NCBI GenBank assembly: GCA_017506865.1 | Contig: JAFCMP010000045.1 | Location: forward strand, 124,001 to 188,000 | Reading direction: 5' to 3' | DNA length: 64,000 nucleotides | From: Tribonema minus | Taxonomy: Eukaryota > Sar > Xanthophyceae > Tribonematales > Tribonemataceae | Shown here: positions 1-64,000 of the stretch, piece by piece | How positions within the stretch are numbered: position 1 is the stretch's first letter | Layout of the letters: every line of letters begins with the position of its first letter | Notes under the pieces: model-generated | Database searches by the model: none | What the model was told of the DNA's origin: nothing | What the model saw: only the letters and a program-made list of their open reading frames with translations | Translations under genes and position numbers: made by a program

Positions 1-459
1 CGACTAAGCTCAACGCCTGATTATAAATCGCGAGGGCTGCCAATACCTGGCGTTTGAGCCTGTGTTGTTTTCAAAACATACCAGCCTATCTAGCCTCAAG
101 TTGAGAGAAAGGACTGCCCAATGCCCTCTGTAGTGCGCTTTACGTGCAGGTCCTGTAGCACAGCAGCCAGTCGCACCTTAGCGTTCCCCCATATGCAACT
201 GCGAAGGTAATTGACGAGGGAAGGGGGGTGGGGGGGGAGGGGTCTTGCGCTGCACCGTAGCAGGCCGCGCTTGTACTTCACTTCGACCGCAAGACAACAC
301 CTCTTGGAAGTTGCAGTTCGACCTGGTCCATATATTGGTGCGCTTGCCTCTTGACTGCGGGGCATGCATGACACACCACCAGAAATGCGCACTGCCTCCC
401 TCTTGACTCAACAACACTCTGCATCTGCATGGTGCGTACTTTTTGGCCTATGCGCACAG
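1..459. other. Probable intron of the carrier gene, no exon seen
   Basis: The first recognisable exon of the carrier gene begins at 460 in mid-protein, so this stretch is probably the intron before it. It contains a G-rich run near 223–241 and a C/T-rich acceptor ending cacag at 459. I see no conserved coding segment on either strand. Confidence 0.5.
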
Positions 460-2842
460 GTTGGCAGTTTCGTGCCAGCAGGGATAGCCATCTACGAGGA
501 GGAGGGCATGAAGGGGTTTTATGGGGGACTGTCAACTCTGCTCTTCCGGGAGATGCCGTTTGCAATAGCCAAGTTCCTGGTCTTTGACCTCGTCAGAAAT
601 GCGTGAGTGCCGCGTTGCGTGTAGGGCTGTACATGTGCAGTGCCTGCATACCTTCACAACAGCGCGTCAATAAAAGCACCTGACACTTGCTGTGGCCATC
701 TGGACAGAATTTGTGTAGAGTTTGGGAAATATCCTTGGGTGGTGGCACACACAAGTGCTGGATCTGCAGCTGTAGCGAGCAGGTGTCGCCGGCATCTGCT
801 GCGCAGGTTATGTTGCCTGTGACCTTTGCTGGTGCGCCGTGCCTTTGCAGCACTTCACAGCTTGTTGGTGTATGCAGATGTGAGATAGCAGATTTGCAAG
901 TAGCCAGAGGCACAGCACACATGTGCTGATTTGAGACTGCACCTCACCTGACGCCTGGACAGCGTCCGCTTGACCCATGACTCATGTCTTGCCGGTTTGA
1001 GACTGTGCCTCAGCTGACACCAGAGCAGCGGCCACTTGTGCCGTCTTGCCAGTCTGCGACTGTACCTCAGCTGACACCAGAACAACCACCACGTGTGCCG
1101 CCGTAGCGTCAGCGTTTTTGTTACGGCCCCTGAGCGCTGCTGTGTAACAGTTACACGGTACACTGTAACGTCCTCCATTGTGCGCACGTCTCAGAGGCGC
1201 ATAACCAACGCGCCCCCCCCTCCCCCCCCCCCCCTCCCCCCCGTTTCTGCCCTGCCAGGCTATTCGAGGCATTTCCGCTGGCTCAAGAGGGGTTTCTGTC
1301 ATCACTGGCGCTGAGCCTGGTGTCAGGCATGGCAGCCGGTGTCGCGGGCGCCATTGTCAGCAACCCTGCAGACGTTCTTCTCACAAGGTGCTCCTCAGTT
1401 ATTGGCGTTCTCAAACAATGTGGGGCTGCTTTGCAGTGGCGCATGACGTCACCGTCCTCGTTCAGCTTCTGCATTTTGATCCGTTGATCCAAAATCGCAG
1501 TGGCGTGTACGCGTGGCTGACTGCAGCGCAGCGTTGCTACTAGCTCTCAACGTCACAGATCTGGCTAACAGCATTTGCAATTTCGACCAGACCCAGCATA
1601 GTCGCAGCATACTTGCCAGTTGCAGCTGCCCTCAGATAAGCGTCACGACTGCGTTGCTCTGAAACGCCTGTGATAGGGAGGGTGTGCAGCTGTGCTCGCG
1701 ACAGCCACAGCTGCAAACGCCATGCAGCAGAGGGCGCACTTCTGAAGTAGCACGGATGCGGCGCACCCTGCACTCACAGCTCATCCCCCCCAGCACCACC
1801 GCATTCCCTCAAAGGGCGGCGTTACTTCAACGCGTTGCTGAAACACTTATGGAAACGAATCAAAATTGTAGAGCTCCAGGTGACAAGGCATGATTAGCCG
1901 CCGGTGCCTTCCTAATACGTACTTCGCCTTTTCCTAATACGTGTTTCGCCTGCGCTGCGCCCCTCCTGCGCAGGCTAAATACCGCCTGCCGCGACCCTGC
2001 CCGCACGACCTGGCAAGCCGAACTGAAGGTCCTGCTGGCGGAGGAGGGGGGCTTCAAGAAGCTCGGCGATGGACTGGGCCTGCGCGCCGTCTTCTTTGGC
2101 TCCGCCATCGCGCTGCAGTTCTTCCTGTATGACTACTTCAAGGCCATACTCAAGGTGCGTGTTGTACGCACTGCCTCGCTGGGCCATCTGCGCTGCGGCC
2201 TGCGTTACGATGCACGCTGCTCAGGACTTGCATGCACTTCCAGAGTGCATGTCTGATGGCATGCGTGGTGTGGCCGTTGCGCTGCAGTGCGCAGCAGCAG
2301 CATCTGCCAGTGCAGCCGCGTATGCACCGTGCCTCTGCTGCCAGGCGCTTCGTGAAGAAGGTTGTGTGACTTCTGGAGTGTCTCACATTGGCGATGTGAA
2401 ACCCTGCGCACTGCATTCCACAAACGCAACTGAACACAAAGGAAGCGTCAGGCTATTCTATGCTGCAGCAAGCTATGCAGCGTACAGTTGGTGGTTCAGT
2501 GGGAGCCCCTGGCATGCGCCAGGTTCCCCATTGAAATCGTCGTTGCTGAGGTAGTTGTTGCATGTGCAGGAAGATGGACTGCCGCTGCGACCTGCATACA
2601 GTCGTCAATGAAAACGAATAAAACATCGTAGAGCTCTAGGTGAGAAAGGTGTGGTCAGCCGCAGATGCCTTCCACCAATAACCGCGGTCGCCGCTGCTGC
2701 AACGGCATTTGGCCAACAGTCAAGCATCAATACAACATGCTCACTGTTGCCTCCGCGGTTGCCTGGTGTGCAGGTAGCGCCTGATGATCTGGGGCAGGTC
2801 TTGGACGTCTTTGCAGACCGACTGTCCTTTTACGTGCCCTGA
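460..2842 (+). CDS. Mitochondrial carrier family protein, C-terminal 173 residues (5' end outside window)
   Basis: This is a membrane carrier of the SLC25 type, expected to exchange a solute across the mitochondrial inner membrane. Four exons join in phase: 460–602, 1259–1387, 1974–2154 and 2774–2842 (stop TGA 2840–2842). They give the last 173 residues of a family usually about 300 long, so the first repeat lies upstream of the window. Exon 1 ends the second repeat (GFYGGLSTLLFREMPFAIAKF). Exon 2 carries the third-repeat signature SNPADVLLTR. Exon 3 ends with RAVFFGSAIALQFFLYDYFK. The PAD signature followed by hydrophobic residues instead of a basic one, and the G-x-x-x-x-LQF ending, are closest to my memory of phosphate carriers, so that substrate is an inference. 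Donors are GTGAGT, GTGCTC and GTGCGT; all acceptors end in CAG. A plastid-envelope relative cannot be excluded. Confidence 0.85.
945..1095. repeat. Three tandem units in a carrier intron
   Basis: A unit of about 57–60 bp is repeated three times, with a core reading 'gactgTgcctcagctgacacc' in its second and third copies and decayed in the first. It lies wholly inside the intron between carrier exons 1 and 2. I see no coding role. Confidence 0.6.
1206..1242 (+). other. Near-pure C run serving as polypyrimidine tract
   Basis: A run of C residues with a few interrupting T residues lies 16 bases before the acceptor of the carrier exon at 1259. Similar C runs precede several other acceptors in this window. 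Confidence 0.6.
1851..1925 (+). repeat. Dispersed ~105-bp repeat, partial copy
   Basis: This is the left half of a repeat found at least six times. It shares 'aaacgaat', 'gtagagctc.aggtga' and 'agccg..g.tgcctt' with the copies at 2605, 34967, 58514 and 59563. It sits in a carrier intron. Confidence 0.55.
2605..2715 (+). repeat. Dispersed ~105-bp repeat, full copy
   Basis: A full copy runs from 'aatgaaaacgaat' through 'gtagagctctaggtga' and 'gccttccaccaataaccg' to 'cgccgctgctgcaacggc'. It lies in the last carrier intron, about 60 bases before the final exon. I see no terminal inverted repeats, A tail or target duplication that would assign it to a transposon class. Confidence 0.7.
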
Positions 2843-4805
2843 GGGGAGGCCCGGGCGCCGCCTTTTACAACACAAATACAACCACACGGCAACACAAGGC
2901 GCAGGTCCGCTCAGCATTCTGCACAGCTACAGCAACAGCACAAGCACAAGCAGCGATGGTTGCGTAGTGCTGCTGCAAATTTCGTGTAGCAACGCTCAAC
3001 CTGCAGTGAGCTGAGCACTGATGTGCTGCTGCTGAGCAATGGCGCAGTACTGCGAAACAGCATGTCACAACCATAGCACCTTAAAGGGAGGGCCGACGCG
3101 TTGGCAAGCACGCGCGTAACGTGCACCTTTGCATGTCTATGGACCCGATAGAGCTTTCAACGTTGCAGTCGATGCTGCTGCATTTGCGCCGCCACGGTGG
3201 CGGACAGCCTTAATACAACCAATTACTGACAGCTCACCTTGCTTTTATACAAATATCTTGAAGAAGTATTGCCTTGAGTGCTTTCTTTGCACCGACACAA
3301 AGCGCACGTGTTGAGGGACCTCGTGCATGTCAATGCCGCTGTCAATTGCGTCTCATCCATCTGGTCCAGCGTAAATAAATGTATTTGAAAGCAGCATGTC
3401 AAACCTGATGCGGTTTGCTGTCTCCACGCGGGGATGATGCAGCAGGCATGTGAAGCTGCACGCTTGTTAGCCGAAATACATAATCTAACGTTGTGGCATG
3501 CTTAAACTTCACATTGATATCACTGCGCGGTTCGGCAACACACCACCACAATGTTCTTGCGCCATTGAAAGCACTCCCTACCAAGTTTATTCACATTTCA
3601 TATTTCGAAGTAGTGGGCATGCATTCAAAATAAAGTCCTCTCTTCTCGACGCCAGTGCCATCAGAAGGCTCCCTGTTTGGTGACATTTACACATCTACAA
3701 CTTAGGCTATGTACAACAGAACTGAGACGTGTGAATTTGTCAAAGTGTTGACTTCTACTTCAAGTGTAGGCATCGAAGTCCAACGCGCCCCTGAGGCCGG
3801 GTCCCCCATTTCTATGAGCTGCTATCCGGTTTATTTCTGGGAGACCACTACATACTCGATGCCAGTTTGTGTCTTTGAAAGCCTCATGGCTGTCGTGGCC
3901 CGTGACCAGTTTTCAAGGCTCAACCGCAACAGTTGATCACCTGCCCGTGTGCAAGAGATGGACGGCCGATAGGACACTGCACCACAGCTTAGTCCATGGA
4001 ACGAGGCACACACAATTCCTATTGTGAGGGAAGATGCACCCTACCAGCAGGAAGGGGGGTGGGCTCGGGATCATCAGCGCGCATCGGCAGCAGCAAATTA
4101 CATATCTTTTCAATTGCATTTATGGAGCTGCCCATGACATAACTTTGTGATTGCGTTCTGTTCATCATTGTAGGGAAAGATGCACCTTACAAACAATGAA
4201 AGAAGGCAGGTCACAGTTGAGTTTGAAGTTCGGGTTGTGTTGAAGTTTGGCCAAAATGGAGCAGAGATGACGATGATCGCCGTGCTGAGGCAGGCGACTG
4301 CAGTAGCTGCTGCATCGTCTTATCGAGCTGGAGCAGCGGCAGCTCGGAGGCACAGGTTGCTTTTGCGATGGAAGCATACATCCCCTGAATGGTCCACTCT
4401 GCATTTGCGGTCATTGTGCACGCTGCTGCCGAGCTCAGGACAGCCTGCGAGACTGCATGCAAAGAGCTTCAGCTCGGCAATACCTAAAGGTGAAATGGGT
4501 GCGTCCGCTGATCAAAAATCAATTTAAGTTGGGGGTCAAGCATCCGGTCACCTGCGATTGAGTCGCATTGCGCCTGTAATCATCACTGGCACCTCCTGAT
4601 ACCTAGTCACTTTCATTGTCAAACGCTCTCGCATTTTTTGGCGCAACAGGTCCAGCTGATGCCATACAAAATGCTGCTGCACCTACACTTGTGGTCAGCA
4701 CACTTGACTGTTAATCTAGCAAGATAGCATTGCATCAGGTTCAGCATCCGTCATGCAGATGAACTCAACCACTACTATGCAAAATTCTATCACTGCTGTG
4801 CTTCC
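2843..4805. other. Intergenic stretch or 5' region of the next gene
   Basis: No conserved exon is seen in about 2 kb. A plus-strand frame from 4266 (start MTMIAVLRQATAVAAASSYR) looks like an organelle-targeting leader. It does not join in phase to the exon at 4819, so I do not call it an exon. Confidence 0.4.
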
Positions 4806-7800
4806 ATGCATTTTGCAGCACCGGCAGCAGCAGCAGCAGCAGCAGCGGAGGAGCCAAGTGAGGCGCCGACCGAATTCAATCAGGAGCGCTTTGATTTTGT
4901 TGTGGAGCAGTTGCGGCAAAAGATGCTGGCTGTGATGAAGTGGAAACAGGTGGGGGGGCCAGACCCCAGGACGCTACTGGAGAAGCGCCAGGGTGCGGTG
5001 TGGGAGTGCGAAAGCGCCATCTACAAAGTAAGAGCAACTGGCAAAAGCGGTCAAGCACTTCATGTAATCGAAACAGTAGCATCAATGATCAAAGTGAAGG
5101 TTGAACCACCGTTCACAACTAGGCTTCTCAAACGACTGTGCCTAAGCGGTCGCCAATTTTGATTGAACTGATTGATCAACCAATCGAGGCGTGCTTCGCT
5201 GCAAACACTGTCGGTGTTCCGTCGGTCATTCAGTTACACATTGGCCTGCAATCGGCCTGCACACTGCGGCTTATGGATGTCAGCCTCCGTAGTGCCAGAA
5301 GTAATGTGCTCGATGGAGCCCACAACATGTCTATGCACTTGTTACGCCATTCGGTCCAGTCTCGGTTCGCTGCGATGAGAGTCGATCGATTCGAGTAGGT
5401 ATTGACCGTAACCAATCCATCCACGTCCGCCGGGAGGCCTAACGCAAGCACCTTGAGCTCATCCTCTTGGGCTGCAGGCCTGCCGACACTGGTCACAAGC
5501 CCCACACCCGTGGGTTTGAGTTAGGGTTAGAGGTGGGTAGGGATAGGGTTAGGGTTACAGTTGAGCCACCTGCGACAACGGGTCACGCCGCCAAGGCATC
5601 GTGCCTTGCGCTTCTTGAGCAAAGGCCCAGAGCAGAGCTCTGCGCATGTAGGAGGCCAGCTGAACTGTCAGTGCTAACCTTTCGTTTGAGCGTGCGGCGC
5701 ATGGCGAAGAGGTAAGCGATCCTCGCAGACACGCGGCCATTTTGGACCATGTGGGGGCACTTGATGTGTGAGCATTGGGTAAGCAGGCATACCAAGGCGA
5801 GGGTGACGACTGCAACAAGCACGCAGGATCGTGTGGGGAAACATCCCAGTGCTCATTGGGATTCCCCGGTCCATAGATTACTGCACTTGCCTCTTGACCG
5901 TGGCGCACGCATGGTACACAACGAGAATCGCGCACTGACGGCACGTGCTACGCTCTGCCACGATGCGGCGCTCTGTACTGCTTGCTGCAGTCAACCGCCA
6001 CAACACCGCCTCAGCGGCCGCGCCAGGAGCGCCATGCCATTGCATACACGCCCCGTCTCGCACCTGCTTCTACATGAGACGCTGACGCCCCCACGCAGTG
6101 CACCTCTTACATCATGTACTCCATCAGCAGCAGCGCTCAGGTCTGCAGACCCTGCTGGCACAGGGCCAGAACGCAGAGGTTTACGAACCGCCTGACCCAT
6201 GCAGCACGGCACACCGCCAAACAGTCACCAAGGGCGCTGTCCGCCAACGCAGCCTCAGCGGAGGCCGCACTCAAGAAATGCCCCCCCCCGTTCGATGCGG
6301 AATTCACGTGCGGTTTCTCACTGAGCACTGCCACCGCGCAGACGCTCGCCTGGATGCGCCACGGCAACGAAGACGACGAGCGCCTGGCGGAGCGCGTGCG
6401 GAACTGGCGGCACGCCTATCACAAGCTGCAGCAGGCGCGGGCGCCGGCGGCGTCGGACGCGCTGACGCCATTGAGCTCGGAGGCAACACTCAGCGACCAC
6501 TTGAAGTCTGGTCGGACCCAGGTACGGGCTTGAAGTTGCAGCGGCGCTGCCCCCTGTGTGCCTTCGAATCGTGGCGTCTCAGAGATCACTTGGAGTTCGG
6601 TCGGATACGGGCGCGGCTTCGAGCGAAGGACCTGGCAAGCTTTCAGGTGGCGCTGACACCGTAGAGCGCATTGTTTTCTGTGGTGACGATGGTGGACGTC
6701 GAGCGCTGCAGTGCCGTCCCATCCGCGTTTACAGACCGTCTTCACTTGGCCAGCCTGTACACACCGCAGCCTGTGCGCGTGTGCGTCTCGGCTGGCTCAC
6801 CCCCAGCACCACGTAGCACCAGCGCCACTCGCCGGCGCCGAAGAAGTTCTGGCTCCCGAACACGATGCACCCTGAAGAGCGGTCGACCCCAGATGATTGT
6901 TCCTCGATGTCGTCGTGCACCATAAGACACTGTGCGGCTGAGCGTCAGCGACATTCACTGGTGCAGCAAGCGCACATGTCCGGCTGGGTGCTGTGTCTTG
7001 CCCGCAGCACTTCATGTGCGACCTTCTGCCCAGTCTGCTAGGGACACTAGCTGCACGTACCTCCGCCGATCAGCAGGCCAAGAGGCGCAAGAGGCTTGAT
7101 GACTACAACCCTGTCACCGTCTGATCAGCGTGCGTGCAAATTGTACGCACTGCGCGAGTTCACTGAGCATCGCCCGTTGCACCGCTGCAGGAAGCGCTGG
7201 CGCTGGTGCGCAACGAGCCCACCATCGCCACGGCAGAAGTTGCGGTTCGCCTGGTGACTGCTCTCGTGACTGCCGGCGCGAGAGAGGACGCGTTTGATCT
7301 GGTGCAGGTGCGCTTTGCTTGCTGGCAATGAGAAAATGTAAGGTTCCATGGGGTATGGGCAGCGGAGGGGGGTGCTCTCTGGGACTGCATCTTAGAGCAG
7401 CGCGGGAGATGGGAACAGGAGGGGGCAGGGCATTGGTGCATGCGCTGCGTAATGCAAGGTAGATGCAAGCACGCCACAACGCTGCGGGGCGCCACGCTGC
7501 ATGTACCGCGCGCGACGCGTCTGGCGTCCTGTGAACAGCGCCTGCGTCTAGCGATTGCATAGGGTCACATTGAGTGCGTGCCATTGCGCCGGGGCACCTG
7601 CTGTAAGTGCATGGATGCAACGTTGAGAGCTGTTTCTCCCTGGCCTGTTGCTGTACGCCACGAGAAGCAGATGTCAAGGCGATGAATGCAAGAGAAGACT
7701 GACGCCAGGCGTGCGCTGCAGAGTGTGCGTATTCGGAACTATTTGTTCACCGGCAAGTGTAACTGCCGCAACCGTCAAGCGCGCAGACGGCAATGAGCTT

Positions 7801-10800
7801 GTGACCGCCATCTGCTCCAACAGTTCGCATGGCAGCTGAACCTTGCATGCATGCCTTGCATACTTGAAGTACCACAGCTTGAAGTACCACAGCTGGCACG
7901 AAATGGCGCCCATCGAGGTGCCGCCAGCCGTCAGGCCCACTGCTGATGCGTTGCGACGCGTTCTGCTGCCTCTCTGATGATGCTCCGCAGCGCATGGTGG
8001 ACGCGCACCCCTACCGCTACGACGGCATCGGCCATCAGGTGAGCATCGCATGTTGAAGTTGAAGTTCGGGCGTCATTGATCGTCGCCGCCTGAGCTGCGC
8101 AGACAGGGCATAGTGTCGGCGGTGCCAGCCCAAATGGACAATACGTCAACGAACTGCTGTGGCTAGTGGCTGTGCCAGTTCGCCTGGACTTTTGTGAGGC
8201 AGCCAGAGGGATGGGAGACGGTCATCTGCACATGATCGCGAGTGTTGGCATCCCTTAAGGCTTAGGTCATGTGTGAAGTCAGCGGCATTTTATTTGTGCT
8301 GAGATGTCTGCAGCTGCTTCTTCGCATGCGCAGCCTGGCAGTTGTTGCAGAGGGTACTGCAGCCACCCGCCTCGCTGGCTGACAAGCAGTCAGTCCACGC
8401 GAAGCTTTGCAAATCTTCAAACTTGCTGACTTTTGCAGTTCGATATGATGCGTTGGCCCTTGCGCGCAGGCCGTGGCGGTGCTTCTGTTTCACGACCCAG
8501 ACATGTCTTTCAGGGAGGCATTGGAGCTGCTGGGAGGTCAGTCTTACTAAGACATGCATGCTGAGTTCCTCATTGTAAACCTGCATGGAGTCAATTTCCG
8601 TGGTGAATCCTGGAACAAAAAGCACTTGCAAGAACGTGCCTGTCAGCATCGATGCTCAATACTTGGGGACTTGCAGTCACTGCGACAGCTGCCATTCAAG
8701 CCGCGAAACGATCCCTCGTAGCGCATGGCGTCCACTGACTGCGCCCGTCCGTTTTACGTCGCAGCACGTCACTGATTGGTTGCATCGTTTCATGCTGAGG
8801 CAGCACTGCTTTTGAAACCTGGCACCACAAGTCCCCTTTGCGCGCAAATGCTGGTGCCCAAGCTGGTTGTGGTCTCAGGGGCTGATGTTGCCTGCAGGGT
8901 CAGCGCGCCGCTAATGCTAGAGCCAATCAATGCACGGCAGCAGCACGTGCAACGCCCAGGGTTTGTGACACGCACCTTGCATTGTGACTCGAAACTGCTG
9001 CTTGCCAGAAGTGATAGAAGAGGTGTGGGCTGTCAGGTCAGCATCAGTGCGGTATCGTCTCACCTGAACGAGGTCACAGACCCTTGCTGCTGCTAGTGGT
9101 GATCAACGGAAGAGAGGTGCGGCGAATGCCGCTCCATACAGTATGTAACATACTGTACAAGGGCACAATGGCCTTGCTGGACGGAATGCTCCTGCATGAG
9201 TGTCACCTGCGTGTGCTGTGGGGACCCAGTCCTTGATCCCTTTGCAGATGCGGTACGCTGTGCAAGTGACAGCCGCGGTGGCCGGCAGGTCTGGTTTTTT
9301 TTGTCGCCGTGTGCCACACAGCGCATAGAGACGACTGGGTGAACCTTTGTGTACTGTACCGAGCATGCACTTCATGTAGAACACTTGACGCTGAAATGAA
9401 AGGCCCCAAACCAGGGCGCGATGTACTCAACATGTCAATGCCCGCTCTCAGTGAAGACAGAACTGTCTCAGTATGTGCACTCTGTCCTGTGGTTTGCACT
9501 GCAGGTCTGCAGGGAAGGCGGATTTCCAGCGCGACCATGGCCCAGATGCTGCTGCGAGCAACACGCGCCGACTTTGAGCAGGTGAGATTGACGTGCCACC
9601 CGCAAGTTTTTGCGCGTGTCATCTCATTCTGCACTCTCGAGTACGACGGGCACGCTGCAGCCACTTGCGTGCCGCCATGGGCATCGGTGCAGGCGGCCTG
9701 TATCTGTGGTTAAAGACTACGGGTAAGATTGGAATGAGCACTCACCCCAATCCGCCTGGTGCCTGCGCTGGTGCCTGGGGCTCCGAGCATGCTGCACGCA
9801 TTGGTCCTCCAGGCAAGCAGCGACAGCGTGTGGATGTAATATGAATATACTGTAATTTCTTTGGTTAAATCGTGGATCGGATCTATGTATGCGCATGACC
9901 AATTCTTTGCTGCAGGCACTTACTTCCCTTGCTCTGACCACATGAGGCGCATGCGGTACACGCGCCTGCAGCTTCAAGGACTCTGGGGGCTCAACCATGG
10001 ACGCCATGGGCTCATGCTCGCATCCGACATTGCAAATAATGGTCCCTTAAAACGCATGTACTTCACGAAGTATTGACGTGCGCAGCTGCAGTGCCGCTTT
10101 ACTGCTGATGCGCGCTCGGCATTGCGCGAGGCTCAAATCGTAACGTCTACAGGCTGTCACCTGCACGTCGCCCCCCGTCTCCGAGCGCCAGTCGAATGCA
10201 GCAGGAGCGCACACATTTTCAGCTGCGGGAGCGCTCGAGAAGCTACCCTCTCACTGTCATCGGATGCTGAGCGCTGCTGCAGCTTTGCGTTGAAGCGGAA
10301 GCCCTGGCGCGCCAGTGGAACAGCTCCACGGTGAAGTTCCCGTTCCAACCGATACACCGCATCGTGGCCGCCGCCGTCACATGCGCGCACAAGGTGCGTT
10401 GCAGTTGTCACCGTCTGCTGACACTTCAGTTGCGCCAAAAAACCTTGTGCAGCGCAGTTTATGCCGTCCACTGACACATCATCTGTGTTGCAAATAGACG
10501 CGCGTGAACTGGTGCGAGCGCTTCTCGTGATGTTCGCATGTACTCTTGGCGCCAGAGCGCCCAGCCAGACTAGAAGAGCAATTTGTGCAGGGCGCACGGC
10601 TGCTGTTGTCAGAAAACCAGATTTGCAGGTTCGTGCAGTGGCGCCCCCTTGTCGGCAACAGCGGCAATCCTGACAGCATTTACTTGGCATGGCTTTCAGA
10701 GGATTTGTCACCCCGACCTTAAACGCTCCGACAGCACAACAAATGTTTATAGTCGTCGGTACTGCCCAGGCTGCGCACTGTGTTGGTGCTTGGATGGTTA

Positions 10801-13800
10801 CCATAGTGACCGTCCTACTGCTTCTGCAGGTGTCTCCTGCAGAGTAGCCGGTAATCGCGAATCTCTATGCAATGATGGTACACTGCAGGCTCAGTCACAT
10901 TTATCCGGGCCAGTTCACAGTGCTACACAAACAGTCAAGCTGCCTATGTTCATGCTCTACTGCTGTCAACTTGCTACCACCTGTGAGGTACCCGGCGCAT
11001 CATGCGACATCTGGATTGTGATCTGTGAAGATGCATACTCCGCGGAGCAACAGTGTTCTTGCATCACATCGAGTGTACTATCATTACTCATACCCTCGTC
11101 AATCCCTGTGTTCAGCACAGCTCCTGAATGCTGCTTGCCTCGTGCGCTGCTGACTACTCTGTCCATACTCCTCCCCAAACCTGCATGCGCACGCTTCTTT
11201 TTCAGATGGGGTATGGCGAAGAGGCTGCAAGGCTGCTTGCAGTGACACACCAGCTCATGTACATGTAAGTGCCAGAATACTTCCTATTAGCTGTCACCTC
11301 ATGCATTTGCCGCGCAAATGGGGTATTAACGCCGTAAAGTGACTCATCAACAATGCACTGCACCGGCACACTCGGGGTCAAAGTCAGAGCTTGCCTATCG
11401 CAGTCATCCGCATCATTGTGCGGATGGTGTTGATACATTTGAAGTAGTTGAGCACTGCACCGCTGCAGTCGACAGTCTGTGTGCGGCATATGCCTGCCGC
11501 TGCAACGGGTGTGTCTGCATCAGTCAAGCACCCATGTGCTGCTTGGCCCCTTGCAGCAAGTGACAAAGGTTACAGGTTTAGTGAGGAACCTTGTTGGTGT
11601 GGCTCTGACCATTTTTTCACTGGGTGATGCCGTATCTAAAAGATGTGAAGTCCTGTTGTGAGGCACCATTGTGGGTGCTGTAGTAAAGCTGTGAAGATCG
11701 TCATTGTGGGCATAGTCCCCCCTTGCCTATGAACACCTGACGCACGTCCGGCGAGCTGAGCACTCATGATCAGTGCTCAATCGACTCACCTGTTGCCAAG
11801 CCTACCCTCAAACACGACGGCACTCTACTGCCTAGCAGAGAGCTCTGCACAGTTTCAGGCCAAATAACTCCTATGCAAATGACAAAGAGAGCTTTGAAGC
11901 CCAGTATCTGAGCTCTTTCACGCCGTAAGCAAGAGTTGTAATCATAGCAACAAGCACATTGCTTGGTGGTGCATCTGATTCTCCGATCATGGTGTAAAAA
12001 AATTGACTTGCTGCATAGCTGTTTCTGTGTCATTACGCTGTACCATTGTCGGCCACGTCCATTTCCTGCGCTGACCATGCTGTGCTGGCATCCTGTATTT
12101 TGTCTCACTGATTACCTTAAAAGAATATGCGTGCAGCTGAACGTTCCAGATCCTGCATTGACAACTGCCTTGAGCGTCAAATGGCAGTCAGAAGCTGCAC
12201 AGTCAGATGGGGTCGTGCTGCTGCCGTCCTACCATTTTTTGTGGCGCTCGAACGCAGGCTTCGGCCTGCGCCACCTGAAGTGGAAGGGTAGGTAGGTAGT
12301 GCGCAAGGCAGCATGAACTGCCCTTCGGTGCCTCTGCTGCTACTGCCGGGCCCATTCTGGGGCTGACATGGGTGCTTCTTGTTATTGCTGCTGCCGCCTG
12401 CCTGCAGGCAGGATCCCACCGTCAATCCTGTCTACAACGCCGCTGCGCTGATGGTGCAAGTGCTGCAGCCGACCGTGAGTTTTTAAAATACTTCCAAAAT
12501 AATGAGTTGCTTTTAAAAGGTAGAGATGATGTAGATAAGGCTATTGATGATCGACGCGTCTTAGTCGCTCATCATCAAGAAAAATGTATGGGACAATAGT
12601 AGGTAGCAGTAGAGCATTATTCAGCCAAGATATTCATGTGCCCAATGAGCGTGCGAACAAGTGTATGGCTTGGGGTAGGGTTTGCATTTGCAGATCAGAC
12701 CTCAGAATGCGATCCTCGCTCGTGATGTCTCAGCACCGCTGTGAAATGCTGCGTCATTGGCGTCACGCCAACACTCCGCGCACTGCACCCAGACGTACAG
12801 CCAAGTTGAAACTCAGCACGTTGAGAGCGCAGTTTCTAGCGTTGGAAAGAGGAGGAAACCAAAGATTGCGCATGCAGGTCTTTGCGTCAGTCGAGGGTGT
12901 ATGCATTCACAAAAAAAAGGAGAAGCTGCTGAGCCGTGTTGCAGCGACAGCATTGCTCTGAGAAGGAGTGGCGCTGCTCGCTCTGGCCCACCTCAGCTCA
13001 ACCTCGCTGTTTGCTTCGTCCTTTACCTGTTCGCCAGCGGCATCGCGTGCGTGCTTCAGTACGTTGAAGTGCACATACAACGGCGCCACTGAGCAAGCAC
13101 TGCACTATGGTATATGCATGTGATGGCACCATCGGCAGCAGCGCTCCGCATCAATTCATCCATGAATCGCAACAGCAATCACCACTGCTCCCAGTCGTCA
13201 CGTGCGCGGCCTCGGGCCGCCCTCGCTCTAGTTGCACACGATGCAACAATCGACCTGAACACAGCCCGCACTCTCCAGCAGGATGCATTGCAAGCGTCGC
13301 ACTTTGCACATCACTCTCGCTCCTCCGCCCGCCCACTGCCGCCCCCGCCCCCCCCCCCCCCCCCCCCCCGCAGAAGCAACTGGCGCTGCTCCTAGAGGCC
13401 GGGCGCTGGGAACACCTCGGCCCGTTCTCCAAGTGGATGGCGCTGTGGTCGACCGGCAAGGACACGATGCTGCCGCCGCCGCCGCCGCCGCCGTCGAAGT
13501 CGCCGCCGCTGCAGGCGGGCGGCGCCGCGCGCAAGATCGCGCCCTCTGAGTCTGGGCCGACGAAGCGTGGCCAGCTGAAGCGGCGCATGGCGGACATGAT
13601 CGTGACGGCGGCGGCGGCGCGCGCGGCGGACGTGGCCGCCGCGATAGGTGGGTTTGGCCGGTGGCACTGGCGTGTTGCTTGGAGTGTGCACGTGTGTGTG
13701 TGATGGTTGACTGTCGCAGTAGGACAGTGCCAGTCAGCCATTTGGGTGCCACAGCGAATGTGAAGTGCCGCGGAGTGTGCTCGTGCCTGTACCAGCTGAC

Positions 13801-16800
13801 TGATCGCAGTGGAATGGCGCGAGTCGGCTGTCTGAGTGCCGCAGTTGTTGTGAGACTGGTGTTTGAAAGCCATATGCACGGACTGGCAGATGGGGCAGCT
13901 GGAGTGGTGGCGGACAGGGGCACGATCGCGATGGCTGCGGCGGCGGCGGTGCTGTTGTGAGCGGCAGACGTCGAGGCTGCAACACGTGTTGAGAGTTGAT
14001 GAACCCGCCGTGAAGTTTCATGAGCTCGCAATCGCAGTACAGTCGAGTGCGCAACTAAAGTATGCATGACGTAGAGAGCTTGATGCTGATGCCGGCTCCT
14101 TCGGCTCATCAGTAGCGCGCGGATGGAACTACGAGTGGCGGCGCAGGTGGCTGTGCTCACGACCGTCGAGCGCATTGATTTTGCGGTCGTGCACAACTTG
14201 CGGGGGTACCCAAATGACTTGGTTGCGAACGAACACGATGCATCAGGACGCAAGGTGTACTTGGTTGAGCATCGCCATCAGGCGATCTCGCGCCGTCTCG
14301 CCTGAGCGGCGCTGCGCGCGGTCCGCAAACCCTCGGCGCCACAGTGATCTCTGAGCATCGCCGCCATTGCTATTGATACTTGTATTGGTCAGCGTCTGCG
14401 CTGCTGCGCGCAACTCGCTGAGCCGTGTGGCGACTCGTTGAGCGCTGAGCATCATCACTGCTGCGTTCACTGGTCTGCCGTGCGCAGCCAGCGGAGCCGT
14501 GGCGGCCAACGCGCTGTGGGTGGCGCACCTCAAGCTGCACCTCAGCGCGCGCGCGGACTGGGCCGCCATGCAACAGCTGGTATGTATGTATGTATATGGA
14601 GTATGTACATGGTTTGTGTAGCACGGTTTGTGTAGCACTGGGAGTCATTTTGCCTCTTGCTGGTACGCAGCCGACAGGGCCAGCTGTGCAGCAGTAGCTA
14701 CTTGCAGTACATGGTGTGGCGTGGGTTTGTCGTGTAGGACGTGTCTGCGGGCGCACACCAGACACCCCCCCCCTCTTTCGGCCTGCATCACTGCAAGTGC
14801 TGAGTACATTGTGTAGCTCTGGGAGTCGTTCGCGACTTTATTGGTAGCCAGCCGACCAGTTGAGTCACTGCGCCTGCGCATTCGGCTACTTCAACAACGG
14901 CTGTGTAAGAAGCCTACGCTTCGCCGCCGATGCAATCGGCCGAGCTCATCTAGACCCGCTGTAATCATTTCGCAAATTGTTGTTGTGCCAAAGGCTGTTG
15001 CAGGCCCATGACACGGTGCGCAAACACTGCTCAGTCAGGACGAGTGCGAGTACTTTTGAGGAGTAAGGAGTAGGAGTACTACTCGTTTTAAGACAAGAAG
15101 TAGTACTCTTTTACTCGTTTGAATTTTCAAAAATGTCGGGAGTAGTACTCGAGTACTCGTGCATTTTTCCGACAGGCACCGGGAGTACACCTAAAACGAG
15201 TAAGTACTCGAGTACTTGACGAGTACTTGAGGAAAAAGGAGTACTATACGAGTACTTGACGAGTACTTTGAAGAAAAGGAGTACTGCACGAGTACTGTAC
15301 GAGTACCTTTTCGAATAATGGCGCCGAAGCGGCCTCGGCATGCGCATTTGCTGTTGGCATCAAGGTATTGATGCAAGATATGCAAGATCTCTACACTGTA
15401 CTGTACATGTCGATGTCGCGGTGCTGTGCTGATACGACTCAGCTTGCAGCGAGCAATATGCAGCACGCGGTGAAAACTTTAGTTTTCCGCTCGCAAACGA
15501 TCAGCGAGCGAGAGCAGGTGTGGGACATCGCACAAGCATACTAATGCACGAGCATACTAATGTAAGCCTTAAAGAAGCAACTTTGGTTATTGGCTGTGCT
15601 GCGAGCGGCTATTTTCCTGGGCCTTCCTTCGCTGAATGTATTGTAATTGCTGCGACTTGGCAAAGGGATTCGGTATCTTGTGCTGCAGCCCCGGAGCCTG
15701 GCGCCTCACATTGCAGTGCTGCTATAAGGAAAACATACAATTTGTTTTGTGGGGTAGCAGGTTGTCTGAGACAGTGTGACTCTTGCGGCATCCCGCATCA
15801 GCTGGCATACCCAGAGCTTAACTTTGGTGCAGAGATCAGCCTTCCTGATGTTGAAGTTATTTTGTTCAAAAGAGAAAGCATGATACATCATGTTTATTTC
15901 CTCAAACACAGATGCTGTCCATGATCTTGCTCTCGCTGACCAGGCGCACATTTGGAGGACATATGGCAGCGCAGTTATCATGGCATTGCACGCATGGATG
16001 TTGTGAGGGCTTGTGTATGAAGTCGTACATGATTGCAACAACAACCTTTATGTACTTTATTACTGTTTGCTGTGAAGTACTCATCGCAATTTTAGTACTC
16101 GTTGAGTACTCCAGGTACTCGTTTAGTACTCTTGTACTCGTTGAGTACTCCTGGTACTCGTCAAGTACTCGAGTTCTCGTCAAGTACTCGAGTAAGTACT
16201 CGTACTAGGGTATATTTTCATTCCTTGGGGGAGTAGTACTCGAGTACTCGTGTAAATTTTCACCTTTTCCGGGAGTAGTACTCGAGTACTCATGTAAAAC
16301 TTCAACTTTTCCGGGAGTAGTACTTGAGTACTCGTTACTCGTACTCGTCCTGACTGTGAAACACTGCAGGCTGATGGTACGAACTGGCTTTTGTAGTGGA
16401 GGTGCTGTCACTGCAGAAACGGAGCGCTCATAGGGGAGTGTGAACCCCCCTGCCTCCCCAACACAGTTACGGTTTGTGCTTTTATTGAGGTACCCTTGAA
16501 TCACCGACAGACTTGCCTGCACATGTCAGAGTCAAGAGGCTGGGTGCCGTTCTGCACGTGCAGGCTGCGCCACCGCATGTTCTCTGACTGCTGTAGGAGA
16601 GAGATTGCAAAACGCAGAAGCGCCCTTCCCAGCCCCTACACCAGGTTCTTGCTGCAGGAGTGAGGGTGTCAGTATCGAAAATGTACGGTTGCAGCGGAGG
16701 TGCCTACGTCAGCGTTCTCTCCTGCTTCCCCTCCTGCTTCTGCAGTGGCACTCAACGCGCCAGAGCGCGCACCAAGCCGCTGTCTTTCTGTGCCAATCCG

Positions 16801-19800
16801 TGTCAAACCCACATGCCTCCGCCTCATGTTGTGCGCCGCTCTGCGTGAACCGCCGCATGGACAGGTGGACGCCACGGCGATGGTGCGCAAAGACCGCCGC
16901 GCGCCTCATTTGGCACAGCAGCACGGCTCCGACCAGAGGGCGGGCGCTGCGCCGCCAGCAGCAGCAGCAGCAGTGTCGCCGCCGCAGTGCGCAGAGTCGC
17001 CACCGCCGCCACCGCGCAGCGCTCTCAACAGCCATGACACCGCAGGCAGCGCTGACGCGCAACACGCGCCGCTCAACGGCAGCAGCGCTCGCGCCTCCGC
17101 CGCGGCAGCAGCGGACACGCCGCTGCCAGCGCACTCCCCGCAGCCGCCGTCGGTTTCGTCGTCGTCGGCGGTTTCGTCGGTTACGGCGCCGTGGTGGGAG
17201 CGCGCGGAGGCGGACGCGTCGCCGTTCACGCTGGTCGGCATGGCGCACGCGCGCCTGGGCCTGGGCGCGGGGCTGCGCTCGCACCGGTGGACGCGCCTCG
17301 TGCACGTCGACGCGATGCGCGCCGCCGCCGCCGCCGCGCGCTGGCAGGACGTGCTCAGAGGTGGGTGCGCGTGAGTGCGCGCATCGCATTGTCTCTCATT
17401 GCTCGGTCTCGATATCGTGCCGCGGCGAATTGCTGCACGGTTGCTGGCTGTCAAGTACGGCGCGGTGTGCGGAAGTGTCGGCCGGTTCGCCCCAGTGCTG
17501 TGTGCCCGCAGAGGCGCTGCTGCAGCCGCAGACGCCAGATGCGATGGGTCTTGCGGGTGGGCATGCCGTGCGTGCCACCGGGCGCGCACGTGGCAGCAGT
17601 GAAGGTGAAGGGCGCATTGACAGCGAGGGCGGTGTGCTCGGTTGGCAAAGGCGGCAGACTGCGTCGCACTGCTCTGCGCGCCCGGTGCCCGTGAAGTGCT
17701 GCGCAAGAAGCGTCAGGTCTGAGCTCATGCCGAGTGTTGAGGTGACTTGCCGCTGCTGTGGGTGTACCGGCCGCTGCAGCGCCACTGCGCACCGCCCAAA
17801 GACAGCAGTGCTCCGCTGACGCAGGTGCAGTGCGCAGCGTCCTGTTGTGCGGAAGCCGCGCAAAGTATCCCCAGGCTCGCGAGCTGCGCAACAGAAGTAG
17901 CACGGCTGCGCGCTGTGCGCTGCCAGAAGCATCCCCTGGCCCGGTCCTGACGCCCATGGCAGCATGTCTACCGTACTTCGCAGACAGCATTGCAGACTGT
18001 TTCAAGCGGGGATGCTGCGGCTGCAAGCCTGGAAGGACAGCGGGGCGCTGTCCGGCTTGTTGCAGCGCTCATCGAGACAACAGGGTATGCATGCATTTGC
18101 ACACAATCCATATAAACCGCCTTGAGGCCTGGCATACTGTGGACGCTGCTGTCAACCCAGCGTGCATCTGCGGTCGCCTGCAAGGCGTGCTGAGCACTGC
18201 TGACGAGAGTGCCGCCATTGTGACACAGCACCTACGATCACGCAGCGGCCGCTGCAAGCAACAAACTGCGTTCGCAAGGCCGCGCTTACGTCGCCTATGA
18301 CAAAACGGTGCTGGTCGGTCTCAGTGACGCGCGCCGGATGCCTGCTGCAGTTTTGACGCGCAGTCTAGTGTTGTGTCACTACTGACAAGCTGATGCTGTT
18401 GTGTCTTGTTGATGCGCACCGTATTCCTGCCGCCCGCAGTTTTTGACTCGCAGGTCGGCCGCTGGGAAAGGTCGCAGCGCGGCATGCCGCCCGCGGCGCT
18501 GGAGCTGCGTCTCGCGGCACAGGCGCAGCTGGGGCTGTGGGTGAGCGTGAAACAGTGTTGCGCCACTCAGCTACTTCATGCATGCAGTTTAGCATTTGCG
18601 TGTAGGTCCCGACCACCCTTTCACGGGGTTGTACCTTGCAAACGCCTTGGGGTAGCTGCCATACAACTTGCACCTTTGTCAAGTTGCAGGGGTTCAGTTT
18701 GTGGCAGATGCAAATCTAGTGTCTTCGAAGTGATGCACCTGATGGGACGCAAAGAGCTCCGTGGGCTCTTGCTGCACCTGTCGCACGCAGGCCCTGCGAT
18801 TGCATGCACAGCACCAATGATAACTTCTCGGTGCAGTGAGCAACTGCTCACGGCAGTCTTGACGCACGCTCAGCGGTGGGCGAGCAGAGAGCCGCTCCGC
18901 ATTCGGCGCACTCACGCGGTAGAAACAGAAGTGGTGTGCTAGTGCGAGGTCCAACTTCAATTCTGGGGTAGGATATTGATGTTCAGGTCAACTGTAGGTC
19001 CCAGCTGCGTCAAGCTGCGGCGCAGGCAAACGGTGTGTGTGTGTGGACTCTGTTAGCATCACGAATGACGAGTGATGCACAATCTCCTATTGTAAAGAGG
19101 TCCAAGAGATTGTGAAATCACTGTCAGCGCCAGAGCATTTGCACCCTTCAGCTTGCGCCGCCTTGATTCTGCAGTCACCAATGCGGTTTTACCACCAATT
19201 GTGCTCCCGTGCATTTATTGCCTGAAGCAGCGCTGCAAAGGAAGCTGCTGCTAGGAATGGCGTGCCTTGCCAGTTGAACTGCAATGGCACATTATCAGCG
19301 GCCCTCATGCTCCAGCCATTTGGTTTCACAGAGCAGGGTAAGCAATGCGGTTAGGGCATTTGCTCGCCTGGCATGTGCTGCGCGCTCACATCATAGCTGC
19401 CCTGCGATTGATGCGTGCGCGCTGCAGGGAGGTGTTGTGGACTCATTTGAATTGGCGCAGCGTCAGGGCTTCCTGGTCAGGTGCGCACGTGCAACAGTGC
19501 TCAGTGTTTGAGTTATGATTGACACGATACGTTGAGCTCGGACCAAGACAGAGAGGGCTGCACAGGTCCCTGCGCACTGGTTTGTTCCTTCCCAGACTAA
19601 AAACTCAAGCAGCCGACGTATTGTGTTGATTCAAGTCACGGTGCCGCAGCGTAGTACCCTTCTTGCGCTGGTGTTCCGCGGTTTGCTATTGATGCAAATG
19701 CGTGCAGGGGGCATCAAGCAAGTCGACTCTCTCAGATCTGTGCCAAGCCTGTGCTCTGTTGAAGGATATGTAGGCTGGGATGCCTTGCCCGTGCCGCGGT

Positions 19801-22800
19801 CTCTCGTATGACGTACAACGAGGCAGTCAATCGCTGCAGCCGCTATCATTCCACAATACGCCAAGCTCAACACGCACGCCAAAAAGACTCTGACTCCTGC
19901 ACCTATGAGTCCTCAAGTCGCACTGCGTACCAACTCCCCCATCCGCCGCACCATGGCCACAGCGCACCGTGCGTCCAAACCGTATGACTCTTGCGCCGAT
20001 GAATCCTCAAAACGCACTTGCATTGCGTACCAACTCCCCATTTGCCGCCCATCGCCACAGCGCGCCGTGCGTCCAAACTGTAGTAGAGGCGGCAGCCGCC
20101 GGCGTCGGTCTCTCGCCCGATCTGCCACCGTGGGCCGCCCAGGAAGTGGCTGCGCACGTGGTCGGGGCAGCGGCATCAGCGGGTTCGCTACCGCTGTGGG
20201 GCTGCCATCCGGCGGGGCTGCTGAATCTGGCGCACCTGACCAGCACGGTGAGCTCTCTCACGTGGCGGCGGTGGCGCTACCTCACGTCTGCAGTGTGTTT
20301 TTCCTGTGGGAGGAGCTGCGCATGGTGGACAACTGCCAGGCTTGCGCGCGCGCATGTCTATTTGTGTGTGTGTGTGCATGCTCGTGTGTTACTTTGAGCG
20401 CTGCTGCATCATCAGTGCTCAGCGCTGCACGCCCGCTGTGGAGCTGCCGACGCGCAGCGCTTGCGAACCTTTGTGGCACGCACGCGAGCGTCAAGTGGCA
20501 TGTAGGTCGCTGCAATGGCAATGTTGATGATGAGTGCATGATGGCATTTTGGGGGCCTCCCAACTGTCATGGCAGTTGAAGTAGGCCGCCTGCGCGGCAG
20601 CCCATGTTGAGGATCATGGGCGCTACGCACAAGCCTCTGCGGAAATTGCTGTCATAAAGCTGGGCGCATGCCGCAGTAACGCAAGGGGCGGCGTGGCAGC
20701 CACAACTGCGCCAGCAGAGGGTGCCATGACGCAGCGCTTATGAGTATGACTTCACTGCTTAGCTTCATGTACACAATGCTGCCCATGCAGGCGATCTGCA
20801 TCTGAGGCTCGCTTCATTGACCATCGTGCCTGACGTGCGAGGCTGAAAGCAGCAGATGGGTGGAGCAATGCCATCATCTTGTGACGGATTGATACCTTTA
20901 ATGGAGGGCAAAGTTCTCATTGTCTTCGAGTGTGATGACTGGTGTGCTGATGTGACGGTTTTGCTGTGTGATTCCTTCTGCGACAGCCCATGGTGCTGGC
21001 GGCCGTGCGCTGTGTGCTGAGGGACATGGCGCGCGTCACCGACGCGACATCGTCAGGCCCACCATCTTCAACCTCAACATTTGAGCCATCACACAGCGCT
21101 CAAGCAGCGAGGCCGACGCATGACCCCGCCGTGGACCTCATTGTGGTCCTCAGTCTGCACATAGTAAGTTGAGACGACCCGGGTACTTGTGTCGCCCACC
21201 GGAATCAATGCAGAGCCTTGGTGTGCGTGTCAAATTGACAATACTGCGCTGGCGCATGTAGAATCTTATGGCGCCATAAAGTCTAATGTTTGTATTTGTG
21301 ACAATGTTGGTGTGGTTGAGTCGTCATGTATGGCCTCTCGCGTTATGCGATTGTGAGTACATGACTATCACCAGCCACTTGGTGTTACTGCAGCGGTGCG
21401 TCGCGGAATGGCTAGCGAGGCCCGGGATCACCGCAGCATGCAACACAATCTCCGAAACTGAACAACACCTCAACTGCATTACTTGAAACGTTGAAGTTTT
21501 AGCAGTCACGCGCGACGCACGCCTACAGGCCCGTGCACTGACTGCTAGCGCTGTTTGCCGTGCGCACGCGCAGGACAAGACGTCTCTGCGCAGCGTGCGG
21601 TCCCTTGCGGCCATGCTGCGCACGGATTTCCCGCCCGTGCAGGTGCGCCCGACCGCTATCACAATCCTGCACTAACGAGCTTGTGAGTCTTGTGGCTGGG
21701 TATGAACACACATCTGTCTGTCCCTGTCCTGATCAGCGCTGCACAGTGTGTCATGGGTACTGAGCGCACGGGACATTTGTCTCGAAGGGGGCTGTGCCTT
21801 TGCCTGCCTCTGAGCCACCTGCGCTGCAAGGATTACATTTCCTGCATGTAAGGTTTTGGCCGGGCAACTGTGAAGGCCTGTGACCAAAAAGAGAAGCCCC
21901 GTGTTGCGCGGGCTGTCTCACGGCGCGCGCTGAGAAGGTTGGAGGAGCACTTCACAGCCACACCAGGAGCTGCATAAGATGAAGAAGAGCAATTGATTGA
22001 GATACCCACAAATCGCGGTGCAGCGCGCGTGCTATGCGCCAACGCAAGGCAGATTGCTGGCAGTGGATCAAGAAATGTCCACCATGTAGAAGTGCACTGT
22101 GCACTCCGCGCTCACCTTGGTTAACAGCAATGAAATATGAGGGCACCTGCTCATGTGCGATCTGCATCGAAGCAGGCCTTTCTGTACCATTCTGCAAACA
22201 AGTGCAAATCATGCTAGTGGTACTTTGAAGTATACTGTTCTGCCTGTTGTTCTCCCCATTTTTTGACTGGCAACCGTGTGTCCGATGCGGCCGCTACCAT
22301 CTCAGATGGAGCACTTGTCTTCTGGGTACACCAGCATCCGCGGCGCTGATGGCATGGAGCAGGTGAGCATCTTCTGCCAACTGTAGAGAAAGCACTCCAT
22401 CATATTGCAGTAGGAGCGCAATGGGCATGGTTTTTAATTGCAATGTGTGGTGGAAACCGGCACTGCATAGTGATGCTGCGTAGCACACTCAGGGACATTG
22501 AAAAATGTTGAACGTTACGTTATCGTTTCTTGTCGTTTGGGGTTTTAATGCCATTTTGAGGACGACGAGCAGTGGCTCTGCAAGCAGTGTTATCAACAAA
22601 GCTGGGCGCCAAACAAGCAAATGTATGCACACATGACCAATACAAAGCTATGTTGTAATGCAAATCACCGACTGCTTGTTGAGAACGCCACGTCCTAGCT
22701 TCGAGTTGGGCATGCGTCTAATTTTAAGTTTCACCCTCCGGGCTTACTGGTAATACTCAGCAGTGTTGCTCCGGAAACACAGTATTGGTGTACACGAGTA

Positions 22801-23232
22801 ATCAGGTACGCACATGTCATCAACAGTTCTGTTTTCAGCAAGCTCTTGCAGTTACTCCAATGACGCAACTTGAGCGCTCGCGCCTGCCTCTGTGCTTACA
22901 TCCAGAAGTTAGCATTACAGGAGAAGGTTCAAGTGTTGCCGACGGACACTATGTGAAGCAGTTCACAACACTGCATGATCGCAAAATAAGTGCTTAAGGC
23001 TCCGACTGCCACTACGAACCGCTCAACCAGCCTGCCCGCACGCACTGGTCGCCATTGCCCGCAGAGCACCGGCATTGTGGTGAGCCTTAGCAGCGAGAGC
23101 ATGTGCCGCTGGCTCAACATTGCCGTTACCCCTCCCTTTGAGGCCCCTACTGCTGATGACGAAAACGACGATTCTGATGAGGAGAGCGAGGGCTTCTGGG
23201 CCATGGCCAAGAACCTCGAGGCAGCGACGTAA
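4806..23232 (+). CDS. Large multi-exon gene, helix-rich protein of about 1,075 residues, unrecognised
   Basis: Twenty-four exons stay in phase: 4806–5027, 6099–6521, 7191–7307, 7991–8038, 8470–8536, 9248–9288, 9513–9581, 10283–10393, 11206–11264, 12408–12474, 13374–13647, 14488–14579, 15004–15029 (split by a transposon), 16746–17360, 17512–17556, 17825–17864, 17996–18084, 18440–18540, 19428–19480, 20061–20247, 20987–21163, 21574–21642, 22306–22362 and 23065–23232 (stop TAA). The product is mostly amphipathic helix, for example EALALVRNEPT and LFQAGMLRLQAWKDSG, with Pro/Ala/Ser-rich inserts in exons 11 and 14. The tail is acidic (DDENDDSDEESEGF). The helix pairs suggest a TPR- or PPR-like solenoid, but no family motif is convincing. 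Uncertain points are the start (ATG 4806 lies just upstream of a good acceptor at 4819), the left edge of exon 2, and the link from exon 13 to 14. It could be two genes, but unbroken phase argues for one. Confidence 0.7.
5513..5553 (+). repeat. Interstitial TTAGGG-like array
   Basis: Degenerate units (gttagggttagagg, then agggatagggttagggttacag) lie in the first intron of the large gene. They are short and diverged, so they are an interstitial trace and not a chromosome end. Confidence 0.7.
6577..6625 (+). repeat. Echo of exon 2 end of the large gene
   Basis: The segment 'ctcagagatcacttggag' onward copies the exon 2 end 'ctcagcgaccacttgaag' onward (6489–6521). It runs past the junction into the intron sequence 'tacgggc'. 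The copy has lost the bases around the GT donor. It lies about 90 bases downstream, inside the intron. Confidence 0.65.
13331..13373 (+). other. Long C homopolymer directly before a splice acceptor
   Basis: More than 30 consecutive C residues end in 'gcag' at 13373, immediately before exon 11 of the large gene (KQLALLLEAGRWEHLG). The run appears to be the polypyrimidine tract itself. Confidence 0.75.
13695..13855. repeat. Tandem units in the intron after exon 11
   Basis: Two related units contain 'tcgcagtaggacagtgcc...tgggtgccacag' and 'tcgcagtggaatggcgcg...tgagtgccgcag', about 98 bp apart. They are intronic and each ends in acceptor-like CAG. Confidence 0.45.
15022..16366. mobile_element. 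Non-autonomous hAT-like DNA transposon with 8-bp target duplication
   Basis: The element occupies 15030–16358 (1,329 bp) and is flanked by perfect 8-bp repeats AAACACTG at 15022–15029 and 16359–16366. Its ends are inverted: CTCAGTCAGGACGAG on the left against CACAGTCAGGACGAG on the reverse complement of the right, one mismatch in 15. An 8-bp duplication with short inverted ends is the hAT-superfamily hallmark. About 280 bp at each end is packed with self-complementary GAGTAC/GTACTC words, including the palindrome AGTACTCGAGTACT, in opposite orientation at the two ends. No transposase is recognisable in the roughly 760-bp core. It sits inside exon 13 of the large gene, as set out in the findings. 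Confidence 0.85.
19900..20085 (+). repeat. Tandem copy of acceptor plus start of exon 20 (large gene)
   Basis: A unit of about 93 bp occurs twice. It contains 'gcgtaccaactcccc', the acceptor 'gccacag' and the exon start 'cgcgccgtgcgtccaaac'. The second copy holds the acceptor that fits the reading frame (exon from 20061). The first, at about 19968, carries a decoy acceptor in the intron. Confidence 0.7.
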
Positions 23233-25049
23233 TGCGCGAAGCATGAACCTCATGCGCGCACACGCATGCAGAGACATACACACGCACGCACACGCATAAT
23301 ACTATGTGGCGCCAGACTTGGCAACACATCGCTCTGGCAACCTGTGATCTATGTACAGCAGCTCAGAGTCTGACTCACACGGGCATGTGGTGTGCAAATG
23401 TTGCTGAATGTGCGCCGTTTGTCGTGCAACTTTGCTGTTAATTGCCTGATAATCACAGTGCATCACCTGCCTGCAGAACAACACCGTTAAATCCCACAGA
23501 ACATATGACTGCAGCTGCTGGTTGGGAGCGTGCCGCTGCGACACCATTATGTGATGTGAACATTCATTCATGCTTTCCATAGAGGGCAACACGTGGTCAG
23601 CCGGATGAACAACGCACAAAGCGACATTTGCAGACATTTATGCTCCTGCTGTAGCTGCACCAAGAAGCAGCTTAACAACACCCTGCTAGTGCCAGTGGCG
23701 CAGGCAATGACTGTAGTTGAGTGAAGGTCATATTGGAATTTTGAAGTGCACAACAACCTCCGTCACTTCGCGATGCGTGGCATTCGCACCGACCTTGACA
23801 TATAACTCGTTAAGCCATATGCATATGCGAGTGGCGAATTATGTCTGCAATGCGGCTGGGCGCAGAAGTACCAACTGGTGATGAACAAGCACCAACAGAT
23901 CAAGCACAAAATTTGATTCAGATCAGCTGCTTTGACACTCTGTGGCACCTCATAGACATGCCATTGGGCAAAGCCTCCAGCTCGCTGGAGCCAAATGAGC
24001 TCTTCCACCAGTGGCACTGCAGATGACAAGTGTCGACAGCAGTAAGTCAGGCGATCGCGATCGCTATTCAACTCCGGCACAAGGACAAGCATTGTTGCTG
24101 CGCCGGTATCCAAGCTCCTAGGGCACAGCGCAGGCTAGGCTGCTGCGTTGACGCGAGCTTTTCGATTGCATAGGCAACCCGGCCTCCCTTGGGCCTTTAT
24201 AAATACAAGTCCATACGGACAAGCATTCATAGATGCAAGGCCTGATCACTGCGCATGCATAAGTGCACCTCAGGCTGCTGGAGCATCCTCAAAATTCAAT
24301 CTGACGAGTCGTATGTGCCATGTAAATGAGGCCACTTTGACACTTGACAAGAATTCAACGATGAATGATTTCACAAAAAAGAGGAACCGTAATTTTTTTT
24401 TTTAATTTTAAAATAGTAATAATTACTAGCGTTTGCAGCTAATGCTGCTTCGTCTGTCAACAGCGAAACCTCGCTGCACCACGCGTACTACATGCTAGCT
24501 GACCTGCTGCCGTACTCAAGCCTCGCATTCGCACCTGGTGGTCCACTGGCTGCTGAGCACGTGTTGCACCAGCCGTCTACTACACGCACTGCAGTTCAGA
24601 AACGAAAAGCGTGCATCATCATTCGTCGCTGCCACGGAGCCCCAAGTGGTCGTTGCGTGACTCGGAACAAAGCGTCGCCGGTTCGAATCTTGACCTGGTT
24701 TAGAACGAGAGTTTCTCTCCACCCCCTAGGGGTGGTCGCCAGGGATGGAGGAGACCGCCGGATGAGATTCATCCTCGGCTTCCACTGATGAGATTCATCT
24801 ACCTTCATTTTTTTCATTCTCGTCAGACTCTGCTCACCAAGGCTCTCGATCTGCATCCTGTCACTGAGACAGTACAAACGTCACGTCCAGGACCAATTTG
24901 TTTGCTGAACTGAAGGTTCGCCTCCGTGAGCAAGTATGCTGCCACATGCCAGAAGTTGTTGGAAACTGTTGTCTTTCTGCCAATGAAGAAAGCAAAGTTG
25001 AATGGTGGTAACAGACGGCACCGTCAGCTGACGGCACGGCACGAAGCAG
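23233..25049. other. Intergenic, no gene recognised
   Basis: No conserved coding segment is seen on either strand. A repeated 'gatgagattcatc' occurs near 24760 and 24787. A run of T residues lies at 24392–24402. A B-box-like GGTTCGAATC at 24680 does not fold into a tRNA. Confidence 0.5.
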
Positions 25050-27413
25050 ACTTGTACTTTTTCATTAATTCTCGCTCAGGGCGCGCTGAGCCCGGATGAT
25101 GATCTAACTTGAAGCTTGCTGTACGGAATCTACATGTCGTGTGACTGTCTGAAAGTTTCTCAACGACAACCACTCAAACGCCGCCGCCGCCGCCGCCAAA
25201 TGGCATCTCCCGTACGTCCTCCTCCATGTGCCCCGCCCCCCCCCTGGATTCTGCCATGTGTGTCATGACACGGCCAGTCTGAGAGTACGCCATGTGGAGT
25301 GCTGCCGACAGTGCTGACCGTAAGCGCGCCAGGGCGATGCCCTTCAGAGCTTTAGGGCGCGCTCCTCCGGGCACTGACATCCTGCTGGCATAGTATTTAC
25401 TCCGTCGCCACAGCCTCCAGCAGCTTCCGCCCCTGCTCCCCGATGCTGCCGAATGACCCAATTGCCAAAGTGGCAAGTTTGTAGCAATTTTGATCATACT
25501 GACCTGAATAGTGGGTACTTTTGGCGGCCTGTTGGTCGCGGCAGCAACGCTCGGGGTCTGCTGCAGTCTTCTGCGCTCGCGTCGCCACCTGTGCCGCTGT
25601 CACTGTCACACGGTGGCACCGGCAAAGCAGCACCGTGACGTCACCACTACCAGCCCCGGTACGCAACGTCCAGCACCGCCGCCAGCACTCCCGAGCCAAG
25701 CAGCTCATTTGCGGACGCTCCCGCAGAGGCAGCAGGCGCGGCGGCGGCGGCGGCGGCGGCGGCGGCAGCGGCAACAGCGCGCGCGCCGGTGCCGCCGCTG
25801 GACGCGCGGCACAGCACAGCAGCGGACGCATGCGCTGCGAGCAGCCCGACTCGGAGCAGCAGAGATGAGGTGACCATTGACGTGGTGTCGCCGCCCGCTC
25901 AGCCATCGTCCGCCGCCAAGGCGGAGCAGCAGCAGGCGGCCGCCCGCGACGCCACCTGCGCCTCGAAGCAGCCTGAGGTGACGGCCACTGGCACCATGAG
26001 CGGTAGTTGACGTGTCGGATCGTCGTAGCCGGTCACCGGGAAGGCGTCGGCAGGCAGCACGATGTCCATCCTGCGACTCCCCGGCGGCGCGGCAGATCCC
26101 AGAAACGGCGTGTAGTCCTCGTCCACCAGTCCCGTTTTTTGAGGTATTGCAGCAGGATGCGCTGCGTGGCCCTCTTGATGTTATTGTGGACGATCATCAT
26201 TTCGTGCGCCTTTAAGTGGACGCGTGGCGCTTGACACAGCCGTGCATGCAGGGTGCCGCCCGGCGACTTCCCGCACAGTTTTCAGCCTGTCGTCTGCTCC
26301 TCTACTCCGATGGCGCGTTTGACGGCCAGCTGCCAGGAAAGGCCATCGAACGAAGCCGTTATGGAGTACATCGGCTTGTTAAGGAATGCCATGCCGATCG
26401 AGTGCATGTGGCGCTGCGACTAGAATCGAGCAAGTGCTTGCGTGCGTTGCGTGCCCTGCGGCAGTTGTTGCAGGTGCGCCTCCACTTTATCTGCAAGCTC
26501 GGTAGCGACGGCATCTGCAAGTGCACTCTGAATGAGGTGCCTCAGGCTACACTGCAACTGCAGAGCACTGACGTCACTTGGCAAGTACACCGCGAGCAGC
26601 ATCCGCACCGGTGCCACCACCTGCTGGCGGCAGCGGCTGCTGCACAAGTGGCGGCTGCTGCAGTGGCATTAGCGCTGGTGGCAGCATATGTTCCAGCTTG
26701 TCACCTGTTGCTGCACACAGGGATGCGGCAGCTGTGACGATCGTCCGCATGAGGGGCAGGCGCGCCACCTCTGCTGCTGCTGCGCCTTCTAGCATTGCTG
26801 GTGTGGAACGTACAGCGCCTGCATTGACGGCTGCCGCTGCTGCGTGCGCTGGAGCAGCTGCTCCGCCTGCCGTTGCTGCTATTGGTGCAACAGTTGCTGC
26901 TGCCGCAGGTACTGGTGCGGCTCCTGCCGCATTGGCCGCTGCCACCGCCATTGCCGCTGTCGCAGCCGGCACAGTTGCGGCGGCGCCTGCTGCCGCTGCT
27001 CCTGTTGCAGGTGCTGCAGCAGCCCTAAGGCCTCAGGCTGGAGCACTGGCAGCTGTGTTGCCTATGCCCGCAGCAGCTGCTGTTGATGCTGCAGCTAGTG
27101 GTGCCGCCGAGGCAGCTTGAGGTGCAACATGTGCTGCCGCTGCTGCTGCCTCTGATGCTGGAGCAGCTGCTGCTGCCGCCGCTGCAGCTGCTGCCGGAGT
27201 ACTAGTAGTTGCGCCGTGGGCTACCGCTGCTGCTGCCGCTGGTGCCGCCTGCTGCTGCCGCGGCCACTGGTGCAGCGGCAGCTGCGCCATCATGATGACA
27301 CCGTGTCGCCAGAATGGCTGAGAAATCAACGGCCGGCACTGATTCAGAAGCAGCTGTGCCACCTGCAGCCACTGCTAGTAGTTCTGTAACAGTCGCCACC
27401 GCCGGGGCAAACT
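25050..27413 (-). mobile_element. LINE (non-LTR retrotransposon) copy A, 5'-truncated
   Basis: The minus strand encodes a broken C-terminal LINE polyprotein. Near 25900–26126 it reads MDIVLPADAFPVTGYDD. Near 25390–25500 it reads LATLAIGSFGSIGEQGRKLL, a block I know from the C-terminus of algal and protist non-LTR elements, after a Lys-Tyr-x-x-Tyr-like segment. Upstream lies an Ala-rich low-complexity region (26,570–27,400). The 3' end is at 25050, where the minus strand ends ...GAGCGAGAATTAATGAAAAAGTAC, matching the other copies (AATAAA in most). The copy ends abruptly at 27413 where the palindrome starts. It shares sequence over its full length with copy B at 29434–32157. Confidence 0.8.
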
Positions 27414-27565
27414 GTGCGCCCAGGTGTTGTCGATGCAACGCATCTAGGTACCTGTACGACATTAAATGTTACATTAATGTCGTACAGGTACCTAGATGCG
27501 TTGCATCGTTACATTAATGTCGTACAGGTACCTAGATGCGTTGCATCGACAACACCTGGGCGCAC
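27414..27565. repeat. Perfect 52-bp palindrome arms with a duplicated right arm
   Basis: The left arm 27414–27465 (starting GTGCGCCCAGGTGTTGTCG, ending GTACGACATTAA) is exactly complementary to 27514–27565. The spacer holds an extra partial copy of the right arm (27477–27508). It is wedged between the truncated end of LINE copy A and the next LINE 3' end at 27569. The perfect arms imply a recent origin or continued correction. Confidence 0.9.
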
Positions 27566-27568
27566 AAA

Positions 27569-27822
27569 ACTTGTACTTTTTGTAAATTAATTCTCGCTCA
27601 GGGCGCGAAAAAGCCCAGATGAATGGGATCCAACTTGAAGCTTAAGCTGTGCGGAATCTACACGTTGTTTGACAGCATGCAAGTGTCTCAATGACAACCA
27701 CGGTGCACCCAAGCTGTGACGAAGCCGCTGCCAAATGTCATCTCGAGATCCCCCTAGGCCCCCCTACAAGTACGTCCGACCAGGAGTCCTCGTCCATGTG
27801 CCCCCCCCCCCTGGATTCTGCA
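27569..27822 (-). mobile_element. LINE 3'-end fragment 1
   Basis: About 250 bp of LINE 3' region only. It begins at the terminal GTACTTTTT..ATTAATTCTCGCTC block and carries the shared 'gaagctt.agctgtgcggaatctaca' and the C-rich stretch also seen at 25240 and 29615. It is severely 5'-truncated. Confidence 0.75.
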
Positions 27823-27824
27823 AT

Positions 27825-27914
27825 TTGTGTACTTTTTATTAATCCTCACTCAGGGCGCGAAAACCCCAGATGAGTGTAATAATGGTATCTAATTTGAAGC
27901 TTGCTGTACGACGT
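27825..27914 (-). mobile_element. LINE 3'-end fragment 2
   Basis: This fragment lies directly behind fragment 1 in the same orientation. It has GTACTTTTTATTAATCCTCACTC and extends only to 'gaagcttgctgtacg', where unrelated sequence begins. Confidence 0.75.
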
Positions 27915-28502
27915 CATGGCAGCCGCAGCAGCTGTTGTCTCCGCACCCCGCGGCATAGTTGACGGCGTCAAACGCGCCAAATTGAATGCTGCTGCGCACC
28001 GCTGCTGCAGTTGCGCTCCCGCCAGCGACGCTACTCGCTGCGCCATTGACAGCATCATTGCAGGTGGCACCGCCTGCTCCAGCATGCGCCGCGCCACCAC
28101 CCGCGTTGCCGTGCACTGACGTGTTGCCAGAGCAGCTGCTTACGCCTGCACCACCATGATGCCTAGGGCCTGTAATGCTGGTTCCCGCGATATTGCTCGC
28201 AATGCCGCACGCTGCATCTTTGCCCGTACTGCCGCCTGCTGCAGCAGCAGTTGACGGCAACGTGTGCATGACCGCCCGTGCCGTCGCGCTTTGAGGTATT
28301 GTCAGGGCGGCTGGCACCTGGGTCGCAGCACAAGGCACCCTCAGTCACGTCGCCATGTGGCGTCAGAGTTGCCAACGCTAGCTCGGCTGCTTCTGCGGCG
28401 GCAATGTCACCGCCGTGGCCATCAATCTTGCAGCTGCGAGACCCAGTGCAGCTCACCGCTGTCATGTAACGCAGCAGCAGCACCACGTGCACCGCCGCTG
28501 TG
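27915..28502. other. Ala/Gly-rich open frame of unknown origin (minus strand)
   Basis: The minus strand is open from 28338 to 27889, with an Ala/Gly/Thr-rich product (for example GGAAHAGAGGATCNDAVNGA). It resembles the low-complexity region of the LINE copies in composition but not clearly in order. I cannot tell decayed LINE from host sequence. Confidence 0.3.
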
Positions 28503-28613
28503 TGTGTGCGCCCAGGTGTTGTCGATACAACGCATCTCGGTACCTGTACGACATAATGCACAGGTGTTGTCGATTCAACGCATCTCGGTACCTGTACGAT
28601 ATATCTGATACCA
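28503..28613. repeat. Two direct copies of the palindrome-arm unit
   Basis: The unit CAGGTGTTGTCGATNCAACG...GGTACCTGTACGAYAT occurs twice in tandem, at about 28513 and 28561. It matches the left arm of the palindrome at 27414 with a few substitutions. So the unit exists both as an inverted pair and as a direct pair within about 1 kb. Confidence 0.85.
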
Positions 28614-29433
28614 CTTGCCTCGTTCCACCGCCGCCGCAGCGCCGTTCTGCACAGCCTCGCAGTCCTTGCCAACAACAGTCGCTGCAGCACGGCGCGCCCG
28701 TCCTCGCGTGCGCCGGCGGCGCCCCCGAGCACCTCCTGCATGCATCGTTCACGTGCTGCTGCACACGCTCTTCGCGCGCCAGTTGAAGCCGTGCGTCACG
28801 CATACTTTCACGCTCGGCATTGACGTCCTTCACCGCCACAGCGCGCGCGCGCGTGTCCTCCTGGCGGCGACGTGGCAGCAGCCGCGCGCGATACTGCTGC
28901 TGAGGCGGCTACGGCTGACGGCAGCGCGGTTGCATTCACGCCCCGGTGGGTGAGTCGAGAACATGCTGCAGGACTGGCTGCGCGCGACGCTCATGCACCG
29001 GTGAGCTTGTGGTCATTGCTGCTGCAAAGGCCTTGTCATTTACAGATGATGCCGGCTGCTGAGCGCTGGTGCTGCTGCGGTGACGCGCACTACAGGACCG
29101 GCTGCACGCGACGCGTTGCACTCAGTCTGGCGTGCTTGTGATCGATTTGTACCGCGAGCAACTGTGTGGAGAAGCTATGCAAGCTGCCAAGCTCTGCTGT
29201 TGCAGCGCGCTCAGGCTGCCACACTCAGTTTTATGGTCCAGGCTGAAGTGTAGTTGCAATATGTTTGAGGGGAGGGGGAGGTTATGGGCTGTCGAGCACT
29301 GGTGCTTGGTCTAAAACTTGCTACGCGCTATTCATTACGGCGTGCCTGGCGCGTCGGCAGACGCACGAGACGGCACATTTGCAGATCCTCCAGCACAGTC
29401 CTGCACGTGCCATCGCCTTGTATGTGCTTCAAG
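28614..29433. other. Possible coiled-coil coding fragment (minus strand), otherwise nothing
   Basis: The minus strand at about 28860–28740 reads VKDVNAERESMRDARLQLAR, which looks like charged coiled coil. No family is recognisable, and it may belong to a decayed element. 28960–29430 shows nothing. Confidence 0.25.
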
Positions 29434-32157
29434 TATGTACTTTTTACTAAATTCTTGCTCAGGGCGCGAAAAAGCCGCAATTCACTTGAATCTTGCTGTA
29501 CGGAATCTACATGTCGTGTGACACTCTGAAAGGGTCTCAACGACCACCACTCAAACGCCGCCGCCGCCAAATGCAATCTCGGGATCCCCCCCTACGTCCT
29601 CGTCCATGTACCCGCCCCCCCCAGATTAAGAATCTGCCATGTGTGTCATGACACGGCCAGAGTACGCCATGTGGAGCGCTGCCGACAGCGCCGAGCTTAA
29701 GCGCGCCAGGGCGATGCCCTTTAGAGCTTTAGGGCGTGTCCCTCCCGCCGGAGCGGGGCACTGGCATCCTGCTGGCATACTCCATCGCCACAGCCTCCAG
29801 CAACTTCCGGCCCTGCTCCCCGATGCTGCCAAATGACCGGATTGCCAAAGTGGCAAGTTTGTAGCACTTCTGATCATAATGACCAGAATAGTGGGTGTAT
29901 TTAGCAGCCTCTTGGTCGTGGCAGCAGCATTCGGGGTCTGCTGCAGTCTTCACCGCCCGCGACATCACCTGTGCCTCGAAGCAGGTGACGTCCACCATGA
30001 CGGTAGTTGACGTGTCAGATCGTCGTAGCCGGTCACCGGAAAGGCGTCGGCAGGCAGCACGATGTCCATCCTGCGACTCCCCGGCGGCCCGGATTACCCC
30101 AGGAACGGCGTTTAGTCCTCGCCCACCAGTCCTGACTTGAGGTATGGCCGCAGATGCGCTGCGTGGCCCTCTTTACGTTGTTATGGACGATGGTGTCTGC
30201 GCCTTGACGCGTGGCGCTTGACACAGCCGTGCGTGCAGAGTGCCGCCCGGCGACTTCCCGCACAGCTTGCAGCCTGTCGTCTGCTCCTCTACTCCGATGG
30301 CGCGTTTGACGGCCAGCTGCCAGGCAGGCCATCAAACGAAGCCGTGGTGGAGTACATCGGCTCGTTGAGGAATGCCATGCCGATCGAGTGCATGTGGTGC
30401 TGCGACCAGAATCGAGCAAGTGCTTGCGTGCGCTGCGTGCCCTGCGGCAACTGTTGCAGGTCCGCCTCCACTTTTTTCGCAAGCTCGGTAGCGACGGCAT
30501 CTGCAAGTGCACTCTGATTGAGGCGCCTCAGGCAACACTGCAATTGCAGAGCACTGACGTCAAGGACACCGTAAGCAGCATCCGCACCGGTGCCACCACC
30601 TGCTGGCGGCGGCGGCTGCTGCATAGGTGGTTGCTGCTGCGGTGGCATTAGCGCTGGTGGCAGTATATGTTCCACTGGCAACTTGTCACCTGTTGCTGCA
30701 CGTAGGGATGCAGCTGTGGCGATCGCCGCATGAGGGGCAGGCGCGCCACCTCTGCTGCTGCTGCGCCTTCTAGCATTGCTGATGTGGAACGTACAGCGCC
30801 TGCATTGACGGCTGCCGCTGCTGCGTGCGCTGGTAGTGCAGCTGCTCCGCCTGCCGTTGCTGCTATTGGCGCAACAGTTGCTGCTGCCGCAGGTGCTGGT
30901 GCAGCACCTGCTGCATTGGCCGCTGCCACTGCCGTCGCCGCTGTCGCAGCCGGCACGGTTGCCGTGCCGCCTGCTGCCGCTGCTCCTGTTGCAGGTGCTG
31001 CAGCAGCCCTAGGGCCTGGAGCAGCTGTGTTGCCTACTAGTATGCCCGCAGCAGCTGCTGTTGATGCTGCAGCTAGTGATGCCGCCGACTCAGAGGCCGC
31101 TTGAGGTGCAATATGTGCTGCCGCTGCTGCTGCCTCTGATGCTGGAGCAGCAGCTGCTGCTGCTGCCGCTGCTGCTGCCGCCGGAATAGTTACGCCGTGC
31201 GCTGCCGCTGCTGCTGTCGCTGGTGCCGCCTGTACTGCCGCCGCAGCCACTGATCCAGCGGCAGCTGCGCCGTGTGTCGCCGGAATAGCTGCGCCATCAG
31301 CGGCCGGCACTGATTCAGAAGCGGCTGTGCCGCCTGCAGCCACTGCCTGCTAGTAGTCCCGTAACGGTCGTCACCGCCGGGGCGGCAGCGCGTCCTGCCG
31401 CTGATGCAGTTGCCGCTGCCGGAGCGGTTGCGCCTCCACTGGCAACGGCCGCTGCCGCTGTAACAGTTGCCGCTGCTGATGCTGCTGGTGCTGGTGCTGC
31501 TGCCGCTGCAGCCGGCGCCGCTTGTGTTACCGCATCCTCAGCAGGCTGAGCATTGTCTGCGGCTTGAGGAGTCGCCTGCTGCAGCACCCCCGCCCATCCA
31601 GAGAGTGCTGGTTGCAGCGCTTGCAGCATGCCCGCCACATATGCAGCATCAGCAATGTCGCAGGCGCTGGTAATGCCAAGGCCGCCATGCCGTGTTGGGA
31701 TTCGCGCTTGTTGTAAGGAGGGGCCGTTTGCTGCCAGATGGAAGTGGGCACTACTTTGCTCAAACTGGCGCCAGGTCTGGCCTGGTGGCTGCAGGCCCAT
31801 TGAGAGTTCGAGCGCCCACTGCGTGACCCGGTCCCACTCCTTGGCGGCTGGCGCTGTCTGTGTAGTACCACGTGGGAATGGTGTGCAGGCAGTACGTCAT
31901 GCGAGGCACCACGCAGTAGCGCAGTAACCTGAACATAGCCCTGAGGCTCGGAGATGTCAGGCGCGCGCATCGCTCTGCGAATCGAGCCCCTGCCCCGCCT
32001 GCACCCGCTTTCCTGCGCAGCCATGCCTCCACGAAGCTGCTGTGGCCGACCGGCACCCCCAGCAACACAGCTCCACGGTTCTGATTTTCATCCGTATCCC
32101 CCACTCTTGCCTGCCTGTACATGCATGTCCTGCTGTCGATCACTTGAGCGCGCATGC
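29434..32157 (-). mobile_element. LINE (non-LTR retrotransposon) copy B, 5'-truncated
   Basis: This is the longest LINE copy, read right to left. At 32157–31800 is the region after the reverse-transcriptase core (GAVLLGVPVGHSSFVEAWL, then FRLLRYCVVPRMTYCLHTIP). At 31700–31600 is RIPTRHGGLGITSACDIADA, diagnostic of non-LTR elements. An Ala-rich expansion follows at about 31550–30690. Then comes a Cys-containing knuckle (TGCKLCG, about 30255) and the C-terminal block with Lys-Tyr-x-x-Tyr and FGSIGEQGRKLLEAVA (about 29810). The frame is interrupted more than once. The catalytic part of the reverse transcriptase is missing, so the copy is dead. The 3' end is at 29434. Confidence 0.85.
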
Positions 32158-33622
32158 TGCAGGTACCCTGTCAACAAGGAGCGCGTCAGCAACAAGTGCA
32201 CAAACACTGATCAGTCATACACAGCCGTAAACAATGCACAAGACAGGTGGTAACACCACCATCCTTGACAAGGGGGTATCAGGATGCAAACTACAAGTGG
32301 CGACTGCACCGTCCACAAGCCACAGTATACATACCTATCTACAGCTCTGTTGCGCTAAGCGATGCCTGCAACGTGGCTGAGCATTAAAATTAGAAAGCTT
32401 GAAACGAATTGGGACATGATGCGCAGCTTTGCGTCACATGAAGGCGTTACGTGCAATTCAGCAGCAACTGTACCAGCTCTGGCCTACAGGGGGCTTTGTG
32501 TGCGGCTGACAAGAATGTGCCAGTCTTGCAGAAGCAGCATGGTCGCTGAGCGCTGTCATGACACAACGCTCAGCCAGCCTGGTGTCCCAAGTCGACACCA
32601 AATTACCGTGTTTGCAACGGCTGCTGCACACAGCGGCACTCGCAACGCTGGGGTTGAGGATCGTGCTGAGGTTGCATTAGAGGAGTTCAGGTGCCGCCCC
32701 CGGGCACACGACTTGTTGCTGATGGCAATGTTTTTTTTGGGGGGGGGGGGGGGGGGATGTGCGGTGATGTTTCAGCATCAGTGATGGCGGCTGCAGCAGT
32801 GCTCGAACTTTTAAGTATTTTGTCAAGCGAACATAATTTATCTGTTTACAAAAGTACATGTGCCATGTGTTTGCAACAGATGCTCCGGCGGTCCATGTGT
32901 TGAGAATGTGTTCTTTGATGCAGCAGTCCACGGCAGATAGAGGCTCCCAACTTTGGGCACATGGAGTGCGACTATGCCTCCGCTGAGACGGTGAGACTGC
33001 AGATCCAAAGACCAACGAGAACAACACCAAGTTTCACCGGTACAGCTCTGAAGTCTTGAGTGCCATGCCAGACGCACTCCAACAAAAGGGTTAAGTGTCG
33101 CAGGTGAAGGCCAGTCGCACAACCTGAACAGCATGCAAAGAGTTGGAGACTGCACAGCATGCGGCACTGCCGCGCGCGTGCGGTTCGCCAACTGTTGTAA
33201 GCCATATTTGAATATTTGAATTTTCGGCAATTGCGCGCTTTCGGCTGCACCACATTCAATGTACTAAAGCGACAAAAGGAAACACACAGCTTAGTATGCT
33301 TCGAAGTACTGCGAAGCACTACAAGCATTACGGTCGTGCTGGCTGACCTAGCGCTGTTGCGCTACAGCAAGACGGTCTTGTCGGTTGCCCTCAGAAGCTG
33401 AAACCACCAGAAACCACTGTAAACCCCCCTCTATATCTCCCCCTTTTCAGAGGCAATGGGCGGCGGCTGCTCGGCCATGGCCCAAACGTGCACAGTCGCA
33501 AAACTCGACCTTGTGGGCATTGCTCAGTAATGCTCAGTCTATCTGCATCCCCCGCCCCCCCCGCCCCAAATGCCAATCCCGGCTTCACTCCTGTCCCTTA
33601 TGACCCTTACTTCTTCCTCATT
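32158..33622. other. Intergenic, no gene recognised
   Basis: Nothing conserved is seen. A G homopolymer lies at 32740–32757. Confidence 0.45.
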
Positions 33623-33647
33623 TTACCCGGGCTCGCCCTTTGCCGCT

Positions 33648-33682
<35 letters not shown>

Positions 33683-35151
33683 TGCCGCCGCAGCAGCCTC
33701 CGACTTTGCCGCCTTCGCATTCACCGCTGCCGCAGCAGCCTGCTGCTCCCTAGCTTCCGCTATGGTGGCTGCCAGCGCGGGGTCGTCGCGGACGGCGCCG
33801 CGCAACAGAGGGAAAAAAGCTTTTGCTTTTGGAGATTCGACACGCTCGGCTGGCGTCGATGAGCGCTGCGCGGCGGCGGCGCTCCAGCGTTTCGCGCGTG
33901 ACGTTGTGCGACGTAAAACTGTGTTGCGGCACATGCATGCGCGTGCATGCGGTTCAACGTGCATGTTGTGGACACCGCGCGGCGGCAGGCGCGAGCATGG
34001 GCGAATGCAATAAAGGTAAAAGCTTTGAGAGATGCGATGTGCAGTGTGAAGTTCGCGCTGAGCGCTGCGCGGCAGCGACGCTCCAGCGTCTCGCGCGCGA
34101 CGCTGTGCGCTCGCGACGCTGTGCGTCGTGAACCTGCGTGTCAAAAATTCCCACAAAAAAAGGGTACTGTGATTGAAATATTACCGTGAGCTCCGGAAAA
34201 GAAAATCTGCAATTAGAAAAGTAGGCCACTACATTGATCAAACACGCGTCGCACAGTGTGCGCGTGCACGCTATCGACCCCGCGCGCCGGCAGGTGAAAA
34301 ACGGGCAAACGCGATGGACGCTTTGAGGGGCGCGGTGTGCAGTGTGAAGTTCGCGCTGAGCGCTGCGCGGCGGCGGTGCTCCAGCGTCTCGCGCGTGACG
34401 TTGTGCGTCGTGAACCTGCGCGTTGCGTCGCATGTGTGCGCATGCATGCGACCGTCGGCACGGCGTGGCGGCAGGCGTCAAGATGAGCGAATGGCGCCGG
34501 CAGGCGTGAGGACGCACAATCCGGCTGAAGTGCGATGGACGCTGTGAGGAACTCGGTGTGCAGGGTCACGTTTGCGCGGCAGCTGTGCGAGAGGTGCAGT
34601 TTGTTCTAGGCCTTCCACCAATGACTGTGGTCGCCGTTACATACCGTTACATACCACAACGCCAGGATGCTCACCACTCCGTCACGAAGGCGGCGCCCTG
34701 CGAGAGCCAGTCGCTCCAAGCGACGGGCAGCACTCTCAGCCTTTGTCCACCCCTAAAATCCCGCTTAACGCCAGCACGCGCTTGGGGCGCGTGCAGCACT
34801 CCCAGCCCGCGCTCATCCCTGACATTCCATACTTCTTGAAGCATTACATAGCAGTATCACAATGCCAGGATGCTCACCACTCCGCCCCGGGCGAGGTGCC
34901 CTGCGAGACACAGTCGCGCCTGCCGACGCCCTCGCTCTGAGAGCGGCTCTCAGCTCTAGCGGACAAGGTGTGGTTAGCCACCAAATTGAATGCCTTCCAC
35001 CAATAACCGTGGTCGCCGCTACATGTTGCAATGCGGGGACACTCACCACTCTGTCCCGGGCGCGGCGCCCTGCGCGAGCCAGGGGCGCCAGACTATGCCC
35101 TCGCTCTCCGCGACGTCGCGCAGCAGGAACGCCATGAAGCTCACGTTGAAG
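33623..35151 (-). CDS. Unrecognised host gene, two exons visible, partly scrambled by exon-edge copies
   Basis: Exon Y (35151–35047) reads FNVSFMAFLLRDVAESEG, then IVWRPWLAQGAAPGTE, ending in phase 2 at a GTGAGT donor. Exon Z starts at 33918 after 'caacacag' in the matching phase and reads FTSHNVTRETLERRRRAAL. Beyond that, the plausible C-terminus (AFFPLLRGAVRDDPALAATI, then an Ala-rich tail ending KGEPG at the stop 33623) lies in the neighbouring frame. Either an indel near the A6/T6 run at 33813 or a short unseen intron separates them. Both exons are surrounded by tandem copies of their own edges. The family is unknown, and upstream exons were not found. Confidence 0.4.
33850..34570 (-). 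repeat. Three tandem copies of the exon Z start
   Basis: Units begin near 33852, 34058 and 34352. Each carries, on the minus strand, an acceptor-like CAG and a version of the FTTHNVTRETLEHRRRAAL reading. The middle unit has an AT-rich insertion (34145–34245). Only the left-most unit leads into the C-terminal exon, so the other two lie in the upstream intron with decoy acceptors. Confidence 0.7.
34655..34935 (-). repeat. Two echoes of the exon Y end with donor
   Basis: Minus-strand segments near 34715–34670 and 34925–34872 repeat the exon Y end (CTGGCTCGCGCAGGGCGCC, then GGAGTG) followed by GTGAGCATCC. Both lie downstream of exon Y in its intron and keep a usable donor. Confidence 0.75.
34967..35040 (+). 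repeat. Dispersed ~105-bp repeat, partial copy
   Basis: It contains 'aaggtgtggttagcc' and 'gccttccaccaataaccg', matching the copies at 2605 and 59563. A shorter piece, 'gccttccaccaatgactg', lies at 34610. Confidence 0.7.
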
Positions 35152-35239
35152 CTGTAGCTCGAATGCAAGCAAATAGTGAAAGTGAAAAATTGACAAGGAC
35201 ACCACTCTACTAAAAACTATTGCAGAGTTGAAGTAGTAA

Positions 35240-35530
35240 CAGAATGGATTAGGGCTCTTCGCGACATCGCGCAGCAGGAACGCCACTGAGGCTCACGTTC
35301 AAGCTGCATTTGGGAGCAGTGTGAAAGGGGGGTGAAGGGGGGGGGGGAGGGGGGAGGGCATTGTGCGTATTGCAGTGGGAGAGATGCTCCTCGGGGACAT
35401 GCAATCAAAAGGGCTTGGTAGCGGTATGTACGGTATGGTGTGTATGGTTTGTTGCACGTCGTATGGCATATGATAACGCCATGGTGCGGCCACGAGGCTC
35501 ACGCTGAAGCTGCACGTGCGAGTATGCGCG
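35240..35530 (-). repeat. Two echoes of the exon Y start with acceptor
   Basis: Minus-strand segments at about 35310–35260 and 35512–35485 each have CAG followed by CTT.A.CGTGAGC and further exon-like sequence. Both lie upstream of exon Y, in its intron, so exon Y is echoed at both edges. Confidence 0.7.
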
Positions 35531-35564
35531 CCGTGAGAGATGCGAGAGGCGCGCGCGCGGTGAG

Positions 35565-35760
35565 AGTGAGAAGTGCGAGAATCGTGCGCGCAGTGAGACA
35601 ATATGAGACGCGTGCGCAGTGAGGCATTGAGAAGCGTGTGCGCAGTGAGACAATGAGAGACGTGTGCGCAGTGAGACGATGAGAGACGTGTGCGCAGTGA
35701 GGTATTCAAAGACGTGTGCGCAGTGAGACAACGAGAAACGTGCGCAGCGAGATGAACGAG
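35565..35760. repeat. Minisatellite of about 26–30-bp units
   Basis: Seven or so units of 'gtgtgcgcagtgagacaatgagagac' type occur in a row with small length changes. G homopolymers follow at 35817–35837 and 35907–35921. Confidence 0.8.
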
Positions 35761-37696
35761 AAACGAGGGGGGGGTGTGGGGAAGGAGGGGGGTGACAGAG
35801 GGGTGTGTTGGGACGGGGGGGGTGGGGGGGGGGGGGGCTGTGGATTGTGACACATGTCCCTGCGTCGTTCGTGCAGTTGCAAGGCAGCGTGAAAGGGGTG
35901 TGTTGGGGGGGGGGGGGAGGGGAAGGAGGGGGGAGAGGGCACCATGCATGCAGGAGGTGGGGAGAAGGTGTTCCTCAAGGCCATGTGCAGCGCAGCAGGC
36001 TTGATGTCAGTATTTGCTAATAGTATGGTATGGTACATACGTTCAGGTATGTATGGCATGTTGACCCCATATGCCGACGGGTCGACGCGCATGCGGCACG
36101 TCCGGCGCGATACGGTGCCTGTGATGCGACATGCATGCAACACGGCATGCAAGGACGCGACACGCACGGCACAGCACGCACACAGCCACAACGCCGCGCC
36201 TATTGCCGAGGATGCATGCACCATTTGTGCATTCCATCAACATCATTTGGCACGAGGCGTACAGTTGCATTTGGTGTGTGATCCACTGCATCCGCGTGGC
36301 CAGCGCATGTTCATGTTATCGCAGCAGCAAGCACCGAGATAACTGACAGCGCAGCTGGTGACATTGACATCAAATATGCACTGGAGCGTGAACTGCTGCG
36401 GCTGAAAGCGGACGTGGCAGGGCGCGTCACCTGTCCCCGAGGCCGGTCTGTTTGGTTTGTTGCGCCGTGACGCTGCAGCTTTGCACCACAACACAGCCAT
36501 GGCGGCACTCAGGTATGCCTCCTTCGTGTCGGCCTGTGCCTGAGTGCCGACATCACTTACAATGACATGCATGGCAGATTACACAGTCATAATAGTGCGA
36601 GCGTCATCTTGATGCCTCTTGCACTTTTGGCACCATGCATTCCAGCAAGGCAACTTTTGAAGAATGAAGAATTGTAACAGCAAACCTTTAAGAGCGAAGC
36701 CAATATGGGCATAAGGTGATGTGCTCATCATACTTTGGGTTTGGTTAGCGTACATGTTTCCAAGTTGAGTGAGGGCCCTGTGCCATTGTCCGACACTTGG
36801 CGCGCGTAGCGCTGATCACGCTTCTTGCCAAGTGACTGAAGGGCCTGCCAGGTTCAATGCAGTCCTGGACGGTCCTGGACACAGCCGTGCCAAACCCTGG
36901 AGGCAAATGTAGCCCATCGGTGTTCAACTTGTTCAATCATTGTTTAAGGCACCACTGCTGCCTCCAGTGGCACTTGTGACCAGGGTGAGCCATATTGGCC
37001 ACACGAAGCGAGTGCCAGATTGTCGTCGTTGAAGTCATCATCAACACCTTCATGAGCATAATGTCCATGTACGGCGCTGATGTGATTGGCTTGTTTTGCG
37101 CTTCATGCACCTGTGGACAGCAGAAGATGACAACGGTCTCAGCAGGGCAATTTTGGATCCAAAGGGGCTGTTTCAGTGATGTTGACATTACAGTTGCTCA
37201 TGCATTCCCCTACCTGTGCGGCTGCACATTTTCAAAGTATCTCATCATCTCGACTATAGGATACTTCTATGTGGGAGCAACATATGGCCCGCGCACTGCT
37301 TTATGGCCGAGGCACACACAGCCTGAAGGTCGCCAATTGGAGTGCTGGCATTGCAGTGTTGGACAATACCTGAGCGGTGCACGGATTTCTTGAATGATGG
37401 CAAGGCCAGCATATGTTACATGTGTCGCGCAGGCACCGAAGTTCGCCATCACCTCAGACCTTCAGAGCACGTTGGCTCAAGATGACTCACGGAGATGCAA
37501 GCGGTGATTGGCACCATGAACGGCATCGCCACGGTGCACTGCCCGCGACAACCACTTGCAGCAAACCATTTGTCATGTTGCCTGTACAAGTGTGCAATGC
37601 CCTTTAGCAGATGTGTGCTCAGCAGAGAAGGCTTGCCGTTTCTGAGCATGACGTATGACGCAAACTGTCGTCGCTGTCAGTGCAGCGATAGAGCAC
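35761..37696. other. No gene recognised; possible decayed transposase
   Basis: Only weak protein-like traces are seen. The plus strand at 36360–36460 reads DIDIKYALERELLRLKADVA. The minus strand at 37188–36745 is nearly open across one stop and includes LHLPPGFGTAVSRTVQDCI. The latter faintly recalls a transposase, but I would not name it. Confidence 0.3.
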
Positions 37697-37815
37697 CTGT
37701 ACTTTTTATTAATTCTCGCTCAGGGCGCGAAAAAGCGCAGATGAATGGTGTGTAAGCTTGCTGTACGGAATCTACATGTCATATGTCGGTTCGAAAGTGC
37801 CTCAATCACAACCAC
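37697..37815 (-). mobile_element. LINE 3'-end fragment 3
   Basis: It carries the terminal GTACTTTTTATTAATTCTCGC, then the shared 'aagcttgctgtacggaatct'. The rest of the element is absent. Confidence 0.8.
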
Positions 37816-39789
37816 TGTACATGCCCCAAGTTGATCGGTGCACTGCCTCACCTAGCTAATAGCGCTAAGGTTGAGTTCTGCATTTGTTGTGCACCTGTCT
37901 GTGCTGGTGACATGAACAAACTGGTGCACATGTTCCACTGGCAGCGCTGACACTCAGAGGTTGAAACAAGTAACATTTCAGTATGGTTCGATACAAGTAC
38001 CTACTCTGGCGATCACTTACTGCAGGGAGAGGAGGCATTGTCCATTGATGGCCATTGCCCAGACACTCCGTGTCTTCTGAAAATACTCTACCCCGCTGCA
38101 GCATGGCCAATGGTGCACCCTGTCCAGGCACGGTTAATGCTCTGCCCTGCACCTCCTCAGCAGCAGTAGACAACCTGTTCTACGCCATTGAGGCCTAGCG
38201 CATGCGCACCTGCAGTTGCTGCGGCCACTACCATAGCTGATGTGGTTGCTTGCAGTGGGCAGTGAGGTGTAATATACCGCCTGCCAGTGCTGCCAGCAAA
38301 GTCGGCTGCGCTAGCATCTGCTGATGTGCCTGTGCGGCCGCCTGCTCATCCAGCTGCGGCGCTGCCATTGCGGCTGATGATGCTGCTTGCAAGTGGGCTG
38401 AGGATGACACCGCCTGCCGCCGCAAGGTCAGTCGCACTGCCATCCTGCTCAGGTGCTTGTGTGACAGCTAGCTCCTTTGTCCTGATGCGTTGCTGCTGCT
38501 GTAATCACGGCTGATGTTGCCACTTGCAGTGGTTACTGTGGCCCGTCGCCTGCTTCTGCCACGGTTCGTTGCGCTGCCATCTGCTGTGTGCCAAGTTGCT
38601 CGGAGCGCAGCGGCGGCGCACCAGCAGCAGGACGCGGCGGCTAACTAGCAAGAGGACGACTGCTTCAGCTAAAGCAACGTTTCCTGGATGCCTTGGAGCA
38701 GTTGGGTTCTGATGTACTTGTTTATTTTCATCAATGTTCAATGCACAAGCTATATCCGCTTCTGAACCCGTTTGATTTTGAGCCAGTTCTGCAGTGTCGT
38801 GTCCGATGCCAAAAAAGTAGTCCCGGGGCCCAGTGCTCTGGCTTTAAAGTGCTGTCCCCGTAGCCCCAACGACGACTCGTTACTGGTTTCTAAACAGCCG
38901 TTGGTTTCTTTTCCCTGACCTCCAACCAGAGGCATCTCATCAAGGCATATCTCAGATTGTCAGTATGCCACTGTTCCAGAGGCTGTCGCCAAGTCAATTG
39001 ACGGCAGTCTGCTGCGTGCTTGCTCACTGCCCGATTTGACAGCATGCAGCTCTGCACTGCAAGCTCAGGTTCGTACATATGTTGAATTATGGCTCAAGAA
39101 TACAGCTTCAGCCGGCCAGGTCAGTTGCGGCAGGATCAATTGGCAAGTACCAGCTCTGGACGTTCATCGCTGATGGGTCGCCAAGTCAACTGGCCACAAT
39201 CTGCTGCATATCTGCATGTCACCTTAATCACCAGTATTGTGCTCCCCCTGCTAAGTAGTCGAGTAGCATTACCTTGTATTTGCCTGCAGCAGCCCATCGT
39301 CGCAACAGCTAGGTGCACCGACCTCCTGCTGTGTTATGCGAGGCCACTAGCTACGGCGTTCTGAGCATTAGGGCTGCCCCAGACTGCATCACAACGCAAG
39401 TCAAAGTTTGCTGTGCAGTTGAGCATCATCGGATGGACGATGTGTCACCTCACAAATACTTCCGAGCCAGGACTGGACTCGCCCTTATTCACGCTGATTG
39501 AAGCGAGAGAGCTGGCTTCTCTGCACGCTGTCCGCATCAGTGTGTGCAGCAGCAGCACCGCACGCTTGTCCGGCGTGTCACGTTCCTGTTCCGGCAGCGG
39601 CGCAGTCGGGCGTTGACAGCAAGCAGCAACTGTGATCGAGTGCGGGGCTGGCTTTTCCCGGTCGGTCCGTCGGTGCCTGGAGAGCTAATGGTGCAACTAC
39701 GCAGAACTGTCATAATCAAAGTAAGTTGCAGTTGCAGTTGCAGTTGGCTCTCTTGTTCTGGAACAGTGCGACTCCGCGCCACATGACCA
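37816..39789. other. No gene recognised
   Basis: Nothing conserved is seen. 'gtcgccaagtcaaytg' recurs at 38988 and 39178, a weak local duplication of about 190 bp spacing. Confidence 0.4.
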
Positions 39790-40315
39790 GCAGCTGAGCG
39801 AGCATTTGCGCTCGCCACTGTGCGTGCAAGAGGCTGAAGCAGTGCATGGGCATCGAATGAGGAGCGCCGTTGCTTGTTACGAGAGCTTTCATAGCGGGGA
39901 TGGGGGGGGCATGGTGGCTGGCGTGGTGGTGACGGCAAGCCAGGTACCGACGGCACAGCTCACATCGTTCATGGAAGAGATTCGATCAGCCTTCAATGAT
40001 GCAAGCTACAACGACTCGTGGTCAGCTTGCCAGATGCATTGAGATCTCGTCGTGAGGGGTCGAGGCTTTACACCTGGCGTGGGTGTTCACCAGCTGAGAT
40101 CTCCGATTGTTGTCGCAGTTGTGCTGAAAACCAAGCCGATGTAGCCTGGAGACTTCTCTGCCAGGTGCGACAAACAGCGCAGTACCTGCAGCACGAAGTG
40201 CGCTTGGGCATGTCAAGTGATACCACGACGCTTGTGTTCTGCGTCGTGAGCCAGATATGTGTGCGGCACCCAGCTGGGCTGGACCTCACCCACACTCAGT
40301 CTGATGGCACATAAT
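39790..40315 (+). pseudogene. Decayed relative of the SET-like gene, plus strand
   Basis: It parallels 42150–42730 of the intact gene: 'aggctgaagcagtgcat', then VAGVVVTASQVPTAQL (against VAGVLVTARQVPTEQL), and near the end LGMSSDTTTLVFCVVSQICV. The middle of the domain is deleted and the frame is broken. An inverted sister copy abuts it at about 40320. Confidence 0.8.
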
Positions 40316-40321
40316 CTCCAG

Positions 40322-40805
40322 GCTGCAGTGGCTTGGTGATCACCACGCGTGCAACAACGATTGGAGACCTCAATGTTGGTGAACCCAACGCCGGGTGGAA
40401 TGGCGAAAGCATGTCCTTGCCAGTGGCCGAGTTCTCAGTGGCAACCTAGGAGCTCCTGCAGACGTGCGCCAAGCTTCCAGCTGCCATGAACGTACTTGAG
40501 GGAGGGCAAGTCCGGCTTGACCCTCACAAAGTGATCCCAATGCATCTGACAAGCTGAGCACGAGTCGTTTTAGCTTGTGGCAACAAAGCTTGGCCGAAGC
40601 TCTTCCATGGAAGACGCGAGCTCTGCCGTCGGTACCTGGCTTGCCGTCACCACCACGCCAGCCACCGGGAGCGCCCATCCCCGCTGCAAGGGCTCTTGTG
40701 CCAAGCAGCGGCGCTCCTCGTCGACGCCGATGCACTGCTTTAGCCCCTTTTTTGCGCCGCTGGTGGGCCGATGCTCGCTCTGCTGCTTGTCGTGACACTT
40801 TCGCG
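40322..40805 (-). pseudogene. Decayed relative of the SET-like gene, minus strand
   Basis: Read on the minus strand it follows the intact gene from 'aagcagtgcatcggcgtcg' through VAGVVVTASQVPTAEL to the segment matching LRLKPSVPALKSV and 'gtggtgatcaccaagcc'. It retains the middle block that its plus-strand neighbour lacks, but the frame is broken. The two copies meet tail to tail, sharing 'ttggtgatcaccacgcg'. Confidence 0.8.
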
Positions 40806-40828
40806 CAGTGCAATGCCAACGAAGAAGC

Positions 40829-40945
40829 TTTGTACTTTTTAATAATTCTCGCTCAGGGCGCGAAAAAGCCCAGATGATGGTCTAACTTGATGCTGCTGTA
40901 CGGAATCTGCATGTCGTGTGACTTCTGAAAGTGTCAACGACAAAC
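40829..40945 (-). mobile_element. LINE 3'-end fragment 4
   Basis: The fragment has GTACTTTTTAATAATTCTCGC and 'ctgtacggaatctgcatgtcgtg'. It abuts the upstream end of the inverted SET-like pseudogene. Confidence 0.8.
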
Positions 40946-41620
40946 TTCGTGCATGCTGTACACCATGCCAAGCCCTGTTACAAGATTGTTGATCGATTGA
41001 TTCACTCGAAGAGGTTCATTGACAGACTATATAGTCAGCAGCACACACGGAGTGTGCACCCAACATGCGCAGCAGCAGAAAGCACACAATGTATGTGGCA
41101 CCACGAAAAACTTCTCAGCAAGCACACGCAGCCTGTTGCTGTACTCAATATCCGCGAGCCTGCCTGCCTGCCTGGGTTCCGCGTTTATGGCGATGTGGTT
41201 GCGATCTGGAATTGATGAGCTGGTTTCTCAAGCTGATTGAGCCAGACATCATCATTTAACCGCCTTTGTGAGTGAAGTCAAACAGTTTGCAACTTGTTGC
41301 AAACAGTTTGCAACTTGAACAATCTGAAAGTTCTTGCGCATGCCGGATCGAGCTAGAACCCGCCCGTCGGACGAGTTCCGCGTTGATGGCGGTGTGATGG
41401 TGACATTCAAATGACAAGCTGGAAGCTGGTCACTTGAGGAATCACCTTGAGCTAGATCACTTTCCTTATGAACGCAAAGTTCAAGTTTTAAGTTGCAGTT
41501 TTCGAAATCGACAAAGCAAGACACCGACGGCGGCCTCTTGAGGAGAGGATAGCAACCACAAGCTGAGCCTGTGAGCCCACACAAGCCTGGTAAATAATCA
41601 CAGCTGGCGCATACACACTC

Positions 41621-42775
41621 GTGCTTGACGAGATGAAACGTGGGGAAGCTGGCGACCGAGACGCTCTGGGTGTTGGGGAAGGTCCTGCGGCAGGCACAAA
41701 GCGGAAGGATCGCCAGGACGTCGACAGCGACGGCAACGAGGCACCTAATGTATGCCAAAGGCCCTCCACGCCTGAGATACGCAGCAGAGCCGCCGAAGCA
41801 GATGCTGCTGCGGCAGCAGATGCGGCAGCGACGGAGGCGGCTGCAGCGGCGGCAGCGGCAGCAGGACTACCCGCCCCAGGCTCCTCAGCACCCTTCGCTC
41901 TAGGGCCGCTGCCTTTTTTCCTTGAGGAGTACATCAACACAGCACCAGGTTCATGGAGCGACGCACCGTACCTGTCTGCAACAGGTGCTGTAGCCGCCCC
42001 GGCGCTGCCACCAATCGCAATGGCACCTCCAGCCGTTCCACCCCCAGCCATGGCACCGTTCGCTTTTCCGCCTGCATCTGCACTATTGTCGGCAGCAATG
42101 ATGTCGCCTCAACTACCTGACGGACAAGCGGCAGAGCGAGCATCACGCCAACGAATGGCGCAAGCAAGGAGGCTGAAGCAGTGCATCCGTGTCCACGAGG
42201 GCCAATGCTTTGCAAGAGAGCCGTTGCAGCGGGGATGGGCGTTTCCGGTGGCTGGCGTCCTGGTGACAGCAAGACAGGTACCAACGGAGCAACTTCCATC
42301 ATTTATGGCGGAATCTCGTTCAAGCTTGGTAGCCACGAGCTACGACAGCACGTGGTCCTCCTGCGACATGGATGAATTTAAAATTGTGAGACTGAAGCCC
42401 AGCGTGCCGGCCCTCAAGTCGGTCAGCGGCTGTTGGAAGCGCGGCGCACGCCTGCGGGAGGTTGCGGATGAGGGCTCGGCCAACTGCGAGGTTGTGCCCT
42501 CTCCGTTCCACCCAGCGCGGGGCTCGCCTTCATCCAGGTCTCCGATCGTTGCCGCGCTGGTGGTGATCACCAAGCCGGTGCAGCCTGGAGAGCTTCTCTG
42601 CAAGGTGGGCCTAACATCACAGGACCCGCTGCTCGGCGTGCGCTTGGGTATGTCACCCGCGACAACGGAGCTGGTCTTCTGCGTCATGCGCCAGATGCGC
42701 GCGCGGCACCCTGCTGGGCTGCCCCTCGACCACCGTGATGGCGCGTGCATGTACAAGTTCTGGGTGGACGTGTGA
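41621..42775 (+). CDS. Intact single-exon gene, 384 residues, weak SET-domain resemblance
   Basis: This is an uninterrupted frame from ATG 41621 to TGA 42773–42775. Residues about 1–55 are charged, 58–90 are an Ala-rich run, and 120–165 are Pro/Ala-rich. A folded region follows from about 205: WAFPVAGVLVTARQVPTEQL, then GARLREVADEGSANCEVV, then IVAALVVITKPVQPGELL. The order of the last two blocks recalls the SET methyltransferase motifs (R-F-x-N-H-S-C-x-P-N-C and I-x-x-G-E-E-L). The catalytic Asn-His-Ser is replaced by Ala-Asp-Glu-Gly, so if the resemblance is real the enzyme is probably inactive. No intron is visible, unlike the other genes here. Two decayed relatives lie just upstream. It could be a transposon-borne or retroposed gene. 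Confidence 0.6.
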   Translation: MLDEMKRGEAGDRDALGVGEGPAAGTKRKDRQDVDSDGNEAPNVCQRPSTPEIRSRAAEADAAAAADAAATEAAAAAAAAAGLPAPGSSAPFALGPLPFFLEEYINTAPGSWSDAPYLSATGAVAAPALPPIAMAPPAVPPPAMAPFAFPPASALLSAAMMSPQLPDGQAAERASRQRMAQARRLKQCIRVHEGQCFAREPLQRGWAFPVAGVLVTARQVPTEQLPSFMAESRSSLVATSYDSTWSSCDMDEFKIVRLKPSVPALKSVSGCWKRGARLREVADEGSANCEVVPSPFHPARGSPSSRSPIVAALVVITKPVQPGELLCKVGLTSQDPLLGVRLGMSPATTELVFCVMRQMRARHPAGLPLDHRDGACMYKFWVDV

Positions 42776-44061
42776 CGGACGCACAGGCACGGGGGGGCAT
42801 GCAGTCAAGCTGCGCGGTGAGCTGCCGCTTCTGGCCTCATATGGGCTGAGAGGTGACAACTGTGAGGGGGCGCGAGCAGCTTCGCTACACTTGCAGCTTC
42901 GGGCTTGGCATGGTGGCGGTTGCGGCGTGCTGCTTGGAGGGCGCTGGAGAGATTTTCTGCTGGCGGAGGCAAGCTGCAGGGCTAGCAGAAGTGCACACGG
43001 CGACGTCTTGCACAAAACAGAGGTAAACAAGGGGGTCTGTTATGCGATTGCAGTGCACATGTGAGGAGGGGGGAGGGGCATGATGCAGTGCTCAGGGGCT
43101 TGAGCTATGAAGTGCGCTACGAGGCGATACACAAGCTTGTAGAACCGCAACATGTTGGGTTCATAGAGCACAGAGGGGCATTACGGAGTGTCTGGCAGTC
43201 GCACACAGGCGTGCTGCCATGGACCAACGTATGCTGCCGCCAGTGTATGACCAGTGCGCCGTGTGTGTGTAGCGTAGGAGTTGTGATTGACTCAATGGCG
43301 CTCCAAGCTGTGTGTGCCTTTTTTGGCCAAGATACAGGGGGGGTGATGGACGTGCGATTGTGCAAACGTGGCTGATAGTAGTACTGCCGAGGCGCAAGTT
43401 GTGGTGTTCACACCGCTGCGCCAGTGCACTTTTGCATTGGCAGCCTGCATCTAGCACACGCTGCCAATTAAGAGGCTCAAGAGCATTTGCGCAAGAGTGT
43501 CGGACGTGTGTGGCTCGATCTGTTGGTGGGCTGTATATGTTACACTGCAAAGCACGATATGTTGCAAGGCGTCAACCACTGCTGCCTGCGTTTGCGTTGT
43601 TGGGCATGCTATTAAGTCCTGCCACGGAAATTGTGCGTGATTTCTGCTGCTGGCCACGCATTGGGGTGCAGCCTATTGCTTTCATGTTGTGCGTGTGCTC
43701 GCGTTTGTGTCTTGACATCACAAGCACGTGTGTGATCTTCATGTGCGCGCAACGCTGGAGTGAGTGTCTCCAGTTAGATGCAATTTGCCATGATGTCAAA
43801 AGCCGGCTCGCCGGAACTGACGTGGCAATCTGACACAATGCATAATGTCAGCCAAGCATCCAGGTGAGCTGGGGCTGGTGATCACATGCTTTTTGAGGTC
43901 AGGCAACACACTGCATTGACACCTGTACCCCACAGAGTCGCTGCAAGTCGCCTACAGATAACTGCTTGCGGGGAATGATGCCTGCTATTTGCAAGAATTG
44001 ACTTGTATTACAGCCGCGTGCAGACGATTTTTGAACGCGTGCAGATGATGTCTAGATTTTC
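42776..44061. other. No gene recognised
   Basis: No conserved segment, repeat family or clear RNA gene is seen on either strand. Confidence 0.4.
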
Positions 44062-44115
44062 TTGTACTTTATTAACTTTGCTTCGCAAGGGGCGCGAAAA
44101 GCCCTCTCTTTGGAT
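44062..44115 (-). mobile_element. LINE 3'-end fragment 5, diverged
   Basis: It has 'cttgtactttattaactttgcttcgcaagg', then GGCGCGAAAAGCCC. It is the shortest and most diverged of the seven LINE 3' ends, in the same orientation as all the others. Confidence 0.6.
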
Positions 44116-44152
44116 GTGCACTCAATGCAACATTCCTTCTCCGAAGAGAGAC

Positions 44153-45388
44153 TCAAACGCAAACAGGCTTCCCCCTCTTCACACTACCACCAACACCCCA
44201 CAACCAAACCCTACTTAGGGTTGCCCAGCCGTGAGGCACACTTGTCCCGTCTTGAAAAAGATTTATGCAGGCCTGGGTCGCCTTTGACAGCGCCCAGAAC
44301 TGAGGACCATGCTGACACGTCTGAATCACGCCTCTAGGCAAAATGATCACTGGGCACCAGGCACTGGTGCTAAGGGTATCAATGCTGTTGCTACAAAGAG
44401 TCCAACCCAACCCCAACAAACCCCACCCAAACCCCGATCGGTCCCCACTATCATGCTGCACCAAAGTGCCTAAGCTACTGCCTCTACACGACCAGACCCA
44501 CTTTGAGGCCTCCCGTGTCTCTGCCAAAATGCTCCTAACCGTGAACAGCTTTGTGCAGGCCTGGGCTACTGGTAGCAGCGCCCAGAACTGAGGACAATGG
44601 TCATGGATCACTAAGTGCCAGGCACTGGTGCTGCAAAGGCTGATGCTGTCACTCCAGCAAGCATATCTACTAAAACCCGCCCTTCTATTTGCTAGTGTTA
44701 CCCCCCCCGGTGTCCCCGGCCGCACACTGGAACCCCTGCTGCGAACTCCTTCCTCCTGCTGCTCCTGCTCCTGCTCCTCCGCGCCGCTCCCGCCAAGCAG
44801 CTGCCGCCGCCTGCCCCGTCGCCGCGCACAGGCGCCGCTCTCTAACCACATGCCTTGGACAACACTCCGCAGAGTTGTATGACTAACAATCAAGGGTGCC
44901 GCGAGGCCCCAAGATAGTGTCCTTGTGTCGGTTGTGGGTCGAAGGCGTGCGCCATCGCCGGCGGCAGGGACGGCGGCGAAAAGGCTCCGGTGTTCGACGG
45001 TGTGGTTGCAGGTGTTGGTGTTCGCGTTGATGATCTTGGCGCAGCAGGCAGCAGGCTTGACACTCGGTCGCTGCGTCGGCGTAGGCCACCAAGCAGGCGA
45101 AGCCGCCACCTGCCTGCGCCGTCGCCGCATCGCTGACCCTCCCCACGGACAAGACTCTGAAAGAGTGTGTGTAACAACAATCAAGGGTACCGCTAGGTCC
45201 CAAGATAGTGTCCAGATGTGAGGTGCTGGGGCAGCAAATGCGGTGTACGGCGGTAAGTGCTGGTGGAGGCAGCGCAGGTCCTTCATTGAATTACCTACTT
45301 CTAGACATGCCATGCTAGGCCCTGCTGCTGACTTCTTGACCACTCTGACGGCGAGTGCGGTCTTTGACAGGTAAGTTAACCGCAACAT
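44153..45388. repeat. Two direct duplications of about 290 bp; long open minus frame of unknown meaning
   Basis: 'gcgcccagaactgaggac' recurs at about 44290 and 44579, each followed by 'caggcactggtgct'. A second pair, 'aatcaagggt.ccgc.agg.cccaagatagtgtcc', recurs at about 44888 and 45179. The minus strand is open for 411 codons with internal repeats (TLSWDLAVPLIV and TLSWGLAAPLIV; GPQFWALSKATQAC and CPQFWALLPVAQAC). It matches no family I know. The openness may simply reflect composition. Confidence 0.5.
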
Positions 45389-46301
45389 TTCAAAGATTGC
45401 CCTACTTCAGAGTATGCTGATGCGTAGGGGTATGTCAATGCTCAGGCAGGTGATGAAGGAGCATCACGTTTTGCAGCTGATTTTGGACCAACAAATGCAT
45501 GCTTGTTGTGATGTGGTCTGGCGGTGCTGCATGCGCATGTACATGCACACACAGGCAAATCACATGATCCCACTGGCAGAGTGTGCAAATCGGTGATGCA
45601 ACCATCAGCACAGCACAAGATGATGTACCTTGACAGCCAGTGCAAATGCGTGCTTCAAATCCACACAGCACACTTGAGGGGAAAGAGAGAGCACCATTGA
45701 TCTCATGTTCACATTTATGGCACAGGGCCTAAACGTACGGGCGCACAAGGGGTGTGAAATCACCAACCGCGCAGTCAGCACTGCCAAGTAGTGCCGCGCA
45801 GCGTTAAGTGCCAAACACACGAGCCACGGGGGCGGCTATAAGGAAGACCAACAGTACTTCATCTTGGAGTATAGCACACCAGGGGGGCACCGATGCAGGC
45901 ACGCCAGTCGACGCAGAAAGAAGGGGGGAGGGGGGATGACAAGCCCCATTTTTAACCCTGCAATCCGTAACGGCCACCTGACTGTAACTGCAAAGTGCCA
46001 CGGCCCGGAGGCAAAACCCTGGAAGATACTTAAACCGGAGCTCCGCGCTGGCGCCGCGCGTGCGCCCGCTTGCGAGGCGGCGCAGCGCCAGCGCCAGAGT
46101 ATGCAACAGTGCTCAGCAACGCTAGCAGAGCGTCCCGGCGTGTACGAGCTCCCCCCGCCACAGGAAGCCGGTGGTGCACGCGGGTGGTGAGAGAGAGCCC
46201 GGTTTACAGATGAAGCTGGGGGGGGGGGGGGCGGCAGGCAGAGCGGAGGGATCGGGGGCGCTGCCAGTTCCGTGGAGGGTGCGTGGCGAAACGCTCGACG
46301 C
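45389..46301. other. Region downstream of the ABC transporter gene, no other gene
   Basis: It contains G/C-rich low-complexity stretches and the presumed 3' UTR of the ABCG gene just left of its stop codon. No clear AATAAA polyadenylation signal stands out. Confidence 0.4.
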
Positions 46302-49300
46302 TTAGCGCTTGGAGCCGTACTTGAGGCGCAGCGCAACGTAGAAGAGCGCGCGCCACCCCACGGTGAAGGTGAGCATGACGCCAACGGAGCCCCACCGGTT
46401 CCAGCCGTCGATCTGAGGAAGGGGAGGGGGAGGGGGGGGGGGGGGGGGGGGGGGGGTCAGATGCAGTGCGCCTGTGCTTGAGCATCAAGGCGCCCACTGA
46501 CACTACAAGAGCTAGTTGTCAATGGCATGCACGCTCCGCTTTGTAAAGTGCACACTTGCATGGGCTGCAAATGCGGAGGAGCTGAAACTATTGAATAATG
46601 AAGTCAGCGTCTGCACCATGCCAGCACTGCATGCTTGCTTTGTGAACCACATTCAGCAGGTAAAACCGGGCATCGCTTGCAACCACTACAAAGGTCAACA
46701 CACGTACACTTGCCCTTTTTTGACCTGATGCACGCTCAACTGTATGTTGCAACCAGTCGTGCTACAAGACAAAAAAGGTTATGGCTGATGGTGCGCGCAC
46801 ATGCATGCACTCGCGCTGTAGTCAACAGTGCATGCCGTTTGCCCTTGTTGCCCTGATGTACGCTAAACCTTAGGTTATTTACAAATGATGCCGTCATGCA
46901 AATACAAAGATATCATGGTATTAAAGGTGCGCGCGCATGCACTCACGCTGTAGTCGTTGAGGTGCTGCTGTTTCCACCCAGATGTACACTCAACTGCATG
47001 CTATAATGCTGCAAACACAAAATATCATGCTGTTCAAAGTGACTCACGCTGTAGTCGTCGAGGTACTGCTGCCGCAGATCCGCCTCGCTTGCCGGTAGAA
47101 GGTCCAGGTTCGACTTCATCAGGCCCTGCAGCACACGAGCGTGCAGGAGCATGGTACACGCAAATGAGCACGTGCAGAGCGCACGCCGAGACTGCTTGCC
47201 AGGCAGGCACTTCAAGCCACTCCGATGCTGATTGACCCCCGTGGTAATCCATCTTGCTTGCCAATGATTGAGTGTACAAAGCGCTCTGTCGCATATTGAG
47301 TGTCCAAAGCGCTCTGTCGCATGTTCAATCCCCAGGCGCTCGTCTACATCAGTATTTTATCTCACTCACTTGCCAGTGACTGACTGTTCAAGAGGCTACA
47401 AATTCATGAAGAATATGTCATCAATACAACGTCTCAACCATGTGCGCCCCACGTGGCCTAACAGCAGCAGCGCCTGGCCTGTGGCGTGTGGCTGCACTGA
47501 GACATGCCACTAGCAAGTGTCAGCTTGGCTCTGCTCCCTATGTGCTATAATCATCACATACACCGCATCGGTCAGGAGTCTTCTTCACCCTTCACAAGCC
47601 CCGTTGCAACAGTTAAATTTAAGGTGGTTGCCAGTGCGTGCGCACAATACACCCACGAGCAGCTTTCATCATCTGAAACATCAGCATCAGCAACCGAATT
47701 GCCGCAGGCTGGCTGGCCTGCCTGCTGCCACCCGTGCCTCGTGTGGCAAAGTGCGCAACCCATTCTCACAAATGGCGGCACCCCTACTCATGCACTGCTG
47801 ACACAGCAATCACATCATTCGATCCAGCGCCTTCTCACCTCGAATGGGTAGCGGAACATGCTGATGTAGTTAAGCCAGATCCAGCCGCGCGGTATCTGGC
47901 TGGCGGGGATGAAGAAGCCGCTGAATAGGAACTGTGAAGGCACGAGTGCAGAAAGCAACAAATAAGTAGAGTTAGAGCCTCGGCCAACCACAGGAGCTGC
48001 GGAGTTATGACCTCAGCAGCCCTCTGTTTGCAGAGGTTGCAGGAAAGCTAGTCGGTGCCGCGTGCGTGTGAAACAAGAGGCTCTGCAAAAGCACGACGAA
48101 CGCGTGACAGAAAGCGACTTGAGCGCACGGCCAGTGCGCCGCACGCAGCCCCTCGGCGCCACGAACATTATATGACGCCACTATAAAGCTGAGCGCTGCT
48201 CACCATCAAGGCGAGCACTGCAGTGCCGACGCTGTTGCCCGCAAGTGCGTCCTATATATCGCCACTGTGAAGCTCACTATTAGCGCACATGTCGCCGCTA
48301 CAAAGCTGAGCGCTGCTCACCATGCACCGCGGTGCCCGCGCTGTTGCCCATAAGCGCGTCCGGCGCGATGCTACATTATATCGCCACAGTAAAGCCCACT
48401 ATTAGTGTACATGTCGCCGCTACAAAGCTGAGCGCTGCTCACCATGAAGGCGAGCACTGCGGTGCCCGCGCTGTTGCCCGTGAGCGCGTCCGGCACGATG
48501 CCGGACACGAACGTCGCAAACCCGTTGCCCGCCGTCAGCACGGTGAAGATGAGGATGACCTGGAAGATGAAGTTGGCGTTGTCGCTGGAGAGTCCCACCA
48601 TGAAGAAGGAGATTGAAGTGAAGACGAGCGCCATGGCGAAGAAGAACGGCAGCATGACGACGGAGTTGGCCATGACGAACGAGGAGAGGCGGTAGGCGCC
48701 GCGGCCTTGCTCCCTGCGCGCAGCACGCGGAGCGGCGGATGCGTCAGTAATCAGTGAGTTGCAGGCAGCGCATATGTGAATGAGTGAGTGAGTGAGTGTA
48801 CAGATGAGTCAGCCGAGCAGCATTGCACCTGTTCACACACACAGACATACCGCCAATCCCTGACCATGACAAGCAAAACAAAACAAGACAAACCCCTCAC
48901 TCAATGCAGTGCTACAATGCGTTATCGCACACACCCGCGGGCACACCAAAGGTACTGAGGCCATGTGGTGCGCGAGCGCTGCTGTCTTGCTCCCAGTGTA
49001 CCCTCTGAGAGCCTGGACGTGACGTGGCGTCTCACAAAGCATGCGCCGCCGACTGCAACAGAGATCGGCAGAGCCTCAAGGCCTCGGTCGAGTGGGTCCC
49101 GTGCACGCAACTTCAACCCCTACTGCTGCAGCGTCACCACTTCAAGCCCTACTTGCCGCTTCAAGCCCTACTTGCTTCTTCATCCACTCACCTCGCGAAG
49201 ACGCTGCGCTCGTTGAGGAAGATGGGCAGGGCCTCGAGCGAGGTGAAGATGAAGAACGCCTCCACAAACGCAGAATACCCCGCCAGCTGGCCGATGCCCT

Positions 49301-52300
49301 CATCGCCGCCCTGCATGGATAAATCATCAATGCATCGTTTTAAATCATTACGGTTGGGGTCCGATGCGTTGTGTCAGGGCTAGATGATGTGGGTGTTGGG
49401 TGCGCAGCGCCGACACACTGATGACGCATGAGTGTTGGCTCAGCAACAGACCATGAGCGCAGAGCGCAGTCCCGCTTGACAAAGCGCAGCAGTGCAGCCC
49501 GAGCACGACCTCGGACTATGCCTAACTGCCGCAGTGCAACCGACGCACTAAGCCTGCTACCATCAGCACAACCACCACTAGTAGCGCAGTTCTAGTCGCC
49601 ACTCACTGGAATGTTCCAGAAGACGGACCCCAGGACCAGGCCGATGACGCAGCACAGCGCGATGCGCACAAAGAAGAGCTCCGGCGTGCGCAGGACGTTG
49701 ACAAAGTTGCGGTGCAGCAGGATGCTAGTCTCCGCGAAGAACTGCAGTCGGCGGCAGCGTGCGCACACAGAGAAGCAGCGTCAATGCTCAGCAGGTGCGG
49801 TGGTGTCAGTGCTCAGCTGCGGTGGTGTCAGCGCTCAGGTGCGGTGACGTCGGCGCGCGCAGCGACACAACGCGACGAGTGCCCTCACGCAAAAAAAGAA
49901 AGACGCGGGCGCGTGTCTGCACGTGTGATGCTCCGCAAACTTTCACAGTTGAAGTGGCGAAAGGCGCATGTTGCTGCGCTGTGATGACGACGCGACACGC
50001 GGGATGTGCCCTGTGCATGCGCGGCATTCGGCACAAAGCCGCACGTCTCACGCCACGTGACAGAGCGAGTCCGACTCCCGAGTCCCTCACGGCCGCTCCA
50101 GCAGTGACCCACTCCAAAACCATGCATCATAAGAATGACGGCGCGCACAAGAGCTCACTACAACAGCAGCGATCGCGCGAGCGCTGGCTCAAGTTGCTGG
50201 CAAGAGCGCTGCGGCTCGTAGCGCACAGATTCACACGCACACATTTGATTGGCAAGTCGCAAAGACCAGTTGAGCGCTGACTCACGTTGTTGGCAAAGTG
50301 CTGCGGCTCATGGTGCGTGGACTCCGGCTCGAGGTTGGAGACGCTGCGCTGGCGCGCCTTCTCAATCTCCTTGCGGTGCTCCACGAGCTGCTCCACCGTG
50401 CCCGACTTCTCGTACGAGTCCACAATCTCCAGGAACAGCTCCGAGAGGTTGGCAAACTGCAAGTGGAGAGAGACGAGGCCGCGTTCATGTGAGAATCACA
50501 GAGGGGGGGGGGGGGGGGTATGTATACATGGATATTTGACTTTGACGTGTCCAGGAACAGCTCCTCCGAGAGGTTGGCACGTGAGAGAGAAAACGCCACA
50601 GCGTTCATGTGCAACTCCACGGCGTCTACGGGAGAGTCACAGGTAGGGGGGTCACATGCGTATATTGACGGCTGAGCTGGTTCGTGCGCTGCTAAGGTTG
50701 CGAGCGCATCTGCTCAACATCGTCCTGCTGGCTGGTGTCGCGGATATGCACAATGTCGCAGGCGGCGCGCTCGTGAGTGACCGTCGTTAAATCATGGTCA
50801 CAGCGGTGGCAGAGTCTATTGACTGTTGCCAAACAGGGCTCAAAGCTTACAGCAACAAAAGATCTGCACAATGAGCGGATGTACGCTGCTCGCATCTGCA
50901 CAGCGGCGCAATCATGAACCAGTCTACACAACACCTCCCTCACACAGCCGCAATGGTATGCTACAGGGGAGGTAGGTACAGGTACACAGGGGACCTGTGT
51001 AAAGGGCATGTAGGTATGCTGTACCTACAGGGGTCCTTGCTGAGCGGCGTCATGTGCCTTTCAAGGGGATGATATAGGTACACACTATGTATACGGTAAG
51101 TAAACTAAACTGTACCTGCGGCAGCTGAGCGGTGTCATGTGCCTTTCAGGGGGTTGATACAGAGGGGTACACTGCGTATAGGGTATGTAGGTAGGCTGTA
51201 CCTGAGGCAGGGGGTCCTTGCTGAGCGGCGTCATGTGCGTCGCGAGCGCCGAGGGCGGCCCGTTGTAGACCAGGTGGCCCTTGGACATGAACATAACCTT
51301 GTCAAAGACCTCAAACACGCGCGAACTCGGCTGGTGAATGGTGACGGCGATGGTGCGGTCGCGGCTGCAGATGTCCTTGAGCGTGTCTACGATCTGCAGC
51401 GCGGTGGTGCTGTCGAGGCCGCTGGTGGGCTGCGCACGCGTTGGGGAGTCACCGGGAGTGAGAGGGGGTTGAAGTTAGGGTTGATGTTGTGGGAATGTGA
51501 GCAATGTGTCCTTCAGGGTGTCAACGATCCGCAGCGCGGTGGTGCAGTCGAGGCCGCTGGTGGGCTGCGAGGGGGGGGGGGGGAGAGTCACCGGGACTGT
51601 GAGAGGGGAGTGAAGCTAGGGTTGAAGTTGTGGGTGAGCAATCTGTTGTAGTAGCACGCACGGCGAGTTGCAGATTTGCGACCGTGCGAGGACAACCGGT
51701 CACCGCCGAATGACATCACAGCGTCTTTCTTGCGGTTGGCCGAATGACATCACAGCATCTTTCTTGCGGTTGGCCAATATCGCCTACAACGCCTGCTGCG
51801 CCTCAGCAATGGCAAGCATTGATGCCCGCTGCACCACAGGAGAAAAAAAATCATTTTTTTTTTAAAACAAGACGCAGACAAACTGCTCCTCACAACCAGT
51901 GCCTGTCAACCTCTTAAGAGATACCTCTTGCGGACCGTGAATTTGGAATGTATCACAGAGAGGACCAATGGAGGCAAATACCAGCCCAGGAGTTGTCACC
52001 CTGACCCAAATCCAAATCCTAGCAACCCTAACCCTGATTAGGTACGGTGACTGCTCACCTCATCCAGGAAGATGATGCTGGGCTGGAAGCGGCGGCAGCA
52101 GCGAGCATGAGCACACAAGCAGGAAAGGGGCAGGGGTGGCGTAAGATCTCCGCACGAGAACGAGGCGCGTTTGGTTCAAGTTGAAGTTGGGTGATTGTTT
52201 TTTCATCGTGCACCACATGTGAGATGGTGCGTCTCCAGCCCTTTTCAAAGCATCTTGTAGTGCGCGTGCAGTCCGCTGTGTAAGCTAGACCCAACTCGTG

Positions 52301-55127
52301 AGCTTCAAGCAGAAACCTCTCATCAACGAGGTGCCCCGCACATAATCCTATGCTTCAAGACATATGTTGCAACTCGGTCACACTAAGGGTGGGGGCGGGT
52401 GGCGCGCAGCCTAACCTGCGCAGCGTTCTGTTGCACTTATTGCTCACCTGATGCACAATGTCCACGCCGATGGATACACGTCGTTTTTCGCCGCCCGAGA
52501 CGCCTGCAGGGAGCACAGCAGGAGACGACGCAAACCTCAACATTCAATGTTGCGCGCGCTGTCATCAATCTACATGGCCGGACAAACCCAGCAAGACAGC
52601 ATCAAATGCTTCTGGCACTCATTCGCTGCAGCAGCGATACCGTGGGCCTGAGCGTCCGAAAGCCGTTTCCTCTGCCACTTGCCCCCCCCACATCGCGCCA
52701 GGCGCATCCTGCGCCGCTTGCCCCACCCTCATAACGCCTCGCGTCGCCTGCCCGCCCGCACCCAGCGCGCCCACGCTGGCTCACAACTTCAACACATAGG
52801 TTCAAGCAGCGCAGGGGGACGCACCGCGGTGCCTGTCGTCGCCGCAGATGGTGTCGGCGCACGCCGTGAGCTTGAGCACGCGGATCGTGCACGCGCGCAC
52901 AACCTCAAGTCAACTCAAGTCAAAATTTCAAGTCCAGGTGACGCACCGCGGTGCCTGTCGTCGCCGCAGATGGTGTCGGCGCACGCAGTGAGCTTGAGCG
53001 CACGGATCGTGTCCTCCACGACCTCCCACTTGTCCTTGCGGCTCAGGTTTGGGATGCGCAGCAGCGCGGCGTACTGTGTGCGTAAAGCGGAGGGGGACAG
53101 AAACAGTGGCCATATGGTTATTTCGTTTCACTCTTGCGCCGCTGATTCTTTGGCGTAGGGAACTGGCGCCAGGACCGGCCTGTCATTCACCATTGGTTCA
53201 TGCATGAGTTGGATTGTGAAGTCATGAATTCACTCCCCTCCCCTCACCTGCAGCGTCTCGCGCACGGTGAGCAGCGGGTACAGCGCGTCGTCCTGCATGA
53301 CGTAGCCGGAGAGGCGCTTGAAGTTGGCGGCGACGGGCGCGCCGTTGAGGAGGTACTCGCCGTCCGTCGCGGAGCGCGGGATGCGCGTCGCGAGGATGTC
53401 GAGGAGGGTCGACTTGCCCGCGCCGGACGCGCCCATGATGGCCTGCGGCGGGGGTAGGTAGGGTATCGCAGGTTAGTTTATTAAGGTGGGGGTAGGTATT
53501 GTGCGCGCCCTACCGACTTGCGCGCGCCGGACGCGCCCATGATGGCCTGCGAGCCGGGTAGTTAGGGTATTGAGGGTGTGTAGGTATTGAAGTTGGGTAG
53601 GTATTGAGGGTGAGGGAGTACTGAAATGGACATGTACTCAGCATACATACCACAGCACTTTCTGTGAAGCTGGCAGGTGAGGACAGGTGTTGTGTGTGTG
53701 TGCATGCATGCAAATGCATCACAGCAGTTGGGCAACTGGCAGGAATGTTTGTTGCCTTACGGCAGTCGTTGTGTCAGTTGTATGGAGGTGTGCGTGCGTG
53801 AGCGAGTATGCGGCGAGGACAGGCGCACGGTCGCGGCGACTTGCACTGAGCAAAGTGCTTGCGTCGTTGTGTAGCCGTAGACGCAGCATGCGCGGCAAAA
53901 TTACGCGTTGAGCACCATACATCTCTGATCGCGCTGACAAGTTACTGGCGTAATATAGGCATCAGGTGTGTGGTTGGGTTCCTGATGTTAGTGGTTGTCA
54001 ACAACTGCGCGCTGCACGTGGGCCTATGCACAAAGTTTGATGTATGACCGTTCATGATCGACGGTGAGTGAGCATGTAGCCGGCTGCTGTCATGAGAGCA
54101 CGGGATGTGCGGGACGAGCGCATCACAGCGCCAAGACTTAACGAACGCGCCAGCAACGCCCCCAGACACTATATGATGCACGGGAAAGTGAGTGATTCTA
54201 GGACTTCATTCTGCCGATGATGGAATCTGAGAGTTGTGGCATTTAATTGAGGTGACGCCACACACGCAAGGGTTTACATGAAGTGGTGTGTCTGCAACGC
54301 ACACCAGTATAGTATGAGTACCGTCATGGATGAATGCCGTAGAGCATGCATTATCTACGAGAAAAAAAAGCAGCAGCAGCAGCGCAGCACTAAGTGAAGT
54401 TCGAGGGACCCGACATTGGCGCCAATTCTGGGGTGATGAGGAGTGCACTTACCAGCAGCTGTTTGGGCTTGATGACGAAGTTGACAGGATGAACAATGGT
54501 CTTGTCCTTCATTTCCTGCAGAACATCAAGCACGACACAGGGCAGGGGCATCAGTACTGGGTGTTGCGTGCATACATACGAGCCCTTCGCCTGCGTTGTA
54601 CTTGGGTCAAAAAATTTGCATTTCATTATTTGCAGTCTTTGACACGCGTTGCGGTGGCTGTCTGCAATAGGAATCCTCGCAAGCAACAAAGCAGACGCCC
54701 ACAGAGGATGCGGCAGTACCGACAGGAACAGCATACAAAAAAGTGTTTCACATCAGAACGAAGCTCGGACGCAAATATCTGGTATTTGATCGTGCGACAC
54801 TCGAATGCGATGCAGCGCAGATGTTGCAAGCCATGCCTGCTTGCAATATACAACAATGCGGCCGCACGCTTTCGCTGCATCATGACATACGTCATGACAG
54901 TTCGTCGAAAACATGTCACCACACAAAGTTCACACCTTGCCCTCCTTTATCTTAACCGTGTAAGATAAATCCTTCGCCTCCAGCGTATAGCTGCCGCCCG
55001 CTGCCATCGTATGACTGGAGAAGGCTGGTGCAGTGCCGTCGAGAGGCGCGCCTCCCAGCTCGACATCTTTCATCGCTGCATCTGACGCAACAGGTTCGGC
55101 AGCAGGTGCTGCTTCGACGGCCGCCAT
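46302..55127 (-). CDS. ABCG-family half-transporter, complete, 14 exons, 620 residues
   Basis: This is an ATP-driven membrane half-transporter that must dimerise; the substrate is unknown. Exons, right to left: 55127–54936, 54515–54453, 53442–53248, 53073–52947, 52503–52448, 52082–52059, 51429–51202, 50456–50286, 49741–49607, 49310–49192, 48713–48443, 47931–47839, 47125–47048 and 46412–46302 (stop TAA). All phases agree. The nucleotide-binding domain comes first: Walker [10 protein letters not shown] (residues 89–97), Q-loop YVMQDD (Q135), signature VSGGEKRR (194–201), Walker B IIFLDE (D218, E219), D-loop SGLDS and H-loop IHQPSS (H251). The membrane domain follows from about 365, with ABCG-typical [16 protein letters not shown] and [17 protein letters not shown]. 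The order (ATPase then membrane) and length fit the G subfamily. Eight exon edges have intronic echoes. The start is the first ATG, preceding an acidic Ala-rich leader. Confidence 0.95.
46423..46457 (-). other. Long C run (minus strand) before the last ABCG exon
   Basis: More than 20 G residues on the plus strand read as a C homopolymer on the transcribed strand. It ends in ccttcctcag directly before the exon starting at 46412, so it serves as the polypyrimidine tract. Confidence 0.75.
46795..47065 (-). repeat. Two echoes of the ABCG exon 13 end with donor
   Basis: 'cactcacgctgtagtcg' marks the true exon end (YLDDYS, then GTGAGT) at 47048. It recurs at about 46949 as 'cactcacgctgtagtcgttgagg' and at about 46808 as 'cactcgcgctgtagtc'. 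Both echoes lie downstream in the intron. The first keeps a perfect donor, and the second reads GCGAGT. Confidence 0.8.
48185..48480 (-). repeat. Two echoes of the ABCG exon 11 end with donor
   Basis: 'agctgagcgctgctcacca', then 'gcactgcggtgcccgcgctg' spans the true junction at 48443. It recurs at about 48189–48250 and 48309–48372 in the downstream intron. Each copy includes roughly 50 bases of exon and the GTGAGC donor. The units also share the intron words 'atatcgccac..t.aagc.cactatta'. Confidence 0.9.
50176..50320 (-). repeat. Echo of the ABCG exon 8 end
   Basis: 'gcgctgactcacgttgttggcaaagtgctgcggctc' at 50274–50309 is matched by 'gcgctggctcaagttgctgg' onward at 50179–50214. The echo lies downstream, and its donor GT has mutated. 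Confidence 0.65.
50425..50620 (-). repeat. Echo of the ABCG exon 8 start
   Basis: 'tccaggaacagctccgagag', then 'gttggcaaac' at the true exon start recurs as 'tccaggaacagctcctccga', then 'gaggttggca' at 50551–50580. Matching intron words 'gagagag..acg.c.c.gcgttcatgtg' follow in both. The echo lies upstream of the exon. A 16-base G run (50503–50518) lies between them. Confidence 0.8.
51015..51250 (-). repeat. Two echoes of the ABCG exon 7 end with donor
   Basis: The true junction at 51202 reads 'gctgtacctgaggcag', then 'ggggtccttgctgagcggcg'. Copies at about 51018–51062 and 51108–51150 keep 'ctgtacct', 'ctgagcgg.gtcatgtg' and the minus-strand GTACAG donor. Both sit downstream in the intron. 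Confidence 0.85.
51405..51640 (-). repeat. Echo of the ABCG exon 7 start with acceptor
   Basis: 'gcgcggtggtgctgtcgagg', then 'ccgctggtgggctgc' at 51399–51433 recurs at 51534–51568 with one change. Both copies are followed by 'agtcaccggga.tg.gagaggg'. The echo encodes the D-loop segment [11 protein letters not shown] almost unchanged and carries a GCAG acceptor upstream of the true one. Confidence 0.9.
52015..52040 (+). repeat. Short CCCTAA-like trace
   Basis: 'aatcctagcaaccctaaccctga' in an ABCG intron; a two-unit telomere-like trace only. Confidence 0.5.
52820..52995 (-). repeat. Echo of the ABCG exon 4 end with donor
   Basis: 'gacgcaccgcggtgcctgtc', then 'gtcgccgcagatggtgtcgg' at the true junction (52940–52980) is repeated exactly from about 52828. 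It continues into 'cgcacgccgtgagcttgagc'. The echo is downstream and nearly identical, so it is recent. Confidence 0.9.
53395..53590 (-). repeat. Echo of the ABCG exon 3 start (Walker A) with acceptor
   Basis: 'gacttgcccgcgccggacgc', then 'gcccatgatggcctgcg' (53411–53447) recurs at 53516–53552 with one base changed. Both are followed by 'ggtag.tagggtat.g.agg'. The echo repeats the acceptor and the coding sequence for AIMGASGA upstream of the real exon. Confidence 0.9.
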
Positions 55128-55740
55128 GCTCGTACGCCTGTGATGGAGTGCCTAGCGAGACTGGTTGTGAGCTGCCTCAGCCACCACGGCGCGAAGTGAA
55201 GCACGCCTTTCAGCCGTGCTCGCGTTTGGCACCCTTCGGCCACCGCGGCGCATCCGATAAAGATTAGTCCGACATTTGACTAAAGCGTCGGGGAAAAGAG
55301 CTCATGTATGCGCAACACTTGTTCTGTGGGGCCGTGGCGTGCCGGGGTTGAAGGTGAGGTTTGACGATTAGGCCGAGACTGGGGGTATTTCTTCTGTGCT
55401 TGTTCTCACAAGCTTGCAAGGTCGTTGAACACTCTGCGGTGCCAGTGGTCACCATCATGTGGGTATCGGCCATTGGTAGAGCGCAACGTCTATCAATCTG
55501 TGCAGTGAGGGTGTGGGCTGTATGTTCTGGGGTTTTGACTTGATTGACCACAACATGTAAGCATTGGCTGGGTGACCAACGACAGCTAACCATTGAGCTG
55601 TCCGCCAAGTCATTGAATAAAACCCGGTAGATGGGGCACCAGGTCTCTTCACACGCACTTGTGGTTTTCAAAAACAAATGTTACAGGGTCCATTGTTTCA
55701 AAAACTTCCAAAATCTTCCGCAACTGTGCTCACGCCTCAG
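55128..55740. promoter_or_regulatory. Divergent intergenic region between the ABCG gene and a small plus-strand gene
   Basis: The ABCG start codon (55127, minus) and the first recognised exon of the small gene (55741, plus) point away from each other across about 610 bp. Promoters of both should lie here. No TATA box or other specific element stands out. The small gene's first exon is also probably in this interval. Confidence 0.4.
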
Positions 55741-57289
55741 TCCCAGCTGAGCCTCTCAGAGCTGGCGGTATGGCACAGGACATATGAAGAGCTCGATGCT
55801 GACATTGCGCTCAAGGCTGCGGCCATGGTAACATGACTATGTATCTACAGTACTGATCATGAGCGATGCTGCTGGCCGACGAACGGCATGTGCTTTTGGC
55901 GTTGGTTTGCGTCACCGTGCGTTTTTGCTATAGTCAAATCATCGCTGTTGTGCTCATTTCCTGTGAGTTAGGCACCCACACACTTAATATCTGCACCGCG
56001 TATATACTTAATATCTGCGCCGCGTATGCACGGCTCCTCATGAGGCGACTATAACATATGATCTGTTCCCCCAACACAGCGCACGGACCAATTGCTGCTG
56101 ACAATAACCGGAGAGCCACCAGCCAAGGGTGGCAAGTAGGTCGGACAACCAATCACCAAGGAGCCGGGGCGGGGGATTGGTGCTGGTAATGGGTGGCGCG
56201 AGCAGCGGTCGAACGTCTCGTGCTGTGCATCGCGCGCGCATGGTGAGCGGCAGCGCGCACGCAACACTCATTGTGAGTGTAACATCCAGCCTCAAGCGCC
56301 CGGCAGCTGTCGGAGAAACTGCTGCAGGGCATGCCGCAGCAGACAGGCAATGTGCCGCCGCCCTTCCACAGCGTCAACGTGAAGCTGTTTCTCAAGAGCA
56401 CACAGCCCCAGGCCTACACTGAATACAACGAGGTGTACGGCAAAGAGAAAGGTGAGTGGTACATGTGTACACATCACACACATACTTGGTCGAACATCTG
56501 TATACTTGGTGACGCCCCCAGATCTCTGATGCAGGCCTCGCTTGCCACGATGAAGACCTGCAGTCCTCAGCGATACCTCTTTGCTCAGTAGCATCAGAGA
56601 ATCGGGGGTGTCAGCAACTGTACATACAGGTATTCAACTTGTGTGTGTGTACGATATGTGTAAAGTAGCACCACTTGCGAATCTGCCTGGTGCACTCCTT
56701 GGTGTACTCATTGTACGCCTGCAACTGTGTGCTCTTGAAGGACCTGCTGTAGTGGCCCAGCCCCAAGTCGACGCCCGTGGAAGGGTGGTGGCGCATCGCC
56801 TGCCTGCGGCGGCATGCCCTGCAGCGACATTTGCCCGGTGCTGACAGTGAATGTCCTAATCCATTGCAAGTGTTGTGTGCGCGCCGCCCCTCACCCTGCA
56901 CGCGCAGCGCTCAGTACGAGAGGTCCGGCCGCTGCTCTCGCCGCCCATTATCAGCATCCATCCCCCCCCAACTCCTTGGTGGTGATTGCGTCTCCAACCC
57001 ACTTGCCACCCTTGCCTGGGGCTGCTCTAGCTGTTTTGAGCCGCAGTCGGTCCTTGCGCTGTGGTGGGCACCATCATGGACCGGGTCCTGCGACAATTAT
57101 AGGTCACCCGCATTTACTGGCGATCCCATATGTTGAACAAGGGGGGGGCTTCCAACCTGGTTTTCACCAAGCCTATGCCTGCGTGCAGCTGATTCACACC
57201 GCTGCTGGTTTCAAAGCATAATGCCTCTCGGAGAGCTTGCAGAGTACCCTCTCAGGCAAGATGAATGGGACCCTCCCTGCTCCTGCTAG
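55741..57289 (+). CDS. Small four-exon gene, 114 residues visible, unrecognised
   Basis: Exons 55741–55827, 56080–56128, 56290–56451 and 57243–57289 (stop TAG 57287–57289) join in phase. The readings are SQLSLSELAVWHRTYEELDA; RTDQLLLTITGEPPAK; GMPQQTGNVPPPFHSVNVKL then FLKSTQPQAYTEYNEVYG; and KEYPLRQDEWDPPCSC. The 5' end with the initiator ATG is not identified and probably lies between 55128 and 55740. The donor of exon 2 (AAGG then GTGGCA) is chosen for phase; a nearby GTAGGT is out of phase with the next exon. No family is recognised. Its last intron holds an inverted copy of exons 2 and 3. Confidence 0.5.
56070..57085. repeat. Inverted duplication, arms about 56070–56480 and 56645–57085
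   Basis: The right arm read on the minus strand parallels the left arm. Matches include 'caagggtggcaagt.ggt.gga' and 'aatcaccaaggag'. Further matches are 'gctgcagggcatgccgc.gcag' and 'tcaagagcacacag....aggc'. The arms therefore contain exons 2–3 of the small gene and an antisense diverged copy of them, separated by about 165 bp. Substitutions and small gaps show the duplication is not very recent. Confidence 0.85.
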
Positions 57290-58066
57290 TTCGCCGTGCT
57301 GGCATGTTTTCTTGAGCACAGCAAATCTCCGGCTTTGGCAGACGCAGGCGCTGGTGCACAGCGAAGCCTGTCCCACAAATCCTTGCGCCTTCGCAGCAGT
57401 GATCGATGCTTCATCGGAAAGGGAAGTTGAGGTTCCTGGAAGTTGCCCTAACCCTAACCCATACACTGTTCTGAGTGTCCCTGGAAACACTTTACACCGG
57501 TGTGAAACACCAACATATATTGGGGCTGCATTTTGCCGTCGTTCAAAAATGCCAGTCACCCTTCTGACTGGCCATCTCAAACTCGTGGACCCCCCCCTCC
57601 TGCTCTCGCTGATGTTGTTCCCCCCCCCGCCATGATTAAAACATGACAGGGTGGATGCCTCAAGCGGCGCCACGCATACACGGTGCAGAGCTGAACGTCA
57701 GTGACTCAAAGATATCATCCAAGGTGCTATTGCTGTGTTGTGATATTGTTGCCCGCCAAAGCCGCTTGTGTTGATTGCTGCCAAAGCAGCGCTCAACGAA
57801 CGCTCCATGTGATGCAAAATGTGCGCCGCTGATCCTGCGAAGCGTGTGGCCCACCCAGCGACAGATGCCAAAACTGTGACTGTTTTCAGAGGGGTGATTG
57901 CCTCGATGGCGATGTAAGCACACACACGTGAACGGGAGCCGCTGCGACGGCGCACGTGCAGGTGCAGGCCTCAACTTAATCCCCCCCCCCCCCCCCCCTC
58001 ACCCCGCCCCGTTGTATGCGGACAGCGTCGTCAGGGTACGCCCCCCGTCCTGATGGTTGAGACTCC
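57290..58066. other. Convergent intergenic region
   Basis: This lies between the 3' ends of the small gene (plus) and the p32 gene (minus). It contains a short 'ccctaaccctaaccc' trace at 57446–57460 and a C homopolymer at 57979–57998. No exon is recognised. Confidence 0.5.
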
Positions 58067-61000
58067 TTAGTTGACAAAGTTGCGGACCGTCTGCAGCCAG
58101 CGGATGTACTCCTCCTGCTCCTTGGCGTCGGCGTGCGCGCACACAAACGCCGCGACGTCCTTGCCAACGCCCCTGCGCGCCAACAGCAGCGATCGCACTT
58201 CAGTCACGGCGTCCAGAGCATGCTGAGTAGGTTCGACAATCAATTGACTATCCAGCGTCAGTCCTTGGCGTCGGCGTGCGCGCACACAAACGCCGCAACG
58301 TCCTTGCCAACGCCCCTGCGCGCCAACAACGGTGATCAAACTTCAAGTCACAGCGTCAAGAGCATGCTGAGTAGGTTCAGCAAACAGGTGCTGCGCGACC
58401 TGCCAACGCCCCTGCGCGCCACAACAGCGATCGCACTTCGGTCACAGCATAGAAAGCGTGCGCACACAGAAGCCGTTTGACTACTGTGGATAAGATGGCA
58501 CTGTTTGACGCGTGGCCAATGACTGCGGCAGCGGCGACCACGTTTATTGGTGGAAGGCATCCAACATTACGGCCAACCACACCTGGTTACCTAGAGCTCT
58601 ACAATCTTTTGATTCATTTTCATGAAGAACATACTGGGTACTTCCATCAATCAGGTGCTGTGGTTATCCAGCTGCAGGCGTGCAGCAGCACGGCTCACAG
58701 CCAGCGCGCTGCTGCCAGGCTCTGAATATACTTTGTGTGCGCGCACGCAGGTGCGTGAGCATGCAACAATGGCGCACGCAAACACGTGCGTTGCGACATC
58801 CCTGCCCGCAGGGCCTGCACGCTGCTCACAGGACATGACACGAGTTCATCAGCGCTGACGTTGTGGTGGTGGGTGTGCATGGATGACACCAAGTGATACC
58901 CTCCTGCATACGCTAAGGTGACATGCGGCAACTAAACTGTCTTGTTCGTGGCCTGCTTGCAATGCGCGCTTGCAGTGTACCGCGAAGAAGCGGCCCTCGT
59001 ATGCCAGTTACAGGATCAGCACAGTGTGCTGATAGAACTGCAACCGACAGAGGGCAGAGGGGTCAGTACTGCATGGCAGAAGGTGCCACAGCTACTTAGC
59101 AGTGTGACAGCATTAATGAAAGCTGCACTGCAGCTGAAGCAGCCATTTTGCTTTTTGAAAGTTTCACACACATCCAGATTGGCCAAGCAGAAACCTCGTA
59201 GACGAAACTTTTGTTGAAGTATGTAAATCAATACTTGAATTTGCATAATCATTCCTGTTACTTGCTAAAATCCAATTCGGCACCGAGACATGATTCAGCA
59301 CCGAGAAAGAGGGCAGTAGTCCGCCTCTGCCCTGCAGGTGTTCGGCGCCCCCTTGGCACACTGCGTGCTTCAGCCTTGCAAATACAACTTGGTGGCCTAC
59401 ACGCCACGACTGGTTGATGCAGTTACCACGTGCTTGAGTGCCAGGAAGAGAAGAAACTGTTCCGCGGTGCACTGCAACATTACAGACAGGAATCTCGGAG
59501 TGTTTTCTGATGACTTTATCGCTGCTCAATGCGCGTGCGGAGTGAGCCTGGCGAGCAGTCGATGGAAACGAATCAATATGGTAGAGCTCTAGGTGAGACG
59601 GTGTGGTTAGCCGTCAAATTGAATGTCTGCCACCAGCAACCGTGGTCGCCGCTGCTGCGGCAATGTCAGACGAGTGTTTTGCACCTTTCGTCGAGGTACT
59701 TGTGGAACGCTATCTGCAGCGTCTCGTCCAGCTCCTCGAAAGCGGGGCCCCTGTAGATGTCGTTGTAGTGCGCGTCGTCAGACCCGGGCGTGCCCCTAGG
59801 GTTGAACTGCACCTCCTGAATGTAGAACTGCAGCATGGGCGCGCGGGGGGGGGGGGGGCGGGGGGGCGCGATGAGTGAGATCAAGAGGCGCTGCATGCGC
59901 CACAAAACCTAAACCTAACCGTAACCCTCACCCTCACCCTAACCCTAAGGCTTCGAGGGACGCGCTGCAGACCAAGCTGCAACAGCTGGCGGGTCGCAAC
60001 GGCGGCCGGTGCTGTCCGGTGCCGCCGTCCGCTGCGCATCGATTGACACAACTAGTTCAGCTGTAAGTTACACATGTTGTCCGGCGCTCTTGCCGGCATG
60101 GCGCCGCACTGCGGCCGCGCTGGCGCTTGCAAAGTACGCTGCTGCGGACGCGGCGAGCGCAGCAGACGCCGCCGAGCGCTGCTGCGGGTATGATGAGCGC
60201 TGCTGCGGGCGCGACGAGCGCTGCTGCAGGCGCGGCGCGCGCAGCAGACGCCACCGAGCGCTGCTGCGCGTGCGATGAGCGCTGCTGCGTGAGCGCGCTG
60301 CAGGCCAGCAGGCACTTGCGCGCGCTGGGTTCACGTTCGCAGAGGAAGACGAAGCGTATAATGGTGGAGTGGAAATCGCTGCATGCAGCGCTGCGTTGCT
60401 GGTCACGCCTGAAACCGGCGACCGTGTGTGGAGTATGGAAAACGCTGCAACTTCAACTTGTGACTTCGACTTGCGCCACACCGCACAGCCGATCCGCTTT
60501 GCTCGATCCCGTGGCATGTGCGATACCACCATGGCCATGAGTACTCTGCGAGCAAGTGCTTCTAGGCTGAGCGCAACTGCTTGCCTTGACTGGGGTCAGA
60601 GGGTTAGGGTAAGGGGAGAGCATTAGGGTTAGCCCCCAACCCTGACCGTTCCACGCGTCTTGCTGATTGTACATTGAATCTCTCGTACAGAGACTTTGGA
60701 GTGTATGCCCCAGATGCAAAGCTGGCCGTGCGTACGGGGCGTGAGCACAGCCCTGGCCCTAGCCCTAACCCTCATTTCTTACGTCCACTGTAGTTGAGCG
60801 GTGCCATCACAAACCGTCGCCCGTGCACAGGCGCTTCACGTTTGGTCATTCTGACTGCTACTGACTGCTGCTGAAGCGCACAAGATTTGATGGGGGCTCA
60901 GTTCTGCCAGCTACCTCTCTCCGTGGCAGGGCAGCTAAGGCCGTACTTCAAGCACTTGAAGAAGTGCATGTCAAGTGCTTGTCGGCGGTAGTCTCGGTGC

Positions 61001-63193
61001 CGGGATGTCATTATGAACGCGGCTTGTTGAACTTGCACTTGACAACTGTCGTTGCCACGACGCACAGTCTCCGGAACGCTGCTCACACTTGCCGTATATC
61101 GGCATAGTAGCGTGCGTTAGGCTTGCTGGGCAGTACGTGTGCTGGCAGCGTATAGGTTATTCTAGGGTGACAAGGGCCCCTCTGGAGAGTTAAACTCAAA
61201 CTTCAACTGTTGACCTCAACTTACCCATCCTGGAAAGTTAAAGTTGAATGCAAACTTCAACTATAATCCTCAACTTACAGTAACGCCCTTGAACACAAAC
61301 TTCAAGTATCAACATCAACACGCAGAATAAAGCAGCAGCGTTCAGCACAGCGCAGGTACGCTGTACAGAACAGGGTTTCCGCCCCTCGAGTGGAAGTAAA
61401 TCAAGTACAAGGCTGTGGGCACTCACGTCGTCAGCGGCGTGGCAGTCGAAGACCAGGGATTTACCATCCTTCTCGACGGTTACCTCGACCTGGAACGCTG
61501 CCGCCATAGAGAAACAGAGCGCGACAAGCAGCGGGTTCACAAGAGTCAGAATTGAGTCGGCAAACTGGGCAATCAACAAATAGCGTGCACAAGTCATTGA
61601 CGTATCCGCAAAGCCGCCCTTACTGTAGTTTGTCAGGCGAGAGAGACGCGCGGGGGGGGCGAGGGCATTAAGGGATTTTGCATGTTGCGCAGCTGATCAC
61701 AACAGAATTGCGCGCACACTGTAATGTTGAAATTGTGCATGCACCTGCCTCAAGTACATAGGGTCTCCGCCCCTCAAGCGGAGTAGTAAACAAATTGCAT
61801 ACATTGATCACCTGGAGCGCAAAGTACAGTACATGCTGGCTGGAAGTGCCGTGCGGCATGGAGCAATGCAGACAAGCCAGGTCACTTCATCAAATAGTTG
61901 ATTCAATGCCCCACTCATGCCCACGACAGTGCCTGCCCGCCATTCCACCAGGCGGGAAAACATCAGCCGAAGGCAGGAGGACACTACGCATGCCTGTCTG
62001 TGGACGGCGCTCTCAGTCACAAGCTCTCAGCCTGTGCACATGCTTGCAGTAAAAGGAATCACAGAATACAAATACTTCAAGTACTTGAAGTATGCGTTTC
62101 AACGCTGTCAGAGGCCAGCTCTCAACCTGAGCAGAAATTCACGGCAACTTCATCCATCCTTATATGAAGTATGCTTATATGATACCTAACATACCTGTTC
62201 TTTCTGCTGTCAGTTGCCAGCTCTCAATCATTGCACACATGTCGAAAGCCGCACAATACCTGATGTAAACATTCATTCCCACTCCTGTTGCCTCCTCCTC
62301 ATAACGACGAGGAAACTCACATGTGTGCCTGACCATGAACAGTGCTGTCAGGAAGGCATGCTGTCAAAATGTGCGTGCACACACAGCCGCCAATCGCTTC
62401 TCCGTATATGCGGACATATGTACCCATTCCGGTGTCGTCCTTAACTAGACATGCATTTATGTGCCCCCATACCTATGCATGCATACCTGTGTCCCCCTTA
62501 CTTGTTCATACCTGCCTTTGTCGCGCCCTTAGCTATACATTAATACCTGTGCCCCCGTCCTAGCTATGCATACATACATGTGTGCCCCTCTATGCATGTG
62601 TACCTGTGTCCCCGCTTAGCTATATACATGCATACCTGTGTCCCCCTCAGCCCCCTTCGCTCCACACACATACTTGCTCCTGTTTCCTCCTTCCCCTCCT
62701 CCCCGTCCTCCTCGTCGTACTCCCCCTCAGCTATACACACATGCCTGTGTCCCCCTTAGCCATACATACATACCTGTTTCCCCCTCCTCCTCTTCCTCAT
62801 CCTCCTCATCCCTCATCCCCATCGTGCCCCCCTCAGCTATACTTCGAAGTACATACATGCCCCCTGAGCTATGCATACATACCTGTTTCCCCCTCCTCCT
62901 CATCCCCCTCGTGCCCCCCCTCAGCTATACATATATGCCTGTGTGTCCCTCTTAGCCCCCTTAGCTATATATACATACCTGTTTCCTCCACACCCCCGTT
63001 GTGCTCGCCTTCACCTACACAGGCAGATCTGTGTCCCCCTTAGCCCCCTTAGCTATACATGCATGAAATCAAATCAAAAGATCGTATACATACCTGTTCC
63101 CCCCTCCTCCTCCTCCTCCTCGTCCTCGTCATCCCCCTCGTGCTCGCCCTCCTCCTCTTCCTCTTCCTCCTCTTCCTCGTCTTCGTCCTCAAC
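58067..63193 (-). CDS. p32 / MAM33-family mitochondrial matrix protein (C1QBP homologue), 5' end not found
   Basis: This is an acidic matrix protein that forms a doughnut-shaped trimer and supports mitochondrial translation and respiration in other eukaryotes. Exons, right to left: 63193–63094, 61497–61427, 59827–59685 and 58172–58067 (stop TAA). They join in phase into 139 residues. First comes an acidic loop (VEDEDEEEEEEEEEEGEHEG), then FQVEVTVEKDGKSLVFDCHA (human p32 has FVVEVIKND...LVLDCH), then FYIQEVQF and YRGPAFEELDETLQIAFHKY. It ends LDERGVGKDVAAFVCAHADA and KEQEEYIRWLQTVRNFVN. The order acidic loop, strand pair, helix, C-terminal helix matches the family. The N-terminal third, with the presequence and first strands, should lie right of 63193 but was not found. 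The acidic exon and the last exon have intronic echoes. Confidence 0.9.
58100..58455 (-). repeat. Two echoes of the p32 last-exon start with acceptor
   Basis: 'tccttgccaacgcccctgcg', then 'cgccaaca' at the true acceptor (exon from 58172) recurs at about 58301–58328. A shorter version (cctgccaacgcccctgcgcgcc) is at 58399–58420. The first echo also repeats about 45 bases of exon sequence ('ggcgtcggcgtgcgcgcaca'). Both lie upstream in the intron; the period is about 130 bp. Confidence 0.9.
58514..58622 (-). repeat. Dispersed ~105-bp repeat, full inverted copy
   Basis: The minus strand reads 'aatgaatcaaaagattgtag', then 'agctctaggtaaccaggtgt' and 'gccttccaccaataaacgtg'. It sits in a p32 intron. 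Confidence 0.8.
59563..59668 (+). repeat. Dispersed ~105-bp repeat, full copy beside a p32 exon
   Basis: It runs from 'gatggaaacgaatcaat' through 'gtagagctctaggtgaga' and 'ggttagccgtcaaattgaat' to 'cgccgctgctgcggcaatg'. It ends only 17 bases from the donor of the p32 exon that ends at 59685. Confidence 0.8.
59845..59873 (-). other. C run (minus strand) before a p32 exon
   Basis: The plus-strand G run is a C-rich polypyrimidine tract on the transcribed strand, 18 bases before the acceptor of the exon starting at 59827. Confidence 0.65.
59905..59950 (+). repeat. Interstitial CCCTAA-like array
   Basis: Units run aaacctaaacctaaccgtaa, then ccctcaccctcaccctaacc. This is the longest telomere-like array in the window, in a p32 intron. 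Smaller traces occur at 60598–60635, 60747–60770 and 63268–63296. Confidence 0.75.
60140..60305. repeat. Minisatellite of 'gagcgctgctgc' units
   Basis: Six or so units of 24–30 bp, each with GCGCTGCTGCG(G/T)G(C/T) and a variable purine-rich linker, lie in a p32 intron. Confidence 0.75.
61175..61325. repeat. Three tandem units in a p32 intron
   Basis: 'aaacttcaactgttgacctc', 'aaacttcaactataatcctc' and 'aaacttcaagtatcaacatc' recur about every 54 bp, just left of the exon ending at 61427. They are noncoding. Confidence 0.65.
62440..63096 (-). repeat. Array of more than ten echoes of the p32 acidic-exon end and donor
   Basis: The true junction at 63094 reads, on the minus strand, GGGGGGAACAG then GTATGTATACG. 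To its left 'catacctgt(g/t)tcccc' recurs at about 62486, 62545, 62600, 62632, 62741, 62772, 62879, 62935, 62977 and 63020, most with an intact minus-strand CAG|GTATG. The copies at 62772–62830 and 62879–62920 also keep the GAG/GAT-rich acidic coding sequence. The intron words 'agctatacatacat' are carried along in each unit. Unit length is 30–110 bp. Confidence 0.85.
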
Positions 63194-64000
63194 CTGCACC
63201 GGCAGGCCGCCCGAGCGCAGATGTAGTCAGTCATTGCTGCACTTCAGCCCTTGTGTATCAAGTTCAACCCCAAGCCCGACCCTAGCCCTAACCCTGGAGT
63301 TGGGGTTGAAGGAGTGCGCCAGACATCATATGATGCTGCCTCTCTTGTCAGCACGAGTAATAAAGTATTGTAAACACGGGCGTGTGCATCAGCGCTCTTG
63401 AAGCAGCCGCGCATGGTCGTCAATACGCTCACCCAGCGCGCTGCGCTCTACGTACGCACCGCCGTATGCGGGGGTATGCCGTCGTCACATGCGTCAGCGG
63501 GTGGGGCGGGGGGGGGCGGGGGGCGGGGGACTTGCTGAGGCGTGCCATCGTCACACAGCTACTGAGGCATGCCAGCATCACATGGCTCAGTGCGCCTGTG
63601 CATGGTGACTGCGGGTGCGCAGGTCGCGCGTATCATGCACGAGAGGGCATGATAGGCGCCCCCCTACGCCCCCCTCCCCCCCCCCCCCCTCGGCTGGCTG
63701 CCGCTGGCGTGATGGACACACCTCAGCGTGCATGCGTCAGATCTACCACTCGCATATGCTGTGTCACGACGTGTTCAATTGCTGATCGCTGCAGCTTTTC
63801 CTGCTACATGCCGGAGTGGGAGCACGGCCTGCTGCGCCGCTGCGCTTCTGAGATGTCACCGTAACAGTTACATGAAGACCTTAGTGCAGGCACACGTGTG
63901 TCATGGGGTGCTTGCATAGCTACATGCGCCTCACCGCATGCTGCACACGGCGCTTCACTGGCTTTTGTGGCGTGCGCGTAAAACAAAGGGGTATGTAGAG
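63194..64000. other. Presumed upstream intron or 5' region of the p32 gene
   Basis: The missing N-terminal p32 exons should lie here or beyond the window. No segment reads convincingly as one. It contains a CCCTAA-like trace (63268–63296), a G-rich stretch (63503–63531) and a C run (63676–63690). Confidence 0.35.

Follow-up and report, generated by a model that had tools for sequence, protein, structure and literature searches.

Exon edges in the nuclear genome of the xanthophyte Tribonema minus are, on the most likely reading of our data, preferred sites of tandem duplications that leave copies of the exon end and its splice site, here called echoes, in the neighboring intron. A copy in the edge's own intron (local alignment score ≥32) was found at 63 of 402 predicted exon edges from 22 genes in 314 kb of sequence. 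These 63 edges were 31 donors and 32 acceptors, and they were spread over 15 of the 22 genes. Taken as a whole, the observations are probably best explained by recurrent duplications that were tolerated, decay neutrally, and retain a residual preference for splice junctions. At no step does this explanation need a function of the echoes.

The window, a 64,000-bp stretch of T. minus (Xanthophyceae) nuclear DNA, corresponds to C45:124001–188000 in an assembly of 158 Mb and 554 contigs. A plasmid search with one stretch of the window as query gave no match. The full sample consisted of 114 kb of contig C45 that include the window, plus 200 kb of contig C445 (1,973,627 bases), the latter region being chosen because of its paralog of the ABCG transporter gene in the window. 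A self-trained gene finder, for which the ABCG gene was the sole starting point, was applied to these 314 kb, and most gene models, including the gene with exons Y and Z and the large gene, are models of this gene finder only. The translated ABCG model (620 aa) was 100% identical to a deposited T. minus protein on a 413,553-base contig, which shows that its exon model is exact. Pfam matches were obtained for five of ten submitted predicted proteins (one of the five below its cut-off), and p32 was identified as MAM33 (E = 1.7e-45).

Genes predicted with fewer than four exons were not used. During curation, 17 predicted exons were removed as copies of a longer or equally long exon of the same gene, and a further eight exons and one predicted gene were removed as repeat-like or extraneous. 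Of the 22 remaining genes, one (B4) still includes exons belonging to an upstream gene. A smaller set of 16 genes leaves out six predicted genes that look transposon-like and are echo-free. Because this omission was decided after their counts had been seen, the edge and placement tests were repeated with all 22 genes. The 16-gene set was used for the depth profile, the scoring of splice sites and codon positions, flank similarity, divergence, the simulations, the intron-length classes, the comparison of donor with acceptor regions, the control with ends of coding sequences and one placement test.

Fifteen edges in four genes of the window had been listed as echoed in the preliminary description. 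Each edge (40 bp of exon plus 15 bp of intron) was compared with its own intron and with 300 random intron stretches of equal length, drawn from a pool that also contained the tested introns. Thirteen edges were clearly echoed, with scores of 45–101 and none of the 300 random stretches equally good (Table 1). The large-gene exon starting at 20061 is very probably echoed as well (score 54; one of 300 random stretches was as good, and that one may be its own intron), whereas the exon end at 6521 is a weak case with a score of only 31 and two of 300 random stretches as good. The copy numbers given earlier stood in part. Two copies each were recovered at the ABCG exon 11 end, the p32 last exon and the end of exon Y, two at the ABCG exon 7 end and at the start of exon Y with a weak second copy (score 33) in each, and two at the start of exon Z plus a weak third (score 31). 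At a score of at least 28, the ABCG exon 13 end has one copy instead of two, and the p32 acidic exon six instead of more than ten. All eight repeat loci found in the ABCG gene sit at junctions.

Table 1 Exon-edge echoes and the ABCG gene in the 64,000-bp window of Tribonema minus. Positions refer to the window.
Feature	Position	Strand	Details
Weak possible echo of large-gene exon end	6577..6610 (approximate)	+	Exon 6342-6521; 23/28, offset 89
Echo of large-gene exon start	19891..19984	+	Exon 20061-20247; 34/37, AG kept
Two echoes of exon Z start	34056-34109, 34354-34450	-	Exon about 33623-33881; AG kept in both
Two echoes of exon Y end + donor	34610-34718, 34860-34938	-	GT kept in both
Echo of exon Y start	35254..35306	-	Copy of 35103-35154; exon about 35047-35159; 33/35
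Second, weaker echo of exon Y start	near 35517	-	Score 33
ABCG transporter gene	46302..55127	-	14 exons; 8/26 junctions with echoes
Echo of ABCG exon 13 end + donor	46897..46970	-	Exon 47048-47125; 28/30; one copy with score ≥28
Two echoes of ABCG exon 11 end + donor	48169..48371	-	Exon 48443-48713; offsets about 239 and 117-130
Echo of ABCG exon 8 end	50179..50217	-	34/38; donor GT lost
Echo of ABCG exon 8 start	50550..50611	-	Exon 50286-50456; 27/27
Two echoes of ABCG exon 7 end + donor	50983..51142	-	Offsets 175 and 85; scores 74 and 33
Echo of ABCG exon 7 start	51507..51646	-	Exon 51202-51429; 82% over 144 columns; 43/45, AG kept
Echo of ABCG exon 4 end + donor	52815..52889	-	Copy of 52937-53011; exon 4 = 52947-53073; 94.7% over 75 bp; 49/50 in edge test, GT kept
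ABCG exon 3	53248..53442	-	Start echoed: offset 104, score 74, 45/47, AG kept
Echo of ABCG exon 3 start + intron end	53514..53606	-	Copy of 53410-53501; score 91, 81%
Two echoes of p32/MAM33 last-exon start	58262..58461	-	Exon 58067-58172; 52/53 with AG kept; 35/37
Degenerate tandem array, p32 acidic-exon end + donor	62436..63064	-	Exon 63094-63193; six copies with score ≥28

The nearest copies mostly lie at offsets of 85–214 bp (5th–95th percentile; median 142 bp), with a median exon portion of 36 bp. The median ratio of best-aligned length to offset was 0.87 at junctions and 1.01 in introns. Of 83 copies selected on the exon, 67 also had local similarity in the intron flank, compared to 1 of 83 for random intron, and a stricter anchored test found similarity in only 44 of 83 copies with a null of 0. 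The copies are direct and adjacent, their length approximates their spacing and whole blocks including the intron flank were copied, as is characteristic of tandem genomic duplication. Hence, the echoes are tandem duplications which usually include the intron flank. A young case, at C445:1465949–1466102, is a clean head-to-tail duplication of 77 bp that spans a donor. An apparent sudden loss of similarity 6–12 bp into the intron, seen in an ungapped profile, was largely due to indels, as gapped alignment restored the similarity in the 67 copies mentioned above. No motif was seen at the exon-side breakpoints, for which base counts were judged by eye. The duplicated units were longer at loci straddling a junction than at intron-only loci (median 143 vs 93 bp; KS, P = 0.002), a difference that may or may not be caused by duplication geometry.

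Local direct repeats are common throughout the window. In the 314 kb, we counted 403 local repeats (score ≥36, within 1,500 bp) compared to 0 in simulated Markov-3 sequence of equal length, which excludes chance in bulk. Exon-edge 40-mers recurred in their own intron in 53 of 356 cases (score ≥36, all 22 genes) and in introns of other genes in 0 of 356 (0 of 293 in the 16-gene set), so these exon-edge probes gave no sign of introner-like sharing among the introns of different genes. Control 40-mers taken from 200 bp inside introns recurred in 15 of 302 cases (all 22 genes). In the 16-gene set, recurrence of exon 40-mers dropped to 8 of 101 on the donor side and 1 of 105 on the acceptor side at a depth of 40–80 bp and to 0 of 130 at 80–120 bp. 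This fall-off with depth indicates that the copies are mainly copies of exon edges. The earlier statement that copies span real junctions on both strands thus extends to 15 of the 22 genes modeled on C45 and C445, and to two further contigs, chosen for their repeated profile segments in a Pfam search. On C157, a Helicase_C exon has two extra copies of its end (the donor lies outside the model), and on C246 a kinesin exon end has one echo including its GT.

Across the sample, 63 repeat loci straddle a junction, 20 are confined to introns, two are mixed, 10 lie in transposon-like genes and 27 are intergenic, showing that tandem repeats occur outside genes too. When each locus was represented by its best pair under strict rules, the 16-gene set contained 49 straddling, 26 intron and 8 other loci, and all 22 genes contained 49, 32 and 12, respectively. 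In the placement ratios, which exclude the other loci, the straddling share amounted to 60–65% under strict rules and 60–76% across rules. Random tolerated placement yielded 20.2% straddling loci (SD 4.2) in the 16-gene set, with 0 of 2000 replicates reaching the observed 65%, and 20.6% in all 22 genes. The excess persisted when the odds were doubled for slower decay (P = 1.9e-8 for 16 genes and P = 1.1e-6 for 22 genes), but weakened to only P = 0.006 when they were quadrupled, corresponding to a 4-fold survival advantage (16-gene set only). A subset printed as homology-verified, a label that for several genes means a protein reading only, comprised 32 straddling, 15 intron and 4 other loci and carries no weight in our conclusion. 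The probe profile of the 16-gene set peaked at the edge, with 18% recurrence vs 4.8% deep in introns (score ≥36), and the edge/deep ratio rose from 3.8 at a score of at least 36 to 7.7 at a score of at least 60. We conclude that the junction excess over duplications elsewhere in introns, on which the preliminary description had made its reading depend, is real in this sample and amounts to about 3–4-fold beyond survivorship.

Near-identical pairs lying wholly within introns showed no gradient toward the junction (16-gene set), and the bias is therefore mainly visible in blocks that contain exon sequence. Ends of coding sequences provide a control free of splicing. None of 15 stop-codon edges reached a score of 30, which with so few edges is no more than suggestive, and 2 of 11 start edges did; we think that both of these are mis-called internal exons.

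The exon parts of the copies are on average 92% identical to the exon, with mismatches of 6.3% at the first, 5.0% at the second and 13.0% at the third codon position. If both copies were functional, positions 1 and 2 should have changed far less than seen. Splice sites were scored on 83 of 86 copies, as three fell short of the junction. The donor GT was intact in 43 of 50 copies (42.4 expected under neutral decay) and the acceptor AG in 28 of 33 (27.8 expected). Since retention equals the neutral expectation, nothing points to selection in favor of extra sites or against them. Pooled divergence was 6.6% in exon and 15.2% in intron for exon-selected pairs (42 of 52 pairs), and 8.2% and 11.3% for intron-selected pairs (22 of 33 pairs). 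The two selections bracket the intron:exon contrast of around 2:1 that is expected if one copy is constrained. The contrast was stronger for indels, which per 100 bp numbered 0.27 in exon vs 3.1 in intron for exon-selected pairs and 0.58 vs 1.2 for intron-selected pairs. Exon constraint keeps junction pairs recognizable about twice as long, and part of their apparent specialness is survivorship. Altogether, the copies look like harmless, neutrally decaying relics.

Introns with echoes are longer than those without (median 890 vs 663 bp). Echoed edges were found at 0 of 44 edges of introns below 300 bp, at 3 of 48 between 300 and 500 bp and at 60 of 238 in introns of at least 500 bp. About 11% of the intron sequence lies between a junction and its most distant detected echo. 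Both the concentration in long introns and this share support the earlier claim that the copies enlarge introns.

The paralogous ABCG genes in the window and on C445 carry their echoes mostly at different edges. In the window gene, these are the starts of exons 3, 7 and 8 and the ends of exons 4, 7, 8, 11 and 13, and in the C445 gene (exon numbers by our correspondence) the starts of exons 4 and 11 and the ends of exons 3, 4, 7 and 12. At the two edges echoed in both paralogs, the ends of exons 4 and 7, each echo is nearest to its own exon; for exon 4, echo and own exon share 57/60 and 49/54 positions, compared to 46/52 between the two echoes. Hence, these echoes arose, or were refreshed, after the paralogs had separated. 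Some copies combine an exon part of 95–99% identity with intron flanks of roughly 60–70% (by eye), a contrast exceeding 2:1. They occur at the ABCG exon 4 end, the exon 3 end of the C445 paralog and the last exon of a JmjC gene, and from their sequence may have been refreshed by gene conversion from the exon. At the exon 3 end of the C445 paralog (1383404), the first echo is about 98% identical to the exon over 40 bp, by eye over some 70 bp, and its intron flanks look about 65–70% identical, which hints at gene conversion.

A junction excess could also arise with no junction preference if duplication were uniform, exon-internal duplications were purged and straddling ones stayed recognizable longer. 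The roughly 2:1 divergence contrast is real, and near-junction rates look alike when exon-edge copies at ≥60 are compared with intron copies at about 40 as being of matched age, a similarity based on our own interpolation. However, when duplications were simulated forward at a uniform rate and left to decay neutrally, only 19–25% of loci straddled a junction in three settings and the probe profile was roughly flat (edge/deep ratio about 0.5–1.0), far from the observed shares and ratios, and 10 of the 20 intron-only loci, the p32 acidic-exon array among them, lie within 30 bp of an exon. This account was thus already disfavored, and we regard it as unlikely. An early age-matched reading, according to which there was no junction excess, was dropped, as the uniform model predicts a flat profile in the simulations and in the placement tests. 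Alternatively, the duplications might predate intron growth, when a block of 100–200 bp could hardly have missed a junction, and the introns might have grown later through these and other insertions. The intron-length classes and the longer echo-bearing introns fit such a scenario, but the placement test already uses the intron room that existed before each duplication, as we argue, and echo stretches of only about 11% of intron sequence would demand much further growth since duplications of modest divergence. Short-intron geometry therefore appears distinctly improbable as the source of the excess.

Maintenance of echoes by selection as alternative or decoy splice sites might be read from the third-position mismatch excess (13.0% vs 5–6%) and from the majority of GT and AG that are kept. 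Yet the excess, 2.3-fold with a hand-computed interval of 1.8–2.95, is close to the up to 2-fold value predicted if the copy is neutral and the real exon drifts synonymously, and splice-site retention does not go beyond neutral decay. Moreover, whole codons are not preferred in the unit lengths (nearest offsets leave remainders of 0, 1 and 2 after division by three in 16, 19 and 28 cases), and echo sequences are absent from both deposited ABCG proteins. A decoy role, as the preliminary description had envisaged, is thus not borne out, and we consider functional echoes very unlikely. Gene conversion from exon to echo could likewise sustain old echoes and create the apparent excess. The near-identical exon parts next to strongly diverged intron flanks (by eye) speak for it, as do 7 of 17 copies with an exon identity of at least 97% that lack anchored intron similarity, yet 15 of the 17 are locally similar and the pooled divergence matches the neutral 2:1 contrast; we deem it improbable that conversion accounts for the excess. 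Tandem duplication is also an ingredient of intron creation by AGGT-bearing exon duplication (the Rogers model) and of introners with target-site duplications. Donor and acceptor regions were compared within each of 161 introns and were similar in 0 of them (score ≥28); this lack of relationship shows that the echoes did not arise as Rogers-type intron gains. In most cases, the copy includes intron sequence and sits within an existing intron, implying that the intron existed before the duplication. For this sample, we regard such relics as already refuted and give them hardly any credence. Tandem copies are a classic assembly error, but the average divergence between copy and exon is 8%, and 15 of 22 modeled genes have copies, which makes an artefact extremely unlikely.

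Under the preferred explanation of tolerated, neutrally decaying duplications, nuclear DNA blocks of roughly 80–210 bp would recurrently be duplicated head to tail. At a donor, duplication of a block with one splice junction would place a second exon end and intron start directly behind the first pair, and the mirrored arrangement would result at an acceptor. A normal mRNA would still be obtained by splicing from the outermost junction, and the inner copy would be tolerated as part of a longer intron. Later, coding constraint continues to act on the real exon, whereas the copy and the intron flanks on both sides drift neutrally, and the exon part therefore stays recognizable for longest, as the measured divergences show. 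Arrays with up to four detected copies may have been built by repeated rounds. Beyond this filter, blocks containing a junction are favored about 3–4-fold over random placement combined with slower decay, as the statistics of this sample show. It is conceivable, and we suggest it only tentatively, that in this lineage a process linked to exons, transcription or nucleosome-sized units makes splice junctions hot spots for tandem duplication of 100–200 bp, and that this is a major route of intron growth. Any tie of the duplications to nucleosome size or replication is speculation. Copied exon edges can serve as dated markers of intron growth with the exon as a fixed reference, and they offer a rare handle on intron lengthening by routes other than transposon insertion. 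A truly mutational junction bias would tie the duplication of DNA to exon structure.

Tandem splice sites and pseudo-exons feature a duplicated GT or AG close to the real site. Echoes differ from these in lying tens to hundreds of bases away and in including exon segments of tens of bases, and their sequences, unlike tandem sites, give no apparent sign of use. Passages of PMC2891723 describe Drosophila cases of intron gain by local segment duplication, and in a potato case an existing intron–exon structure was duplicated. The Rogers model is represented by passages in PMC4974935 and PMC2891723 and by a reference-list entry in PMC3488318. The Drosophila and potato cases share with echoes a head-to-tail local duplication that carries splice signals and is partly removed by splicing. 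In those cases, the duplication creates a new intron, whereas the T. minus duplications each span a single junction of an intron already present, create no new one and, unlike there, recur at about 15% of the tested exon edges. A passage of PMC4974935 also mentions, in passing, an 83-bp tandem duplication within an intron. Such duplications within introns, as that passage presents them, resemble echoes in mutation type and size and in leaving the intron/exon structure unchanged, but those of T. minus concentrate at splice junctions. Among the literature matches listed, with most subscription papers outside their coverage, none described junction-straddling duplications that recur at introns already present.

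Echoes are a trap for gene predictors, since ab initio gene finding calls them as false extra exons and thus yields proteins with short repeated peptides, and caution is warranted when the T. minus genome is annotated. On C45 at about 195–217 kb (window coordinates 71–93 kb), the gene finder fused an enolase-like gene (by eye) with upstream exons, and 10 of the 40 edges of the fused model have echoes.

Other repeats were also observed in the window. A dispersed family with a motif like 'cttttt(a)ttaattctcgctcagggcgcgaaaa', probably a transposable element, occurs at 25050–25209, 27569–27744 and 29436–29590 among other places, and further members were seen by eye around 37.7, 40.8 and 44.1 kb and on C445. 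At 15099–16335, a predicted intron contains minisatellite-like arrays of AGTACTCG-type units that are partly mutually inverted (by eye). Repeated units of 40–50 bp at 27413–27560 and 28505–28602, with inverted copies by eye, could form a long hairpin. By eye, an intronless open frame and a diverged, apparently degenerate copy about 2.4 kb upstream of it occupy 39785–40293 and about 41634–42774, and the two are joined by local repeat pairs.
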